The notes under the pieces: model-generated | Told to the model about the DNA's origin: nothing | The model's input: the letters and a program-made list of their open reading frames with translations, nothing else | Databases searched by the model: none | Translations under genes and position numbers: made by a program | In this document: positions 1 to 64,000 of the stretch, one piece after another | How positions within the stretch are numbered: the stretch's first letter is position 1 | Layout: every line of letters begins with the position of its first letter | NCBI GenBank assembly: GCA_963921795.1 | Contig: OY997649.1 | Span: 61,459,785 to 61,523,784, forward strand | Reading direction: 5' to 3' | From: Nannobrachium achirus | Taxonomy: Eukaryota; Chordata; Actinopteri; Myctophiformes; Myctophidae | Length of the DNA stretch: 64,000 nucleotides

Positions 1-350
1 AATAGAATCTATTATCATGTATTACAACTATATCCTGGTGGTCTAAATGAAAAGTCAGTGAGTGATCAGTCATTATGAAGTGTTTGCCCCTGTTTGGCCT
101 AGCTCAGACCTATTCTGGATTGGATACTTTTTAGTACCACGTTTAGTACCACTTTCACACCACTCTACCCAGGTCCTTGTAGTGGAAAACCCGGCACAAG
201 TGGGCGGTGTGGAGTGGTGTGGTGTTGGTCCATGTCGGTGGAAAAGGGGCTTTTAAAGACAACTGGCCTCATATACATGTACAGTGAACTTACCTAACAT
301 ACTGTAGTAATATAATATACATGTTCACAGACAACAGACATCAGCTACAC

Positions 351-770
351 CGCGGGGTCACGCTAGTGGCTCCCTGGAGCTTTTTCAAAAATGTATGAAA
401 ATGGAAAAAGATGGGGGGAAAAATATATTTTTGTTTTAATATGGTTTCTGTAGGAGGACAGACATGACACAAACATTCTTAACGTTTTCCAATGCTGTAA
501 ACATGTGTAGAATAAATATTACATTTCAACATTCTCTCCAGGATGCGCTGCAGGGAAAATAAACATTTAATCCTGAATGCTCATTGTGTATTTGTAGCCT
601 ACTTAGTCATTTTGATAGTAGGCTAATATAGCTAATATAGACACTTACAGCATGTGTTGCCTTCATTATAAGGCTCTATTGTATATAAGGCTTTTAATTT
701 TTTGAGGCTCCAGACAGATTTGTTTTTGGTCAAATATGGCTCCTTCAACATTTTGGGTTGCCGACCCCTG
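351..770. mobile_element. hAT-type MITE, present only in duplication copy 1
   Basis: The right end reads GGGTTGCCGACCCCTG, a classic hAT terminus, and the left end CGCGGGGTCACGC is its degenerate partner. The flanking 8-mers are AGCTACAC (343-350) and ACCTACAC (771-778), a 7/8 target-site duplication. The second copy at about 45035 has a single ACCTACAC, the empty site. No transposase frame is seen, so it is non-autonomous. Confidence 0.8.
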
Positions 771-810
771 ACCTACACTGAACTAACATACTGTAGTTCC
801 ACAGTACTTA

Positions 811-2320
811 CACACATGGTACCTACAGCATGTTAAACAATATGAGCAGCTCCCCATACAGTGCATATGATTACACACATGGTACCTACTGTATGTTAAA
901 CAATATGAGCAGCTCCCCATACAGTGCATATGATTACACACATGGTACCTACAGCATGTTAAACAATATGACCAGCTCCCCATACAGTGCATATGATTAC
1001 ACACATGGTACCTACTGTATGTTAAACAATATGACCAGCTCCCATACAGTGCATATGATTACACACATGGTACCTACAGCATGTTAAACAATATGAGCAG
1101 CTCCCCATACAGTGCATATGATTACACACATGGTACCTACAGCATGTTAAACAATATGACCAGCTCCCATACAGTGCATATGATTACACACATGGTACCT
1201 ACTGTATGTTAAACAATATGACCAGCTCCCCATACAGTGCATATGATTACACACATGGTACCTACAGCATGTTAAACAATATGACCAGCTCCCCATACAG
1301 TGCATATGATTACACACATGGTACCTACTGTATGTTAAACAATATGACCAGCTCCCATACAGTGCATATGATTACACACATGGTACCTACAGCATGTTAA
1401 ACAATATGAGCAGCTCCCCATACAGTGCATATGATTACACACATGGTACCTACAGCATGTTAAACAATATGACCAGCTCCCCATACAGTGCATATGATTA
1501 CACACATGGTACCTACTGTATGTTAAACAATATGACCAGCTCCCATACAGTGCATATGATTACACACATGGTACCTACAGCATGTTAAACAATATGAGCA
1601 GCTCCCCATACAGTGCATATGATTACACACATGGTACCTACAGCATGTTAAACAATATGACCAGCTCCCCATACAGTGCATATGATTACACACATGGTAC
1701 CTACTGTATGTTAAACAATATGACCAGCTCCCATACAGTGCATATGATTACACACATGGTACCTACAGCATGTTAAACAATATGACCAGCTCCCCATACA
1801 GTGCATATGATTACACACATGGTACCTACAGCATGTTAAACAATATGACCAGCTCCCATACAGTGCATATGATTACACACATGGTACCTACTGTATGTTA
1901 AACAATATGACCAGCTCCCCATACAGTGCATATGATTACACACATGGTACCTACAGCATGTTAAACAATATGACCAGCTCCCATACAGTGCATATGATTA
2001 CACACATGGTACCTACTGTATGTTAAACAATATGACCAGCTCCCATACAGTGCATATGATTACACACATGGTACCTACTGTATGTTAAACAATATGACCA
2101 GCTCCCATACAGTGCATATGATTACACACATGGTACCTACTGTATGTTAAACAATATGACCAGCTCCCATACAGTGCATATGATTACACACATGGTACCT
2201 ACTGTATGTTAAACAATATGACCAGCTCCCCATACAGTGCATATGATTACACACATGGTACCTACTGTATGTTAAACAATATGACCAGCTCCCATACAGT
2301 GCATATGATTACATAATGAT
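811..2320. repeat. 62/63-bp minisatellite, about 24 units
   Basis: Head-to-tail units each begin CACACATGGTACCTAC and end near GCATATGATTA. Starts fall at 811, 874, 937, 1000, 1062, 1125 and so on to 2250, with an incomplete end near 2312. Units are 63 bp when they carry CCCC and 62 bp with CCC; they also vary as GAGC/GACC and CAGCATG/TGTATG. A three-unit pattern of 188 bp recurs from about 1187 to 1750, an early higher-order repeat. Open frames here on both strands are by-products of the repeat. Confidence 0.95.
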
Positions 2321-2354
2321 TACATATTGATTACATCATCCCCATTGACCACAG

Positions 2355-2479
2355 GAAGAGAGCCGTCAGGTCAAAGGTCATTGGCAAGGAGCATGCACCG
2401 TGTAATCTTGACGACAGCAGCGGAAGTGACATCACAGACTCTGATGGAATATGATTGGTAGGGTAGGATTGGCCGCACG

Positions 2480-2480
<1 letters not shown>
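2355..2480. promoter_or_regulatory. Candidate conserved regulatory block (DR1, ETS/CRE, CCAAT)
   Basis: The block holds AGGTCAAAGGTCA, a perfect DR1 nuclear-receptor site; GGAAGTGACATCA, overlapping ETS and CRE-like motifs; and two ATTGG (inverted CCAAT) boxes. It is almost unchanged in the second copy at about 45157-45282 although neighbouring sequence has drifted. Function as promoter or enhancer is inference; it lies about 2.2 kb upstream of exon 1 of gene A. Confidence 0.35.

Positions 2481-2561
<81 letters not shown>
2481..2561. repeat. (CA)n microsatellite
   Basis: About 40 CA units. The second duplication copy has only a few units here (about 45282-45296), so the tract expanded in copy 1 or shrank in copy 2. 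Confidence 0.95.
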
Positions 2562-2564
<3 letters not shown>

Positions 2565-3052
2565 TACATGCCATATTTCTATGCTATACAAAATAAAGCA
2601 ACTGAATGCAATGTTTCGTCACCTGACTTTTAAATGCCATGTTTGGCAACTAATGTCTAACTAACTAACTAACTAACGGCCCAACAGAACTATGGTTTAG
2701 TGATGAGTCATCACTTTTCACAGTCTTTTGGGGTCTGTTTTTAGCCCAAGGAATGTTTTTCATGCAAAACAAATGCTTGCAATGGATTCAGAATAATTAA
2801 AAAACCCTAGTTTGACCCCTCACATGCTACTTAAAGCAGATTTTTGTGGGGTATTGTTTTCCACAAACTTTCAGCGGCTGTCAAACATTTTGCACGCTTT
2901 TTTGCAAGGGGCATGGGGGCTCAATTTGTTATTTAACCTTCATCGTTGACAGAACCACTGAGAAACGGACCTTTGCTCTCCACCGTCACGGCAATATCGG
3001 ATTCGCCCCCAACTAACAGTATATCTGAAACCTCACACACACAAAAGCATCA

Positions 3053-3055
<3 letters not shown>

Positions 3056-3116
<61 letters not shown>

Positions 3117-3124
3117 CACACACA
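3056..3124. repeat. (CA)n microsatellite
   Basis: About 34 CA units with a few CG interruptions. Its counterpart is 45784-45866. Confidence 0.95.
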
Positions 3125-3383
3125 GAGTGATGGAGGCGTGTTTATGACAATTGTTCGGCCGCCATGTCATAACTAAACTCAGGACCATACAGTACACAAC
3201 CAAAATGGCAGTGTCAAGTCTGCTCACTAGCATCATTTTGACAGATTGTTGGTTTGTTTTTAAACAACCTTTGAATAAATCCATTTTGAATCAGATACGG
3301 AATGTAAAATCAAGCTGACTGATAACATCCTACTTATTTGTTAAGCTATATTACTGATCTACTTTACTGTTGTCTTTTTGTAG

Positions 3384-3467
3384 GTCAACCCAGATGTCAT
3401 CTCAACCATTGATTCCTACAGCACATTTTCAAAGGATATGTTGCACTGGGTGTTGGATAAATTATGA
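3384..3467 (+). CDS. Candidate terminal exon of an unidentified upstream gene
   Basis: A pyrimidine-rich acceptor (TGTCTTTTTGTAG) is followed by 27 open codons, starting VNPDVISTID and ending LHWVLDKL, then a TGA and, about 15 bases later, AATAAA. The second duplication copy (46132-46215) keeps frame and stop with a Met-to-Ile change. I do not recognise the protein. No upstream exon was found between here and position 1, so this may be a 3' piece carried along by the duplication, or chance. The next confident feature downstream is exon 1 of gene A. Confidence 0.3.
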   Translation, partial: VNPDVISTIDSYSTFSKDMLHWVLDKL

Positions 3468-4009
3468 AAATAAGCTCTGTAGTAAATAAAGGCTTTTGGT
3501 ATTTATCTTTTCTTTTTTTCACATACAATTAATAAAATAAATGCAGGTGTAATTTATTTCATAGAACAAACCAAGAAACTTTTAGGGTTACAAAAACCCA
3601 ATGAGAAAAAAGCATTGTAAATCTGATGGTCTTATTAACAAGACATGGTTCAGATTCAAACCTGCAGGGTCCTCATGCTCACAAGGAGCATTATGGTGTC
3701 TGTGGACTCCAGACATAATTGTTGAATTCAATCAAATTGTTCTACTGCAGAACCTTGGACTTTAGACATAATTATTGTCAGGGAAGTTTTGTTGTTTCAC
3801 AGCCAACATTTAGAGTTCAGAAGTCTGAATGACACTGTTAAAACCTGACTGATGTTACTGGATGTATTGGAGATTTAATGTAGATACAGTACATTTGTCA
3901 TAGTGTGAGTGTGACTAAGAAAAGGTAATCATAATGTTTACAAAAATACCTTGAGTTACACCTCGCTAAATTATTAGTTCATATGGGAGATTCTCCCGGT
4001 GTTTCGCCA

Positions 4010-4180
4010 CGGTGGTCACGGTTTTAAGGTTAGGTTTAGGCATAATTTCTGTGAGGTTAAGATCATGGTTAGGGATAGTGTTTGTGAGGTTAGGGTTAGT
4101 TAGGCATGATGTTTGTAGGGTTAGGATTAACGTTAGGTTTCGGCATATTTTTCAGTCAAATGTGTTTAGGTGCGACCTGG
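4010..4180. repeat. GTTAGG-rich degenerate repeat
   Basis: Irregular iterations of GGTTAGG, GGTTTAGG and GGTTAAG about 500 bp upstream of exon 1 of gene A; the copy upstream of gene C is at about 46770-46940. This is a common dispersed fish repeat and not an interstitial telomere, because perfect TTAGGG runs are short. Confidence 0.6.
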
Positions 4181-4329
4181 GGGGATACACCAATGAAAGA
4201 GGGAGTCCCTAGTTCACCTGTCAACTCTCATATTCAGCAAAGTCCTCATTGTTCATTTATTATTATATATGTATTCATTTGATATTGTACAAATCAAATT
4301 GACCTATAAGATTATAAACGCATAAAGGA

Positions 4330-4738
4330 ACACTGTTTTTATTGAATATGACAGAATGTTTCACAACCAGTGTGGTACAATACCTTTATCTTTTTTTATC
4401 ACTCAAAGTTTTATTAAAGACAATTCCTTTATCTATGTGACACAATAAATCATATCAAATAAACTTTTATGCTCTCAAACTGTACAGTGGTTAATGTTTA
4501 ATTCATAACCTTGTGATGAAGCTGTGTGTTTTAAATATTGCACATCAAACTTTATAAGATCATATCAAACTGTTACAAGTACAACAACAGACACTTTATA
4601 GCAGGAGTTATAAAAAAGCCTGTTAATGATTATCTAGTATCTACAGTAGTTGATGTCCTGTCTACAGTTGGTCAGGGCTGGTCTATCATCACAGTTGTTC
4701 TCGTGGCCTTCAATGGATGTTGCAGTAAGAATACATTG
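4330..4738 (+). promoter_or_regulatory. Gene A proximal promoter region and non-coding exon 1
   Basis: Sequence from about 4330 is shared with the upstream regions of gene C (about 47035) and, in part, gene B (about 16815), marking it as ancestral GIMAP 5' sequence. Exon 1 is inferred to start near 4570 and ends at 4738 before the donor GTAAGTAAAG. The same donor and the core ACAACAGACACTTTATAGC recur in B and C, and in D on the other strand. It has no long frame, so it is 5' UTR. A GAAAACAGAAAAAC stretch just inside intron 1 resembles an interferon-response element; that is a weak reading. Confidence 0.55.
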
Positions 4739-5222
4739 GTAAGTAAAGAAAACAGAAAAACGAATTACTGAAATAAATATACAATTCTAATCAGAACACT
4801 GAATATTTGGAATGCCACTCTTCATTTCTCGATTTACTTTTATATATTTGTCATTGATATTATTATTGATCTTTTCTATATATGTGTTGCATGGAGTGTG
4901 TGTTTAAAAAAAAGTAATTTAATACAGAAACCAGGTTGAAACTGACCTCACTCTATCATGTGTTGATGGATGTGTTGTGGGTCAGTTCAGGTGAGGAAAG
5001 TGTTCTCAGACACCTGAGACCTGAGTCTTTTTTTTTTTTTTTTTTTTTACAAAGTCTGTTAACCTCCAATTTCAATGATCTCAAATAGTTTTCATTTGAA
5101 TTTGCGGCAAACTTTTCAGTATTTCTATTGTAGGGCAGAAAATGCTGTGGCACCAGTTTGTGTTAAAGAGCAATGATGGAATTTCAACTTATTTTAACTA
5201 GTAACAATGTAATGTGATTCAG

Positions 5223-5300
5223 ATGGAGTTTGGATCCAGCTTGTGGCACTGAAGACAGACCTGAATGACGTTATGGCAGAATCACCAATTACATCACTTG
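5223..5300 (+). CDS. gimap-like: Gene A exon 2: uORF, start codon and first nine codons
   Basis: The acceptor AG is at 5221-5222 and the donor GT at 5301. The main ATG is at 5273 (MAESPITSL plus one base, phase 1). This start is chosen because M-A-[ED]-S recurs in all four paralogues. The exon opens with another ATG, at its very first base, that encodes nine codons (MEFGSSLWH) and stops at 5250-5252, out of frame with and 20 bases before the main ATG. Confidence 0.8.
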
Positions 5301-5751
5301 GTGAGTCCATCATGCATGTAAACTTTCACAGAATCTGTTGAGAATTTTCATGTAGCTCATCTGTAGTGCCATGCCATGCAACTCTATTTTGACTGTACCC
5401 AGCAATAGTTTTATCTGTCACTGCAGTCATAGAATATAAGTCGCTGTCGGGCAGAAAACAGCTCCATTTCTCAGGTTTTAGATTTTCTTTGATGAATCAG
5501 TGCTATTGAACACCCTTTACATATCTGTGTTGGTTAAACAAATATTGAACCAATGAAAAGTATAAAAAGCACTTTGGCCCAAATCTCCTGCCTCCACTTG
5601 TGGGGTTTTCATTTCCTGAAAAATGAACATTTTGGTGGTTTCTGCCAGACAGCAGAGATATGCTACAATAGACTATGGCAGTGGGGGTGAAATTATTCAC
5701 AAGCTCTACTTTGCCATGTTCCAATGGTGATGAGATTTAATATCAATAAAT

Positions 5752-6330
5752 GGGTGCGTTCAGAAATGCGCACTCAACGCACTGGTGTGCCATGTTGTCG
5801 TTCGTTTATTCGGTGCACTTGGTGCGTTGTCGTTCGGAAATCCAGTGCGCGGCGCACTGGTGTGTTGAGTGCACGCACTGACCAACCCTACTCAGAAGAT
5901 GGGGTTGGGCGGTGTGGTGGTGTGGTGCGGTGCGGTGTTCTGATTGGTTGGTTTTCATGGCCGTGTCTCGAGCGCTTCTCAGCTGTGAACAATGGAGGAA
6001 ATGACCGCAAAATACAGCACTTGCAGCTTAATTGGTCGTTTGGGCTTGATAGTTTCACACACATCAAAATGTAAATTAACAGCAGGTATGCCAAGGTTGT
6101 GAATTAGACCTACATCTCCTAATACAGGCTAATAGCAACGTTACGTTAGCATACTCAGCAACTGCTGCTTTTCAGAAAGTTTACATTCAGAGTTCAGAGT
6201 GAAAAAGCACACAGCTGCCTGTTAAAACTGGTCGTTCGTAAATAACCCACACTGAACGCACTCTCCAAAGTCACGCCCACTGCACTCACTACACTGAGCA
6301 CACACCTGGTGCGGATTTCCGAACGCACCC
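5752..6330. mobile_element. TIR DNA element (MITE) in intron 2 of gene A
   Basis: Ends are GGGTGCGTTCAGAAAT on the left and ATTTCCGAACGCACCC on the right, imperfect inverted repeats. The interior is rich in GTGCG/CGCAC words and has no transposase frame. Gene C's intron at about 48335 lacks it. The target-site duplication is not clear, so the superfamily stays open. Confidence 0.65.
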
Positions 6331-6599
6331 ATTATATCACCCCCATCCACTTGGTATTATAGGCTGCTAACAATAATAACAATTCATGCAAACAATAAAC
6401 AAATCAATCGCCATATGAATATGAATATCAGATCAATACTGAATTAAACATGTTATGCACATCAAACAATAATGCAAAAATAATGTATGGGACTTTTAAA
6501 ATACTGAAGACAGCACTTGATTCAGTTTTATATAGAAGCAAACTTTTTTCTACTTGGTGTTGTAAAGGAAGGTCCTTTTGCACACCTACTAGGACAGGT

Positions 6600-6735
6600 G
6601 AAAAACAATAGAAACTGACATTTGGCCCAAGTACGTGCCGGAATTTGGGGGATATCAGATCGTGGGTGCTCAGTCTGGTGTTGTGGCTGTGGCTGTCACT
6701 CACTTTGAAAGAAGTAGTTTGACAGGTATGAGGGC
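6600..6735 (-). mobile_element. LINE reverse-transcriptase C-terminal fragment
   Basis: The minus strand encodes SDSHSHNTRLSTHDLISPKFR, the motif that follows the RT domain in jockey-type LINEs (compare DVHNYNTRGS in the element at 16944-19784). The same insertion is longer in copy 2 (about 49170-49455), so it predates the duplication and was later trimmed here. Confidence 0.55.
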
Positions 6736-7386
6736 ACTGTCCCTGTTAGAAACAAGTTTGTACAGCTCACCTTCTGTGTCCTTTCAGGGGCAAAATTTTG
6801 TGCAACTCCTCTAATGCACACACGATGGATGAAGTGGCCATCTTAACTAACCATCTTTGTTTATTTCGACCATTTCTGTGCAGTTGCAGATGCGATAAAT
6901 ACATTGTGTCACTATGGTCACGTGTTCCACTTTGGTTCATGAGCCATGTCACATGTCATTGCCTGTCTGTCCTGTATCTCTGGTACAACTGTACAATTTA
7001 ATTGAGCAGAATGTGTCACATATGTGACACATACTGTATATGACACATAATTTGGTGACATAATGTGACTCATTTATTTTTTATTTTATTGTTTTACTAT
7101 TTTGTGTATACATATACACATATTCAGGGATTTTGGCCGCCTGGCAACTTGCACAAAAAAATTGGCAATTGCAATTCCAACAAGTGGAATTACAATAATC
7201 AAACACTGGAAAATCTCACAATAATGATGGAAATATTGGTCCATTATTTACTTAAAATTATTGTACTGTGTCCAAATGATATGACAGCTAGGTATTTGTC
7301 ATTGGAAAAGGCACCTACCATAGAAATTAATTAACAATAATTAAACATATAATAATTGTACCTTTCTACATTCTATATCATTACAG

Positions 7387-7449
7387 AGGGCAAGGGTAAG
7401 CAACCTCTGAAACGACAACGCAGCAGCGATGAATTCATGCGTCCTGACA
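7387..7449 (+). CDS. gimap-like: Gene A exon 3: first basic cassette
   Basis: Sixty-three bases between CATTACAG and GTGAGTAAAG, phase 1 at both ends, encoding 21 residues that start EGKGKQPLK and end RQRSSDEFMRPD. Its borders and theme (basic KRxR, serines, terminal P-D) match exons in B, C and D. Being symmetric, it could be skipped without changing frame. Confidence 0.8.
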
Positions 7450-8123
7450 GTGAGTAAAGCTGAACTGAATAACAGCTGTTATGTAACGGTGTAACTGATG
7501 TTTGACATTCGTACAAACCCTAACAAAATCGGGAGTGGCTCCATGAAGGGCCTCCAACGTTTCCAAAGTTTCTTGTAACTCACAATTGTGGCTGAAGAAG
7601 TGTTTGCTGTTTTATTAGGCATGCCTGGTTGTGCTAAATAGCAAACGCTTCTTTGATAATTGTGATTAATCTAACCCTAACCCTTATATTATTATGATAT
7701 CCCTTAATATGTTGTATTTTGGCTTGCAATCACGAAGATACTATTTTTAGTCTCAACATTGTACATCTCTAATTGATGCGTTGTTTTCAATAGCATATAA
7801 AATATATATTTAATGTTTAATTTATTCAAGTATACTGATATCCTCCCTCACTAAACCCAATATGGTAGGTATCCATGAATTATAAAAGGCTATAGCCAAA
7901 GACATGGGTCCTCAGACTTACTACAGTCTATCACACCAACCACTTGAACCCTAGCATCCCTATTCTGGGGGGAACATTCACCGAAAATAGCAGATCTGCA
8001 TGTCAACTTGTAGATCGCTTGTAGATTGTCTATTTTTGGTTTACTGTAGAGGTAGAATCCAACATATTAATAGAAAAGATAATGTGTAAACAAACAAAAA
8101 ACATTAATACACAACACTGATCA

Positions 8124-8394
8124 CCAGTTCAGTGGCCTAGTGGTTTGAGTGTTCAAACCCCGGTCGGGTCATACCAAAGACTCAGTGGACCCAGTGCCTC
8201 CCTGCTTGGCACTCAAGGGTTGGATTGGGGGTAAGTCCCTGCGACAAACTAGCGTCATGTCCAGGGGGTGTACTTGTACATCAAGCTGCCTCACGTTACA
8301 GAAACAGGAGATAGGCTCCTGCCCTATGAGCCTCATGGCTCGGCCGAGTCATATGGGCCGCATGGCTCGGCAAGGCTTACTTACTTTCTTACTT
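8124..8394 (+). mobile_element. tRNA-derived SINE in intron 3 of gene A
   Basis: It begins with an A-box-like GTGGCCTAGTGGTTTGAG and a degenerate B box, has a long tRNA-unrelated body and ends in CTTACTT-type repeats. The 8-bp target-site duplication ACTGATCA is at 8116-8123 and 8395-8402. Gene C's intron has a single ACTGATCA at about 51110, the empty site, so insertion is younger than the duplication or was lost from C. Confidence 0.85.
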
Positions 8395-8780
8395 ACTGAT
8401 CATAGTGCTGTCAAAACAAATCTACGACAATACAATACAATTTGGGGGTACCTGCTTCATCTCTCTCTCTCTCTCAGCTAAGGTGTCATTGACCTGAAAA
8501 ACAACAACTAAATTGTAGTTACTGTACTATGATTGATATTAAAACCATTTAAGGCAATGCAAAGGCAGTGTATCTTTGGCATCAAGGTCAATCAGCCATT
8601 ATGGTTTTTGGGGCATAGAAATTACATCACTTGTAAACCGGTTACTCATTTTGCTGGCCAGTTAACAATTGTTAAAGCCATTTTCTCAGTTTTACTCTAT
8701 AGTTACTGCACGTGAGCTTTGTAGTGCAGATGAACAATAAACGATAACCTATATTGATGTTTTCTAAATTATCATTACAG

Positions 8781-8846
8781 TGAGCCAGGATGAGGAACCT
8801 CAGAAACGGAAACGGCTCAGCAGCAATGAGTTTCTACCTCCTCTTA
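8781..8846 (+). CDS. gimap-like: Gene A exon 4: second basic cassette
   Basis: Sixty-six bases between CATTACAG and GTGAGTAAAA, phase 1 at both ends, encoding MSQDEEPQKRKRLSS followed by NEFLPPL. KRKRLSS resembles both a short nuclear-import signal and a basophilic kinase site; neither is shown. The same exon in gene C (51535-51600) is nearly identical up to LSS and then diverges. Confidence 0.8.
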
Positions 8847-8879
8847 GTGAGTAAAACTGAACGGAATCATTCACAACTG

Positions 8880-9358
8880 TTAAAGGAGTAGTTCACCCCC
8901 AAAATGACTTTTTTTCTATTAATTAGCCATGGAGACTTGAGTTCAATAATATTTTTTTGTATTTGTCGCATTCCTAAGACAAAAAAATGTATTATAGTAA
9001 ATTTAACCCCATTGATTCTGGATGGGGACCCAAATGCATGGGCCTGGATGGGGACCCAAATAAGAGGCCCTGGATGGGGACCCAAATGCATTTGTCTGAG
9101 AATCAATGGGGGTAAATTTACTTGACCCTTGACCCTAAATTTACCCAAATGGATGGGGACCCAAATGCATTGGGTCCCCATCCAGGGCCTTAGTTGTGTC
9201 CCCATTCAGGCCCATGCATTTGGGTCCCCATCCAGAATCTGTGGGTAAATTTACTATAATGTAACGAATACAAAAGAAAAATATTATTGAACTCAAGTCT
9301 CCATGGTGTGACTAATCAATAGAAAAAAATGCATTTTGGGGGTGAACTACTCCTTTAA
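8880..9358. mobile_element. TTAA-flanked palindromic MITE, family 1
   Basis: Ends are TTAAAGGAGTAGTTCACCCC and its inverse; the inside is made of inverted GGATGGGGACCCAAATGCAT modules. Other copies are at 51634-52018 (same intron position in gene C), 22787-26994 (interrupted) and 57674-57974. TTAA at both ends suggests a piggyBac-like target site, although TTAA could also be part of the palindrome. Confidence 0.8.
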
Positions 9359-10191
9359 GATCTACCATTACAGTTGTGTTTTAATGAATTGCTCTGACAT
9401 TGGGCCTCATTCACCAATAAGTTCTTAACTTTCTTCTTAACCTGTTCTTAAATTTCTTCCTAAGTGAATTCCTAAGTGAAGTTGAGTCCGATTCATGAAA
9501 CGTTCTTAGGAAGGCAAAATTGTTCTTAACTATGTTCTTTTCATGATGAATGCCAATCCTCGTAACTTGAAGGGGTGTGCCAGCTAATACTAATTATCAT
9601 AGGTAGACGCCCCACATATCCTAATTTGCATCCCTATTACCATAGGGAGCCACCCACAAATCCCCATATAAGGCACGACTTCATGACACTCTCTGCAGTC
9701 ACACCTGTGTTTGATTGCTGTACACAGAAATCACAAGAAATCACTCACAGAAATAAAGTTGAGAGAATGAAGTCAAGAATCCCTAAAGTGTAAAGATGGT
9801 GGAACACTAGACTCCAAACATTAAAAAGATATATATCAATACTTCTGTGGAGGTACTTCTGAAGTGAACAGCTAATTATTTGTATTTAATGAATGAATGT
9901 ATTTTATTATTTCACTATAGACATCAAGGTAAATTTGCTGAAATTAGAATGTTATCCATATTTCATGTTTGGAAATAGCATTATTAGTGGATATAAAACA
10001 TTGTATTACTGAAAGCTGGTGGGTGGGTATAGAGAGGCTTTGAGTTAGCAGCTGCTTGGTATGTAATGGGGTGAAGTAGGGTAGGGGTGTGGTTGGGATA
10101 TGGTGCAAGGGGGGCTTTCAGGTAGGAAGGGGACAGGACAATGGGCATGTGGCAGCTGTTGGGATATGGGGGTGAGGGTAGGGAGTTGGGT

Positions 10192-10247
10192 TATGGGGGG
10201 GGGGGGGGGGTGATGAAGGGTTTTGGGGGGGGGGGGGGGGGGGGGGG
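10192..10247. repeat. Poly-G tract
   Basis: Two long G runs separated by TGATGAAGG and similar bases, inside the GGGCC-ended element. Its length may be unreliable in assembly. Confidence 0.9.
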
Positions 10248-10297
10248 CATTTTGGGTTGGGATGCAATTTTCAGACCTGTTGAAAACTAGTCTAAAG

Positions 10298-10602
10298 CAG
10301 TGTTCTAAACATTTTCATGTCAAGGACCACCACATTGACATGCATTCTGCAGACCCCCACCTGAAAATATTTTCTGCCTGGGAAGACTTTTCAAGATTTA
10401 TCATAGTGTTTAAAAAATATCCGATCTACAAGCTCAAAATGGGCTGTAATGGTTATGCGTTGTGAACTTGTAGATCGGCTATTTTCAAACAAAGTTTAAA
10501 ACTGGGTTAAAATGGTAAAACTCTTCCTCGTTTTACAGTGGACCCCCTGGAACTTCCTAAAGGATCCCTGGGGGTCCCCAAACCACACTTTGAGAACCAC
10601 TG
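10298..10602. mobile_element. hAT-type MITE nested in the GGGCC element
   Basis: Left end CAGTGTTCTAAAC and right end TTTGAGAACCACTG. Flanking 8-mers are GTCTAAAG and CTCTAAAG (7/8). It carries the AAATAT[C]CGATCTACAAG / CTTGTAGATCGGCTATTTT inverted pair at 10407-10487 that also occurs in other elements of this window. Confidence 0.75.
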
Positions 10603-11089
10603 CTCTAAAGATATGATACAAATATTTTGGTGATTTAAATCATATTATTATACAACTGTAGAATTGAAGAAACATAAAGAATAAATTATTTTAGCACAGC
10701 ATGTCACACTTAAGAACTAAAATGCCACCCTAAGAGTGCTCTACAGTGTGCGTAGATTTTTTCTTAACATAAGAACAAATCACAGCTAAGAAAACATTGG
10801 TGTATGCCAAATCTTCTTAAAAAACTTCTTAAAAGGGTCTAAGAACAAATGTCTTTGTAAGAACGTTCGTACGTAGGTTGGTGAATCGGGCCCATTGACA
10901 TTCATTTTCCTGGATCTTGCAATGTCACAGTTGATTTAAGGTGATACAAATTAAGATCATGCAGAACTAACACTATAAATATAAAGTCTAATTTACTATG
11001 GCCCTGACTGTTTGAAGGGAAAATGTGTGCTTAATGTTAAGAAGAATATAATTCATTAGTAATTTTTTAATGGAGTGTTTTCATTTCAG

Positions 11090-12711
11090 TGGAGCTGACT
11101 GTTGTTCTGTTGGGGAACAGCCAGTTGGGGAGGAATGCAGTTGGGGACCTCCTACTGGGACAGACTGTGTTCAGTGGACATGATGCTCTTACTGACTGTA
11201 TGATAGGTAGTGGTCAAGTGGAGAAAACACAGATGGTGGTCATCAACACTCCAGACCTGCTACATCCCAACATCTCACCAGCAAAACGGTCAGAGAAGAT
11301 CCAAAGCTGTTTGAGAGATTTAGCTGCTGGACCTCTCGTGTTTCTACTGGTGCTTCAGCCTGAAGACTTCACTGAAGAACAACGCCTCGAGTTACAGAAC
11401 GTTCTTCAAGAATTCAGCGATCGCCCATTTGATCACTCACTTGTATTAGAATTAAATCCCAATACAGGTCATGTGTTCAACTATCTGGAGCATCCTCCAC
11501 TACATGACATGATCATCAAATGTAGGTACAGACAATTAGAGCAGAGGAACCTTGAACGCGAAGCGCTGTTAACACGATTGGGTCAAGTTGTTAAGGAGAA
11601 TAATGGACAGAGTGGTCTCACCATGACACCAAAGATCAACCCTCTGAACATGGTACTGATTGGGAAGACTGGTGTTGGAAAGAGCACCTCTGGAAACACT
11701 ATACTGAGTCAGAAAATATTTGCATCCAAATCCAGCCCATCCTCTGTCACCAAGAATGTCCAGAAAGAAAATGGTGTGGTAGATGGCCGTAATGTTGTTG
11801 TAGTTGATACACCTGGTTTGTTTGATCCAAGTTTGTCCCAGGAAGATATTGACCGGGGGGTGATACAATGTATCAATCTGCTGGACCTGGGGCTTCATGT
11901 GTTCCTGTTGGTGTTAAGAATTGGCATAATCACAAAAGAGGACAAAGACACAGTGAAGCTAATCCAGACCACCCTTGGAAAGAATGGCAACAAGTTCACC
12001 ATTATTCTTTTCACAGGAGGAGACTCATTGGAAAAGGATAATCAGTCCATTGACGACTACATACACAATTCTAGTGATGAATCATTAAGGAACCTGATTG
12101 ATGAATGTGGAGGAAGGTACCATGTCTTCAACAACAATGATGAAAACAACCATAAACAAGTCATTGATCTGCTGCTGAAGGTTGATAAGATGGTGAGGGA
12201 AAATGGTGGTGGGCGCTACACTACAAAGATGTTCCAGGGGGCAGGTACAGCCAGTGAAATAGAAATGCAACATGAGATGAAGAGAGAGATGGAGGACCTG
12301 AAAAGAACACATGCTGAAGAAATGCAGGAAATGAAAAGAAAAATGAATGAAGATAGAAAAAGATTCGACGATACTGAAAAGGAGATGAAGAAACAACTGA
12401 AAGAAAAGGAGCATTATATTAAGAAAGAGCAAGAAACGAGAGATAAAGAGCAGGAAAAAAGAGAAAAGGGGGACACAAGAAGGAAGACAAATGCTGAAAA
12501 GAAGCAAAAAGAGTGGAAAGACAAATTCGATGACTTGGAGAGAAAGTTGGAAAATAAAACACAAGAAATGATAAAACAACAAGAGGTTTTGGAGAAGATA
12601 AAAGATCTCATTAAAGAGCCTGATATGAATGACCAGAGATGCATGCAAGAAGTACCTTCAAGCCACAAAGGTGAGAAAAGAAGAACTGGAAGAAATAAAA
12701 AAGCAGCATAA
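11090..12711 (+). CDS. gimap-like: Gene A exon 5: two-domain GIMAP GTPase with short coiled coil
   Basis: The exon begins after TTTCAG at 11089; base A from exon 4 plus TG forms the first Met codon. The complete protein would be about 592 residues. Domain 1 (about 53-215) is a degenerate AIG1 fold: GNSQLGRNAVG replaces the P-loop and INTPD the G3 box, so it probably does not bind GTP. Domain 2 (about 238-440) is canonical: GKTGVGKS P-loop, DTPGLFD G3 box, FTGGD at the G4 position and RYHVFNNN. A charged coiled coil of about 145 residues follows. The middle domain of genes B and C is missing; the linker TMTPKINPLN runs straight into the P-loop strand of the last domain. Near 12665 the frame departs from that of its relatives: the +1 frame continues as a coiled coil to HCIV and stops at about 12748-12750, while the open frame ends in KKAA. 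The GIMAP family acts in lymphocyte survival and at intracellular membranes; the family call is firm, orthology is not. Confidence 0.9.
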
Positions 12712-12984
12712 TGACCTGACAAAGAAGTATGGAAGACACTGCATTGTCTGAGAGCATTATCATAAAGTAAACAAAACAAATCAGAAGACTTGATGTTAAC
12801 TGAACATTACTTTACCACTGCTGCATTTGAATGGATTTTGTGGTAGGTGTGATGACCACCAGTGAACAGTCTACAAAGTACAGTCACAATCTGTATCTCA
12901 GATTACAGACCCAAAAGCCAGATAAGATCACTTGTGAGACAAGGACAGGAGATTGATCTGCATGGTCGTTGACTATCTTGCTGT

Positions 12985-13160
12985 AAATCTTTGTATTGAT
13001 CCCGTTATGCTACCTTGTTAAAGATTGGTGCTGATCCTGTAAAACTATCAACTAGTAAAGCTTTGAATTGATCCTGTTACCGTATTAATAATAATAATAA
13101 TGTACTACGTTGTTTCAAATGTTGTTTTGATCCTGTAAAACTGTCTGTGTTTTTTTTCTA
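12985..13160. repeat. Degenerate 3'-flank repeat of gene A
   Basis: Loose iterations of CTTTGTATTGATCC(T)GTTA with CTACCTTGTTAAA-like spacers, about 35-55 bp apart. The flank of gene C (56165-56540) is built of the same word with more units. It probably lies in the 3' UTR or just after it. Confidence 0.65.
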
Positions 13161-13211
13161 CACTTCATTTTGTAACAGTATAAAAATCAAGATAAAAGCA
13201 TGCACATGTAT

Positions 13212-13430
13212 ATGATGGCTAAATGGTTAGAGATCCTGCCTGGTGAACCAGAGCCCCTGGTTGTCCCTGGTTCGATTCAAGGCCAGGGTAGCAATGTCGA
13301 TTTGTGTCCCTGAGCAAGACTCTTAACCCCTAATTGCTCACGCGCTCCTTGTGGGCAGCGAATCAGCTGGGTTGGGCTGAAAATGCTTAATTTCCCTCAT
13401 GGGATGAAATTGGTATGTATTATGACCCTT
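13212..13430 (+). mobile_element. tRNA-derived SINE
   Basis: Shows A box TGGCTAAATGG, B box GGTTCGATTCAAG and, further on, the fish-SINE-like stretch CCCTGAGCAAGACTCTTAAC. It lies in the spacer after gene A and ends before the (TG)n tract. Confidence 0.7.
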
Positions 13431-13490
13431 AATATTACCCTTATTGATTATAACGATCCAAATTTCCCCAATATTTATAAAAAAAAAACT

Positions 13491-13495
<5 letters not shown>

Positions 13496-13570
<75 letters not shown>
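13496..13570. repeat. (TG)n microsatellite
   Basis: About 37 TG units followed by a short CA-rich stretch. Confidence 0.95.
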
Positions 13571-13571
<1 letters not shown>

Positions 13572-13659
13572 AGACACACACAAACACACACACACATGGT
13601 TCTTGGTATCCAACTGTAGTCCTAATAAGAAAGCCACATTAAGATCAGAAGATATTCTT

Positions 13660-13860
13660 GTTGGATAGTTGTGTACCTAACCTGATTATTGGGCAAAAAA
13701 CGGATCACAGAATGATATGATTTTTCCAGTTTTTCATCAATGAGAACATTCAAGAACTTGACATATGGCACTCTTGTCTTATCAGAAATGACAACGTCTT
13801 CACCAATAGAGTTTATTAGGATTAGCTGGTGCATAACAACAGCTAATCTTCCTGGTGTCC
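13660..13860 (-). mobile_element. LINE reverse-transcriptase fragment
   Basis: The minus strand reads VPYVKFLNVLIDEKLEKSYHS, the LG[VI].[IL]D..L block that follows the catalytic domain of jockey-superfamily LINE reverse transcriptases. No larger context survives. Confidence 0.5.
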
Positions 13861-13966
13861 ACACAAAACATAAAAACATGACGTTTGACAAGAAGACATT
13901 ATAGGACAATAATATAAAAATAAAATACAAATTTGACAGCCGGGAAAAGCAATTATACAGATTGAT

Positions 13967-14455
13967 TGATTGATTGAAGACTTTATTAGAAGTTTGCATA
14001 GGAAAAGGTACAGTTTCATGACGGTACAGTTCACTGGTACAAGGTCTACTAAAATGAGATCCTAGAAAAGACTAAGCTTATTTCCACAGGAAACCATTAA
14101 AGTATCTCATATAACATTGAATGACAGATGAATAGAACACAGTACTATGCTGTAGAAATGTAAATAAAATAAAATGAAAGAACAAAAAAAAAAACATTAA
14201 AGGAGCTATAGTCAACTTTTTTTTTTTGTAAGGTCGACACTTTGTCAGTCAAAAAGTTGACTATAGCTCCTTTAAGTCTAAACAAACAGTAAGTATATAC
14301 AAAGAAGGGGCAGGGGAGGGTAGGGCTGGGCTAGGTTTTTTTTTTTTACCAGTTGCGAACGGCTGCTGCCTGTAAGTGGTTTTTCAGGGCGATTTTAAAG
14401 AATGCTAGTGATCCACACTCCTTTATGGCCTTCGGTAAGGCTTTCCACAGTAAGT
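13967..14455 (-). mobile_element. 5'-truncated LINE tail of the (AATC)n family
   Basis: On the minus strand this matches the last about 400 bases of the LINE at 16944-19784, from the C-terminal ALPKVIKECGS region through the 3' UTR to the ATCAATCAATC tail at 13967. A 79-bp MITE is inserted at 14197-14275. Other tails of the family are at 32075-32560 (-) and 43857-44132 (+). Confidence 0.8.
14197..14275. mobile_element. Miniature TTAA palindrome (79 bp)
   Basis: TTAAAGGAGCTATAGTCAAC and its inverse flank a T-rich and GTCGACAC centre. It is inserted in the LINE tail, which continues on both sides, so its limits are clear. Confidence 0.75.
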
Positions 14456-14474
14456 ATTTATAGTAGTATTGGAG

Positions 14475-14926
14475 CAGTGGTGGAAAAAGTACTCAATTGT
14501 CGTACTTAAGTAAAAGTATCAATACTGCAATATAGAAATACTCCATTAAAAGTAAAAGTCCAGAATTCAAAATGTACTTGAGTAAAAGTATGAAAGTGTT
14601 GGCATCAATATGTACTTCAAGTACCAAAAGTAAAAGTACAAAATGTTTGAAAATAGCAGATCTCCAAGCTCGGCTAAGGTATAAAATAGGGCTAAAGTGG
14701 TTTATGTATGTTTTATAATATTATAATTTATATCTGCAAAGTAACTAGTAAATAAAGTTTTCAAATAAACGTAGTGGAGTAAAAGTACAATATTTGGATC
14801 CGAGTTGTTAGTGGAGTAGAAGTGAAAGTATTGGAAATTGGAAATACTCAAGTAAAGTACAAGTACCTCAACATTGTACTTAAGTACAGTACTTAAGTAA
14901 ATCTACTTAGTTACTTTACACCACTG
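14475..14926. mobile_element. hAT-type MITE (CAGTGGTGG family), copy 1
   Basis: Ends are CAGTGGTGGAAAAAGTACT and TAGTTACTTTACACCACTG; the interior is full of AAGTAAAAGTA words. Flanking 8-mers are TATTGGAG and TATTGTAG. It shares ends and interior with 33266-33787. Confidence 0.85.
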
Positions 14927-15127
14927 TATTGTAGACATTGGAGAGAATTCTGTAAGAATTCTGCTGAAAAGGAATCACATTTAACATTTCTGAGATAAAT
15001 GTCAGGGTCAGCATGAGGTTCATTTGACAGTACATTTTTATCAATCATTCTTAACTATAAATCCATGGAACATGTGACACAATCAAACAACAGAAAATGA
15101 CTGCCACCATCATGTGGTGGTCTACAC

Positions 15128-15577
15128 CAGTGTTTCTCAAATGCGGATACGTGTACCCCTAGGGATACGCGAAGGTACTGCAGGGGGTACTCAAGAAAAT
15201 TACCCCAAAAAGAGAAATAGAGGTATAAATTATGCTAATATTGTTCATAGTTAACACATTGACTACAAATTGAATGAGGAGGGTAAAAACATGTACTGTT
15301 ATGTTTAATGATGACACATGGAGAAACTTGATATGAGCCTGAGTTGATAACCCAAATTACATGGTACCAGGCAAGTGGAATGTTTAAGTTGACATGAAAA
15401 CCGTTTGAAACTCTTTCACTCCATTTCTGATTTGTGATTTTATATATTCTTTGAATGGGTGCTTAATATTTAGCATCTTGCACAATTTATGTATAATTTA
15501 ATTGCAGTTGTATAAGCAAAATGTTGTTGTCATCAGGGAAAGGGGGTACTCAAGCCAAAAAAGATTGTGAAACACTG
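15128..15577. mobile_element. hAT-type MITE with perfect 8-bp target-site duplication
   Basis: Ends are CAGTGTTTCTCAAATG and TTGTGAAACACTG. The 8-mer GTCTACAC flanks both sides exactly (15120-15127 and 15578-15585). The body has inverted GGGGGTACTCAAG blocks and no transposase. Confidence 0.9.
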
Positions 15578-15589
15578 GTCTACACAACC

Positions 15590-16810
15590 TCATTTTAGTT
15601 ATTTGGATTCCATATAGAGGCAGCATACGTGTATTTCTCTTGGCTTGTAACTTTAACACTGTTCACTGCTGCTTTGCAACATGTATCTGGTAAATCTAGT
15701 ACAGATATTTTAGAATTTTAATTGGTCAAACTATTTTACATTTATGGTGTATTTAGCAATAGCATGCACTGCTTGTGCGTTCGAGGTCCCACAGCAGACC
15801 AGTATTTCAACTGAATCCATGCTTGAATCCAGTCTGGCTTTTGGGTAGGCTACTTTCCCCCTTTGTCTTTGCATACAGTTTGTAGAATTTGCATAAGTGA
15901 TCAGGTTTTTACCAAGATTATGGCTACTAGGGGCATAGGAGGCTACAAAGAGCACATAGGCCTACCCCCATTTACATCAACATGGCTGGGCTGAGGTGGG
16001 AAGTGAGCAACTTCAAGTTTCTCTGGGTTCATTTTAGTGAGGACCGTCCTGAGCGTATATGAGGGATGGTGTGAGTGTGAGGGGTCCTTTAAGACTGTGT
16101 CCACCAAAGTGTTTTTTCCCTGTTAAAAACTCTGGAGTGTCCAGAGTTCAAAATATTTCAAATCTAAGCACAGATAATAACGTAAATTGGATGGTTGGCT
16201 ATATGGAGAACACTATGGATATACATTTAGAGCGATAATTATTATAGATCTAAATGTAGTTATTTGGTGTTATCGGATAATACAAAAACATTATAATTGT
16301 ACATATGTGCTAATTCAATTGTATAAGAGTTATCGTGTGGGGGCTCCTTTTAACATTTCACTCTTGATCTTTCTTCTTTTTTTATGGGAAAATATTGTTA
16401 TTAAATAGACTACATTTTATAATATTGATAAAACAAAAGAACGCTAAAAATAGCTCTCAAATGTGCGTTATGTGCTTTTGATGTGCATATTCTTGCATTT
16501 CTGACTGAGACTAGTGGGAATGGGTGGGGTTTATTTCAGGCACAGATGCAATGGGAAGAATTACAAGAGAACATTTAAAATCTATTATTCCTTTGCACTC
16601 CTTCTGATAGATATGTGAACCTTCATTTGTATGTATTTTATTTTATTAATTATTATGTTATTTAATTGTTATATTTGTGTATAAAAAAGGGGCACTCTGA
16701 TATTTTTGACTATTGTCATATGCAGCTCTGGGAACGTACATATGTAACCAAATGGACCCACCTAAGATGGATAAATTAACACTGAGGATTTTATTGTGCA
16801 ATTTCTATTT
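15590..16810. other. Spacer with nothing recognised
   Basis: AT-rich unique-looking DNA between the hAT element and the upstream region of gene B. Short open frames of up to about 75 codons have no family features. No RNA gene or clear repeat was seen. Confidence 0.5.
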
Positions 16811-16814
16811 TCCT

Positions 16815-16943
16815 TCCTTGAATATAACAGAATGTTTCACAACTAGTGTGGTACTTTTATTTGTGTGTGACACAATAAATCATATCAAATAACCCTGTGC
16901 TATAAAACTGTGGTTAATATTTAATACGTAATCTTCTTTGAAG
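16815..16943 (+). promoter_or_regulatory. Distal 5' flank of gene B, split by a LINE
   Basis: The stretch from GAATATAACAGAATGTTTCAC to the TTTGAAG border matches the 5' flanks of A (about 4338) and C (about 47043). The alignment breaks at 16943 and resumes at about 19788 (CCAGCTGTGTGTTT). The LINE at 16944-19784 therefore landed about 400 bp upstream of exon 1 of gene B. Confidence 0.65.
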
Positions 16944-17787
16944 ATTACCCACATAATTAACCTTTCCATCGAACAGGGTCATGTCCCACAGGACTTCAAA
17001 CTAGCAAAAGTAACCCCCCTGCATAAAAAAGGTAGCAAACTAGACCCTGGAAACTACCGTCCCGTTTCCATTCTTAGCTCCATATCCAAAGTCATGGAGA
17101 AAATAGTCTACGAACAGATAGCAAGATATCTCGATGAGAATAATCTGATTTACGAGTTCCAATCTGGATTCAGAAAATCTCATTCCACTGACACATGCCT
17201 TCTCTATTTGACTGACCAAATCAAACGCGAAGCGGATGACGGCAAATATAGCGGCATGGTCATGATGGACCTCCAGAAGGCATTTGACACCGTAAATCAT
17301 TCTATTCTGATTGAGAAACTAAAAGCCATCGGTCTTGACAGCGCAGCAGTGAGTTGGATGCAGTCTTACCTGGTGGGGAGGGAACAGGTGGTGGAGATTA
17401 ACGGTACCCTGTCCCCCCCCCCTCCCTCCCAGTAAGCTGTGGTGTTCCTCAAGGTAGCATACTGGGACCTCTGTTGTTCCTAATATACGTGAACGACATG
17501 GCATCTGCTTGTGACTGCAACCTGTTCCTGTTCGCGGATGACTCGGCTCTCCTAGTCTCGGGCAAGGACCACTTGCAGGTTGAAAAGACACTTAACTCTG
17601 AACTAAGTAAGATCTGCACATGGCTTAATGACAACAAATTATCAATTCACCTGGGAAAAACTGAGTCCATCCTCTTTGGATCAAATCATAACCTCAAAAA
17701 AGTCGATAACTTCACAATCAAAGTGGGTGACAAGGTCATAACACGAAAAAACGAAATCTCTTACTTAGGATGTATCCTTGAAGCTAA

Positions 17788-18685
17788 TGTCGTATCTGGT
17801 CGATTATTCCTTCAGCAGAGCACTGGTTGTCTGTTGTGAGCTGCTGTTGTACACAAGGAGGCAATGAGCTACCAAAGTATGAGAAGTTCTGTGGATCTTC
17901 CTTGGAAAGTAGGTGAGGTCCAGGCAGGCTTCAATGATGTCCAGAAAGCTTTATTGACAAGCAGAGTTGAGAAGTTTACAGCATTCTTGAGGCTCAGAGG
18001 GCCCTCAGTTCCACACCATCCCCACCACAGCATCCCAGCATCATCATGTTGATTCACCCAGTAAGCTTAATGCTAGAAAGAATAAACCCTTAAAGGAAAC
18101 CTTTGGGTAACTTTATGTCAGGCTGTTGTCCGGGCTAGTCCCAGTTGTCCACCACTGTCAGCTGACAGCTGAGCCACCCATCAGGGGGTCTCTAGAATGC
18201 CACAGGGCATGGCAGGTAGAGGAACACTAGATAAGCTATAATTAACTCTGCCACCACTGTGTGCTCTCCACCTTATGCCTGGGGTCACTGGCTTCTTCGT
18301 TGTGGCCCTCTGTTTACTGTTCACAGGGGTCATTCTTGACCCAAAAGATAAGATAATCAAACCAGAGGAATGTTGAGTCCCTGTTGTGGTTTGTCTAAAA
18401 GGAGATAAAAGACAGTAAGGTCTTAAGGTCCGAATTGCCCCAAATGTGAGTCTGTAATGACTCACTGTTTGATTGTGATCTAATAAACCCAGCAGGGTGT
18501 AGCCTTTGACTGTCTCGGGACAGTCGAAGACAACAAAGCCACTATGGTCTAAAATAAGATAAGAGACAGCTGGCTCTTATGGTGGCTTGAGTAAATGACC
18601 TTTAACCCTCTTGTATTCAACTGTGTGAGCCTGCTTGTATATAATATTCCAAATATGATGCCTATGCTGTAGGCCCGATACCACA
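17788..18685. mobile_element. Solo LTR of an LTR retrotransposon
   Basis: An 898-bp block starts TGTCGTATC and ends GATACCACA, imperfect inverted termini of the TG...CA type. It is flanked by the 4-bp duplication CTAA (17784-17787 and 18686-18689) and interrupts the LINE reading frame, which resumes directly after it. No internal retroviral or gag-pol region is present, so it is a solo LTR. It could be gypsy-like or ERV-like; the ends alone do not decide. It is younger than the host LINE. Confidence 0.7.
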
Positions 18686-18842
18686 CTAATCTTTCCAGTG
18701 AAAAGATGACTTCTAAAGTAATAAATAAAATCAACCAAAGAACTCGTTTCCTACAGAGGATCGCCCCAATGGTCAATTTCAACACACTGAAGACCATAGC
18801 TGGTGCAATAATCCAGCCCCTCTTTGACTACGGAGTCCACGT

Positions 18843-19035
18843 ATAATAATAATAATAATAAAACTTTATTTGTATAGCACCTTTCATGACATGAAATGCA
18901 GCTCAAAGTGCTTTACAGAGCATAAAATGAAGCACACGTGCTTAACAGAGAAAAAGTAAAATAGAAATAAAAAATACATAAAAAAGAGATAAGTAAAATG
19001 ATTACAATAAAGCAAGAAAAAATAAAAGCATAGAA
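18843..19035 (-). mobile_element. L2-type LINE 3' tail nested in the LINE
   Basis: The run of AAT units followed by AAACTTTATTTGTATAGCACC and CAAAGTGCTTTACAG is the 3' end of a fish L2-like LINE, in inverse orientation. The host LINE frame (...FDYGVH | WYRDAPQALQTAQNK...) continues on both sides. Confidence 0.7.
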
Positions 19036-20214
19036 CATTGAAGAACAATTTCAGAGCCTGGTATGGTATCGTGACGCCCCACAAGCCCTCCAAACAGCCC
19101 AAAATAAACTAATTAGGGTCCTACTTAACCTTCCCTATCAGACTCAACCCACCGCTACTCACCAGTTAAGAGTGGGGTGGCTCAGAGTAGATGACAGAGT
19201 ACAGCAACTTGCAATGGGCCTGGTGTACAAGATACACTACACCACTATGATACCCAAGTACCTGTCAAAATACTTTATAAACATTAAGGATGTCCATAAT
19301 TACAACACCAGAGGCAGCGCCACAGATCACTTTCAACCCAGAGTCAAAACCAACAAAGGGTCAAACTCTTTTTTCTGCTATACCACCAAAATGTGGAAAG
19401 CCTTACCGAAGGTCATAAAGGAGTGTGGATCACTAGCATCCTTTAAAATTGCCCTGAAAAACCACTTACAGGCAGCAGCCGTTCGCAACTGGTAAAAAAA
19501 ACTAACCTAGCCCAACCCTACCCTCCCCTGCCCCTTCTTTTATACTGTTTGTTTAGACTTACTGTTTTCTTTTTTGTTTTTCTTTACATATCTACTGCAT
19601 AGTACTGTGTTCTATTTGTCTGTCATTCAATGTTATATGAGATACTTCAATGGTTTCCAGTGGAAATAAGCTTAGTCTTTTCATGGATCTCCTTTTAGTA
19701 GACCTTGTACCAGTGAACTGTACCGTCATGAAACTGTACCTTTTCCTATGCAAACTTCTAATAAAGTCTTCAATCAATCAATCAAAGTCCAGCTGTGTGT
19801 TTAATAATAATTAATCTACAATAGAGTAAACAAAACGTTTTCAGTGTATTTACTGTATATTATGTGGATAATTATGTTCAAAAAGAGATCTCTTCGCAGT
19901 TTTGGCATTTATACCTTTTTTTCTATTTTATTTTCAGAACATCTCTTTTCAAGAGATATTCAGTGTTTGTGTTCTTGATTGGTAGTTGTTTTATTCTTGT
20001 TCTTACTATATGATATTATGTATTTCATTTCTATCTATTGCTTCTATCAACAATCGTCTTGTCTCGGCAAAATGTTTATAGAGAGAGAAGGCACTTTTCA
20101 CAGAGAGGGTGTTAAATGTAGGCCTACATATATGTATTTAAGGCACAACCATCTTAGCCATTTTCCCCCATCAGGTTTCTATGTTGTTTCAATTAAATAA
20201 ACTGTTTAGTGCAA

Positions 20215-20365
20215 CAACAGACACTTTATAGCAGGAGTCTGGACTCTGGAGTTAATGATTATCTACTGTAGTTGACATCCTGATCCTGTGTTCAGTTGTT
20301 CAGTGCTTGTTCAGGACTACTTCAGTTGTTCTTGTGAGCATGAATGTTATGGACAGAATATATTG
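20215..20365 (+). promoter_or_regulatory. Gene B non-coding exon 1
   Basis: Contains CAACAGACACTTTATAGCAGG and ends ATATATTG before GTAAGTAAAG, matching exon 1 of A and C. The 5' limit is inferred from that alignment only. Confidence 0.6.
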
Positions 20366-20780
20366 GTAAGTAAAGAGAACTGAAAACTTATGAACTAATA
20401 AACAAAATAACGTTAGCCTAAACATAATGACTATCATCAAGGTTAATTCAGGTGAATATTGGGATTTGATTTGATTTAGATTTTTCTTTTTAATATTTTA
20501 GCCCATCGGCTAATCTTCCAAGAGTCCGAAGCCATTCTTCATTTATGTAATTATTATTATTAGTAGTAGTACTACTACTGTATTATTATTACTGAACATA
20601 TATCCTGTGTGTGTTACATGCTCTGTTTTGCTTTATTTAATCTTGACACCAGGTTGAAACTGTTACTGTGATCGATGCTGTGAGCCGGTGACACTAGTTT
20701 GCTTTACAGAGTAATGTTGAAAATGAGGCTTCTTTTTTACTTCTTTTATTTGAAATCAGCAACTTTGTATCTGTATTCAG

Positions 20781-20859
20781 ATGGAGTTTGGATCCAGAAT
20801 TGTGTGAGTGAAGACAGACCTGAAGGACGTTATGGCAGATTCACTGACTACAACACCTG
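20781..20859 (+). CDS. gimap8-like: Gene B exon 2: uORF, start codon and first nine codons
   Basis: Acceptor TTCAG at 20780, donor at 20860. The main ATG is at 20832 (MADSLTTTP plus one base). As in A and C the exon's first base begins a short upstream frame (MEFGSRIV, stop at 20805-20807), here ending 24 bases before the main start. Confidence 0.8.
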
Positions 20860-21194
20860 GTGAGTCCTGTCAGGTAGTACATCATAAATGTGGACTGAAA
20901 AAGTAAATCTATAATTTCCACATCATGGACCTTTTAAACCATTTTTCCAATTTTGACTTCATTGTGTTGGTTTAATATTTAGGGCACATATTTTCCACAT
21001 TTTCGTGACAGAAAAAGGAAAAAAGATGTGCAATGTCATTGTAATTTGGACATTTTGGAATAGGCCTATTGATTTAATTTAAAAATAAAATATATTTTTT
21101 TGTCTAAAAATACACCATACCATACAGATAAGTTAACAAGAAATTACCACCTGTTTACTTACGTTGTACTTTTCTACATTCTATATCATTACAG

Positions 21195-21251
21195 AGGGCA
21201 AGGGAACACCTCAGAAACGGCACTGGAACGATGAGCTATTACAACCAGATA
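21195..21251 (+). CDS. gimap8-like: Gene B exon 3: first basic cassette
   Basis: Fifty-seven bases, phase 1 at both ends, encoding EGKGTPQKRHWNDELLQPD. It aligns with the first cassettes of A, C and D. It is followed by a 6.07-kb intron, against about 1.3 kb in A and 1.1 kb in C, swollen by nested transposons. Confidence 0.8.
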
Positions 21252-21259
21252 GTGAGTAA

Positions 21260-22786
21260 AGCCGACCTGAATCACAATTGTGCTGTTTCATTTGTAAAGA
21301 CTTGACATTTTTACAATCTGTGGTGTCTCACCCCAACCCAGCTCAGAAGACATGTAGGCCTAGCGTGGTATATGTCCAAAATACAGCTCCCATATAGGAT
21401 TTTTGTGCTAAAATAGTTTTTTTGGGGGGGGTTTCTTTTCTTCTTTTTTTGTTTCTTTTTTTTTTTTTTGCCCTATATGTATTCACAATATTCCTTAGGA
21501 TTCTTTGCTAATATTTCTTTCTTTGCTGTTTTAGCTTCTATAAGGACCAAACTATCAGAAAACGACAGGGTTAAAATTGTCAGACCCCTCCCTCATTTCC
21601 TGGGGGGGGGGGGGGGTTTAATATGTAAAAAGATCATAATAATTATGCACTTGGTGACACGTTTTTTACTTTTGGCATGGTGTTGGGTATGGACATAAGG
21701 TTTTCAAAAAGTATCGGCAACAAGTTGGTCTGTACATGGTTGAAACCCCAAACAATTGATGGAAGAGATTTTTCAATGTATTCTGTTTCTATAGGTATGC
21801 TAAATAACATCCTAAAAGCTTATAGGAGAAAGAAACAAACCACTGAAAAGGCATAATTTTTACGATGGCGTCCATAGGAGCTTAAAATGCATATAAATTG
21901 GGAGGGAATATGTGCCATCTTGAAAAGTATGCCTTTCCAGAAGTTTGTTTTTCCTAAGCTTTTAGTTTGTTATATATTTAGCATAACCAATAGTAAGATA
22001 AACCATTGGATAAAGTTAACATAATTATAACTAATAAATTCATTTGAAACTAGAACTGCACTGTCGAGGTGCCAACTTCCTCACGCTCAAGCAGGCCACA
22101 CATGGTCTACTTGTGTGCAAGCAGAGAACCGAAAACAGTACTTTTGTGTGACATGACGAGGTAGGGCGTTAATTACGAAAAAAGTTAAAACACAGAGATA
22201 AGAGGTTTCGGCCATTGGAGTGAGCATGGAAATATAGTAGCCCTCTCCATCATCAAAGTTTCCCACCCCTGGGGTCTAAGCTAACTAGCTGTCTAAAAAA
22301 CTAACTTTTAGACCAGTTATAATCCGGTTTTAGACAGATGTCTAATAGCCATCTATGGCTCACGGGGAACATAAAGTCTAAAGGTTTCACAAAGACCTTT
22401 GCTATTACCACAGACATAAAGTTGTATACGTATGTTGCATACGTATGTTTTTCTCCATTATCATGGAGAAAAACATCCGCACAATGGTTTAAAGCTCCCA
22501 AAAAGTATGTAATATAAACATAACAATAATAATAATAATACAAATAAAAATAATAATTAAATTGAGAGCTTTAAACCAGTGTGCAGATGTTTTTCTCCTT
22601 GATGTCCTTGGCTCCTGGCCTAAATAGAGTTAGGGCTACACGATGTGCACATAATCTCCTCTGTGAATTATTTGCACTTTATGACTGTTCTAGATTAAAG
22701 CAACTGTAAGTGACAGTATATCCATTTGGCTATCCGTTTTTGGCATATGGTGGCACAGCACCATGTCCATGGTTTGGAATCAGGGA
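21260..22786. other. Gene B intron 3, left part
   Basis: Contains C/G and T homopolymer runs (about 21421-21475, 21601-21618) and an ATT-rich microsatellite at about 22520-22560. No exon-like, repeat-family or RNA feature was recognised. Confidence 0.5.
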
Positions 22787-22983
22787 TTAAAGGAGTAGTT
22801 CACCCCCAAAATGTTTTTTTTTCTTTCTATTGATTAGTCACACCATGGAGACTTGAGTTCTTTCATTTGTCGCATTCCTAAGACAAAAACATTTATTATA
22901 GTAAATTTACCCCCATTGATTCTGGATGGGGACCATTTGCATTTGGTTCAGAATCAATGGGGATAAACTTTACATCAAGAGTC

Positions 22984-25865
22984 CGAATGTGTAGGTGTAG
23001 AAATTACACTATCCACAGAGATGAAGTTCACTCTAATTTGCTTATACCGTCAGCCATCAGCTAAAGTAGAAGTATACGACCAGCTAAAGACCATCCTCAC
23101 GGCGTGTGATTTTAATCAAGAAGTAATACTAATTGGTGATACAAATGTTAACTGGGACGATAAAAAAATAAGGAAAAATCTTAAACTGGTAACAGACCAC
23201 TATAATCTGACCCAATTAATAGAGCAACCTACAAGAATAACCAGTCACTCAGCAACCAAGATAGATTTACTGTTTTCAAATAAAGTGGAAAGAATCGCTA
23301 AAACATTTAACTTCGTGACAGGTCTCTCTGATCACAACATAATATTCTTTTCCAGAAAACTCTCAAAACAGGCGTTTAGCAAAGCTCAGTCCCAGCCTAT
23401 AGTCAAAACAATCCCAAAACATCTGCAACATAGCCTTGAGGTTGCCCTACAAGGGCTAGAGTGGGATGATCTACACTCATGTGATGATGTTGAGACCGGA
23501 TGTAATATCCTGCTTTCCAAAATTGGCAGGGTAATGGAATCTTTCACCAGAGGTGGTAACCAGAGGAAAGTGAGAAAAATTACTCTACCTTGGGTCGATA
23601 AAAAATGTAGAGATCAAATGAAAACCAGAGATTTACTGCTTAAAAAGGCATTAAAATCTGGCCTGACAACGGACAGACAGCTATTCACACATGCTAGAAA
23701 CAAAGTCACAAATTTCTTAAGGAGGGCTAAAGCTGGATTTTATATCTCCATCATAGAGAGTGCCAGAGGAAATGGAAAAAAAGTGTGGGAATACATAAAT
23801 AAACTGACAGGGAAATACTATAAGCAGGATAATAACAACTTAGAACTTAAAATAGATAATGTCCTGGTGAAAGATCCCCACACGCTTGCTAGCAATCTAA
23901 TGCTGTTTTTTCTAAACTCTGTGTATGAAATCACACAGTTGTTCAGACCCTCTAAGTTTGTTTCACGCCCTATTCAAAATGATCTCCCCATTTTTAATTT
24001 GGAGGAAGTCACAGAAAACGAGGTGACAAACATTGTCAGATCACTGAAAGCATCCAAAGCTAAAGATGCACACGGGCTTGACACAAACTTTCTTAAAACA
24101 AATATTGTATCTCTGGTGGCACCAATCACACATCTGGTAAATCTGTCCATAAGAAAATGCACTGTCCCAACTCAGTGGAAAGCTGCTGTTATAACACCTA
24201 TATTCAAATCTGGCTCAAAAACGGACATATCAAACTATAGACCCATAAGCATCTTACCTGTTATATCAAAAGTGGCTGAAAAGTGGATTGTAAAGTCTAT
24301 TGTTAAACATCTAGACAAAGGCTACACCCCTCTGCATCCTATGCAGTTTGGGTTTCGAGCCTTCCACTCCACTGAGTCAGCAAATTGCTTATTCATTGAA
24401 AAGCTAAAGTGTGCTTTGAACAAGGCCCCCTGCGCAATGGCAGTATTTTTAGATTTCAAGAAAGCATTTGACTCTGTCAGCCATCAGGTCCTCTTGTCCA
24501 AACTAACACATTTCAACTTGTCCCCAGAGGCCATCAAATGGTTTACATCATACCTATCAAATAGAGAACAGTGTGTAAGCATAAATGGCATCAAGTCTCC
24601 TTATCACACTTGCTCGGTTGGTGTCCCCCAGGGATCAATAGTAGGACCGATTCTGTTTTCTCTGTTCATAAACGACCTACCTGATGTATGTAAAGATGTA
24701 CATATCCAGATGTACGCAGATGATGCGGTTATACTGACTCATGGAAAGAGCTATGCAGAGGTGTCAACGGTTTTAACTTCTGTTCTGACCAGCGTTCAGG
24801 ACTGGCTTACAGACTCATGCCTGCTCCTGAATGCAAAAAAGACGGTCTGCATGGCTTTTTCCAAAAGACCAGTTGTGATGGAGTCATCAAATGTGTTTCT
24901 GGGTGGAGAGGAACTTGAACTTGTGCCAGAGTTCAAGTACCTCGGGGTCATGTTAGACTCAACCCTAACCTTTAAAAAACATGTAAAAAAGGTTACAAAC
25001 ACAATCAAGTTCAACCTTCAGAACTTTAAACAAATCAGACCTTGTTTGGCAGTTAGTGCTGCTAAATCTTATCTCCAATGCATGATCCAATCACACATTG
25101 AGTACTGTTTCACAAACTGGTCTTGCACAGGTATAACGATTCTCAAACCCATTGAACAGCTATATAAGAGTGCGCTTAAGGTATTCGATAGGAAACCCCG
25201 CTCATATCACCATTGTAATATTCTTCAGAGGTACCGTTTTTTGAGTTTCGCTAATTTTAAGGTATTTAAACAGGTCAGTATCATATATAAGACCCTAAAT
25301 GGTCTATGCCCACCTCCCCTAAAGGAATTCATAAAAAGGAAGCCCGATAGAGGACTCAATACTAGAGCAATCACTAGAGGGGATTGCGAAGTACCGTACC
25401 GGGTAACCGCTTTTGGAAAAAACACCCTTTCAGTGCAGGGATGTTCAATCTGGAATGGCCTACCTCTAACAATAAGAGACTGTTTGTCATTTCCATCCTT
25501 CAAGTTCAATCTAAAAAAATGGTTAGTTGACAATCAAACCTGTGACCATGTATAGTTTTAAGAGTACAGCCCATGTCATGTACGTATATTTTTAAACTTT
25601 TCTTTTCTAATGTAGGGTACTGTTAGTAATATGTGTTGTTTTTGTTGTTTTCTCTTGGTTGAGGAAAAATAGTATTTGTATGTATGTTCTTAGGCGCCCT
25701 CTCCTAATGTAGGGTTACTGTTTGTTGGTATGTATTGTTTTGTCTTCATGTGGGGACTACGGATGAAATTTAGCATTCTTGCTAATTCCGGCTTATTTAC
25801 ATTGCTTTCATGTAGTGTTCATTAATATGCATTGTCCCGTCTAAATAAACAAATAAAGTAAAGTA
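22984..25865 (+). mobile_element. 5'-truncated jockey-type LINE in intron 3 of gene B
   Basis: Flanked by the 7-bp target-site duplication AAGAGTC (22977-22983 and 25866-25872). It ends in an AATAAAGTAAAGTAAAG-type tail. The reading frame is open from the truncation point through the whole coding part, suggesting recent arrival. Confidence 0.88.
23021..25555 (+). CDS. LINE endonuclease-reverse transcriptase (N-terminus missing)
   Basis: 844 codons from the first ATG; the frame stays open a further 12 codons upstream to the insertion border, so the true protein was longer. The first about 115 residues are the C-terminal half of an APE-type endonuclease (LIGDTNVNW, then TGLSDHN). The RT follows: YRPISILPVISKVAEK (about 407), FLDFKKAFDSVSHQVLL (about 486), GVPQGSIVGPILFSLFINDL (about 542) and the catalytic MYADDAV (about 568). 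The C-terminal region has SYHHCNILQRY. It copies its own RNA into DNA at nicked targets. No stop interrupts it, but the missing 5' end makes it non-autonomous. Family: jockey superfamily, perhaps Rex1- or CR1-like. Confidence 0.9.
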   Translation: MKFTLICLYRQPSAKVEVYDQLKTILTACDFNQEVILIGDTNVNWDDKKIRKNLKLVTDHYNLTQLIEQPTRITSHSATKIDLLFSNKVERIAKTFNFVTGLSDHNIIFFSRKLSKQAFSKAQSQPIVKTIPKHLQHSLEVALQGLEWDDLHSCDDVETGCNILLSKIGRVMESFTRGGNQRKVRKITLPWVDKKCRDQMKTRDLLLKKALKSGLTTDRQLFTHARNKVTNFLRRAKAGFYISIIESARGNGKKVWEYINKLTGKYYKQDNNNLELKIDNVLVKDPHTLASNLMLFFLNSVYEITQLFRPSKFVSRPIQNDLPIFNLEEVTENEVTNIVRSLKASKAKDAHGLDTNFLKTNIVSLVAPITHLVNLSIRKCTVPTQWKAAVITPIFKSGSKTDISNYRPISILPVISKVAEKWIVKSIVKHLDKGYTPLHPMQFGFRAFHSTESANCLFIEKLKCALNKAPCAMAVFLDFKKAFDSVSHQVLLSKLTHFNLSPEAIKWFTSYLSNREQCVSINGIKSPYHTCSVGVPQGSIVGPILFSLFINDLPDVCKDVHIQMYADDAVILTHGKSYAEVSTVLTSVLTSVQDWLTDSCLLLNAKKTVCMAFSKRPVVMESSNVFLGGEELELVPEFKYLGVMLDSTLTFKKHVKKVTNTIKFNLQNFKQIRPCLAVSAAKSYLQCMIQSHIEYCFTNWSCTGITILKPIEQLYKSALKVFDRKPRSYHHCNILQRYRFLSFANFKVFKQVSIIYKTLNGLCPPPLKEFIKRKPDRGLNTRAITRGDCEVPYRVTAFGKNTLSVQGCSIWNGLPLTIRDCLSFPSFKFNLKKWLVDNQTCDHV

Positions 25866-26054
25866 AAGAGTCAAGTAAATTTACCCCCATTGATTCCATC
25901 CAGGGCCTTATTTGGGTCCCCATCCAGGCCCATGCATTTGGGTCCCCATCCAGAATCAATGGGGGTAAATTTACTATGATACATTTTTTTTGTCTTAGGA
26001 ATTCAACAAATACAAAGAAATATTATTGAACTCAAGTCCCCATGGTGTGACTAA

Positions 26055-26949
26055 CTAGTAAGACACCTGAGGGTGGAATGCGACCTCAGGGTGACATGCA
26101 ACCTCGCCCTAAAGGGCGAGGTCGCGCCAATTCTTGACCATCTTGCCAACCACAGCGTTTCTCTGACGATTCTAGTTGTTGTCATTCTGGGGGGAGTTTG
26201 TTCATGTTTTTGTGAGGGTATCAACCCCAGGAGACACGGGGAGAACATGCAAACTCCACACAGAAAGGCCCTATCGCTCACACCCTAGGTTGGGTTGGCG
26301 ATAGGGCCTTTCTGTGTGGAGTTTGCCTAAACATGGAGATGTGGTACAGAAGGACTCATATATGGGCATAGAAAGTATGTCATGTGACATCACTTCCTGT
26401 ACAGACAGTCAGACAGACAGACAGACAGCCATTGACTCCGACCTAACAATGGCTACTGTCTATGACGGTAGTTCCATATGACATATTGGACTAGACTATC
26501 TCCATATATAGTGTTATCCACATCTCCATGTTAGGACTCATATATGGGCATAAAAAGTCTGTCATGTGACATCACTTCCTGTACAGACAGTCAGCCATTG
26601 ACTCCGGATTAACAATGGCTACTGTCTATGACGGTAGTCCCATATGACATATTGGACTAGACTATCTCCATATATAGTGTTATCCACACCTCCATGTCAT
26701 CGACATCACTTCCTGTACAGACAGTCAGACAGACAGCCATTGACTCCGGCCTAACAATGGCTACTTTCTATTGGACTGGACTATCTCCATATATAGTGTT
26801 ATCCACATTTCGTGTAGCCGCCCTGTACAGGAAGTGATGTCACAACTCGCTGACATCACAGAGGATACGGAAGGACATCACAGAGGATACGGAAGGAAGG
26901 TCACTCAAGCGACACGGTTCTTCAGAGTATATGCGACCTTCGGTCGCAA
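26055..26949 (-). mobile_element. Helitron-like (Helentron-type) non-autonomous element
   Basis: Inserted in the MITE between GACTAA and TCAATAG with no target-site duplication. On the minus strand it starts TTGCGACCGAAGGTCGCATA (a terminal palindrome) and ends CTTACTAG, with a GC-rich hairpin (26101-26128) upstream of that end. The same start, TTGCGACCGTAGGTCGCA, is seen in the element at 42707-43532. The interior holds a tandem repeat. Lack of duplication, a CTAG end and the hairpin are Helitron traits; the class is inference. Confidence 0.5.
26348..26808. repeat. Tandem repeat of about 175 bp, 2.6 copies
   Basis: Units run from GGACTCATATATGGGCAT through CATCACTTCCTGTACAGACAG and CTCCATATATAGTGTTATCC. 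Copies start at about 26348, 26527 and 26700, the last one shortened. Internal (CAGA)n differs in length between copies. Confidence 0.75.
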
Positions 26950-27323
26950 TCAATAGGAAAGAAAAGTCATTTTGGGGGTGAACTACTCCTTTAATTGTTG
27001 GTGTGTGCATGTTGCGGTGTGTGCCTAATCCCCTGTTAGGCTTTCCGATTAGTTTACCTCTGTCTTCTTTTGCCCTTAATATCTTATTGTATTATTATCA
27101 CATGCAAACACAAACATACTGTTTGCACAATTGTTAATTTTTTTGTGTGCCCAATGAAAAAATAATGTCAAGGCTTTAAAAACATACGGTAAATTAAAAA
27201 TGTGCCACTAAATTATTGCAATAACACATCACATCAGGTGATCTATCATACAACTTAATTTGCCAGAAATGACAACCTATATACTTATGATATTGTACTT
27301 TTCTACATTCTTTTTCATTACAG

Positions 27324-27389
27324 TGGGAATGGGTAAAACTGAAACACCTCAGAAACGGCACAGGAGCACTGAGCTATTACATCCTGACA
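27324..27389 (+). CDS. gimap8-like: Gene B exon 4: second basic cassette
   Basis: Sixty-six bases between CATTACAG and GTGAGTAAAG, encoding MGMGKTETPQKRHRS and then TELLHPD, phase 1 at both ends. It resembles its own first cassette (TPQKRH...ELLxPD) more than the second cassettes of A and C, suggesting exon duplication or conversion within gene B. Confidence 0.8.
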
Positions 27390-27560
27390 GTGAGTAAAGC
27401 TGAACTAAATCACAACAACTGTTATGCTGTTTCATTTGTAAAGGTTTTACATTTGTGTAATCCTTGAAATTGACACTCATTTACCTGGTTATTGCAATGG
27501 TTGATTAGTTTGCTGAAATAGTGAAAATGCCAATTTTTTTTATCTTGTTTTCTTTTTTAG

Positions 27561-30184
27561 CTTCTAGTGATCTAAGGATTGTGCTTCTTGGGAAAAATGA
27601 AGACACAAAGATATCATTTCGCAAATTAATCAAAGGGAAGTGGCAGGGAAAGTCTGTCAGAGTCGTGAAAACACCAGACCTCTTCGTTCAATCTGTTGGA
27701 TCAGTGGAACAGGAAATAAAGAAGTGTGCAGCTCTTTGTCCACCTGGACCAAATGTTTTCCTGCTGTTAGTGAATCCTTCTGAATTCAATGAGATAGACA
27801 GAAATGCACTGAAGTTCATCATGCATTTGTTTCATCAAGAGGCCTTTAACCACTCAATGGTCATCACAACACATGAGGGTCATGAAGACAACATCTCTGT
27901 AAAACAGACCATTGAAGAATGTGGAGGAAGACTCTGCATAATGATTGAACATGACCGTCCATCACTGATGCAGAAGATTGAGAAAATTGTGATTGAAAAC
28001 AGAGGAAGATACCTCACATCTGTTGAAGCTAGAGACACAATGACACCAAAGTTCAACCCTCCTCTGAACCTGGTGCTGTGTGGCAGAAGAGGACCTGATA
28101 AGATTTCAGTAGCCAATGCCATTCTGGGTCAGACCGAGGACTGCCCATTGTCTAGTTCTTCTACAGAGTGTGTGAAGAGACAGGCGGTGGTATGTGGGCA
28201 CAGGGTGAACCTGGTGGACCTGCCTGCCTTCTATGAAAAGTCTAAGTATGAAGGGCTACACAACGCATTAAGATGTGTCTCTCTCTGTGATCCAGAGGGA
28301 GTCCATGCCTTCCTGCTGGTCGTTCCTAAGGGTCCCCCTACCAATGAAGATAAGGGAGAGTTACAGAGCATCCAGGATGTATTCAGCTCTCAAGTCAATG
28401 ATTTCACTATGGCTCTAACTGTAGAATCAGATCCAACCGCTCTAGCTGGTGACAACATTGTAGGTAAAGAAACAGACATCCAGGAGCTGTGTCGGAGCTG
28501 TGAAGTCAGACACACTGTCTTCAACATTAAGGACAGCAAACAAGTTCCTAAGCTGTTGGATTCTGTAGTAGAAAATATAAGACTTCTGCAAGGGAATCCG
28601 CTCTGCTTCACAAGAGAAATATTTACCAAGGCACAGATGGAAAAGGTCATCAAGCAACAAACTGAACTTGAGGAGTTGAAAAATATTTCAGGTGATGATA
28701 ACAGTCAGAGCAGTGATTGCCTCAGAATGGTGCTGATTGGGAAGACCGGATGTGGAAAGAGCGCCACAGGAAACACGATTCTGGGTAAGACAATATTTAA
28801 ATCCACGTGCAGCCAGTCATCGGTCACCAAGCGTTGCCAGAAGAAACATGGTGAGGTAGATGGCCGTCCTGTTGTTGTAGTTGATACACCTGGTTTGTTT
28901 GATACAACATTGTCCCTGGAAGAGGTTAGGCTGGAAACGATGAGATGCTTCCCTCTGCTGGCCCCAGGGCCTCATGTGTTCCTGTTGGTGTTACAAATTG
29001 GACGGCTCACACAAGAGGAGAAAAAATCATTGGAGCTAATCCAGAAAGCCTTTGGAGAGAATTCCAAGAAGTTCACCATCATTCTTTTCACAAGAGGAGA
29101 CTCACTGGAAAAAGATCAGTCCATTGAGGACTACATCGAACAGAGTAGTGATGATTCTTTTAAGAACCTGATTGCTGACTGTGGAGGAAGGTGCCACGTG
29201 TTCAACAACAATTGTCAAAATGACCGCAAACAAGTCAGTGATCTGCTGGTGAAGGTTGAGAAGATGGTGAAGATAAATGGTGGCGGGTGCTACACCACAG
29301 AGATGTTTCAGGAGGCTGAGGCAGCCATTCAAAAACGAATGGAAAATATTTTAAAAGAGAAGGATGATGAGATGGAGAGAGAGAGGGCGGCCCTGGAAAG
29401 AACACATGAAGAAGATCTCCAAGCAATGAGAAGAATGATGGAAGAGCAGGAAGCTAAAATTGAAGAGGAGAGAAAGAAAAGAGAGAGACTACTGGAAGAA
29501 AAGGAGGATTGTATTAAGAAATTGAAAAGGGAGAAAGAAAGAGAACGGGCAGAAAGAAAAAAGGAGGACAAAGAAAGGAAGGAAGAGGAGGAAAGGGAAC
29601 GAAAAACGTGGCAACAAAAACATGAGGCCTTGGAGAAAAAATATCATGAAAAAAATGATAGAATGTTGGAAAAAAAGAAAGAAGAAATAAGAAAACAACA
29701 AGAGGCTTGGGAGGAAAAAAATAAGAAATGGTGGGATAAAAGAGCCCAGGGTGATAAAGAAGAGCAGCAGATAATAGAAAGGCTTCAGAAAGAATTTGAT
29801 CGGGAAAGAAAAGAACACATGAAGAAAATAGGAGAAGAGTTTGAAAACAGACAAAAAGAAGTAAAGGAATGGCAGAAAACTCAGAAAGCATATGAAGTAA
29901 AACTGGAGAGGATGGAGAAGCAATACAAAGACGAGGCTAGAAGGAAAGCTGAGGAATATAATGATTTCAAAGAAAAGCATGGTAAGAATTTGGAAGATCA
30001 AATAGGACGAAAAGATACTGAAATAAATGATCTGAAACTGAAACAAGCTTCAGAGATTAAACGGATGAAAGGGAAATCGGATAAACACGAAAATAAAGTG
30101 AATGAATTGGAGAAAGAACTAGAAAAGAAGACCGAAGAACTGAACAAATTGAAAAATAATGAGAAAAACTGCATCATCAGCTGA
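27561..30184 (+). CDS. gimap8-like: Gene B exon 5: three-domain GIMAP8-like GTPase with CaaX end
   Basis: The acceptor TTTTTTAG ends at 27560; the open frame that runs back to 27521 is intronic. The complete protein is about 924 residues. Domain 1 (about 55-200) has GKNEDTK in place of a P-loop, and domain 2 (about 219-400) GRRGPDKIS, so both look unable to bind nucleotide. Domain 3 (about 438-635) is canonical: [21 protein letters not shown] and RCHVFNN. A long charged coiled coil (about 636-915) follows and the protein ends NCIIS, a CaaX box with Ser at the last place, which favours farnesylation. Three AIG1 domains in tandem is the architecture of mammalian GIMAP8. The 3' neighbour is gene D, convergent. 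The 3' flank keeps the TTTGAATGGAATTTATGGTAGGTG block found after A and C. Confidence 0.92.
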
Positions 30185-30790
30185 GAGCATTATCATGCTT
30201 TTAAAAAGCAGTTTATTGTTATATTTGTTGTTGTTGTTAATCTGCAACTTACATGATTTGACTTTAACTGCTCATACTGTTCTGTAGTTTTGCTGTCTTC
30301 ATTTGAATGGAATTTATGGTAGGTGTGATCGTCAGTTGGCCACTACAGATTATCCGGGTTACTACCAGCCAATGTACAGTACCGCTCAGATAACAAACAA
30401 TGACAGATAATGATGTACTAATTATTAATTACTTTTGAGACAAGCATGTAAGCTTGATCTGATTGATATTAAATGTCCTTGGTCTGCTTAATTATATTTC
30501 ATTTCAAGAGAATGACTTTTTTTTATAAAATAACTAACGTTTAATGCTTTGTATTCCTTACATTAAAGTATCTTGTTAAAATTCTAAACAATGTGGTTAA
30601 GTACTATTTCAGCAGTGAATGAAAATGTGACATTCCCAAAACCAGGACACCAGGTTTAAAGTGGTTAAAGTGTTATGCATCTTTCCTGGTGCCCAGGAAG
30701 CCCATATGGGCTTATAGGACATTTATAAAGGCAATCTAGGCATCACAATATTACTGAACTCTTAAACTGTTTACAGGGTTATCTGTACAT
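30185..30790. other. 3' UTR and flank of gene B
   Basis: Begins with GAGAGCATTATCATG, shared with the 3' end of gene A, and carries the TGAATGGAATTTATGGTAGGTG block conserved after A, B and C. ATTAAA near 30564 is a possible poly(A) signal. No other gene is visible. Confidence 0.5.
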
Positions 30791-30794
30791 CCAA

Positions 30795-31640
30795 TCCAAT
30801 CCAATCCAACTTTATTTATAGAGCACATTTAAAAACAAACAAGTTGACCAAAGTGCTTTACAAGAATCACAGCAAATCAGAAATAAAAACAATAAAAACA
30901 AAGATAAACATAACACAGATAAGCATAAAATAGAAACTCAAAAAACAAACACAGATAAAATTCACTCTGGATTAAAAACTTGGGAATAAAAATGAGTTTT
31001 AAGACTGGTTTTAAAAATAGTGAGTGAGGGTGCCAGTTTGATCGTGAGGGGGAGTTCATTCCAGAGCTTAGGGGCAGCCACAGAGAAGGCTCGATCACCC
31101 CTATGTACTAGACTGGATCTAGGGACCACCAGCAGCAGCTTGCTTGCTGTTCTCAATGTCCTTTTGGGGACATAAAGTTCGAGGAGATCAGAGATATAAG
31201 GTGGGGCTAGTCCATGAAAAGATTTAAAAACAAACAATAAAATCTTAAACTTAATCCTAAAATGCACAGGGAGCCAGTGGAGTGAAGCCAGCACAGGGGA
31301 AATGTGGTCACGCCTTCTGGTGCCTGTCAAAAGGCGAGCAGCCGCATTTTGTACTAACTGTAACCTATGAAGGCTGCCATGGCTAACACCCAAATAAAGT
31401 GCATTGCAGTAATCAAGCGATCAAACGATAAAAAAGGCTTGGCCTTTGATAAAGTCCTAAGCTGAAAAAAGATTTTAAAACATGCATTTATTTGCTTGTC
31501 CATTAAAAAAATCACTGTCCATTTTAACACCTAGGTTTGTTACAGTGGGTTTAAGATACGGTTCCAGGGGGCCTATGTCTAAAACGAATGTACTAGTACT
31601 AATGTACATAGCAGTTATAAACACTGAATGACTTAACAAT
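30795..31640 (-). mobile_element. L2-type LINE, 3' part
   Basis: The minus strand encodes LKPTVTNLGVKMDSD, then LVQNAAARLLTGTRRRDHIS, PVLASLHWLPVHFRIKFK and LWNELPLTIKLA, the standard C-terminal blocks of vertebrate L2 reverse transcriptases. It ends in a (GGATT)n-like tail at 30795. Decayed and 5'-truncated. Confidence 0.85.
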
Positions 31641-31905
31641 AAACCGACAGCCTGGAATAAACTCCCAGTACACATGCAGGCAGTCTCTGAGGATAGTTTA
31701 AAGCACAGCTCAACACCTATTTTTACACTCTTGCCTTTAGCTGATTGTTAATTACTTTTTTTTTTCTCTCTTTCTTCTCTTTTATGTTTTATTGTTGCCT
31801 GGAAGTTGCTTATGTGTACAATCTTTGCTCTGGAAAGCAATTTGAGCTGCATATCATGTATGAAAGGTGCTATACAAATAAAGTTTATTATTATATTATT
31901 ATTAG
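31640..31905 (+). mobile_element. L2-type LINE 3' end, opposite orientation
   Basis: Starts in the C-terminal AWNKLPVHMQAVSEDS-like region and ends TGCTATACAAATAAAGTTTATTATT. It abuts the inverse L2 piece at 30795-31640. Confidence 0.7.
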
Positions 31906-32074
31906 TTTTATTATTAACCTGCAACCTTGTGCTTTGTTATGCAACCAGGAAAGCTTATCATGAGCGGGCTGCATCTCATAAAATGTTTATGAAACTCATT
32001 GACAATCTTCTTATCAGGAAGACCAAGAATCAAATAAACAGGGTCAAGTTCAATCTTTGTATCAAAGGTCATTA

Positions 32075-32560
32075 ATTGATTGAAGACTTTATTAGAAGTT
32101 TGCATAGAAAAAGGTACAGTTTCATCACTTGTACAAGGTCAACTAAAAGGAGATCCTAGAAAAGACTAAGCTTATTTCCATAGGAAACCATTGAAGTATC
32201 TCATATAACATTGAATGACAGACGGATAGAACACAGTACTATGCAGTAGATATAGTAAAAAATATAGGTCTATATATACAGTTGGTAAATACAAAGAAGG
32301 GTCAGGGGAGGCTGGGCTAAGTTTGTTATTGCCAGTTGCGAATGGCTGCCGCCTGTAAGTGGTTTTTCAGGGCGATTTTAAAGGATGCTAGGGAACCACA
32401 CTCCTTTAAGGCCTTCGGTAGGGCGTTCCACATTTTGGTTGTATAGCAGAAGAACAAGTTTGACCCTTTGTTTGAGTTGACTTTGGGTTGAACGTGATCT
32501 GTGGCGCTGCCTCTGGTGTTGTAATTGTGGACGTCCTTAACGTTTATAAAGTATTTTCAC
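32075..32560 (-). mobile_element. LINE tail of the (AATC)n family
   Basis: Inverse orientation; matches the tail at 13967-14455 and the 3' end of the LINE at 16944-19784, including the GCCTGTAAGTGGTTTTTCAG block. Confidence 0.8.
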
Positions 32561-32659
32561 ACTCAGCTACTGTACAATCCCGAACCAGCATCGTTCAATT
32601 TTACAACATGACCATACAGTGAGTATAATCTAGCCTCGCGTGGCCGTGGCCAGACCGAC

Positions 32660-32960
32660 TCATCATCCACCTCTGCCGGTGATAGTTTGAATGAGTCTGA
32701 ACAACGCCAGGCTAACTATACAGTCTATGCAGGCTAATAAATCACCCATCTCAATCTTACACTTAAGGCAGAGAGGAGACATAGGATTCATGTTATGGTG
32801 AAGCCTTAAGTGAAATCTGTCTCTAGGTAACGAATGAATCTGTAATAGATGTATAGTTCTCAGTTGAACCAACCAGGCTATATTGCATACATAGTTTTTA
32901 GCATTTTCAAATATTTCACACCAAATCTCAATCCCTTTCCCATTTACCCCAACACTTACA
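32660..32960 (-). mobile_element. L1-like LINE fragment (C-terminal zinc-knuckle region)
   Basis: The minus strand encodes RFHLRLHHNMNPMSPLCLKC followed by KIEMGDLLACIDC, which resembles the L[HY].M.P..SP.C..C motif at the C-terminus of fish L1/Tx1 reverse transcriptases. Short and decayed. Confidence 0.5.
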
Positions 32961-33265
32961 TTAGATCTTTAAAAGGCCATAAAGTGCCCCTTTTAATGAC
33001 CCATTGCCAGTAGGCCTACCCTCTCAATCCATAATAGATAGTGTTTCATGCTGGAGAATCCCCCCTTTAAAAATCTAAAGATGTTATGGTGAAATGTGTT
33101 TTGTTGTCAGTGATTAAAAGGCATAAGATTAGGAATATCAAATGAATACCTTAGTTTTATAGTATATCACCATATCTCACTAAGAAGGTAACCATATATT
33201 TTTAACAAGTTCAAAAAAGTGTACTAGTTACCCAGATAGTTGCGCAGGATCAGTATGCAGCTTTC

Positions 33266-33787
33266 CAGTGGTGGAAAAAGTACTCACATTTTGTACTTAA
33301 GTAAAAGTATCAATACTGCACTGTAACTGTACTCCGTTACAAGTAAACGTCTAGAATTCAAAATGTACTTGAGTAAAAGTGAGAAAGTATTGGCATCAAA
33401 ATGTACTTAAAGTACCAAAAGTAAAAGTAGGCCTACAAAATGTTTGAAAATAGCAGATCTACAATCTACAACACGTCGCGTTGTAGATTGCAATGCGAGC
33501 GTTGTGAGCTTGTAGATCGGCTATTTTCAAATACCGTATCCAAGGTATAGAATAGGACGTGATTGGTGTATGTGTTATAATATTATAATTTATATCTGCA
33601 AAGTAACTAGTAACTAAAGTTTTCAAATAAACATAGTGGGGTAAAAGTACAATATTTGGATCTGAGATGTAGTGGAGTAGAAGTAAAAGTATTGGACAAT
33701 GGATATACTCAAGTAAAGTACAAATACCTCAAAATTGTACTTAAGTACATTACTTAAGTACATTTACTTAATTACTTTACACCACTG
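33266..33787. mobile_element. hAT-type MITE (CAGTGGTGG family), copy 2
   Basis: Ends CAGTGGTGGAAAAAGTACT and TTACTTTACACCACTG with the exact 8-bp duplication CAGCTTTC on both sides (33258-33265 and 33788-33795). It contains a palindromic block at 33444-33532 that copy 1 mostly lacks. Confidence 0.9.
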
Positions 33788-34151
33788 CAGCTTTCCATGT
33801 GGATACAGAAACATTTAACCAGATATACATGATCAATAAAAAGTTTAACCAGATAGTTTTACAAGATCAAATCTTTATTAGTTAACCAGATAGTTGTATC
33901 AATACAAAGCTACATTCCCTTCTTGGTCTGTGTTAATAACTATAATTTATAACCAGACCAACCAGACTTGTGATATTGTGTGTAATATCAGCTCAAGCAT
34001 ATGACCTGCCATTTATCAGTCTTTATTTGTAATCTGAGATTTGAAATTGTTTGATTTTAGTAATGGCCATGATGAATATATAAATATCAGAAAACAATGT
34101 TGATATGATATGATTTGAATGCATTGGAATGCTTACAAATTGGCAATTCTC

Positions 34152-36238
34152 TCAGCTGATGATGCAGGTTTTTGCATTTATTCTGGCATGTAATTCTTCC
34201 AATTCTTTGTCTTTTCTCCTTACGTCTTCCATCATTTTGTCCAGTTCTAGATCATTTCTTCTTACGTGTTGTGTCAGAGCCGTCTCTCTGCTTTCCATTT
34301 GGTCAATCTTTCTTCTTATGTGTTTGACCAGGTCATCCTCTCTTGTTCTCAATTCTTTCAGTTCTATCTCTTTCCTTCTTATTTCTTCCATCAGACCTTT
34401 TTCTCTGTTTTGCATTTTGTCCCATTCTTTATCTTCTGTTCTTAACGCTTTCAGTTCTTCCTCTTTTGTTCGTAGTTTTTCTGTCAGATCCTTCTCTGTG
34501 TTTTGCATTTTGATCAGTTGTTTTTCTTTTATTCTTAGCCCTTTCAGTTCATTCTCCTTTGTTCTTAGTTCCTCTATCAGACTTTTTTCTTCGTTTTGCA
34601 TTTTGTCCAGTTCTTTCTCATTTTTCCTTAGTTGTTCCGTTAGTCCCCTTTCTGTGTTTTTCATTTTGTCCAGCTCTTCCTCATTTGTTCTTAGTTCTTC
34701 CTTCAGACCTTTTTCTTTGTTTTGCATTTTTTCCATTTCTTCTCTTCTTCTGTTCTCATGTTTTTCTTTCCACTCCTTTTGTTTAACCTCCTCCTCTTTC
34801 TTCTTTTTGCCATCATCCTCTTGTCTTTTTTCCTGTTCTTTCTTTCTGTCCTCATTTTCTTTGATACAAGCCTCCATTTCTTTCAGTTGTTTCTCTCTTA
34901 TGTCTTCCTCCTTTTTATTTTCAACCTGCTGCTCTTCCATCTTTCTTGTCATTTCTTGAATTTCTTCTTCATATTTTCTTTTGAGGGCTTCTTCTGTTCT
35001 TAACGCGTTCAGTTCTTCCTCTTTTGTTCTTAGATTTTCTGTCAGATCCTTTTCTGTGTTTTGCATTTTGATCAGTTGTTTTTCTTTTACTCTTAGCTCT
35101 TTCAGTTCATTCTCCTTTGTTCTTAGTTCCTCTATGAGACTTTTTTCTTTGTTTTGCATTTTGTCCAGTTCTTTCTCATTTTTCCTTAGTTGTTCCGTTA
35201 GTCCCCTTTCTGTGTTTTTCATTTTGTCCAGCTCTTCCTCATTTGTTCTTAGTTCTTCCTTCAGACCTTTTTCTTTGTTTTGCATTTCTTCCATTTCTTC
35301 TCTTCTTCTGTTCTCATGTTTTTCTTTCCACTCCTTTTGTTTAACCTCCTCCTCTTTCTTCTTTTTGCCATCCTCCTCTTGTCTTTTTTCCTGTTCTTTC
35401 TTTCTGTCCTCATTTTCTTTGATATAAGCCTCCATCTCTTTCAGTTGTTTCTCTCTTATGTCTGCCTCTTTTTTATTTTCAGCTTGCTGCTCTTCCATCT
35501 TTCTTGTCATTGCTTGAATTTCTTCTTCATGTTTTCTTGTGAGGGCTTCCCTCTCTCTCTTTAAAATCTCTCTTGTTTGAAAGGCTGCATCTACCTCCTG
35601 GGTCTCTGTGGTGTAACACCCCCCACCATTCTGCTTCACCATCTCATCAACCTTCATCAGCAGATCACTGACTTGTTTACGGTTGTGTTTATCATAGTTG
35701 TTGAAGACGTGGTACCTTCTTCCACAGTCATCGATGAGGTTCTGAAATGAAACATTCTTAACTGAATCCTCCTCTGTTACGTAGTCGTCAATGGACCGAC
35801 TCTCATTCTCCAATGAGTCTCCTCTTGTGAAAAGAATGATGGTGAAATTCTTGTAATCTTTTCTGAAAGCATTCTGGAATAGCTTCCATGTCTGTTCGTC
35901 CTCTAATGTGAATCTACCAATTTGTAACACCCACAGGAACACATGAGGACCAGGAGCTAGCAATGTCATGCATTTTGTTATCTCCTCATTAACAACATCC
36001 AGTGACAGATTTGTATCAAACAAACTAGGAGTATCAACTACAACAACAGGGCGGCCATCTACAAGACCATGCTCTTTCTGGCAACACGTTATGACAGATG
36101 ATTTGCTAGGTTTTGCTAAATAGGTTTTGCTAAATATCGTCTGGCCCAGAATAGTGTTTCCCGCAGAGCTCTTTCCACTACCAGTCTTCCCCATCAGCAC
36201 CATCCTGATGCAATCTGTGCTCTGGTTGCCACCGTCAC
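34152..36238 (-). CDS. gimap-like: Gene D exon 5: single-domain GIMAP GTPase with long coiled coil and CaaX end
   Basis: On the minus strand the acceptor GATATTCCAG ends at 36239; base A of exon 4 plus GT gives Ser, then [12 protein letters not shown]. The complete protein is about 746 residues. One AIG1 domain (about 58-260) has [13 protein letters not shown] and RYHVFNN, but the G3 box reads DTPS where relatives have DTPG. A very long coiled coil (about 265-740) contains an internal tandem duplication of 186 residues, and within it 21-22-residue heptad repeats of the E[KR]xLxEELRxxExEL type. The protein ends TCIIS, a CaaX box. A TTTATT (AATAAA inverted) at about 34022 may serve as poly(A) signal. 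It faces gene B tail to tail and gene C head to head. Confidence 0.92.
34433..35548 (-). repeat. In-frame 558-bp tandem duplication inside gene D
   Basis: 34433-34990 and 34991-35548 are nearly identical by eye, for example CTTCTGTTCTTAACGC at 34433 and at 34991. The period, 558 bp, is exactly 186 codons. Each copy runs through [14 protein letters not shown], [14 protein letters not shown] and the [21 protein letters not shown] blocks. Few differences imply a recent event or ongoing conversion. Confidence 0.95.
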
Positions 36239-36509
36239 CTGGAATATCAAGAGACATTGAATTAGTTTGGGTTTTTAGTTCAGCATGGTTTATCTGAAAT
36301 GCAAATAATCACCAACAGATGATAACACAGAGATTAACGCTCCAGCTAATAAATAATTTAATAATAATGAAATGTATCAAATTGATAACGTTGGCTTTTT
36401 TCCAAGTGTGTTATAGTTGTACCATATTAAATCAACCGTGACATTCCAAGATCCTTGTCAACAGTTGTAATTCTTGTAGGTTTTGTTAGGGATTATGAAA
36501 AATACTCAC

Positions 36510-36569
36510 TGTCAGGAGGTTGTATGTTATCGCTTCTGAGCCGTTTCAGAGGTATCTCACCCTGGTCCT
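36510..36569 (-). CDS. gimap-like: Gene D exon 4: second basic cassette
   Basis: Sixty bases between TTACAG and GTGAGTATT on the minus strand, phase 1 at both ends, encoding EDQGEIPLKRLRSDNIQPPD. It keeps the LKRxRS core and P-D end of the other cassettes. Confidence 0.8.
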
Positions 36570-37373
36570 CTGTAACAATGAAGGTAGAATAGAATAGATC
36601 ATTATAGGCTGTTGCTTCTTGTTAATCTAATATACTGTATAGGTTTCAATGACACCTAGATGGATGCACTGCCATAGTTTTTGGTTAGGCGTTAACTATA
36701 ATATAGTGTTTTGACTTCTAACACTGAAAGGCACAGAGGCAGTCACAGCATTCACAACACAAAACAACATTCTTAGTGCACAGATTTTAGGTCTAGGACT
36801 AAACCAGAATGTGTAGAGTCTACACATTCTGGTTATGTATCTACACTGTAGACTATACTTTAAGCCTACTATATATTTCTTGTGCTTTCATATTTTGTCA
36901 TGTGGGTTCAGGAGCTTTCTGCCTTCAAGCATCCCCTGATGATTATAATTGGTTACAAGAAATGTAAAAGTTTCAAAAAAGAAATACCTCTGCTAATTAG
37001 TGTATTTGCTGACCATTATTTTGTTCCAGATAAATGCAGCTGATATAGATCAAACTGGAAATGTATTTTTGGAACAATGGTCCTTTAGAGCAATAGTGTT
37101 GCTTTTAATGTTAACGCCTGTTTTTTTAACTGGGTTTGCCACTGGCTTGGCACCCTGGGGTTAGCTCTCACACTGTGCTCAATTGTCAGTGTCATTAAAT
37201 CAGCTGACACTGCAAGATCAAGGTAATTTTATGTCAATGTCAAAGCATTCATTTAAAAAATACAGCAGGAATGGTACATTTAAATGTAGGCTATTTGTGT
37301 AGGGATTGCAAAAATGTCAAATCTTTACAAATGAAACAGCACAACAGTTGTGATTCAGTTCAACTTTACTCAC

Positions 37374-37442
37374 CGTCAGGAGTTGGTAACAGTAACTTAT
37401 CATCATGTCTGTGTTGTTTCCGAGGCGTCTTACCCTTGCCCT
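37374..37442 (-). CDS. gimap-like: Gene D exon 3: first basic cassette
   Basis: Sixty-nine bases between ATTACAG and GTGAGTAAAG on the minus strand, phase 1 at both ends. It encodes 23 residues, EGKGKTPRKQHRHDDK and then LLLPTPD. EGKG at the start is shared with the first cassettes of A and B; gene C has EHRGK. Confidence 0.8.
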
Positions 37443-37904
37443 CTGTAATGATATAGCACATAGAAAAATACAATTTTATCGATATAGGTTGTCATTTCTT
37501 CATCTAGATGTCTTTTCCAATTCAATACATCAATATAGGGTTGTCATTTCTTGTTCATCTGTATGGTAATTACAAATACCTAACTACAATGGTCATATAA
37601 TTTGGATAAAGTACACTTGATGTAAATCATTGACCAACCCTAACTCCTTGATTTATATAAATGTACTCAGAAAGTTTGATTACGTTTATCTTAAATCAAT
37701 AAATATAATAAAGTCTCTTTTACTCAAGAAGTACTGGAAAGAATATTCTGTTTTACTTGTTTGCCTTTTTATTTATTATCTTAGATGTTATAGGTTAGAG
37801 GTTATCTCCCTGCATGCTCTTGCAGTCAGACTATAAAATAAGTGATTCATTTTGACAACTGATCTGAACTAAGTGGGTTGATATTGAAGCCCGGACATTT
37901 TTTA

Positions 37905-38275
37905 ACACGTTTCCCCATTGGTTTTTGACGGGACAAAGCCAGATGTTGGAGCTATAGCTCCTGTTCCAGTAGCACCGCACAAAAATAACACTGAGAAGAA
38001 CCAGACTAATATCCACTCAGTGATAATGTCTGGCCATGCGATGCTAGACCAGGCCTTCTGCTCCACTGCCCCATGTCTGTGTGGTGCCCTCCCTGAACAC
38101 CTGAGAACACCACAGTCCACTGATGCTTTTAAAAATGGACTAAAAACCTTCCTTTTTAACAAAGCGTTTTCCTAATTATACTGTTTTATGACAATGTTTT
38201 TAAACACTGTATCACTTTGAGATTTGCAAAAATGTAAACTGCATTATAAATAACATTTGTTAGTCTACTATTATT
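37905..38275 (+). mobile_element. L2-like LINE 3' end in intron 2 of gene D
   Basis: Encodes LPEHLRTPQSTDAFKNGLK and TFLFNKAFS before a stop, the usual end of L2/CR1-type ORF2, then a 3' UTR with TTTGAGATTTGCAAAAATGT and CTGCATTATAAAT. 5'-truncated. Confidence 0.75.
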
Positions 38276-38461
38276 ATTTGGAAGGTATTTATTTATCTAT
38301 CTATCTTTAAGCAACATCAAAAACCAACCTGTTAGGAGGCTTCACCTTTCCTCGTTGTCCTAGAGTCTAGGTCTAGGACATAACCTCTTCATTTCATGGG
38401 TTTAGTGATCCAACGCATATTTTGTATTTTTGTGTTTATTTGTTGCATGCCATGTACCATG

Positions 38462-38532
38462 TTTTGATTATTTTATATAATATAATAATATAATAATAAT
38501 AATAATAATAATAATATAATAATAATATAATC
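38462..38532. repeat. (ATA/AAT)n microsatellite
   Basis: AATAAT-type iterations in intron 2 of gene D, interrupted by ATATAAT variants. Confidence 0.85.
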
Positions 38533-38965
38533 TGTAGGCAATGCATTGACTAGTACTACCAGCAAATTGCCAATACCAGCTTATTGACTAAATGATATTT
38601 GCAATATTTGTATGGCACTTAACAGAACGCTACATAAAACATCAAACCAACACTGTGTTTTGTGTGATTATGTATTACTTGTAGCAAACTACATAATACT
38701 TGTAGTTTTGATGATCTTAAAATAATAATAGCATTAACATATAATAACATTCTTGTGAATAATACTACATTCCTTGATATTGTCTTTACATTAATAATAA
38801 TATATTTCTTATTGTTTATTAATGCTTCTCCAAAGTTGAGGAACCAAAACTGTTCTTATGCATTTGTACCTGTAGCTAAAAATCTTGAATCTTGAACAAA
38901 ACAAAAGTAAAATGAGAAAAATGATGTAGCTGAATGAAATTTAATGTAATTATCTATGGACTCAC

Positions 38966-39009
38966 CAGGTGTAGCAGCTGATTCTGCCATAGCGTCCTTC
39001 AGGCCGTTC
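38966..39009 (-). CDS. gimap-like: Gene D exon 2: start exon without uORF
   Basis: Acceptor GTGTGTGCAG, exon GAACGGCCTGAAGGACGCT, then ATG at 38990 (MAESAATP plus one base), donor GTGAGTCC. The acceptor lies inside the region corresponding to exon 2 of A, B and C, so the short upstream frame present in those genes is absent here. Confidence 0.78.
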
Positions 39010-39354
39010 CTGCACACACACAAGCCGTAACTAAACTCCTTCTGAATGCAGACACAAAGTTCAAAACATAAAGTAAGATTAGTAGAACAAGCTTACGTTC
39101 AACATTGCTCCATAACACAAACTGGTACATTGAATTATGTGGTACCAGTTTCCATAATAATCCTGAACTATTTGCCACAAATTCACACTAAAGATATAAG
39201 AGAATCAAAAACACCTTCCTCACCTGAACTGAATCAGCACGCAGTAAAAACAAAAATGTTCATCTCTTGATTATTACTTTTATCAAACATGTCTTTCAAT
39301 TAAACATAATTTTGTTGAGTTTATTTGTAAAATGTTCTGTTATCTTTTACTTAC

Positions 39355-39495
39355 CAGTGTATTACTGCAATATGCATTGAAGAAAACAAAGAACAACTAA
39401 AGCATACAGGTAGAATGATGAGAGACCAGTCCAACTAGGTAATCATTAACATTTGCATTGCTCATTAACTCCTGCTGTAGGTGTCCGCTGTTGTA
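39355..39495 (-). promoter_or_regulatory. Gene D non-coding exon 1 and proximal promoter
   Basis: The minus strand carries CATATCAAACTGTC, GTACAACAGCGGACACCTAC and AGCAGGAGTTAATG, aligning with exon 1 of A and C, and ends ACACTG before GTAAGTAAAAG. TAAACTGAAAT at about 39624-39634, some 130 bases upstream, is a weak interferon-response-like match. Confidence 0.55.
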
Positions 39496-40049
39496 CTCTC
39501 AGACAGTTTGATATGAAACAACAATAGAAATCTGATCGAATATTTTTTTGTCATATTTTTCCAAATAAATGCAAAAATGGACAAAAAGGAAATGTGTCTC
39601 ATCTCTCTCCATACTCTCTGTGTAAACTGAAATCTCTATTTCTGGAACTTTCATCTGATTAGTTGTGCATAGCTATACTCTTAAAAAACTAGAAAATGGC
39701 ACATCATCTTTGCCAGGCTGGGTAAATGTCCAAATTACGGTTCAAGTGTTATACTTTAGGCCAAAACTCATAGGCACCATCATGCAGCATACTCTTTGGA
39801 ATAAATGGGTGGAGTGACTTATTTGGCCTACAGGTGCCGGGGAAATTACTTTCTTATTACTACTATGTTTTTTACACCAGTACCACCTCAGAAAATATCT
39901 GTCTCTCCCTGGTCTCTCCAAGTACCACCATAATGACCTACCCCATCCTATTCAGCTATGCAGTTAACACAGGAGGAATTTCTAATCTAAGCCAACAATG
40001 TGATGACCGGGTCATGGTCAATAGGACCGACTCCACCGGTCATCAAATT

Positions 40050-40345
40050 ATTGGTTTAGGAATGCGACAAAAACTAAAGTCTCCATGAATTCAAGGCTTC
40101 ATGCATGTGTAACTGATAGAAAATATGATTTTCTTTTGGTGAACTACTACCCTAACTCCTGCAGTTGTCTCACAATGCCACAGACATTGAAATAGACATT
40201 GTGAGCGAATACGAATGCCTGTAGTATATTCACTCCACTCATGTATTTTTTCTTCTTTTTTGGGAGACTCCTCAGAGTACCACCAGAGGGGGGCCATAGT
40301 ATGATACCACCAGTGGTACAGTACATGTAGGTTGAGAACCACTGT
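40050..40345. mobile_element. Degenerate TTAA-MITE end and hAT end
   Basis: GGAATGCGACAAAA...GTCTCCATG...TGGTGAACTACTACCC (40059-40152) is a worn copy of the right end of TTAA MITE family 1. GTTGAGAACCACTG ending near 40344 is a hAT-type right terminus; its left partner was not found. Confidence 0.45.
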
Positions 40346-40406
40346 TTTAGCATATTACTGTATTATTGTTTGTCTTTAAATGTCTCGATGAATTGAATAC
40401 ACAACC

Positions 40407-40982
40407 TTAAAGGGGTATTTTGGTCAAAAACGACTTTCCTACCTTTCAAATGATGATTCGGGAAGCTTCTGGGTTGATCCAGGTGTTGTTTGACCCATAG
40501 CAGCATTTTGTTCCATTTTCGATTTTCTCCCCTGCACCCCACGGCTCCAAAACGGCACCTTTTGGGTCGTTCCGTAATCCGGTTATTATTCTCGCTTAAA
40601 ATTCACTTTTCTCGCTCGGTATCAGTCCCTCATACTGTTGTTAGCATATCCGAGCTACACCAGCTCCTGGTCGCCGCCATGTTTGTTTACAAAAAGCTCA
40701 ACTCTGAACTCAGGCCAACTAGAGAAACACTGGGAAATCCGATCACGCGATACAAAACGGGATTTCCCACCGAGCGAGAAAAGTGAATTTTGAGCGAGAA
40801 TAATAACCGGATTACGGAACGACCCAAAAGGTGCCGCTTTGGAGCCGTGGGGTGCAGGGGAGAAAATCGAAAATGGAACAAAATGCTGCTATGGGTCAAA
40901 CAACACCTGGATCAACCCAGAAGCTTCCCGAATCATCATTTGAAAGGTAGGAAAGTCGTTTTTGACCGAAATACCCCTTTAA
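40407..40982. mobile_element. TTAA MITE family 2 with about 245-bp inverted repeats
   Basis: Ends TTAAAGGGGTATTTTGGTCA and TGACCGAAATACCCCTTTAA. The first and last about 245 bp are near-perfect inverse copies, so the same 44-residue open frame appears on both strands. The centre (about 40655-40735) is unique. No transposase. Confidence 0.88.
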
Positions 40983-41049
40983 TGGAAACAAGCCCTGAGG
41001 GCTTATTTGGGTTATCATTTTCGCAGTCTTTTGTATAAATCTGTGCCAC

Positions 41050-41810
41050 CATGCCGTTTCTTCCAAACTTTAAAAAAAGTATTCAATCAATCAGTTAAAA
41101 TGGTAGTGTGCACAGATATTTGATGCTGGATTGGAACAGCGGTTTGTAAGATTAGGTCCAGACTCAAGCATAGAAAGACAGGCTGTGAAAAACATAATCG
41201 TCATACTCCATAATGTAAAATAAATATATAGTAAACCAAAACTGTGAGGAGAGCAGTCTTTTAATTATTGTGTTTATCATGTTTATAACATTGAGTTGCA
41301 CTGATTGATTTACAATCAAAACGATCAACTGGACTTTATCCTCTTGAAAGAAGATTGTGTATTGTGTACAAACAAATTAACATTGTGTCATTAATTATTG
41401 GCAGTGAGATATCGATGATATCAGTTGTAATCGCCTTAATGCTTTATATGATTTTTTTTATTGTAGCTGTTTGCACATTGAACTGATTATGCCGCTGAGT
41501 TGGAAGCAAACCACCACACATATTGTTAAATTAATGGCTCAAAGGCTGATGCAAAACAATATTACCTCCATTTAGAAAGCAAAGAAGACAGCTTTGTCTC
41601 TCAGCTTGGAAGGACATACAGTACTTAATGGATGCTTCCAAGGCTGATACTACGTACATGTGGATAGCCTCCAATATTGATGTGAAAGATTAGCAGCTCC
41701 CAGACTGCGAACATTAACCCTGATAAAATAATTGACCTCAAGGCAGATGAGAAGTAATGGCAGCCCAGGGCCCCAGGCTGAGAAAAACAAAAACCCACTA
41801 CTTTGGAACT
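41050..41810. other. Spacer, nothing recognised
   Basis: AT-rich intergenic DNA between two TTAA MITEs. No open frame, RNA gene or repeat family could be supported. Confidence 0.4.
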
Positions 41811-41813
41811 TAC

Positions 41814-42236
41814 TTAAAGGAGGACTTCACCACTTTTCAACCTATCTTCATATAATTGGTCCTCACTAAAGAATTGCTTTTATTTATTTATTTTCCTCAG
41901 AGGAGGGTTGTGGGCAGGTCAGAAACCCATCGTCTTGTGACATCATCGATTGGGAATCCAAGCTAATAGAAACTGCAGGCTTTCTATTCCTGACAAGTTG
42001 CAATGTTAAAGTGGAAGCCATTGTTCTCGCGATAATAAAAATCTAAATATTTCAAAAATATTGATTACGTTTTTGGGGGGGAAATGATGATGTCACAAGA
42101 CGATGGATTCTGAACTTCCCACAGCTCTCCTAGGAGACTTGGACAGAGTAGAAAAAAATTGCGCTATTTTATTATGAACATTAGTGAGGACCTATTATAT
42201 GAAGATAGGTTGAAAAGTGGTGACGTCCTCCTTTAA
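41814..42236. mobile_element. TTAA MITE family 3
   Basis: Ends TTAAAGGAGGACTTCACCAC and GTGGTGACGTCCTCCTTTAA with extended inverted arms (CTTTTCAACCTATCTTCATAT). The middle includes GACATCATCGAT-like and inverted CAAGACGATGG blocks. No coding capacity. Confidence 0.85.
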
Positions 42237-42309
42237 GTAATTACTTACTTACTAACTACAGGCTGATGAGCCTGCAAATGTCCATCAGAATGCATCTTCT
42301 TCAGCATTA

Positions 42310-42445
42310 GTAAGGCTGATTGATTGATTGATTCATTCATTGCATACTTAATTAACAGTTTGCAGAGACAGGTACAGGGAAGTGCAATGCAATACAAGGT
42401 CTGCTAAACGGATTTTCCCAAGAAAGCCTATGGCTTGTTTCCATT
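42310..42445 (-). mobile_element. LINE tail related to the (AATC)n family
   Basis: Starts GATTGATTGATTGATTCATT and runs through CAGAGACAGGTACAGGGAAG and TACAAGGTCTGCTAAACGG, a diverged relative of the 13967-14455 tail in the same orientation. Confidence 0.6.
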
Positions 42446-42706
42446 GTGGTCCTGTGTACTCAATTCATCTAAAAAAAAGTGGCTGATGTAGGCTGATGTA
42501 CATACTGTACATAGTAACTGGACTCACAGATTGACAATAATCATTATTAGTTCCCAGGAAGATTACAAAGCCAGTAGACATATTGTGTGAACATGCTGTA
42601 GCTCCCTTCCGAACGACTGGCCTTGTATTACTGTGCCTCACTGTTGAGAATAGGGTTCAGGTTCTCAGTTGTCCTCTCAGGTTATTAACCACCAGTAGCA
42701 CTCCCT

Positions 42707-43532
42707 AATCGGGAGATAAGCGACCGTAGGTCACTTATCTCCACAAAGAGGGCAAAAATGTGTTTTGCCAAAATCTTCCTGATCCATGTTGATGACATGA
42801 GTGTAGACATACTGTGTAGTGATTTTCGTGATTTTAGGGCAAAATCTGTAGGAGCAGTGTCCAAAAATGTGTTTTTAAAAATCGGCCTGGAGGTGGCGCT
42901 ATATGGGAGAGATTCATGTTGATGGGATGAGTGTAGACATACTGTGTACCGATTTGCGTGATTTTAGGGCAAAAATTGTAGGAGCAGTGTCCAAAAATGT
43001 GTTTTGCAAGAATCGGCCTCATGGTGGCGCTAGAAGAGGGCCATGTGAGAAATGAGGGGTGGGGTCTCCGCGCCGGCAAGGCGGACGAATAGGTACCGGC
43101 CCCGGCTGTCCCGGTCGCTCCTAGCCGGAGTTACGGCATTTTATGTGAGCTGCAGTGTAGGGGGTCCTCCACTGGGGGCGCCACCACTTTTGCATCCGTT
43201 CTGGAGCACCAGGAGTGGGTGGTCCCCGGGAATTCCCCGTGAGCAGCCCCGTTGGGGTGGTCATTTGGTCAGTTTAGCACATTTGGTCATTTTTTACATC
43301 TGGGGGTCCCCCAGGGACCTGGGGGTCCCTGGAGCTCTGGGGGTCCTTGGAGGTTGTAGTTTGGCAGGCGAGGAACGTGTGTGCAAAATTTGGCATGGAT
43401 CGGGGCAACGGTTGCGGAGATATGAGCAGGGCAAGAGTGTGACGTGTGAGGTGTGACAGACAGACTGACGGACTGACGGACTCACTCACAGTTTGTGCAG
43501 GGTTTGATAGTAAGTGCGACCTACGGTCGCAA
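42707..43532 (-). mobile_element. Helitron-like element with terminal TTGCGACC palindrome
   Basis: On the minus strand it starts TTGCGACCGTAGGTCGCACT and ends just after a 31-base hairpin (42710-42740; GGAGATAAG...CTTATCTCC). Inside are two tandem units of about 135 bp, with TGGCGCTA at 42893-42900 and 43025-43032. The middle is GC-rich (43060-43380). Related units are found at about 58735-58860. Frames inside it on both strands are not gene-like. Confidence 0.5.
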
Positions 43533-43856
43533 TTAGTAGGCCTACTAGGTTGGGCTTAGAAATGTGTAGTGAATAGTGATGCTTTTGCAATGACAATGAC
43601 AACGTCAATATTTGAGGCACCATTGTCCTTTGAGCTATCAACTGGCTGATTGTCTAGTTAGTACACACAATACATGGAGCAATAATTTAATGCTGGATGC
43701 TAAAGCGACACTTAGCTTATTTACTTACACAGTTCTTTTTTTTTGTATCTTTGCACACACTGTGCGACAACTTTACCTGTGGCTGTGACAGTCACGGTCA
43801 CTGCAGGGGTCCTTCTGTGTTCATGGTCCTGCCTCTTGAATGATGACATTTTTACT

Positions 43857-44132
43857 TATCCCTAGCCTCCTTCAAAATTGGTATGAGAAAGTCACCTTCA
43901 GGCGGCTGCTACCTGTGACTTGTAAATAGACTAAGCCCCCATGCTCCCCCCACCCTTTTTTTCTGCCTTTGTATTTGATGTTATGCTTTTATCCGTCTGT
44001 CTTTCAATGTTATATGAGATACTTAAAGTGTGGTTCCTGTAGCCTCGGCTTTCTAGGATCTCCTTTTAGTTGACCTTGTACCAGTGATTTGTACTATTGC
44101 AAACTTCTAATACATTCTTCAATCAATCAATC
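43857..44132 (+). mobile_element. LINE tail of the (AATC)n family
   Basis: Runs from the CTCCTTCAAAATTGG...GGCGGCTGCTACCTGTGAC region to CTTCAATCAATCAATCA at 44132. Matches the 3' end of the LINE at 16944-19784. Confidence 0.75.
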
Positions 44133-44138
44133 ACTCCG

Positions 44139-44365
44139 CTAATTTGGGATTTGGGAGAAGTCGCTCTCCTCATATCCATGTGTTTGATATGGCTCATATT
44201 CAGTCTCTCCTGGTGGCTGATGTTTAGGAGTATTGGAGGTTGAGTAACCCTGCTTCCCTGTGTTCCCCATCTGCCTGTCTGTCTGTAGGAGGATGAACTG
44301 TCTGACTGCTGGAGACCACGGAGCAGATGTCACCGCAACTTCTTCTACCGCAGGTGGGTGTTTTG
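44139..44365 (-). CDS. Orphan exon-like open frame, unknown
   Basis: The minus strand has 64 open codons with good protein character (...QFILLQTDRQMGN...PKHQPPGETEYEPYQTHGY...SQIPN, stop at 44139), preceded by a possible acceptor at about 44350. On the plus strand the same DNA offers an acceptor (TGTCTGTCTGTAG, ending at 44289) and a donor (CGCAG|GTGGGT, at 44354) around a 65-base frame. One of these may be a real exon of a gene whose other parts are not visible, or both may be chance. It lies just outside the duplicated segment. Confidence 0.2.
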
Positions 44366-45078
44366 TTTCACATTATGTCAACAATAGAGACCTCAAAAAA
44401 CTGAACTAATACACGGTACATGAGCCCCTTTTCGACTGAAGCTTTAGCACCACACTACACAACACTATACCGCACCACACCAACATATCTAAATTTTCCA
44501 TTACACAAAAGTACCCCTATCGGTAAGAAAGAAATGCACCCTTTTAACTGTGATTATAATATACATTTGTATTACAACTATCGTAATTATACTGCACAAT
44601 AATGGATTATAACTGTGAGTATAATACAATATAAAGTAGTATCATATTACTATGATAATTATAATACACTATGATAGATTATAATAGTGATTATAACACA
44701 ATAGAATCTATTATCATGTTTTACAACTATATCCTGGTGGTCTACATGAAAAGTCAGTGAGTGATCAGTAATTTTTGTTTGCCCCTGTATGGCCTACAGT
44801 AGCTCAGACCTACTCTGGATTGGATACTTTTTAGTACAACGTTTAGTACCACTTTCACACCACTCTACCCAGGTCCTTGTAGTGGAAAACCTGGCACAAA
44901 TGGGCGGTGTGGAGTGGCGTGGTGTTGGGCCATGTCAGTGGAATATGGGCTTTTAAAGACAACAGGCCTCATATACATGTACAGTGAACTTACTTAACAT
45001 ACTGTAGTAATACACATGTTCACAGACAACAGACATCACCTACACTGAACTAACATACTGTAGTTCCACAGTACTTAC

Positions 45079-45136
45079 ACACATGGTACCTATGTTAAAA
45101 TATGACCAGCTCCCATACAGTGCATATGATTATATA
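45079..45136. repeat. Single unit of the minisatellite in duplication copy 2
   Basis: One shortened unit (CACACATGGTACCTATG, then TTAAAATATGACC and GCATATGATTA) stands exactly where copy 1 has about 24. Flanking sequence matches on both sides, so this is a difference in array length and not a separate locus. Confidence 0.85.
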
Positions 45137-45156
45137 TAATCCCCCTTGACCACAGG

Positions 45157-45282
45157 AAGAGAGCCGTGAGGTCAAAGGTCATTGGCAAGGAGCATGCACC
45201 GTGTAATCTTGACGACAGCAGCGGAAGTGACATCACAGACTCTGATGGAATATGATTGGTAGGGTAGGATTGGCCACACGCA
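45157..45282. promoter_or_regulatory. Second copy of the DR1/CRE/CCAAT block
   Basis: Near-identical counterpart of 2355-2480, with the same DR1, GGAAGTGACATCA and ATTGG elements in the same order, about 2.1 kb upstream of exon 1 of gene C. Confidence 0.35.
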
Positions 45283-45780
45283 CACACACACACTCACAGG
45301 TTACATGCCATATTACTATACTATACAAAATAAAGCAACTGAATGCAATGTTTCGTCACCCAACTTTTAAATGCCATGTTTGGCAACTAATGTCTAACTA
45401 ACTAACTAACTAACCAGAGTCATCACTTTTCACAGTCTTTTGGGGTCTGTTTTTAGCCCAAGGAATGTTTTTCATGCAAAACAAATGCTTGCAATGGATT
45501 CAGAATAATTAAAAACCCCTAGTTTGACCCCTCACATGCTACTTAAAGCAGATTTTTGTGGGGTATTGTTTTCCTTTATAGTATAGTGTATAGTAAGTGA
45601 ATGAGACACAAACTTTCCGCTTTTTTGCGAGGGGCATGGGGGCTCAATTTGTTATTTAACCTTCATCGTTGACAGAACCACTGAGAAACGGACCTTTGCT
45701 CTCCACCAACACAGCAATATCGGATTCGCCCCCGCCCCAACTAACAGTATATCTGAAACCTCACACACACAAAAGCATCA

Positions 45781-45783
<3 letters not shown>

Positions 45784-45866
<83 letters not shown>
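45784..45866. repeat. (CA)n microsatellite
   Basis: About 41 CA units; counterpart of 3056-3124. Confidence 0.95.
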
Positions 45867-45870
<4 letters not shown>

Positions 45871-46131
45871 GATGGAGGCGTGTTTATGAGAATAGTTTGG
45901 CCGCCATGTCATAACTAAACTCTGACTCAGGACCATACAGTACACAACCAAAATGGCGGTGTCAAGTCTGCTCACTAGCATCATTTTGACAGATTGTTGG
46001 TTTGTTTTTGAACAACTTTTGAATAAATCAATTTTGAATCAGATACGGAATGTAAAATCAAGCTGACTGATAACATCCTACTTATTTGTTAAGTTATATT
46101 ACTGATTTACTTTACTGTTGTCTTTTTGTAG

Positions 46132-46215
46132 GTCAACCCAGATGTCATCTCAACCATTGATTCCTACAGCACATTTTCAAAGGATATTTTGCACTGGGTG
46201 TTGGATAAATTATGA
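46132..46215 (+). CDS. Second copy of the candidate terminal exon
   Basis: Counterpart of 3384-3467, with the same acceptor, 27 codons and TGA. Only one residue differs by eye (Met to Ile in SKD[MI]LHW). The flanking intergenic DNA has many small indels, so a preserved frame is mildly suggestive of coding constraint. Confidence 0.3.
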   Translation, partial: VNPDVISTIDSYSTFSKDILHWVLDKL

Positions 46216-47034
46216 AAATAAGCTCTGTAGTAAATGAAGGCTTTTGGTATTTATCTTTTTTTTTTTTTTATCACACACAATTAATAAAATAAATGCAGGT
46301 GTAATTTATGTCATAGAACAAACCAGGAAACTATTTTAGCATTACAAAAACCCATTGAGGAAAAAAGCACTGTAAATCTGATGGTCTTATTAACAAGACA
46401 TGGGTCAGATTCAAACCTGCAGGGTCCTCAGGCTTACAAGGAGTATTATGGTGTCTGTGGACTCCAGACATAATTGTTGAATTCAATCAAATTGCTCTAC
46501 TGCAGCACCTTGGACTTTAGACATAATTATTGTCAGGGAAGTTTTGTTGTTTCACAGCCAACATTTGGAGTCCAGAAGTCTGAATGACACTGTTAAAACT
46601 TGACTGATGTTACTGGATGTATTGGAGATTTAATGTAGATACAGTACATTTGTCATAGTGTGAGTGTGACTAAGAAAAGGTAATCATAATGTTTACAAAA
46701 ATACCTTCAGTTACACCTCGCTTAATTTCCATTACTTCACATGGGAGATTCTCCCGGTGTTTCGCCAAGGTGGTCACGGTTTTAAGGTTAGGTTTAGGCA
46801 TAATTTCTGTGAGGTTATGATCATGGTTAGGGATAGTGTTTGTGAGGTTAGGGTTAAGGTTAGGGTTAGTTAGGCATGATGTTTGTAGGGTTAGGATCAA
46901 CGTTAGGTTTCGGCATATTTTCTGTGAAGTCAAATGTGTTTAGGTGCAACCTGGGGGGATACACCATATCATTTGATATTGTACAAATGTAATCAAATTG
47001 ACCTATAAGAATATAAACGCATAAAGGAACACTG

Positions 47035-47436
47035 TTTTTATTGAATATAACAGAATGTTTCACAACCAGTGTGGTACAATACTTTTATCTTTTTTTATCA
47101 CTTGAAGTTTTATTAAAGTCAATTCCTTTATCTATGTGACACAATAAATCATATCAAATAAACTTTTATGCTCTCAAACTGTACATTGGTTAATGTTTAA
47201 TTCATAACCTTGTGATGAAGCTGTGTGTTTTAAATATTGCACATCAAACTTTATAAGATCATATCGAACTGTTACAAGTACCACAACAGACACTTTATAG
47301 GAGGAGTTATAAAATGCCTGTTAATGATTATCTAATATCTACAGTAGTTGATGTCCTGTCTACAGTTGGTCAGGGCTGGTCTCTCATCATAGTTGTTCTC
47401 GCGTCCTTCAATGAATGTTGCAGTAAGAATACATTG
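47035..47436 (+). promoter_or_regulatory. Gene C proximal promoter region and non-coding exon 1
   Basis: Counterpart of 4330-4738. Exon 1 ends ACATTG before GTAAGTAAAG; its start near 47270 is inferred by alignment. Few differences from gene A are visible. Confidence 0.55.
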
Positions 47437-47950
47437 GTAAGTAAAGACAACAGAAAAACTAATTACTAAAATAAATATACAATTCTAATCAGAACACATC
47501 ATTAAATAGGAATAGTAATGAATATTTGGAATGCCACTCTTCATTTGTTGATTTACTTATATATTTATCATATATTATTTTGATGATTATTATTATTGAT
47601 ATTATTGATCTTTTCTATATGCATGTTGCATGGAGTGTGTGTGTGAGTGTGTTTTGTTTTTATGTAATTTAATAGAGAAACCAGGTTGGAACTGTGACCT
47701 CACTCTATCATGTGTTGATGGATGTGTTGTGGTTCAGTTCAGGTGAGAAAGGTGTTTTCAGACACCTGAGACCTGAGTCTTTTTTTTCTTTTTTTTTTAC
47801 AAAGTCCATTAACCTTCAATTCAATTATCTCATAGTTTTCTTTTGAATTTGCGGCAAACCTTTCAGGATTTTCATTTTTAGGGCAGAACACCAGTTTATG
47901 TTACAGACTTTCAACTTATTCTATTTAAGTAACAATGTAATGTGATTCAG

Positions 47951-48021
47951 ATGGAGTTTGGATCCAGCTTGTGGCACTGAAGACAGACCTATGGCAGAAT
48001 CACCAACTACATCACTTGGTG
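47951..48021 (+). CDS. gimap8-like: Gene C exon 2: uORF, start codon and first ten codons
   Basis: Begins with the nine-codon upstream frame MEFGSSLWH (stop 47978-47980); the main ATG is at 47991 (MAESPTTSLG plus one base). A 10-bp deletion relative to A shortens the gap between the uORF stop and the main ATG to 10 bases. Two donors three bases apart (48019 or 48022) would add or drop one Gly without changing frame. Confidence 0.78.
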
Positions 48022-48644
48022 GTGAGTCCATCATGCATGTAAACTTTCACAGAATCAGTTGAGAATGTTCATGTAGCTCATCTGTTAAGTGCCATGCAAC
48101 TGTATTTTGACTGTACCCAGGAATACTTTTATCTGTCACTGCAGTCATAGTCATATAAAGTCACTGTCGGGCAGAAAACAGCTCCATTTCTCAGGTTTTA
48201 GCATTTCGGCCAAAACCTCCTAGGTGGTTTCTGCCGGACAGAAGAGATATTCTACAATATACTATGGCAGTGGGGGTGAAATTATTCAGGCACAAGATCT
48301 ACTTTGCCATGTTCCAATGGTGATGAGATTTATTATTATATCACCACCATCCACTTTGTATTATAGGCTGCTAACAATAATAACAATTCATGCAAACAAT
48401 AAACAAATCGATAGCCATATGAATAAGATTATCGGACCAATACTGACTTAAACATGTTTGCACATCAAACAATAATGCAAAAGGAATGTATGGGAAATAC
48501 TGAAGACAGCACTTGATTCAGTGTTGTATAGAAGCAAACTTTTTACTACTTGGTGTTGTAAAGGAAGGTCCTTTTGTACACCTACCAGGACAGGTGAAAA
48601 ACAATAGAAACTGGCATTTGGCCCAAGTACGTGCCGGCAAAATC

Positions 48645-48760
48645 TCGATAGTCCGACGTCCCATTAGTCCGACTTAGGGTTAGGTTTAGGTTTAGGCATA
48701 GTTTTACTGAGGTTAGGTACCGTTGGACAAATGGGGCGTCAGAACAATGGCATGTAAGAA
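48645..48760. repeat. TAGTCCGAC / GGTTAGG degenerate repeat
   Basis: TAGTCCGACGTCCCA is followed by TTAGTCCGACTTAGGG and a GGTTTAGG stretch. It is present in intron 2 of gene C and absent from gene A, where the alignment breaks at the same point (about 6645). Confidence 0.5.
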
Positions 48761-49169
48761 CTCAGAACAGCGCTACTTATCAGTATCATTCATCAGTATA
48801 CTGTATCTCTGGGATACCTGGTATTACTACTTGGTATTTAAATTAAACATTGAGAAAGAGTTATCACTCAAATATATATTTGACAACAATACAGAATAAA
48901 TGTACTGTTAAATAAATAAATAAATAAATAAATAATCCAAGCAGTTATTACTGGACTTCAGTAGACAATGAGAAAACATTAGCAGTCCTGCAGAAATATA
49001 GCTGACTGATTGCAGCAACACAACGCTGTCTTCTGGTGTCTCACCCTTAGTGTGAGAGTTCACTGGGAACTAACTGCTTCACAAGGTGGTCATCTGTAAC
49101 TGTTGATCTGTTCTTATGACTTGAAAGCCTCCATGTGCAACATACAACTTTCATGACATTCTTCCATCA

Positions 49170-49455
49170 TGTCCTACATATTCTCTATTTTCTTGCACAG
49201 TGCTTGCTTTTCAAATCCTTTAATGGATTTCAGGGCATTCCACATTATGGTGACAGAGTAGTAGCTAGAGAATCTTGACCATTTGTTCTGAATTTGGGGG
49301 GTACCAGATTGTGGGTGTTCAATCTGTTGTTGTGGCTGTGGGTGTCGCTCACTTTGAAGAAGTAGTTTGACAGGCATGAGGGCACTGTCCCTCCAAGTAT
49401 CTTAAATACCAATTCCAATGATATTTGCTTAACCCTGTTTCTTACCCTGAGCCAT
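49170..49455 (-). mobile_element. LINE reverse-transcriptase C-terminal fragment (longer copy)
   Basis: The minus strand reads LGWLRVRNRVKQISLELVFK, then SDTHSHNNRLNTHNLVPPKF and a WNALKSIKGFEKQALCKKI-like end. This parallels the C-terminus of the LINE at 16944-19784. It is 5'-truncated and decayed, in intron 2 of gene C. Confidence 0.6.
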
Positions 49456-50334
49456 CCCAAACTAGCAAAAAAACTAGGAATTAGGTTAGTCATAGGCTTT
49501 AGGGCCGAGTAGTAGTCGTATCAGTTCGTTTTGGGAAGTCTTAAGCTACTTTGTACTTTAGTGACATTGAAGTGAATTGCTGGTGAATGATGCAATCAAT
49601 AGTGGAGAAATGGCAGGAAATCAGAGCTTTGTGGGTGAGTCCCGTCATGGCTGCGCTGCTGGCCGTCATCTTAGAAACAAGTTTGTACAGGGGAAGTTCA
49701 ACATACTGTAGGTGACAAAGTCCATGAACGCCCAGAACGTGTCCTAGCTCACCTCTTGTGTCCTTTCAGGGGCAAAATCTTGAGCAACTCCTCTCATGCA
49801 CACACGATAGATGAAGTGGTCATCTTAACTAACCATCTTTGTTTATTTCAGCCATTGCTGTGCAGTTGCAGATGAGATAAATACATTCACTATGGTTACG
49901 CGTTCCACTTTGGTTCATGAGCCATGTCACATGTCATTGCCTGTCAGTCCTGTATCTCTGGTACAACTGTACAATTTAATGGAGCAGAATGTGTAACATA
50001 CTGTACTGTATGTGACACAAACACTATATGACCCATTTTGGTCACACTATGTGACTAATTTATTTTTTATTTTATTGTTTTACTGTTTTGTGTGAATATA
50101 CAGTATACTGTATGTGTTTATTCAGGGATTTTGGCCACCTGGCAAAATTGGCAATTGCAATTCCAACAAGGGGAATCAAACACTGGGAAATCTCACAATA
50201 ATGATGGAAATATTGGTCCATTATTTACTTCAATGGTTTTACTGTGACCAAATGATATGACAGCTAGGTATTTGTCACTGGAAAATGCGAATGTATATAA
50301 TAATTGTACTTTTCTACATTCTACATCATTACAG

Positions 50335-50397
50335 AGCACAGGGGTAAGAAACTTCTGAAACGACAACGCAGCAGTGATGCATTCTTTCGTCCTGACA
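50335..50397 (+). CDS. gimap8-like: Gene C exon 3: first basic cassette
   Basis: Sixty-three bases, phase 1 at both ends, encoding EHRGKKLLKRQRSSD and then AFFRPD. It aligns base for base with exon 3 of gene A. Confidence 0.8.
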
Positions 50398-51119
50398 GTG
50401 AGTAAACTAAAGCTGAACTGAATAACAGCTGTTATGTAACGGTGTAACTGATGTTTCATTTGTAAAGGTTTGACATTCGTACAATCCCTAACACAATCTA
50501 ACGGGAGTGGCTCCAAGGACCTCCAATGTTTCCAAAGTTTCTTGTAACTCACAATAATGTGGCTGAAGAAGTGTTTGCTGTTTTATTTAGGCATGCCTTG
50601 TTGTGCTAAATAGCAAACGCTTCTTTGATAATTGTGTTTATTATATTATATGATATCCCTTAATATGTTGTATTTTGACATGCAATCACGAAGATACTGT
50701 TTTTAGTCTCTACATTTTACATTTCTAATTGATGTGTTGTTTTCAATAGCTTATAGAATATATATTTAATGTTTATTTCAGTATCCTGATATCCTCCCTC
50801 ACTAAACCCAATGACTGACCCATGAATTACAATAGGCTATAGCCTAAGACATGGGTCCTCAGACTTACTACAGTCTATCACACCAAGTGTTTGTGTGATA
50901 GATTATTTTTGCATTAACCACTTGAACCCTATAGCATCCCTATTCTGGGGGGAACATTCACCGAAAATAGCAGATCTGCATGTCAACTTGTACATCGCTT
51001 GTAGATCGTCTATTTTTGGTTTACTGTAGAGAACCCTAACCCTAACATATTAATAGAAAATATAATGTGTAAACAAACAAAAATCATTAATATACACAAC
51101 ACTGATCATAGTACCTGCT

Positions 51120-51121
<2 letters not shown>

Positions 51122-51193
<72 letters not shown>
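51122..51193. repeat. (CT)n microsatellite
   Basis: About 36 CT units in intron 3 of gene C; gene A has about eight units at 8460-8476. Confidence 0.95.
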
Positions 51194-51195
<2 letters not shown>

Positions 51196-51534
51196 TAAGG
51201 TGTCATTGGCCTGAAAAACAACAACTAAATTGTAGTTAATGTACTACGATTGATATTAAAACCATTTAAGGCAATGCAAAGGCACTGTATTTTTGGCATC
51301 AAAGTCATTCAGCCATTATGGTTTTTGGGGCATAGAAATTACCTCATGATACATATACTGTATACAATTAGTACAACATCACTTGTAAACCGGTTACTCA
51401 TTTTGCTGTCCAGTTAATAATTGTTAAGGCCATTTTCTCAGTTTTACTCTATAGTTACTGCACGTGAGCTTTGTAGTGCAGATGAACAATAAACGATAAC
51501 CTATATTGATATGTTTTCTAAATTATCATTACAG

Positions 51535-51600
51535 TGAGCCAGGATGAGGAACCTCAGAAACGGAAACGGCTCAGCAGCTATAAGTTACTGCCTCCTAATA
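51535..51600 (+). CDS. gimap8-like: Gene C exon 4: second basic cassette
   Basis: Sixty-six bases, phase 1 at both ends, encoding MSQDEEPQKRKRLSS and then YKLLPPN. The first 15 residues equal those in gene A; the changes cluster in the last seven. Confidence 0.8.
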
Positions 51601-51633
51601 GTGAGTAAAACTGAACGGAATCATTCGCATCTG

Positions 51634-52018
51634 TTAAAGGAGTAGTTCACCCCCAAAATGACTTTTTTCTATTAATTAGTCATGCCATGGAGACTTATAT
51701 TTTTTTGAATTTGTCGCATTCCTAAGACAAGAAATGTATATAGTAAATTTACCCCCATTGATTCTGGATGGGGACCCAAATGCATTTGTCTGAGAATCAA
51801 TGGGGGTAAATTTACTTGACCCTTGACCCTAAATTTACCCCCATTGTTTCTGACCCAAATGCATTTGGGTCAGCATCCAGGGCCTTATTTGTGTTCCCAT
51901 TCAGGCTCATGCATTTGGGTCCCCATCCAGAATCAATGGGGGTAAATTTACTATTGTCTTATGAATGCAACGAATACAAAAAGAAAAAAAAAACATTTTG
52001 GGGGTGAACTACTCCATT
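51634..52018. mobile_element. TTAA MITE family 1, in intron 4 of gene C
   Basis: Sits at the same intron position as 8880-9358 in gene A, so its insertion predates the duplication. The left end is intact (TTAAAGGAGTAGTTCACCCC); the right end has drifted to ACTACTCCATTA. Confidence 0.8.
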
Positions 52019-52253
52019 ACTACTGTGTTTTAATGAATTGCTTTGACATTGGCATTAATTTGCCTGGCTCTTGCAATGTCACAGTTGATTTAAGGTGATA
52101 CAAATGAAGATCATGCAGAACTAACACTATAAATATGAAGTGAATTTGTGAGGTCCACAACACTCATGTTAGTTCCACAAGTATATCAGGGAAAAGTCAT
52201 GACAGATTTATTATGGCCCTGACTATGTGTTTGAAGGGAAAATGTGTGCTTAA

Positions 52254-52692
52254 CACATTGACCGCCATTTTAACATACCTCCGTACTCCCACCTGCCATT
52301 CGTCTCCATAGACTTCCATGTAATTGGGTGTGCACGGATCATGCACACCCATGCCTAGATAATGCACCACGTGTGTCCACATTGCTCACAGCTTTCAAAC
52401 AAAAAAATCCGAATGGAAATCCGTTCAGGCATTCATGAGATAACAGCCACTATGTTTAACAAAGATGGCTGCCAAAATGGCTGCCATGCTTGAAAGATGG
52501 GGTTGCTATGGGGGTTAAACATGCAATTTCGCGATTGCTATCATGCCTACTCCATTTTTGGGGGTCAAAAAAAAATTTTGAAAAAAAAAATGTTTGATTT
52601 TTTTTTTTTTTTTTTAATTCTCGGGACTATCGGGCCTGGCGGGGAAAGACATTGGAATAATCTCGGGACTATCGGGCCTGGCAGGGAATGAG
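52254..52692. mobile_element. TTAA-flanked insertion, only in the gene C copy
   Basis: TTAA occurs at 52250-52253 and 52693-52696, while gene A has one TTAA in the matching context (GTGTGCTTAATGTTAAG at about 11028-11040). Ends ACACATTGACCGCC and GGCAGGGAATGAG are at best weak inverted repeats. It holds a two-fold TCTCGGGACTATCGGGCCTG repeat (52620-52684) and A/T runs, no coding frame. A piggyBac-type non-autonomous element fits the clean TTAA duplication. Confidence 0.75.
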
Positions 52693-52751
52693 TTAATGTT
52701 AAGACAAATCGAATTAATTTGTAATGTTTTAATGGAATGTTTTCATTTCAG

Positions 52752-55381
52752 TGAAACTGAAGGTTGTTCTGTTGGGGAACAGCCAGTCAGCGAGGAATGA
52801 GGTTGGGGACCTCCTACTGGATCAGACTGTGTTCAGTGGACATGATGCTCTTACTGACTGTATGATAGGCAGTGGTCAGGTGGAGAAAACACAGATGGTG
52901 GTCATCAACACTCCAGACCTCCTACATCCCAACATCACACCTATAGAACTGTCAGAGAAGGTCCAAAACTGTGTGAAACATTGTGATCCTGGACCTTTCG
53001 TGTTTCTACTGGTGCTTCAGCCTGAAGACTTCACTGAAGAACAACGCCTCAAGTTACTGAACGTTCTTCAAGAATTCAGCAGTCGCTCATTTGATCACTC
53101 GCTTGTATTAGTGTCAACACCCAAAAAGAAGCGTAAAGGTCCCATGATAAACTATATGCGGCGTCCTCAACTATATGAAATAATCCGAAAATGTAGGTAC
53201 AGACATTTACAGCAGAATAACCTTGAACGTCTGGAGCTGTTGACACGATTGGGTCAAGTTGTTAAGGAGAACAATGGACAATGTCTCACTAGAGACACCA
53301 TGACACCAAAGCCCAACCGTCCTCTGAACCTGGTGCTGTGTGGCAGAAAAGGAGCTGGAAAGACTGCGGCGGCCAACGCCATTCTGGGTCAGACTCAGTA
53401 CAGCCCAGGGTATAGTTCCTCTACAGAGTGTGTGAAGAGAGAGGCGGAGGTGTGTGGGCGCTATGTGACCCTGGTGGACCTGCCTGCCTTGTATGAAACA
53501 TCTAAGAAAGATGTTCACCACGCTTTGAGTTGTGTCTCACTTTGTGATCCAGAGGGAATCCATGCCTTCCTGCTGGTTATTCCCATGGGTCCCCTCACCG
53601 ATGAAGATAAGGGAGAGTTACTGAGCATCCAGGATGTATTCAGTTCTCAAGTCAATGATTTCACCATGGTTCTGTTGACTGTAGAATCAGATCCAACCAT
53701 TACGGATGATGCCTTAGTAGATAAAGACAAAGACATCAAGGAGCTGTTACAGAGCAGTGGAGGCAGATATGTTGTCTTCAACATTAATGACAGCAAACAA
53801 GTTCCTGAGATGTTGGATGCTGTAGAAAGGATGAGCTCTCTGGAGTGTAAACCACTCTGCTTCACAAGAGAAATGTTTACCAAGGCCCAGATGGAAAAGG
53901 TCATTCAACTGAAAGAACACATCACCAGGCAACAAGCTGAACTCGAACACTTGAAAAACAAGGGCACAGACTGCCTCAGGATGGTGCTGATAGGGAAGAC
54001 AGGCAGTGGGAAGAGCTCCTCAGGAAACACTATCCTGGGTGAGAATAAATTTACAGCCAAACCCAGCCAAGGTTCTGTCACCACGTGTTGCCAGAAAGTG
54101 AAGGGTGAGGTAGACGGCCGTCCTGTTGTTGTAGTTGATACACCTGGATTGTTTGATACCAGTGAAAGCCTGTCCCAGGAAGACGTTCATCGGGAGATTA
54201 TAAAATGTATCAATCTGCTGGCTGTGGGGCCTCATGTGTTCCTGTTGGTGTTACCAATTGGCACACTCACGGAAGAGGAGATAGAAACATTGATGATAAT
54301 CCAGAACACTTTTGGAGAGAAGTCTAAGAAGTTCATAATCATTCTTTTCACAGGAGGAGACTCATTGGAACATGATAATCAGTCCATTGAAGACTACATC
54401 AACGAGGGAGATTCATTCAAGAACATGATTGATGAATGTGGAGGAAGGTACCACGTCTTCAACAACCGTGATAAAAACAACCGTAAACAAGTCAGTGATC
54501 TGCTGATGAAGGTTGAGGCAATGGTGGAGGAGAATGGTGGGGAGTGCTACACCACAAACATGTTCCAGGAGGCTGAAGCAGCCATTCAAAAACAAATGGA
54601 GAAGATTTTAAAAGAGAAGGACGATGAAATGAAGAAAGAGAGTGATGCCCTGGAAAGAACACATGAAGAAGAAATGCAAGAAATGAGAAGTAAGATGAAA
54701 GAGCAGCAAGATGAAAATGAAAAGGAGAGAAAGGAAAGAGAGAAACAACTGAACAAAAAGGAGGAAGAGCAGGAGAAGAGAAAGAAAGAAGGGGAACTAA
54801 GAAAGAAGGAGGACACTGCAAAGTGGCAAGAGGAGGAAATGAAGAAAAAGGAGTGGAAAAAAACATTCAGGGCCTTGGAAAGACAGAAAACAAGTAAAAT
54901 CTTGGAAAGGGAGAAAGAAGAAAAGAGAAAAAAACAAGAAGCTTGGGAGAACGAAAGAAAAGGATGGTGGGACAAAAGGCGACAAGAAGATGAAGAGAGA
55001 ATTCAAGAAATAAAAAGGCTTCAGGAAGAGTTTGATCTTGAAAGAAAAGAACATGAGAACAAAATAAGAGAAGAGCGTCAAAACAGACAACAAAAAGAAC
55101 AGAAAATTCAGAAAGAACTTGAAGTAAAACTGGAAAAGATGGACAAGAAATACAAAGATGCCGCCAGGAATCAAGCTGAGAAAGCCAATGACTTTATAGA
55201 AAGCAAGAAGAATTTAGAAAATCTCATAGCAAGGCAGGAAGCTGAAATAAATAATCTGAAATTAAGAGCCAATGAAAACGAGGAATTAAAGGAAGAACTA
55301 GAAAAGAAAAAAGTAGAACTGGACAAAATGAAAAAGCAACAGAATGACGAGAAGGATGGAAATAAATGCATCATTGCATAA
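52752..55381 (+). CDS. gimap8-like: Gene C exon 5: three-domain GIMAP8-like GTPase with CaaX end
   Basis: The acceptor TTTCAG ends at 52751; A from exon 4 plus TG makes the Met codon. The complete protein is about 929 residues. Domain 1 (about 54-220) is degenerate, with [11 protein letters not shown] for the P-loop, and closely matches gene A. Domain 2 (about 245-430) keeps a good P-loop (GRKGAGKT) but has DLPA for DTPG. Domain 3 (about 462-660) is canonical: [21 protein letters not shown] and RYHVFNN. A charged coiled coil (about 660-920) leads to the terminal KCIIA, a CaaX box. AATAAA at about 56042 is a candidate poly(A) signal. It is the duplication partner of gene A but keeps the middle domain and full coiled coil that A lacks. 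Confidence 0.92.
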
Positions 55382-55639
55382 TGTAAGCATTTAAAAAGCA
55401 GTATGTGATTATAATATATCTATTATATTTATCTCATAATCACATGATTTAATTCGCACTAAATATTACTGCTGTTTTTCTGTCACCAGGAGATGTTCTG
55501 GATAAGGGGTGTAAACATCCATGAACGATGTTCTCCAGCAGAAGACTCTGCAGCAACACCTTTTTTTTGTGTGTGTGCGAGGCTTATGCCTCTGCCACGC
55601 ATAGTCCACCATGGGCACAGTCCACCATGCTGGCCCTAG

Positions 55640-55905
55640 GCCTAGCAGGAAGGCCATCCTTGACTTACTTGACTTATTCCTGTAGGCTCCTAGATGGAGC
55701 ATAGGGCCGCAATCACACCCCGCCATCGGACTCTGTTTTGGGCAGTTTTCTTCAGTTGGGCCCACGATAGTCCGGTTGCTTTTGCCTCACTCTCGACTGA
55801 TCTTCTCCAGGTCTGCTTTGGCCTCCCCACTTTCCTTTTGCCCTGTGGATTCCAGTCTAGTGCTTGCCTAGTGATGTCCCCTGAGGAAGGCCATCCATCT
55901 GTATG
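55640..55905 (-). mobile_element. RTE-type LINE C-terminal fragment
   Basis: The minus strand reads GRPKQTWRRSVESEAKATGL, then SWAQLKKTAQNRVRWRG, a block found at the C-terminus of many RTE/jockey-group reverse transcriptases. It starts about 260 bases after the stop of gene C, in its 3' flank. Confidence 0.7.
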
Positions 55906-56164
55906 AAATAATCCTAATCACGTGATTTGATTTGAAACCCTAACCCTTTTTTTCTGCATTTGAATCGGCTTTGTGGTAGATGTGATGGCCCCGACTACTG
56001 AATTACTAAACAAACAGCCCAAATGCGTATCTCAAATGACAAATAAAGCCTCATGAATTAATTTTGAAACTAGGACACAAACCTTATCTGCTTGATAATG
56101 AATTAAGTTAAAAATATCATATGTTATAGTTATAAGCACACAGAGAAAGAGTCAGGAATGGGTA

Positions 56165-56540
56165 CTTCAGATTTGTACTGATCCTGTATAACTATCTGGT
56201 TAACTATAAAATAAAGCTTTGTATTTATCCTGTAAAACCATCTAATTTCTATTGATCCTGTTAAACTACGTTGTTAAAAGCTTTGTATTGATTATGTTAA
56301 ACTGTATTGTTAAAATGTTTGTATTGATTATGTAAAGCTATATTAAATTGAAAGCTTTGAATGTAACCTTGGTAAAAGCTTTGCATTGATTCTGTAAAAC
56401 ATTCTGGTTGACAAGTAAAAGATATATATTAATTCTGTTAAACTATCTGGTTAACTATACGTATGTAGTATAGCTTTGTATTGATCCAGTTAAGCTACCA
56501 TGTTAAAAGCTTTGTGCTGATTCTGTAAACTAACTGGATA
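56165..56540. repeat. Degenerate 3'-flank repeat of gene C
   Basis: Nine or more loose copies of [AAAG]CTTTGTATTGATCCTGTTAAACTA and its variants (TATCTGGTTAACTA spacers), spaced about 35-60 bp. Matches 12985-13160 after gene A. Confidence 0.7.
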
Positions 56541-56699
56541 ACCAGTAAAGCTTCCTTGCTTTGTTTTTGTGACAGGGTTGTTTTTTGTAGTGTCTGAATG
56601 GTGTCTGAGAAGCTGATTAGAAAATTAACTAACTGTAGAACTATCTTGTCAATGACTGTATTAAAGCTTTGTATTGAACCTGTAGTGGGTGTTACTTCC

Positions 56700-57670
56700 T
56701 GCAGCACAACCAGATAACTATCTGGTTAACTTCATGTTTATCACTGGCCCAATTCCAATCAGCTCCCAATTACTGACTCAATGACTTAGGTGTGTGTTCA
56801 CGCGAAGTCAGTGAACAATGGAAATTGGTAAATCAGTGAGGGCTTGAGGGCTGTTCCAATGGAAAGTCAGTGAGGGCTAGGGACCGCCCTTTATGCACCC
56901 TTTCCATAAGTCAGTATCGATGCAGAGTAGCAGACTTGTGCAGAGTCTGGGAGTTTAACATTATTACTTTTAATTTCCAACATTTAAATATACGTATCTG
57001 TTTCCTTCCTTCCTTTAGTGCATTCATATTAAGCTTTGATTTCTGAGAGGTCTGGTTTAAACATCATGGAGCATACTCATAATCAGTACAATTATAAACA
57101 GAGTAGATACTCAGTGACTAACGTTGGCATTTCATCTTTGACATTAATTTAAATGAACGTGAATTAATCCTATGCACACATGATTATTATCCCTTTTGTT
57201 ACGTGTTGTCTACATTCTATGTTCCCCGCTCAAAAAAAAGGGTTCTATGTTCCCCATTTACCAGTTCACCCAAACATTCATTTCTAAACACACAACGGAC
57301 ATCTGGGCACGGGGCACCATATTTTTGGGATGACTAGGCATCTGGACGAGTGGACACCTGGACAACAGGGCACCAAAACCATGACATGTGGGCACCTGGA
57401 TGAGTGGGTACCAAAATTAGGATTCCTGTTTTTTAACTTTAGGCCTACATAGCATGCTGCTTTGTTGTTGGTAAGTGATATTTAACACACTGTTCTTTAA
57501 ACTCAACTACATGAGGTCAAAAGTAGAGTTTATTGCCAAAATTCACAATACAAATCATACAATAAAATGCAGTACAGCATGAACAATGTTAGTGAACATG
57601 TTCCTGGACATTGGTGTTGCCTAGTTACTCCTAACAACTCTGTATTTCACAGTGCAGTACATTTGAATGT
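56700..57670. other. Spacer after gene C
   Basis: No gene seen. 57295-57420 has spaced iterations of short words (GGGCACC, CTGGACGAGTGG, GGACACCTGGA, GGGCACCTGGATGAGTGGG). The rest is AT-rich and unremarkable. Confidence 0.45.
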
Positions 57671-57673
57671 TTT

Positions 57674-57974
57674 TGAAGTAGTAGTTCACCCCCAAATAAC
57701 TTTTTTGTCCTACTGATTAGTTACTCACACCATGGAGACTCAATATTATTATAATTTTTTGTTGTATTTGTCGCATTTATTATTGTAAATGTACCCAATT
57801 GATTCTGGATGGGGACCCGAATGCATTTGGCTCCCCATCCGGCGTACATTTATTGTAATCAAATTATTGTCTTAATTTTTAGACAAAAAATTTAAGATAT
57901 TATTGAACTCAAGTCTCCATGGTCTGAGTAATCAATAGAGAAAAAGTCATTTTGGGGGTGAACTACTCCTTTAA
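57674..57974. mobile_element. TTAA MITE family 1, short copy
   Basis: Left end AGTAGTAGTTCACCCCC, right end GGGGGTGAACTACTCCTTTAA, with the GGATGGGGACCC module in the centre. Confidence 0.75.
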
Positions 57975-58109
57975 GCATTTCTGTTCATTGAATGTGGTGC
58001 AAGTTAATTATGGAGATTACCTCTCACATGTCTCTCTGCAGTGCTGACATGCTCAGTTGTTTGGAGGGGGCAAAGTACTGCATCAAGGGGTTTATTAGGT
58101 GGTGTCAGG

Positions 58110-58175
58110 CATATTCGCCTAGAACATATTCGCCTACACGCATTTGGTCCTTTCGCCTGGCATTTTCGCCTTGGA
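58110..58175. repeat. Word-iterated block (TTCGCCT)
   Basis: TTCGCCT occurs at 58114, 58129, 58152 and 58165, at irregular 13-23-base spacing with differing bases between. It leads into a SINE. Confidence 0.6.
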
Positions 58176-58194
58176 GGAGAGTCTGGCCTACTGG

Positions 58195-58355
58195 TGCAGG
58201 CGCATACCACTTAGGCATTGCCACATAGGCATAGATGCCTGGCGGCATCGCCAGTTCAATTCCCGATCCGGCTTTGCCGCGTGTCTCATCTCCCCCCATT
58301 TCCTGTCAGTCTAGTGTCCTATCAATAAAGGCATAAAAGCCCCAAAACAAATCTA
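58195..58355 (+). mobile_element. tRNA-derived SINE (3' part)
   Basis: Has a B-box-like AGTTCAATTCCCG, then TTGCCGCGTGTCTCATCTCC, CCATTTCCTGTCAGTCTAG and the tail AATAAAGGCATAAAAGCCCC, a common fish SINE 3' end. Confidence 0.6.
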
Positions 58356-58439
58356 AAAAAAAACTAAACCAAATAGTTTTAGGAGATCATAATTAACCAG
58401 CACAAGGTTGTAACAAGCCAGATATACTACATCAAACAT

Positions 58440-58690
58440 ATAATTCTCCAAATGTTTGTCTGTCTGTCTGTCCGACTGTTTATCCTCGGTGGCTGGAGCA
58501 ATTGATCTGAATCCACATCACCATTAGCATATGAACACACCTGACATAACTGCGAAGCCTGTTTGTCACTTTCACAAATCGTATGCTGTATATTAGCATT
58601 TTTATCTATTCTGCATCTAGCATGAGGCATATCTATTCTGCATCTAGCATGAGGCAACATTTTTAAACAAAATCTTTGCTTCTGGGGGTC
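58440..58690. repeat. Dispersed direct repeat, module 1
   Basis: Matches 59028-59320 from ATAATT.TCCAAATGT through CATCACCATTAGCATATGAA to AAAATCTTTGCTT. Inside, CTATTCTGCATCTAGCATGA is itself tandemly doubled. Confidence 0.75.
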
Positions 58691-59027
58691 CCTGGAAGAA
58701 AAAACAAACAAACATTGGTGTCTGTCTGAGTGTCTGGCGCTGTTACAGCGCCACCAGGAGGCGGGTTTGAGTAAAACACATTTTTGGACAGTAGGCCTAC
58801 TACAGATTTTGTCCAGAAATCATGCAGATCGGTACACAGTATCTCTATAGCCATTAAATGAAACGGGTATTTCTTACATTGATGCACTATATATTATCAT
58901 GCAAGCACCAGTTAAAGTTACTTTCCAACCCTCATATACTGTGTGCACAGTGCACAACCCATAACCCACACACTGCACATAATTTCGGGGCTCATGTTCG
59001 AATGGGTAAGGGCTAGTCGAACATAAT

Positions 59028-59320
59028 TATCCAAATGTCTGAGTTTCTGTCTGAGTGTCTGTCTGTCACAACGTTTCTCTACGGTGGCTGGACCAATTGA
59101 TCTGATTCCGCATCACCATTAGCATATGAACAGACCTGACATAACTGCAAAGCCTGTTTGTCACTTTCACAAATCGTATACAGTATATTAGCATTTTTAT
59201 GGTGTAGCCTATCTATTCTGCATCTAGCATGAGGCATATCTATTCTGCATCTAGCATGAGGCAACATTTGTAACCAAAATCTTTGCTTTTGGGCCGGGGG
59301 TCCCCAGAAGAAAAAAAAAA
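59028..59320. repeat. Dispersed direct repeat, module 2
   Basis: Second copy of the 58440-58690 module, about 588 bases downstream, with the same internal doubling. The spacer between modules contains GGTGGCGCTG-type units related to the element at 42707-43532. Confidence 0.75.
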
Positions 59321-59460
59321 TCTGATTGAGATGGGGTCTGCGGCCAAACACATATCTTTATGGGGGTCCTCGACATGACACAGTTGGAACCACTGATATA
59401 TAGCATATGTTTTTCAGAAAACTGTTTTGGATTTACAAGACCTTTGTTGACTCAAGAATG

Positions 59461-59783
<323 letters not shown>

Positions 59784-59920
59784 TGTGTGTGTACTTTCAA
59801 CACATTTTCATGTTATATTTGTGGGAATCCAGGTGAGTGCACCTGACCTAGTCACATGATAGGAACCAGGAAGTATAAAAGCCTGGTTCCTCCCTTCAGA
59901 CAAGGAAGATCAAAGAAGGA

Positions 59921-60055
59921 ATGGTCACCAACGTCATTTTAGGCTCCATGGCCATCCGCCATGACACTTTGGGTGGCGGAAGTGGCACCGGAGGTTCGGT
60001 GAATAACATTAGCGTCTATGAGCTTCGGCTGGGACAGCTCATGAACAAAAAATAA
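59921..60055 (+). CDS. Short unassigned open frame behind a TATA-like box
   Basis: Forty-four codons (MVTNVILGSMAIRHDTLGGG ... SVNNISVYELRLGQLMNKK) preceded by AGTATAAAAGCC at about 59871-59882. The Gly/Ser-rich stretch with VNNISVYEL vaguely recalls jacalin-like lectin strands; too short to assign. It could be a gene remnant or chance. Confidence 0.2.
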   Translation: MVTNVILGSMAIRHDTLGGGSGTGGSVNNISVYELRLGQLMNKK

Positions 60056-60199
60056 TTCTGAACGATAGAGACATTTATAAAACACTCAGCTCAGGAATAT
60101 AAAAGAAAACATGTCACACATTGTTTTGTGCTGTGTTGCTTTTTGGTGAGTAGGCTACACTGTATAACATTATAGAGGCATCTAAAGAGCACAATTTAC

Positions 60200-61060
60200 G
60201 TTTCTGAACTAGATAGTATCGCGAGACTCTACACCATTCCCTGTCTGGAATCCAAATCTCGCGATAGCTCCGAGACAGAAACAGCCGCCGCCGCTGTTTA
60301 GCTGCCTCAATAACATTATGTACCATGCTAGGGTGACCGTCCCGTTTTACCCGGGACAGTCCTGTTTTCGGGGAAATCTCGCTTTTTCAATTGTTCGACG
60401 GGCCGCAACTTCGACGCGCCGATAGTTCGACTTAGGGATCGCGAGATTTCGTCGCCGCTGTTTCGACGGCACGTTTTTTCGAAAAAACTGACGCCGGTCT
60501 TTCGACTGGGCGGCACGCTCTTTCGACAAGGCAGCACGGTATTTCGACAATGAAAAAAACAAGTCTCTCTCACGCGCGCCCAGTGCGGGCTGCTCTGCCG
60601 GTGCAAAAATATTTCGGCAGCCAATAGCGTTTCTCCTCACTGCTAAATTCCGACTCCTCCCCCGAGCCTTGCGCCTGTGAAATTCCCCCCCACAGAATTC
60701 GGCAGACAACCCCTCCTCCCCACCAAAACATTAAACCAATGGGGGGCAGAGGGGAGGGTTTTTTTACGTCACCCGACCAATCCCGTGTCACGGGGTTCCC
60801 CACACAGCCGTGGAAAGGATTACGAGGAAGCGGAGCTTTTCCTTGTTGTTGTTTATGTTTAGAATCAAGCGTCTGTTTCGCTGTCTGTACTTTACTCCGC
60901 GAGTTTTTTACGGTGTGCTTGCTTTGGGCCACATATGATGTTTATTTTAGGTCGGATACTAAAGCGTGATTATTGCTTTTAATGTTCGTTTTTTGACGTG
61001 ATGCTGCTGTGAGCTGTGGCTGCGAGCGTGGGCTTATAGGAGCTCATCTCAACGCGAATT
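60200..61060. promoter_or_regulatory. CpG-rich, promoter-like stretch
   Basis: Much richer in CpG than anything else in the window. Contains TCGCGAGA/TCTCGCGA motifs (60218-60225, 60256-60263), CCAAT-type boxes (60734-60739, 60776-60781), TTACGTCAC (60763-60771) and C-rich GC boxes. It could be an unmethylated promoter of a gene running out of the window or with small exons, or a CpG-rich transposon. No first exon could be fixed. Confidence 0.35.
60385..60560. repeat. Word-iterated block (TTCGAC)
   Basis: TTCGAC recurs about seven times at irregular 13-60-base spacing (about 60394, 60408, 60426, 60462, 60498, 60522 and 60543) with unlike bases between. Similar in style to 58110-58175 and 48645-48690. 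Confidence 0.55.
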
Positions 61061-61865
61061 CACCTTGTGAATGTGAAATGAAAGGTCCGACTGCGTGGAA
61101 TATTTAGTTTATTGCACCAATCACACCATGGTGGGGTTTAACAAGCTAAAATGTTGCTCCACTAGTTGAGATTCATCTAGAAACGCCTGGGATCCTATGC
61201 TTTTAGATATGACATAATGAGACTGTCAGCAGGCTGTCCTCATCAGATCACGTTTGACTCTTTTCAAGTAATAGAATAGAATATAAATATTTCTACATAA
61301 CAGTAGGCTATAGCATTTTAGCGGGCATAAGCATTTATAACTAATATACTAAATGGATATGCATATTAGTTGCTATTCAGGACGTGTTAAATGACTGTTC
61401 GATTACATTCCTGGTTTAACAATAGGTGTTTTGACCTTATGTAAAATTATGGGTAGGCTATCTGCACTAATGAGCAGTGATTACACTGATAGGCCTATAT
61501 CAAGCCAAGCCATTGTTATTCAGAAAGGAAAAAATAACCAACAAGCACACATTAAACACCACTGGTAAACATAATTCTGTGTTCTTTTAAAACAGTAGCC
61601 AATAGCCATTTGTACAGTTTTAAAACATAGCTAAACCGGCTGATGTAGGCTAGCATTGCAGTTTCTGTCAGATCAATTGATTGATCTGACGGCCGAGCGT
61701 CTAGGTCGGCGCCTGGCATGCTCGGAAATGATGTAAATAGGGAATGAATGCCCCACCTTTAATGCAAACACCATTATACCTGTTGTCATAGGACCCGTTT
61801 TGACCATCTGTGTGCATTTATGCCCATATATGGACATCTCTGCCTCTCCCTTTATGCTTATTATC

Positions 61866-62295
61866 CTAAAGGAGTTCGCTATAAACAATGTCAGTAATGC
61901 CCATGTCATTATCCACAATGAAAACTTTTACAACCTTTGGAGAAGGCTGTGTAGAGTTGGCAATGAGCAAACACAGGTTGAGGCAAGTAGATGCCAACTC
62001 GTTCATTCTCTTGGCCCTGACCCTTATTGATGGTAACAGAGAAAGCTAAACGGATAGGGAACTGTCGTCTAATGAAGGTGAAGGGAAGCTCACCTCTGTC
62101 ATAGTGAGGTATTCTTGGTAGGAAGATTGTTTCACTCCTCTTTGTGCCTACTACAATCTCACACTCAATGACTCTGTTCATCATTTGCATTACCACCTTT
62201 CTGGTTCTATTCTTGAGAGTTCGGCCAGGACCTGCTTGCAGGTTTCTAAGCAGCATGAGGTCGTCCAGGTCCAAATATGGGGCTTGTGAGGTCAA
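61866..62295 (-). mobile_element. Helitron helicase C-terminal remnant
   Basis: The minus strand encodes LMLLRNLQAGPGRTLKNRTR, then ELPFTFIRRQFPIRLAFSVT, INKGQGQ and VGIYLPQPVFAHCQLYTAFS, the last motifs (V and VI) of the PIF1-like helicase of Helitrons. The open frame ends at 61909; related residues (MGITDIVYSELL, stop at 61866) continue in another frame. The upstream part and the Rep domain are not in the window. Confidence 0.85.
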
Positions 62296-62330
62296 ACTTA
62301 ATGAGATGTGTCGGGTATCTCCATATATGG

Positions 62331-63535
62331 ATTTTTTGTTGACTCATGTAGCGTACGTGATGTCAGAGCCTTTTATGAAGTGATGTCACAATGAGTCAGC
62401 GCTTGCTCCGGAACAGCCCGATGTCAGACATCATCTCTGCATACGGAGATTCCGAACCTTTCGCGCCGGATCCGAAAAAACGTGTATCGGGTCGGGTTGA
62501 GGCCTAGATAAGAACGTAGGCAAAGGTCTGAGCTATCTGCGTGCGAAATTTGGAGTCTGTAGCACCAACCATGTGGTGTCAGAGATCTTTCATGCGATTC
62601 GGGCCAATTCGGATCCAGCGTCCATTGGCTTCAATTAGTAGTCAGGACTCCGCATATGGAGATTCCAAACCTTTCGCGTTGGTTCCGGAAAACCGCATAT
62701 CGGGTCGGGTCGAGGCCTAGCTAAGAACGTAGGCAAAGGTCTGAGCTATCTGCGTGCGAAATTTGAAGTCTGTAGAACCAACCATGTGCTGTCAGGGCTC
62801 TTTCGTGCGATTGGCCCAATTCGGCCTCGGCTTCAAATAGTAGTCAGGATTAAGTTTAGCGTGAGAGGGAACTGCCCGGGCTTATCCACATTATTCACCT
62901 GGTTCTCTTAAAGGCACAGCCCGCTAATTCCCCTGAACCCAACCGCTCTGAAGAGCACCTGAACTTTGCTCACCTCGAAGTGAGAGGAAGACTTTAGTTT
63001 ATGCCACACTCAGAGAGATTTTTTGTTGACTCATCTAGCGTATGTGATGTCAGAGCCTTTTATGAAGTGATGTCACAATGAGTCAGCGCTTGCTCCGGAA
63101 CAGCCCGATGTCAGTCATCTCCGCATACGGAGATTCCAAACCTTTCGTGCCGGATCCGAAAAACTGTGTATCGGGTCGGGTCGAGGCCTAGCTAAGAACG
63201 TAGGCAAAGGTCTGAGCTGTCTGTGTGCGAAATTTGGAGTCTGTAGCACCAACCATGTGCTGTCAGGGCTCATCCATGCGATTCGGGCCAATTCGGATTC
63301 GGCGTCCATTGGCTTCAATTAGAAGTCAGGACTCTGCATATGGAGATTCCGAACCTTTCGCGTTGGTTCCGGAAAACCGCATATCGGGTCGGGTCGAGGC
63401 CTAGCTAAGAACGTAGGCAAAGGTCTGAGGTATTTGCGTGCGAAATTTGGAGTCTGTAGCACCAACCATGTGCTGTCAGGGCTCATCCATGCGATTGGCC
63501 CAATTCGGCCTCGGCTTCAATTAGTAGTCACGATG
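62331..63535. repeat. Two-level tandem repeat (687 bp and about 205 bp)
   Basis: The block starting ATTTTTTGTTGACTCAT at 62331 is repeated at 63018, a period of 687 bp. Each block contains two inner units of about 205 bp that carry GGAGATTCC[GA]AACCTTTCG, ATCGGGTCGGGT and GTAGCACCAACCATGTG-type words (starts about 62446, 62657, 63128, 63339). CATATGGAGATTCC or CATACGGAGATTCC opens every inner unit. It sits next to the Helitron helicase remnant. Confidence 0.8.
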
Positions 63536-63539
63536 TCCT

Positions 63540-64000
63540 GTATCAATGTATTTGGCAAATAAGCCTACACTTGAATAGATTAATGACAAGTTTTAACTTG
63601 AATGAATGAAAGGCTCTTGTTTTTGACATCCCCATTGCATACATGTGTCCAAATATGGTCATCTGTGTGTCATCAATACCATGCCTAGCCATGCCTCTTC
63701 CTTTAAAGCTGCTGCTGGATCGAATCTCGTCAGTACCACATTCAAAACATCAAAAGTAACCAAATCAGACAGGCATCAAACAGAAATGGCAACATAATAG
63801 ACATTTTAGGACAAAACAGTCACTAACTTGTTGAATGAAAGATAAATGTGAGTGAACAAGGCCAAATGCATGTATAGTTTCAAGGGATTCCCCAATGTAT
63901 TGTGACTCTATCCAAATAAGGGCATCTATGTCACTATGACACACCCCTAATGCATCAGTTTCAGGAAGTATATGGCAAAAAAGGGCCAGCGGTTCGAATC
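63540..64000. other. Right edge, nothing recognised
   Basis: AT-rich sequence. The last bases (AGCGGTTCGAATC) look like a tRNA-type B box, so a SINE may begin or continue beyond the window. Confidence 0.3.

Follow-up and report, generated by a model that had tools for sequence, protein, structure and literature searches.

Three of the four GIMAP genes in the window, the 64,000-nucleotide stretch of Nannobrachium achirus DNA analysed here, end in a CaaX box (CIIS, CIIS and CIIA) that lies directly before the stop codon in the exon that encodes the GTPase domain. The explanation I favour, at a probability of roughly 70%, is that they encode farnesyl-anchored GIMAP8-like GTPases that would work much as guanylate-binding proteins (GBPs) do, yet are not GBPs. 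They would belong to a GIMAP8-like, partly multi-domain AIG1 GTPase branch in which the last GTPase domain is succeeded by a long helical rod with a farnesylation box at its tip. Farnesyltransferase (FTase) would put a C15 lipid on the terminal cysteine, and at CIIS, CIIA and CIIT ends the last three residues would be removed before methylation. The lipid would anchor the tip of the rod in the membrane, leaving the GTPase domains free to dimerise at the opposite end, and would stand in for the hydrophobic tail of other GIMAPs, in the manner of the prenylated GBPs. That these proteins are lipidated, bind membranes, dimerise and act in immunity is predicted from sequence.

Gene B has a large-exon open frame of 891 aa (27509..30184, plus strand) that ends NEKNCIIS-stop, its box and stop reading TGC ATC ATC AGC, then TGA (30170..30184). 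The minus-strand gene (34152..36308; 718 aa) ends NAKTCIIS-stop with the same codons, TGC ATC ATC AGC, then TGA (34152..34166). The large-exon frame of the third, the CIIA gene (52733..55381, plus strand; 882 aa), ends DGNKCIIA-stop, encoded by TGC ATC ATT GCA, then TAA (55367..55381). Splice acceptors are likely to lie slightly inside the 5' end of the gene B frame and about 19 bases into that of the CIIA gene. Each of the three boxes has cysteine at -4, an aliphatic pair and a small or polar last residue. The fourth GIMAP, gene A (11071..12711, plus strand), carries no box and ends KKAA; it has two AIG1 stretches, and its tail is shorter.

Pfam places all three box genes and gene A in the GIMAP/AIG1 family, with AIG1 (PF04548) scores of 328 bits for gene B, 188 for the minus-strand gene, 364 for the CIIA gene and 255 for gene A, each above the curated cut-off of 27 bits. 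There are three AIG1 stretches in gene B (the best at 28721..29332, plus strand; G000:C12:61488505-61489116), three in the CIIA gene (the best at 53975..54595, plus strand; C12:61513759-61514379) and one in the minus-strand gene (35595..36206; C12:61495379-61495990). A P-loop can be read in the last AIG1 domain of each box gene, and GTP binding, dimerisation and immune expression are predicted for the window GIMAPs. For gene B, the one gene compared with solved structures, the closest top-ranked entries are GIMAP7, 4, 5, 2 and 1 (E 1e-53 to 3e-38). The AIG1 domain, present as three stretches in two window genes, is shared with mammalian GIMAPs and especially with GIMAP8, which has three GTPase domains; unlike these, the window genes have long tails and a CaaX end.

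Beyond the last AIG1 domain, gene B continues into a helical, charged tail of 283 aa (29333..30181, plus strand), and the tails of the minus-strand and CIIA genes measure 480 and 261 aa. K, E, R, D and Q make up 62-66% of the residues in the three tails, and hydrophobic residues recur with a best period of 3.5-3.65 residues. The heptad period is strong in the 480-aa tail. The CIIA gene has a weak one (z 1.9), and its structure model is helical up to residue 874 and loose over the last eight residues (mean pLDDT 55, low confidence). A hydropathy scan detected no hydrophobic segment in any of the three tails. The preliminary description had noted both the CIIS, CIIS and CIIA ends and the missing hydrophobic segments; the open frames confirm the former and the hydropathy supports the latter.

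If the last codons were spliced out of the mature transcript, the box would go untranslated. I judge this highly improbable, because the tail stays open in the frame and exon of the GTPase domain up to the stop, no AG-preceded GTRAG occurs in the tails of the three window box genes, and AATAAA or ATTAAA follows the three stops within 124, 283 and 660 bases. The single AG-GTGAG site that speaks for such splicing is in the boxless gene A, within its tail.

Nor are the CaaX ends of the window GIMAPs a product of chance. In the tails of eight genes ending Cys-x-x-x, cysteine accounts for 5 of 2631 residues when the last four are excluded, a rarity that makes chance negligible. The 260-kb surroundings contain 239 frames that reach 100 aa; six of them finish in the strict pattern C[AVILMF][VIL][SATMQ]-stop, and all six are GIMAPs. 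With the minimum lowered to 20 aa there are 8279 frames, of which 14 finish in the pattern, eight of these outside the six GIMAPs. Genome-wide, on both strands, the 15-base CIIS-stop pattern occurs at 189 places, against 68 for the reversed control. By my own arithmetic this amounts to about 0.03 expected per 260 kb, compared with the four GIMAP frames that CIIS-stop terminates there.

Boxes occur in six of the ten listed GIMAPs of the tandem C12 cluster, the three box neighbours beyond the window ending CIIS, CIIS and CIIT. Among the GIMAP-type ends read (35 of 150 listed in the genome), one branch of 15 genes keeps Cys at -4 in ten members and lacks it in five, gene A among them, and canonical aliphatic boxes are confined to the C12 cluster. 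In a tree built from 28 domains, one side of a 100/100 branch consists of 12 genes from C12, C5 and C15, eight of which carry Cys at -4.

Retention of the cysteine across paralogues while the branch tails diverge is well supported. The tails of the ten Cys-ended genes vary in length (261 to 519 aa) and share 26-88% identity in pairs, with Cys always at -4. An alignment of these ten genes has 58 columns without gaps among its last 350 (fully filled columns were counted because the aligner inserts long gaps ahead of the last four residues in short tails). The only invariant column among those 58 is the Cys, which, ungapped from the stop, is also the sole position of the last 60 with at most two residue types; the genes were picked for Cys at -4, so this invariance is biased to retention. 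The same bias attaches to the synonymous variation of the C-I-I codons over the six canonical ends (TGC/TGT, ATC/ATA, ATC/ATT). The two closest pairs have tail dN/dS of 0.84 and 0.98 by my own division, while their last four residues are the same, with just two of the last four codons aligned to each other in the pair 61495379/61614271. Gene conversion can give paralogues of one genome common ends. A scan for orthologues in viral contigs, a collection poorly suited to fish genes, gave no match.

A cluster ancestor ending CIIS could also have passed the box to its duplicates, which would carry it as a relic without present function. Such inheritance would fit the restriction of all canonical boxes among the ends read to one branch, the loss of the end in gene A and in 61634637 with the domain undamaged, and the CKTS or CNPS ends of branch members elsewhere. 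It is nevertheless unlikely, given that the tails change rapidly and the Cys sits exactly at -4 in ten genes of such varied tail length and identity.

Branch relatives on C5 and C15, together with one cluster gene, have the non-aliphatic ends CKTS, CKTS, CNPS or CPTS. That these keep the Cys and not the aliphatic pair could point to another use of the residue, either a disulfide or palmitoyl link at the tip of paired helices or a C-terminal peptide ligand. I consider this quite improbable. Six ends retain I-I plus a small last residue (S, A or T), as FTase boxes do, and a disulfide would need no fixed distance of -4 from the stop. The usual PDZ ligands end in a hydrophobic residue, which the terminal S, A or T does not match. 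If the branch is farnesylated, the CKTS, CNPS and CPTS ends may be poor substrates or ones that escape cleavage. Within one C15/C15 pair CKTS has changed to CNPS, which means that a1 and a2 can vary there. It is conceivable, though doubtful, that a single radiation of immune-type GTPases in one genome has its membrane residence coded in the last residues as a hydrophobic tail, a cleaved and methylated CIIS/CIIA/CIIT, an uncleaved 'shunt'-type CKTS/CNPS/CPTS, or none, in which case neighbouring genes would differ in the membrane to which they bring a common GTPase rod, or in how long they keep it there.

GBPs have a helical C-terminal part, and GBP1, 2 and 5 resemble the box GIMAPs in being GTPases with a CaaX end (CTIS in GBP1), whereas the GTPase of the window proteins is AIG1. 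Among Pfam matches with E up to 0.001, the four window proteins contain no GBP family domain, N- or C-terminal, and the GBP-like design proposed in the preliminary description is therefore a likeness of design only: the helical tail and the box are the traits seen, and membrane binding is predicted. Yeast Ras2 shares the same last four residues, CIIS, and is a small GTPase of the Ras type that is not known to carry a helical rod of this kind. Passages of PMC11152559 describe CIIS as the farnesylated end of Ras2, modified by human FTase, and report that membrane localisation of a Ras2-CIIS reporter requires both FTase and the Cys; with the excerpted result of PMC10320760, which scores CIIS as 100% modified in a Ydj1 reporter, this gives experimental footing to the earlier claim that CIIS is an FTase-type signal. 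GBP1, GBP2 and GBP5 are prenylated in vivo and need prenylation for membrane association, according to a passage of PMC2998424. The plant protein AIG1/IAN8 of Arabidopsis is an AIG1-family GTPase that the review PMC6866125 lists as both prenylated and induced by pathogens; a text search of a paper on plant AIG1 evolution (PMC12845241) returned neither prenyl nor CaaX.

The best 19-residue mean hydropathy is -0.92 to 0.09 in the ten Cys-ended branch tails, compared with 1.17 to 2.03 in 13 of the 15 measurable tails outside the branch and 0.68-0.69 in the remaining two. The CaaX end is thus a feature of one long-tailed branch and no general rule for fish GIMAPs, since the other GIMAPs of this genome are mostly hydrophobic-tailed. 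The contrast with mammals drawn earlier agrees with one published statement, a passage of PMC3804274 that gives mammalian GIMAPs no known prenylation or palmitoylation motif and predicts C-terminal transmembrane domains in GIMAPs 1, 2, 3 and 5, with the others lacking them; the fish box branch would differ. A farnesyl-anchored branch would place the family, as membrane-directed immune GTPases, next to the prenylated GBPs; inhibitors and mutation of a single Cys could then be used to test how fish GIMAPs are recruited to membranes. Such a branch would also suggest that one genome uses two alternative anchors in a single gene family.

Some other ends were set aside. Three C7 genes (3 of the 35 ends) finish in CSVA, which I rejected as a box: two of the three have stops within the domain, and CSVA looks like the product of a frame change, another frame reading hydrophobic-basic KWLKRLIVKFLK or a close variant. 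C3:42924208, ending CCIQ, is a single case from another subfamily whose tail has a hydrophobic stretch (1.61).

Upstream of the large exons, candidate 66-nt coding exons may lie at 51535..51600 (plus strand) in the CIIA gene, reading SQDEEPQKRKRLSSYKLLPPN and with a phase that matches the large-exon acceptor, and at 8781..8846 (plus strand) in gene A, reading SQDEEPQKRKRLSSNEFLPPL. The putative interferon response element GAAANNGAAA occurs nine times in the window, whereas 100 shuffles averaged 4.13 and four of them reached as high. The two sites upstream of these genes fall within the candidate coding exons and were dropped as promoter evidence, a rejection that covers two of the nine. Just 3' of gene A, another frame reads HCIV-stop, which I take to be what is left of a box that this gene once had.

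Three of the four GIMAP genes studied in the window end in a CaaX box: gene B (27509-30184, plus strand) and a minus-strand gene (34152-36308) in CIIS, and a third gene (52733-55381, plus strand; the CIIA gene) in CIIA. The frames run through these residues directly to the stop codon, as the preliminary description had stated. Gene A (11071-12711, plus strand) ends in KKAA. Judged from sequence, a branch of GIMAPs anchored by farnesyl would best explain the boxes, with a probability of roughly 0.7. Gene B and the CIIA gene carry three AIG1 stretches each (gene A two, the minus-strand gene one) and in this resemble GIMAP8, to which PMC4201521 likewise ascribes three. The large exons of the window genes likely start at splice acceptors. 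The window occupies C12:61459785-61523784 of its source genome (1.66 Gb), which has at least 151 AIG1 (PF04548) matches and resembles a fish genome in its size and its very large set of GIMAPs; zebrafish is credited with more than 100 GIMAPs (PMC7053062).

Of 150 AIG1 frames listed, 35 could be followed to their stop codon; 14 of these have Cys at the fourth residue from it (-4), and 21 lack it. Six of the 35 end in CII[S/A/T], all in the cluster on C12, the contig of the window; the three outside the window are C12:61528764 (CIIT), C12:61614271 (CIIS) and C12:61648170 (CIIS), the last being related to gene B, with which it shares 84% identity in the domain and 88% in the tail (the residues after the last AIG1 match). 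Four have non-aliphatic CxxS ends, namely C12:61682833 (CPTS), C5:8813738 and C15:42389986 (both CKTS), and C15:42431810 (CNPS). Three short C7 GIMAPs (L005, L032 and L033) end in CSVA; I rejected these as boxes, as another frame has a hydrophobic-basic stretch and two of the three copies have stops in the domain, and they are probably products of frame change and decay. L048 (C3:42923100-42924400), from another GIMAP subfamily, has a charged tail closing in APCCIQ-stop, and its CCIQ would be a farnesylation-type end too.

In an unrooted tree built from 28 AIG1 domains, a split supported at 100/100 sets apart C5:8813738, C15:42454583 and the ten genes of C12, and eight of these 12 have Cys at -4; placing the ends on the tree requires several changes inside the branch. 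Two more C15 genes (sharing 57-58% identity with the CIIA gene along almost the whole length) and C4:15261143 (60% identical to it over residues 406-736) were left out of the tree, their domain ends alone being read; with them the count becomes 10 of 15. Among the five box-less members, gene A and C12:61634637 both end in KKAA, which looks like the result of a shared frame change, and by my own reading another frame of gene A gives HCIV-stop. C12:61673745 meets a stop after 71 aa, the tail of C15:42454583 is interrupted by stops (one tail frame ends CKSS-stop; the gene's own frame spans 1991 aa), and C4:15261143 ends in NKRG. On their upstream side the C5 and C15 genes each show one further AIG1-like stretch that matches the first domain (C5:8811606-8812136, C15:42433918-42434541, C15:42392135-42392683), which suggests that these genes have four GTPase-like domains.

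The tails of the ten Cys-ended branch genes differ otherwise, as had been claimed for the three in the window, with pairwise identities of 26-88%. Within the final 350 columns of the alignment, all ten genes have a residue in 58, and the terminal Cys is the sole invariant there; eight more invariant tail columns lie closer to the domain. Counted ungapped from the stop, -4 alone among the last 60 positions is limited to at most two residue types, and the codons for C, I and I vary silently across the six canonical ends. Tail dN/dS in five paralogue pairs (ratios by my own division) is 0.84 for gene B and C12:61648170 and 0.98 for a C5/C15 pair, both keeping all four last residues, 0.78 for a C15/C15 pair (CKTS to CNPS), 0.40 for gene B and the CIIA gene (S to A), and 0.66 for the minus-strand gene and C12:61614271. 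Because these are paralogues from one genome, picked by their Cys, I take the comparison as evidence of Cys retention and no clean test. The limited number of shared columns behind the invariance leaves some room for a relic, a CIIS inherited from the cluster ancestor and functionless today, which I consider improbable.

As for chance, Cys occurs five times in 2631 tail residues of eight genes ending Cys-x-x-x (last four excluded), where I, V and L make up 13.8%. In 260 kb around the window (including 7900 N), the strict pattern C[AVILMF][VIL][SATMQ]-stop was counted at three length limits: from 100 aa upwards it ends six of 239 frames, all six GIMAPs; from 60 aa upwards 8 of 1222, two of them non-GIMAP; and from 20 aa upwards 14 of 8279, eight outside these GIMAPs. 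Genome-wide, the CIIS-stop DNA pattern occurs at 189 places versus 68 for the reversed control, and of the 100 listed places, which cover C1 to C12:8 Mb, none comes nearer than 32.6 kb to an AIG1 match on the list.

Farnesyl anchoring is also consistent with the tails themselves. The ten Cys-ended tails, with best 19-residue hydropathy means of -0.92 to 0.09, contain no hydrophobic segment, which confirms the earlier remark on the three window proteins. Outside the branch, 15 of 20 genes have measurable tails, 13 at 1.17-2.03 and two at 0.68-0.69; of four measurable box-less branch members, three have neither anchor (-1.55 to -0.61) and C4:15261143 reaches 0.91. L045-L047 (C4, C3, C24) have long tails with Gly/Ala-rich hydrophobic blocks inside or near the end (1.69-2.02), possibly a second kind of membrane-active end. 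In eight tails the best hydrophobic period is 3.45-3.65 residues; the z score for a period of 3.5 runs from 14.0 in the minus-strand gene down to 1.9 in the CIIA gene. A weak model of the CIIA gene (mean pLDDT 55.1) places tail helices at 623-687 and 698-874, with the last eight residues loose.

Human farnesyltransferase (FTase) in yeast modifies Ras2, which ends in CIIS, and GFP-Ras2-CIIS is membrane-bound only with FTase and the Cys (PMC11152559). With a yeast Ydj1 reporter, CIIS, CTVA, CAVS, CVAA, CQTS, CKQS and CAPY all scored as modified, the strongest restrictions being D/E/K/R at a2 and K/P/R at X (PMC10320760). CIIA, CIIT, CKTS, CNPS and CPTS, all absent from that paper's table, would be allowed by this rule, a weak support since it lets most CXXX ends pass. 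Farnesylation without cleavage is reported for Ydj1, and by analogy the non-aliphatic ends may be farnesylated but uncleaved. According to PMC3804274 no known prenylation motif exists in any mammalian GIMAP, in contrast to the three window genes, and Arabidopsis AIG1/IAN8 is listed as prenylated (PMC6866125). In the literature searched on GIMAP prenylation, CaaX boxes and farnesylation, mostly outside subscription journals, I came across no description of an animal GIMAP that ends in a CaaX box. The proposed GBP-like design stands insofar as these proteins would work like a GBP; GBP membership fails, as no GBP domain was found in the window GIMAP proteins.

Candidate 66-nt upstream exons of gene A (8781-8846, plus strand) and the CIIA gene (51535-51600, plus strand) match in phase by my own reading of the sequence; they read SQDEEPQKRKRLSS..., with a basic NLS-like patch, and their short DNA motif recurs at C12:61633316, upstream of C12:61634637. 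By eye, the tail of the minus-strand gene contains an apparent long internal duplication of two similar stretches. Open frames at 22967-25555, 16932-17839 and 61909-62343 resemble LINE-type reverse transcriptases and a helicase-like fragment.
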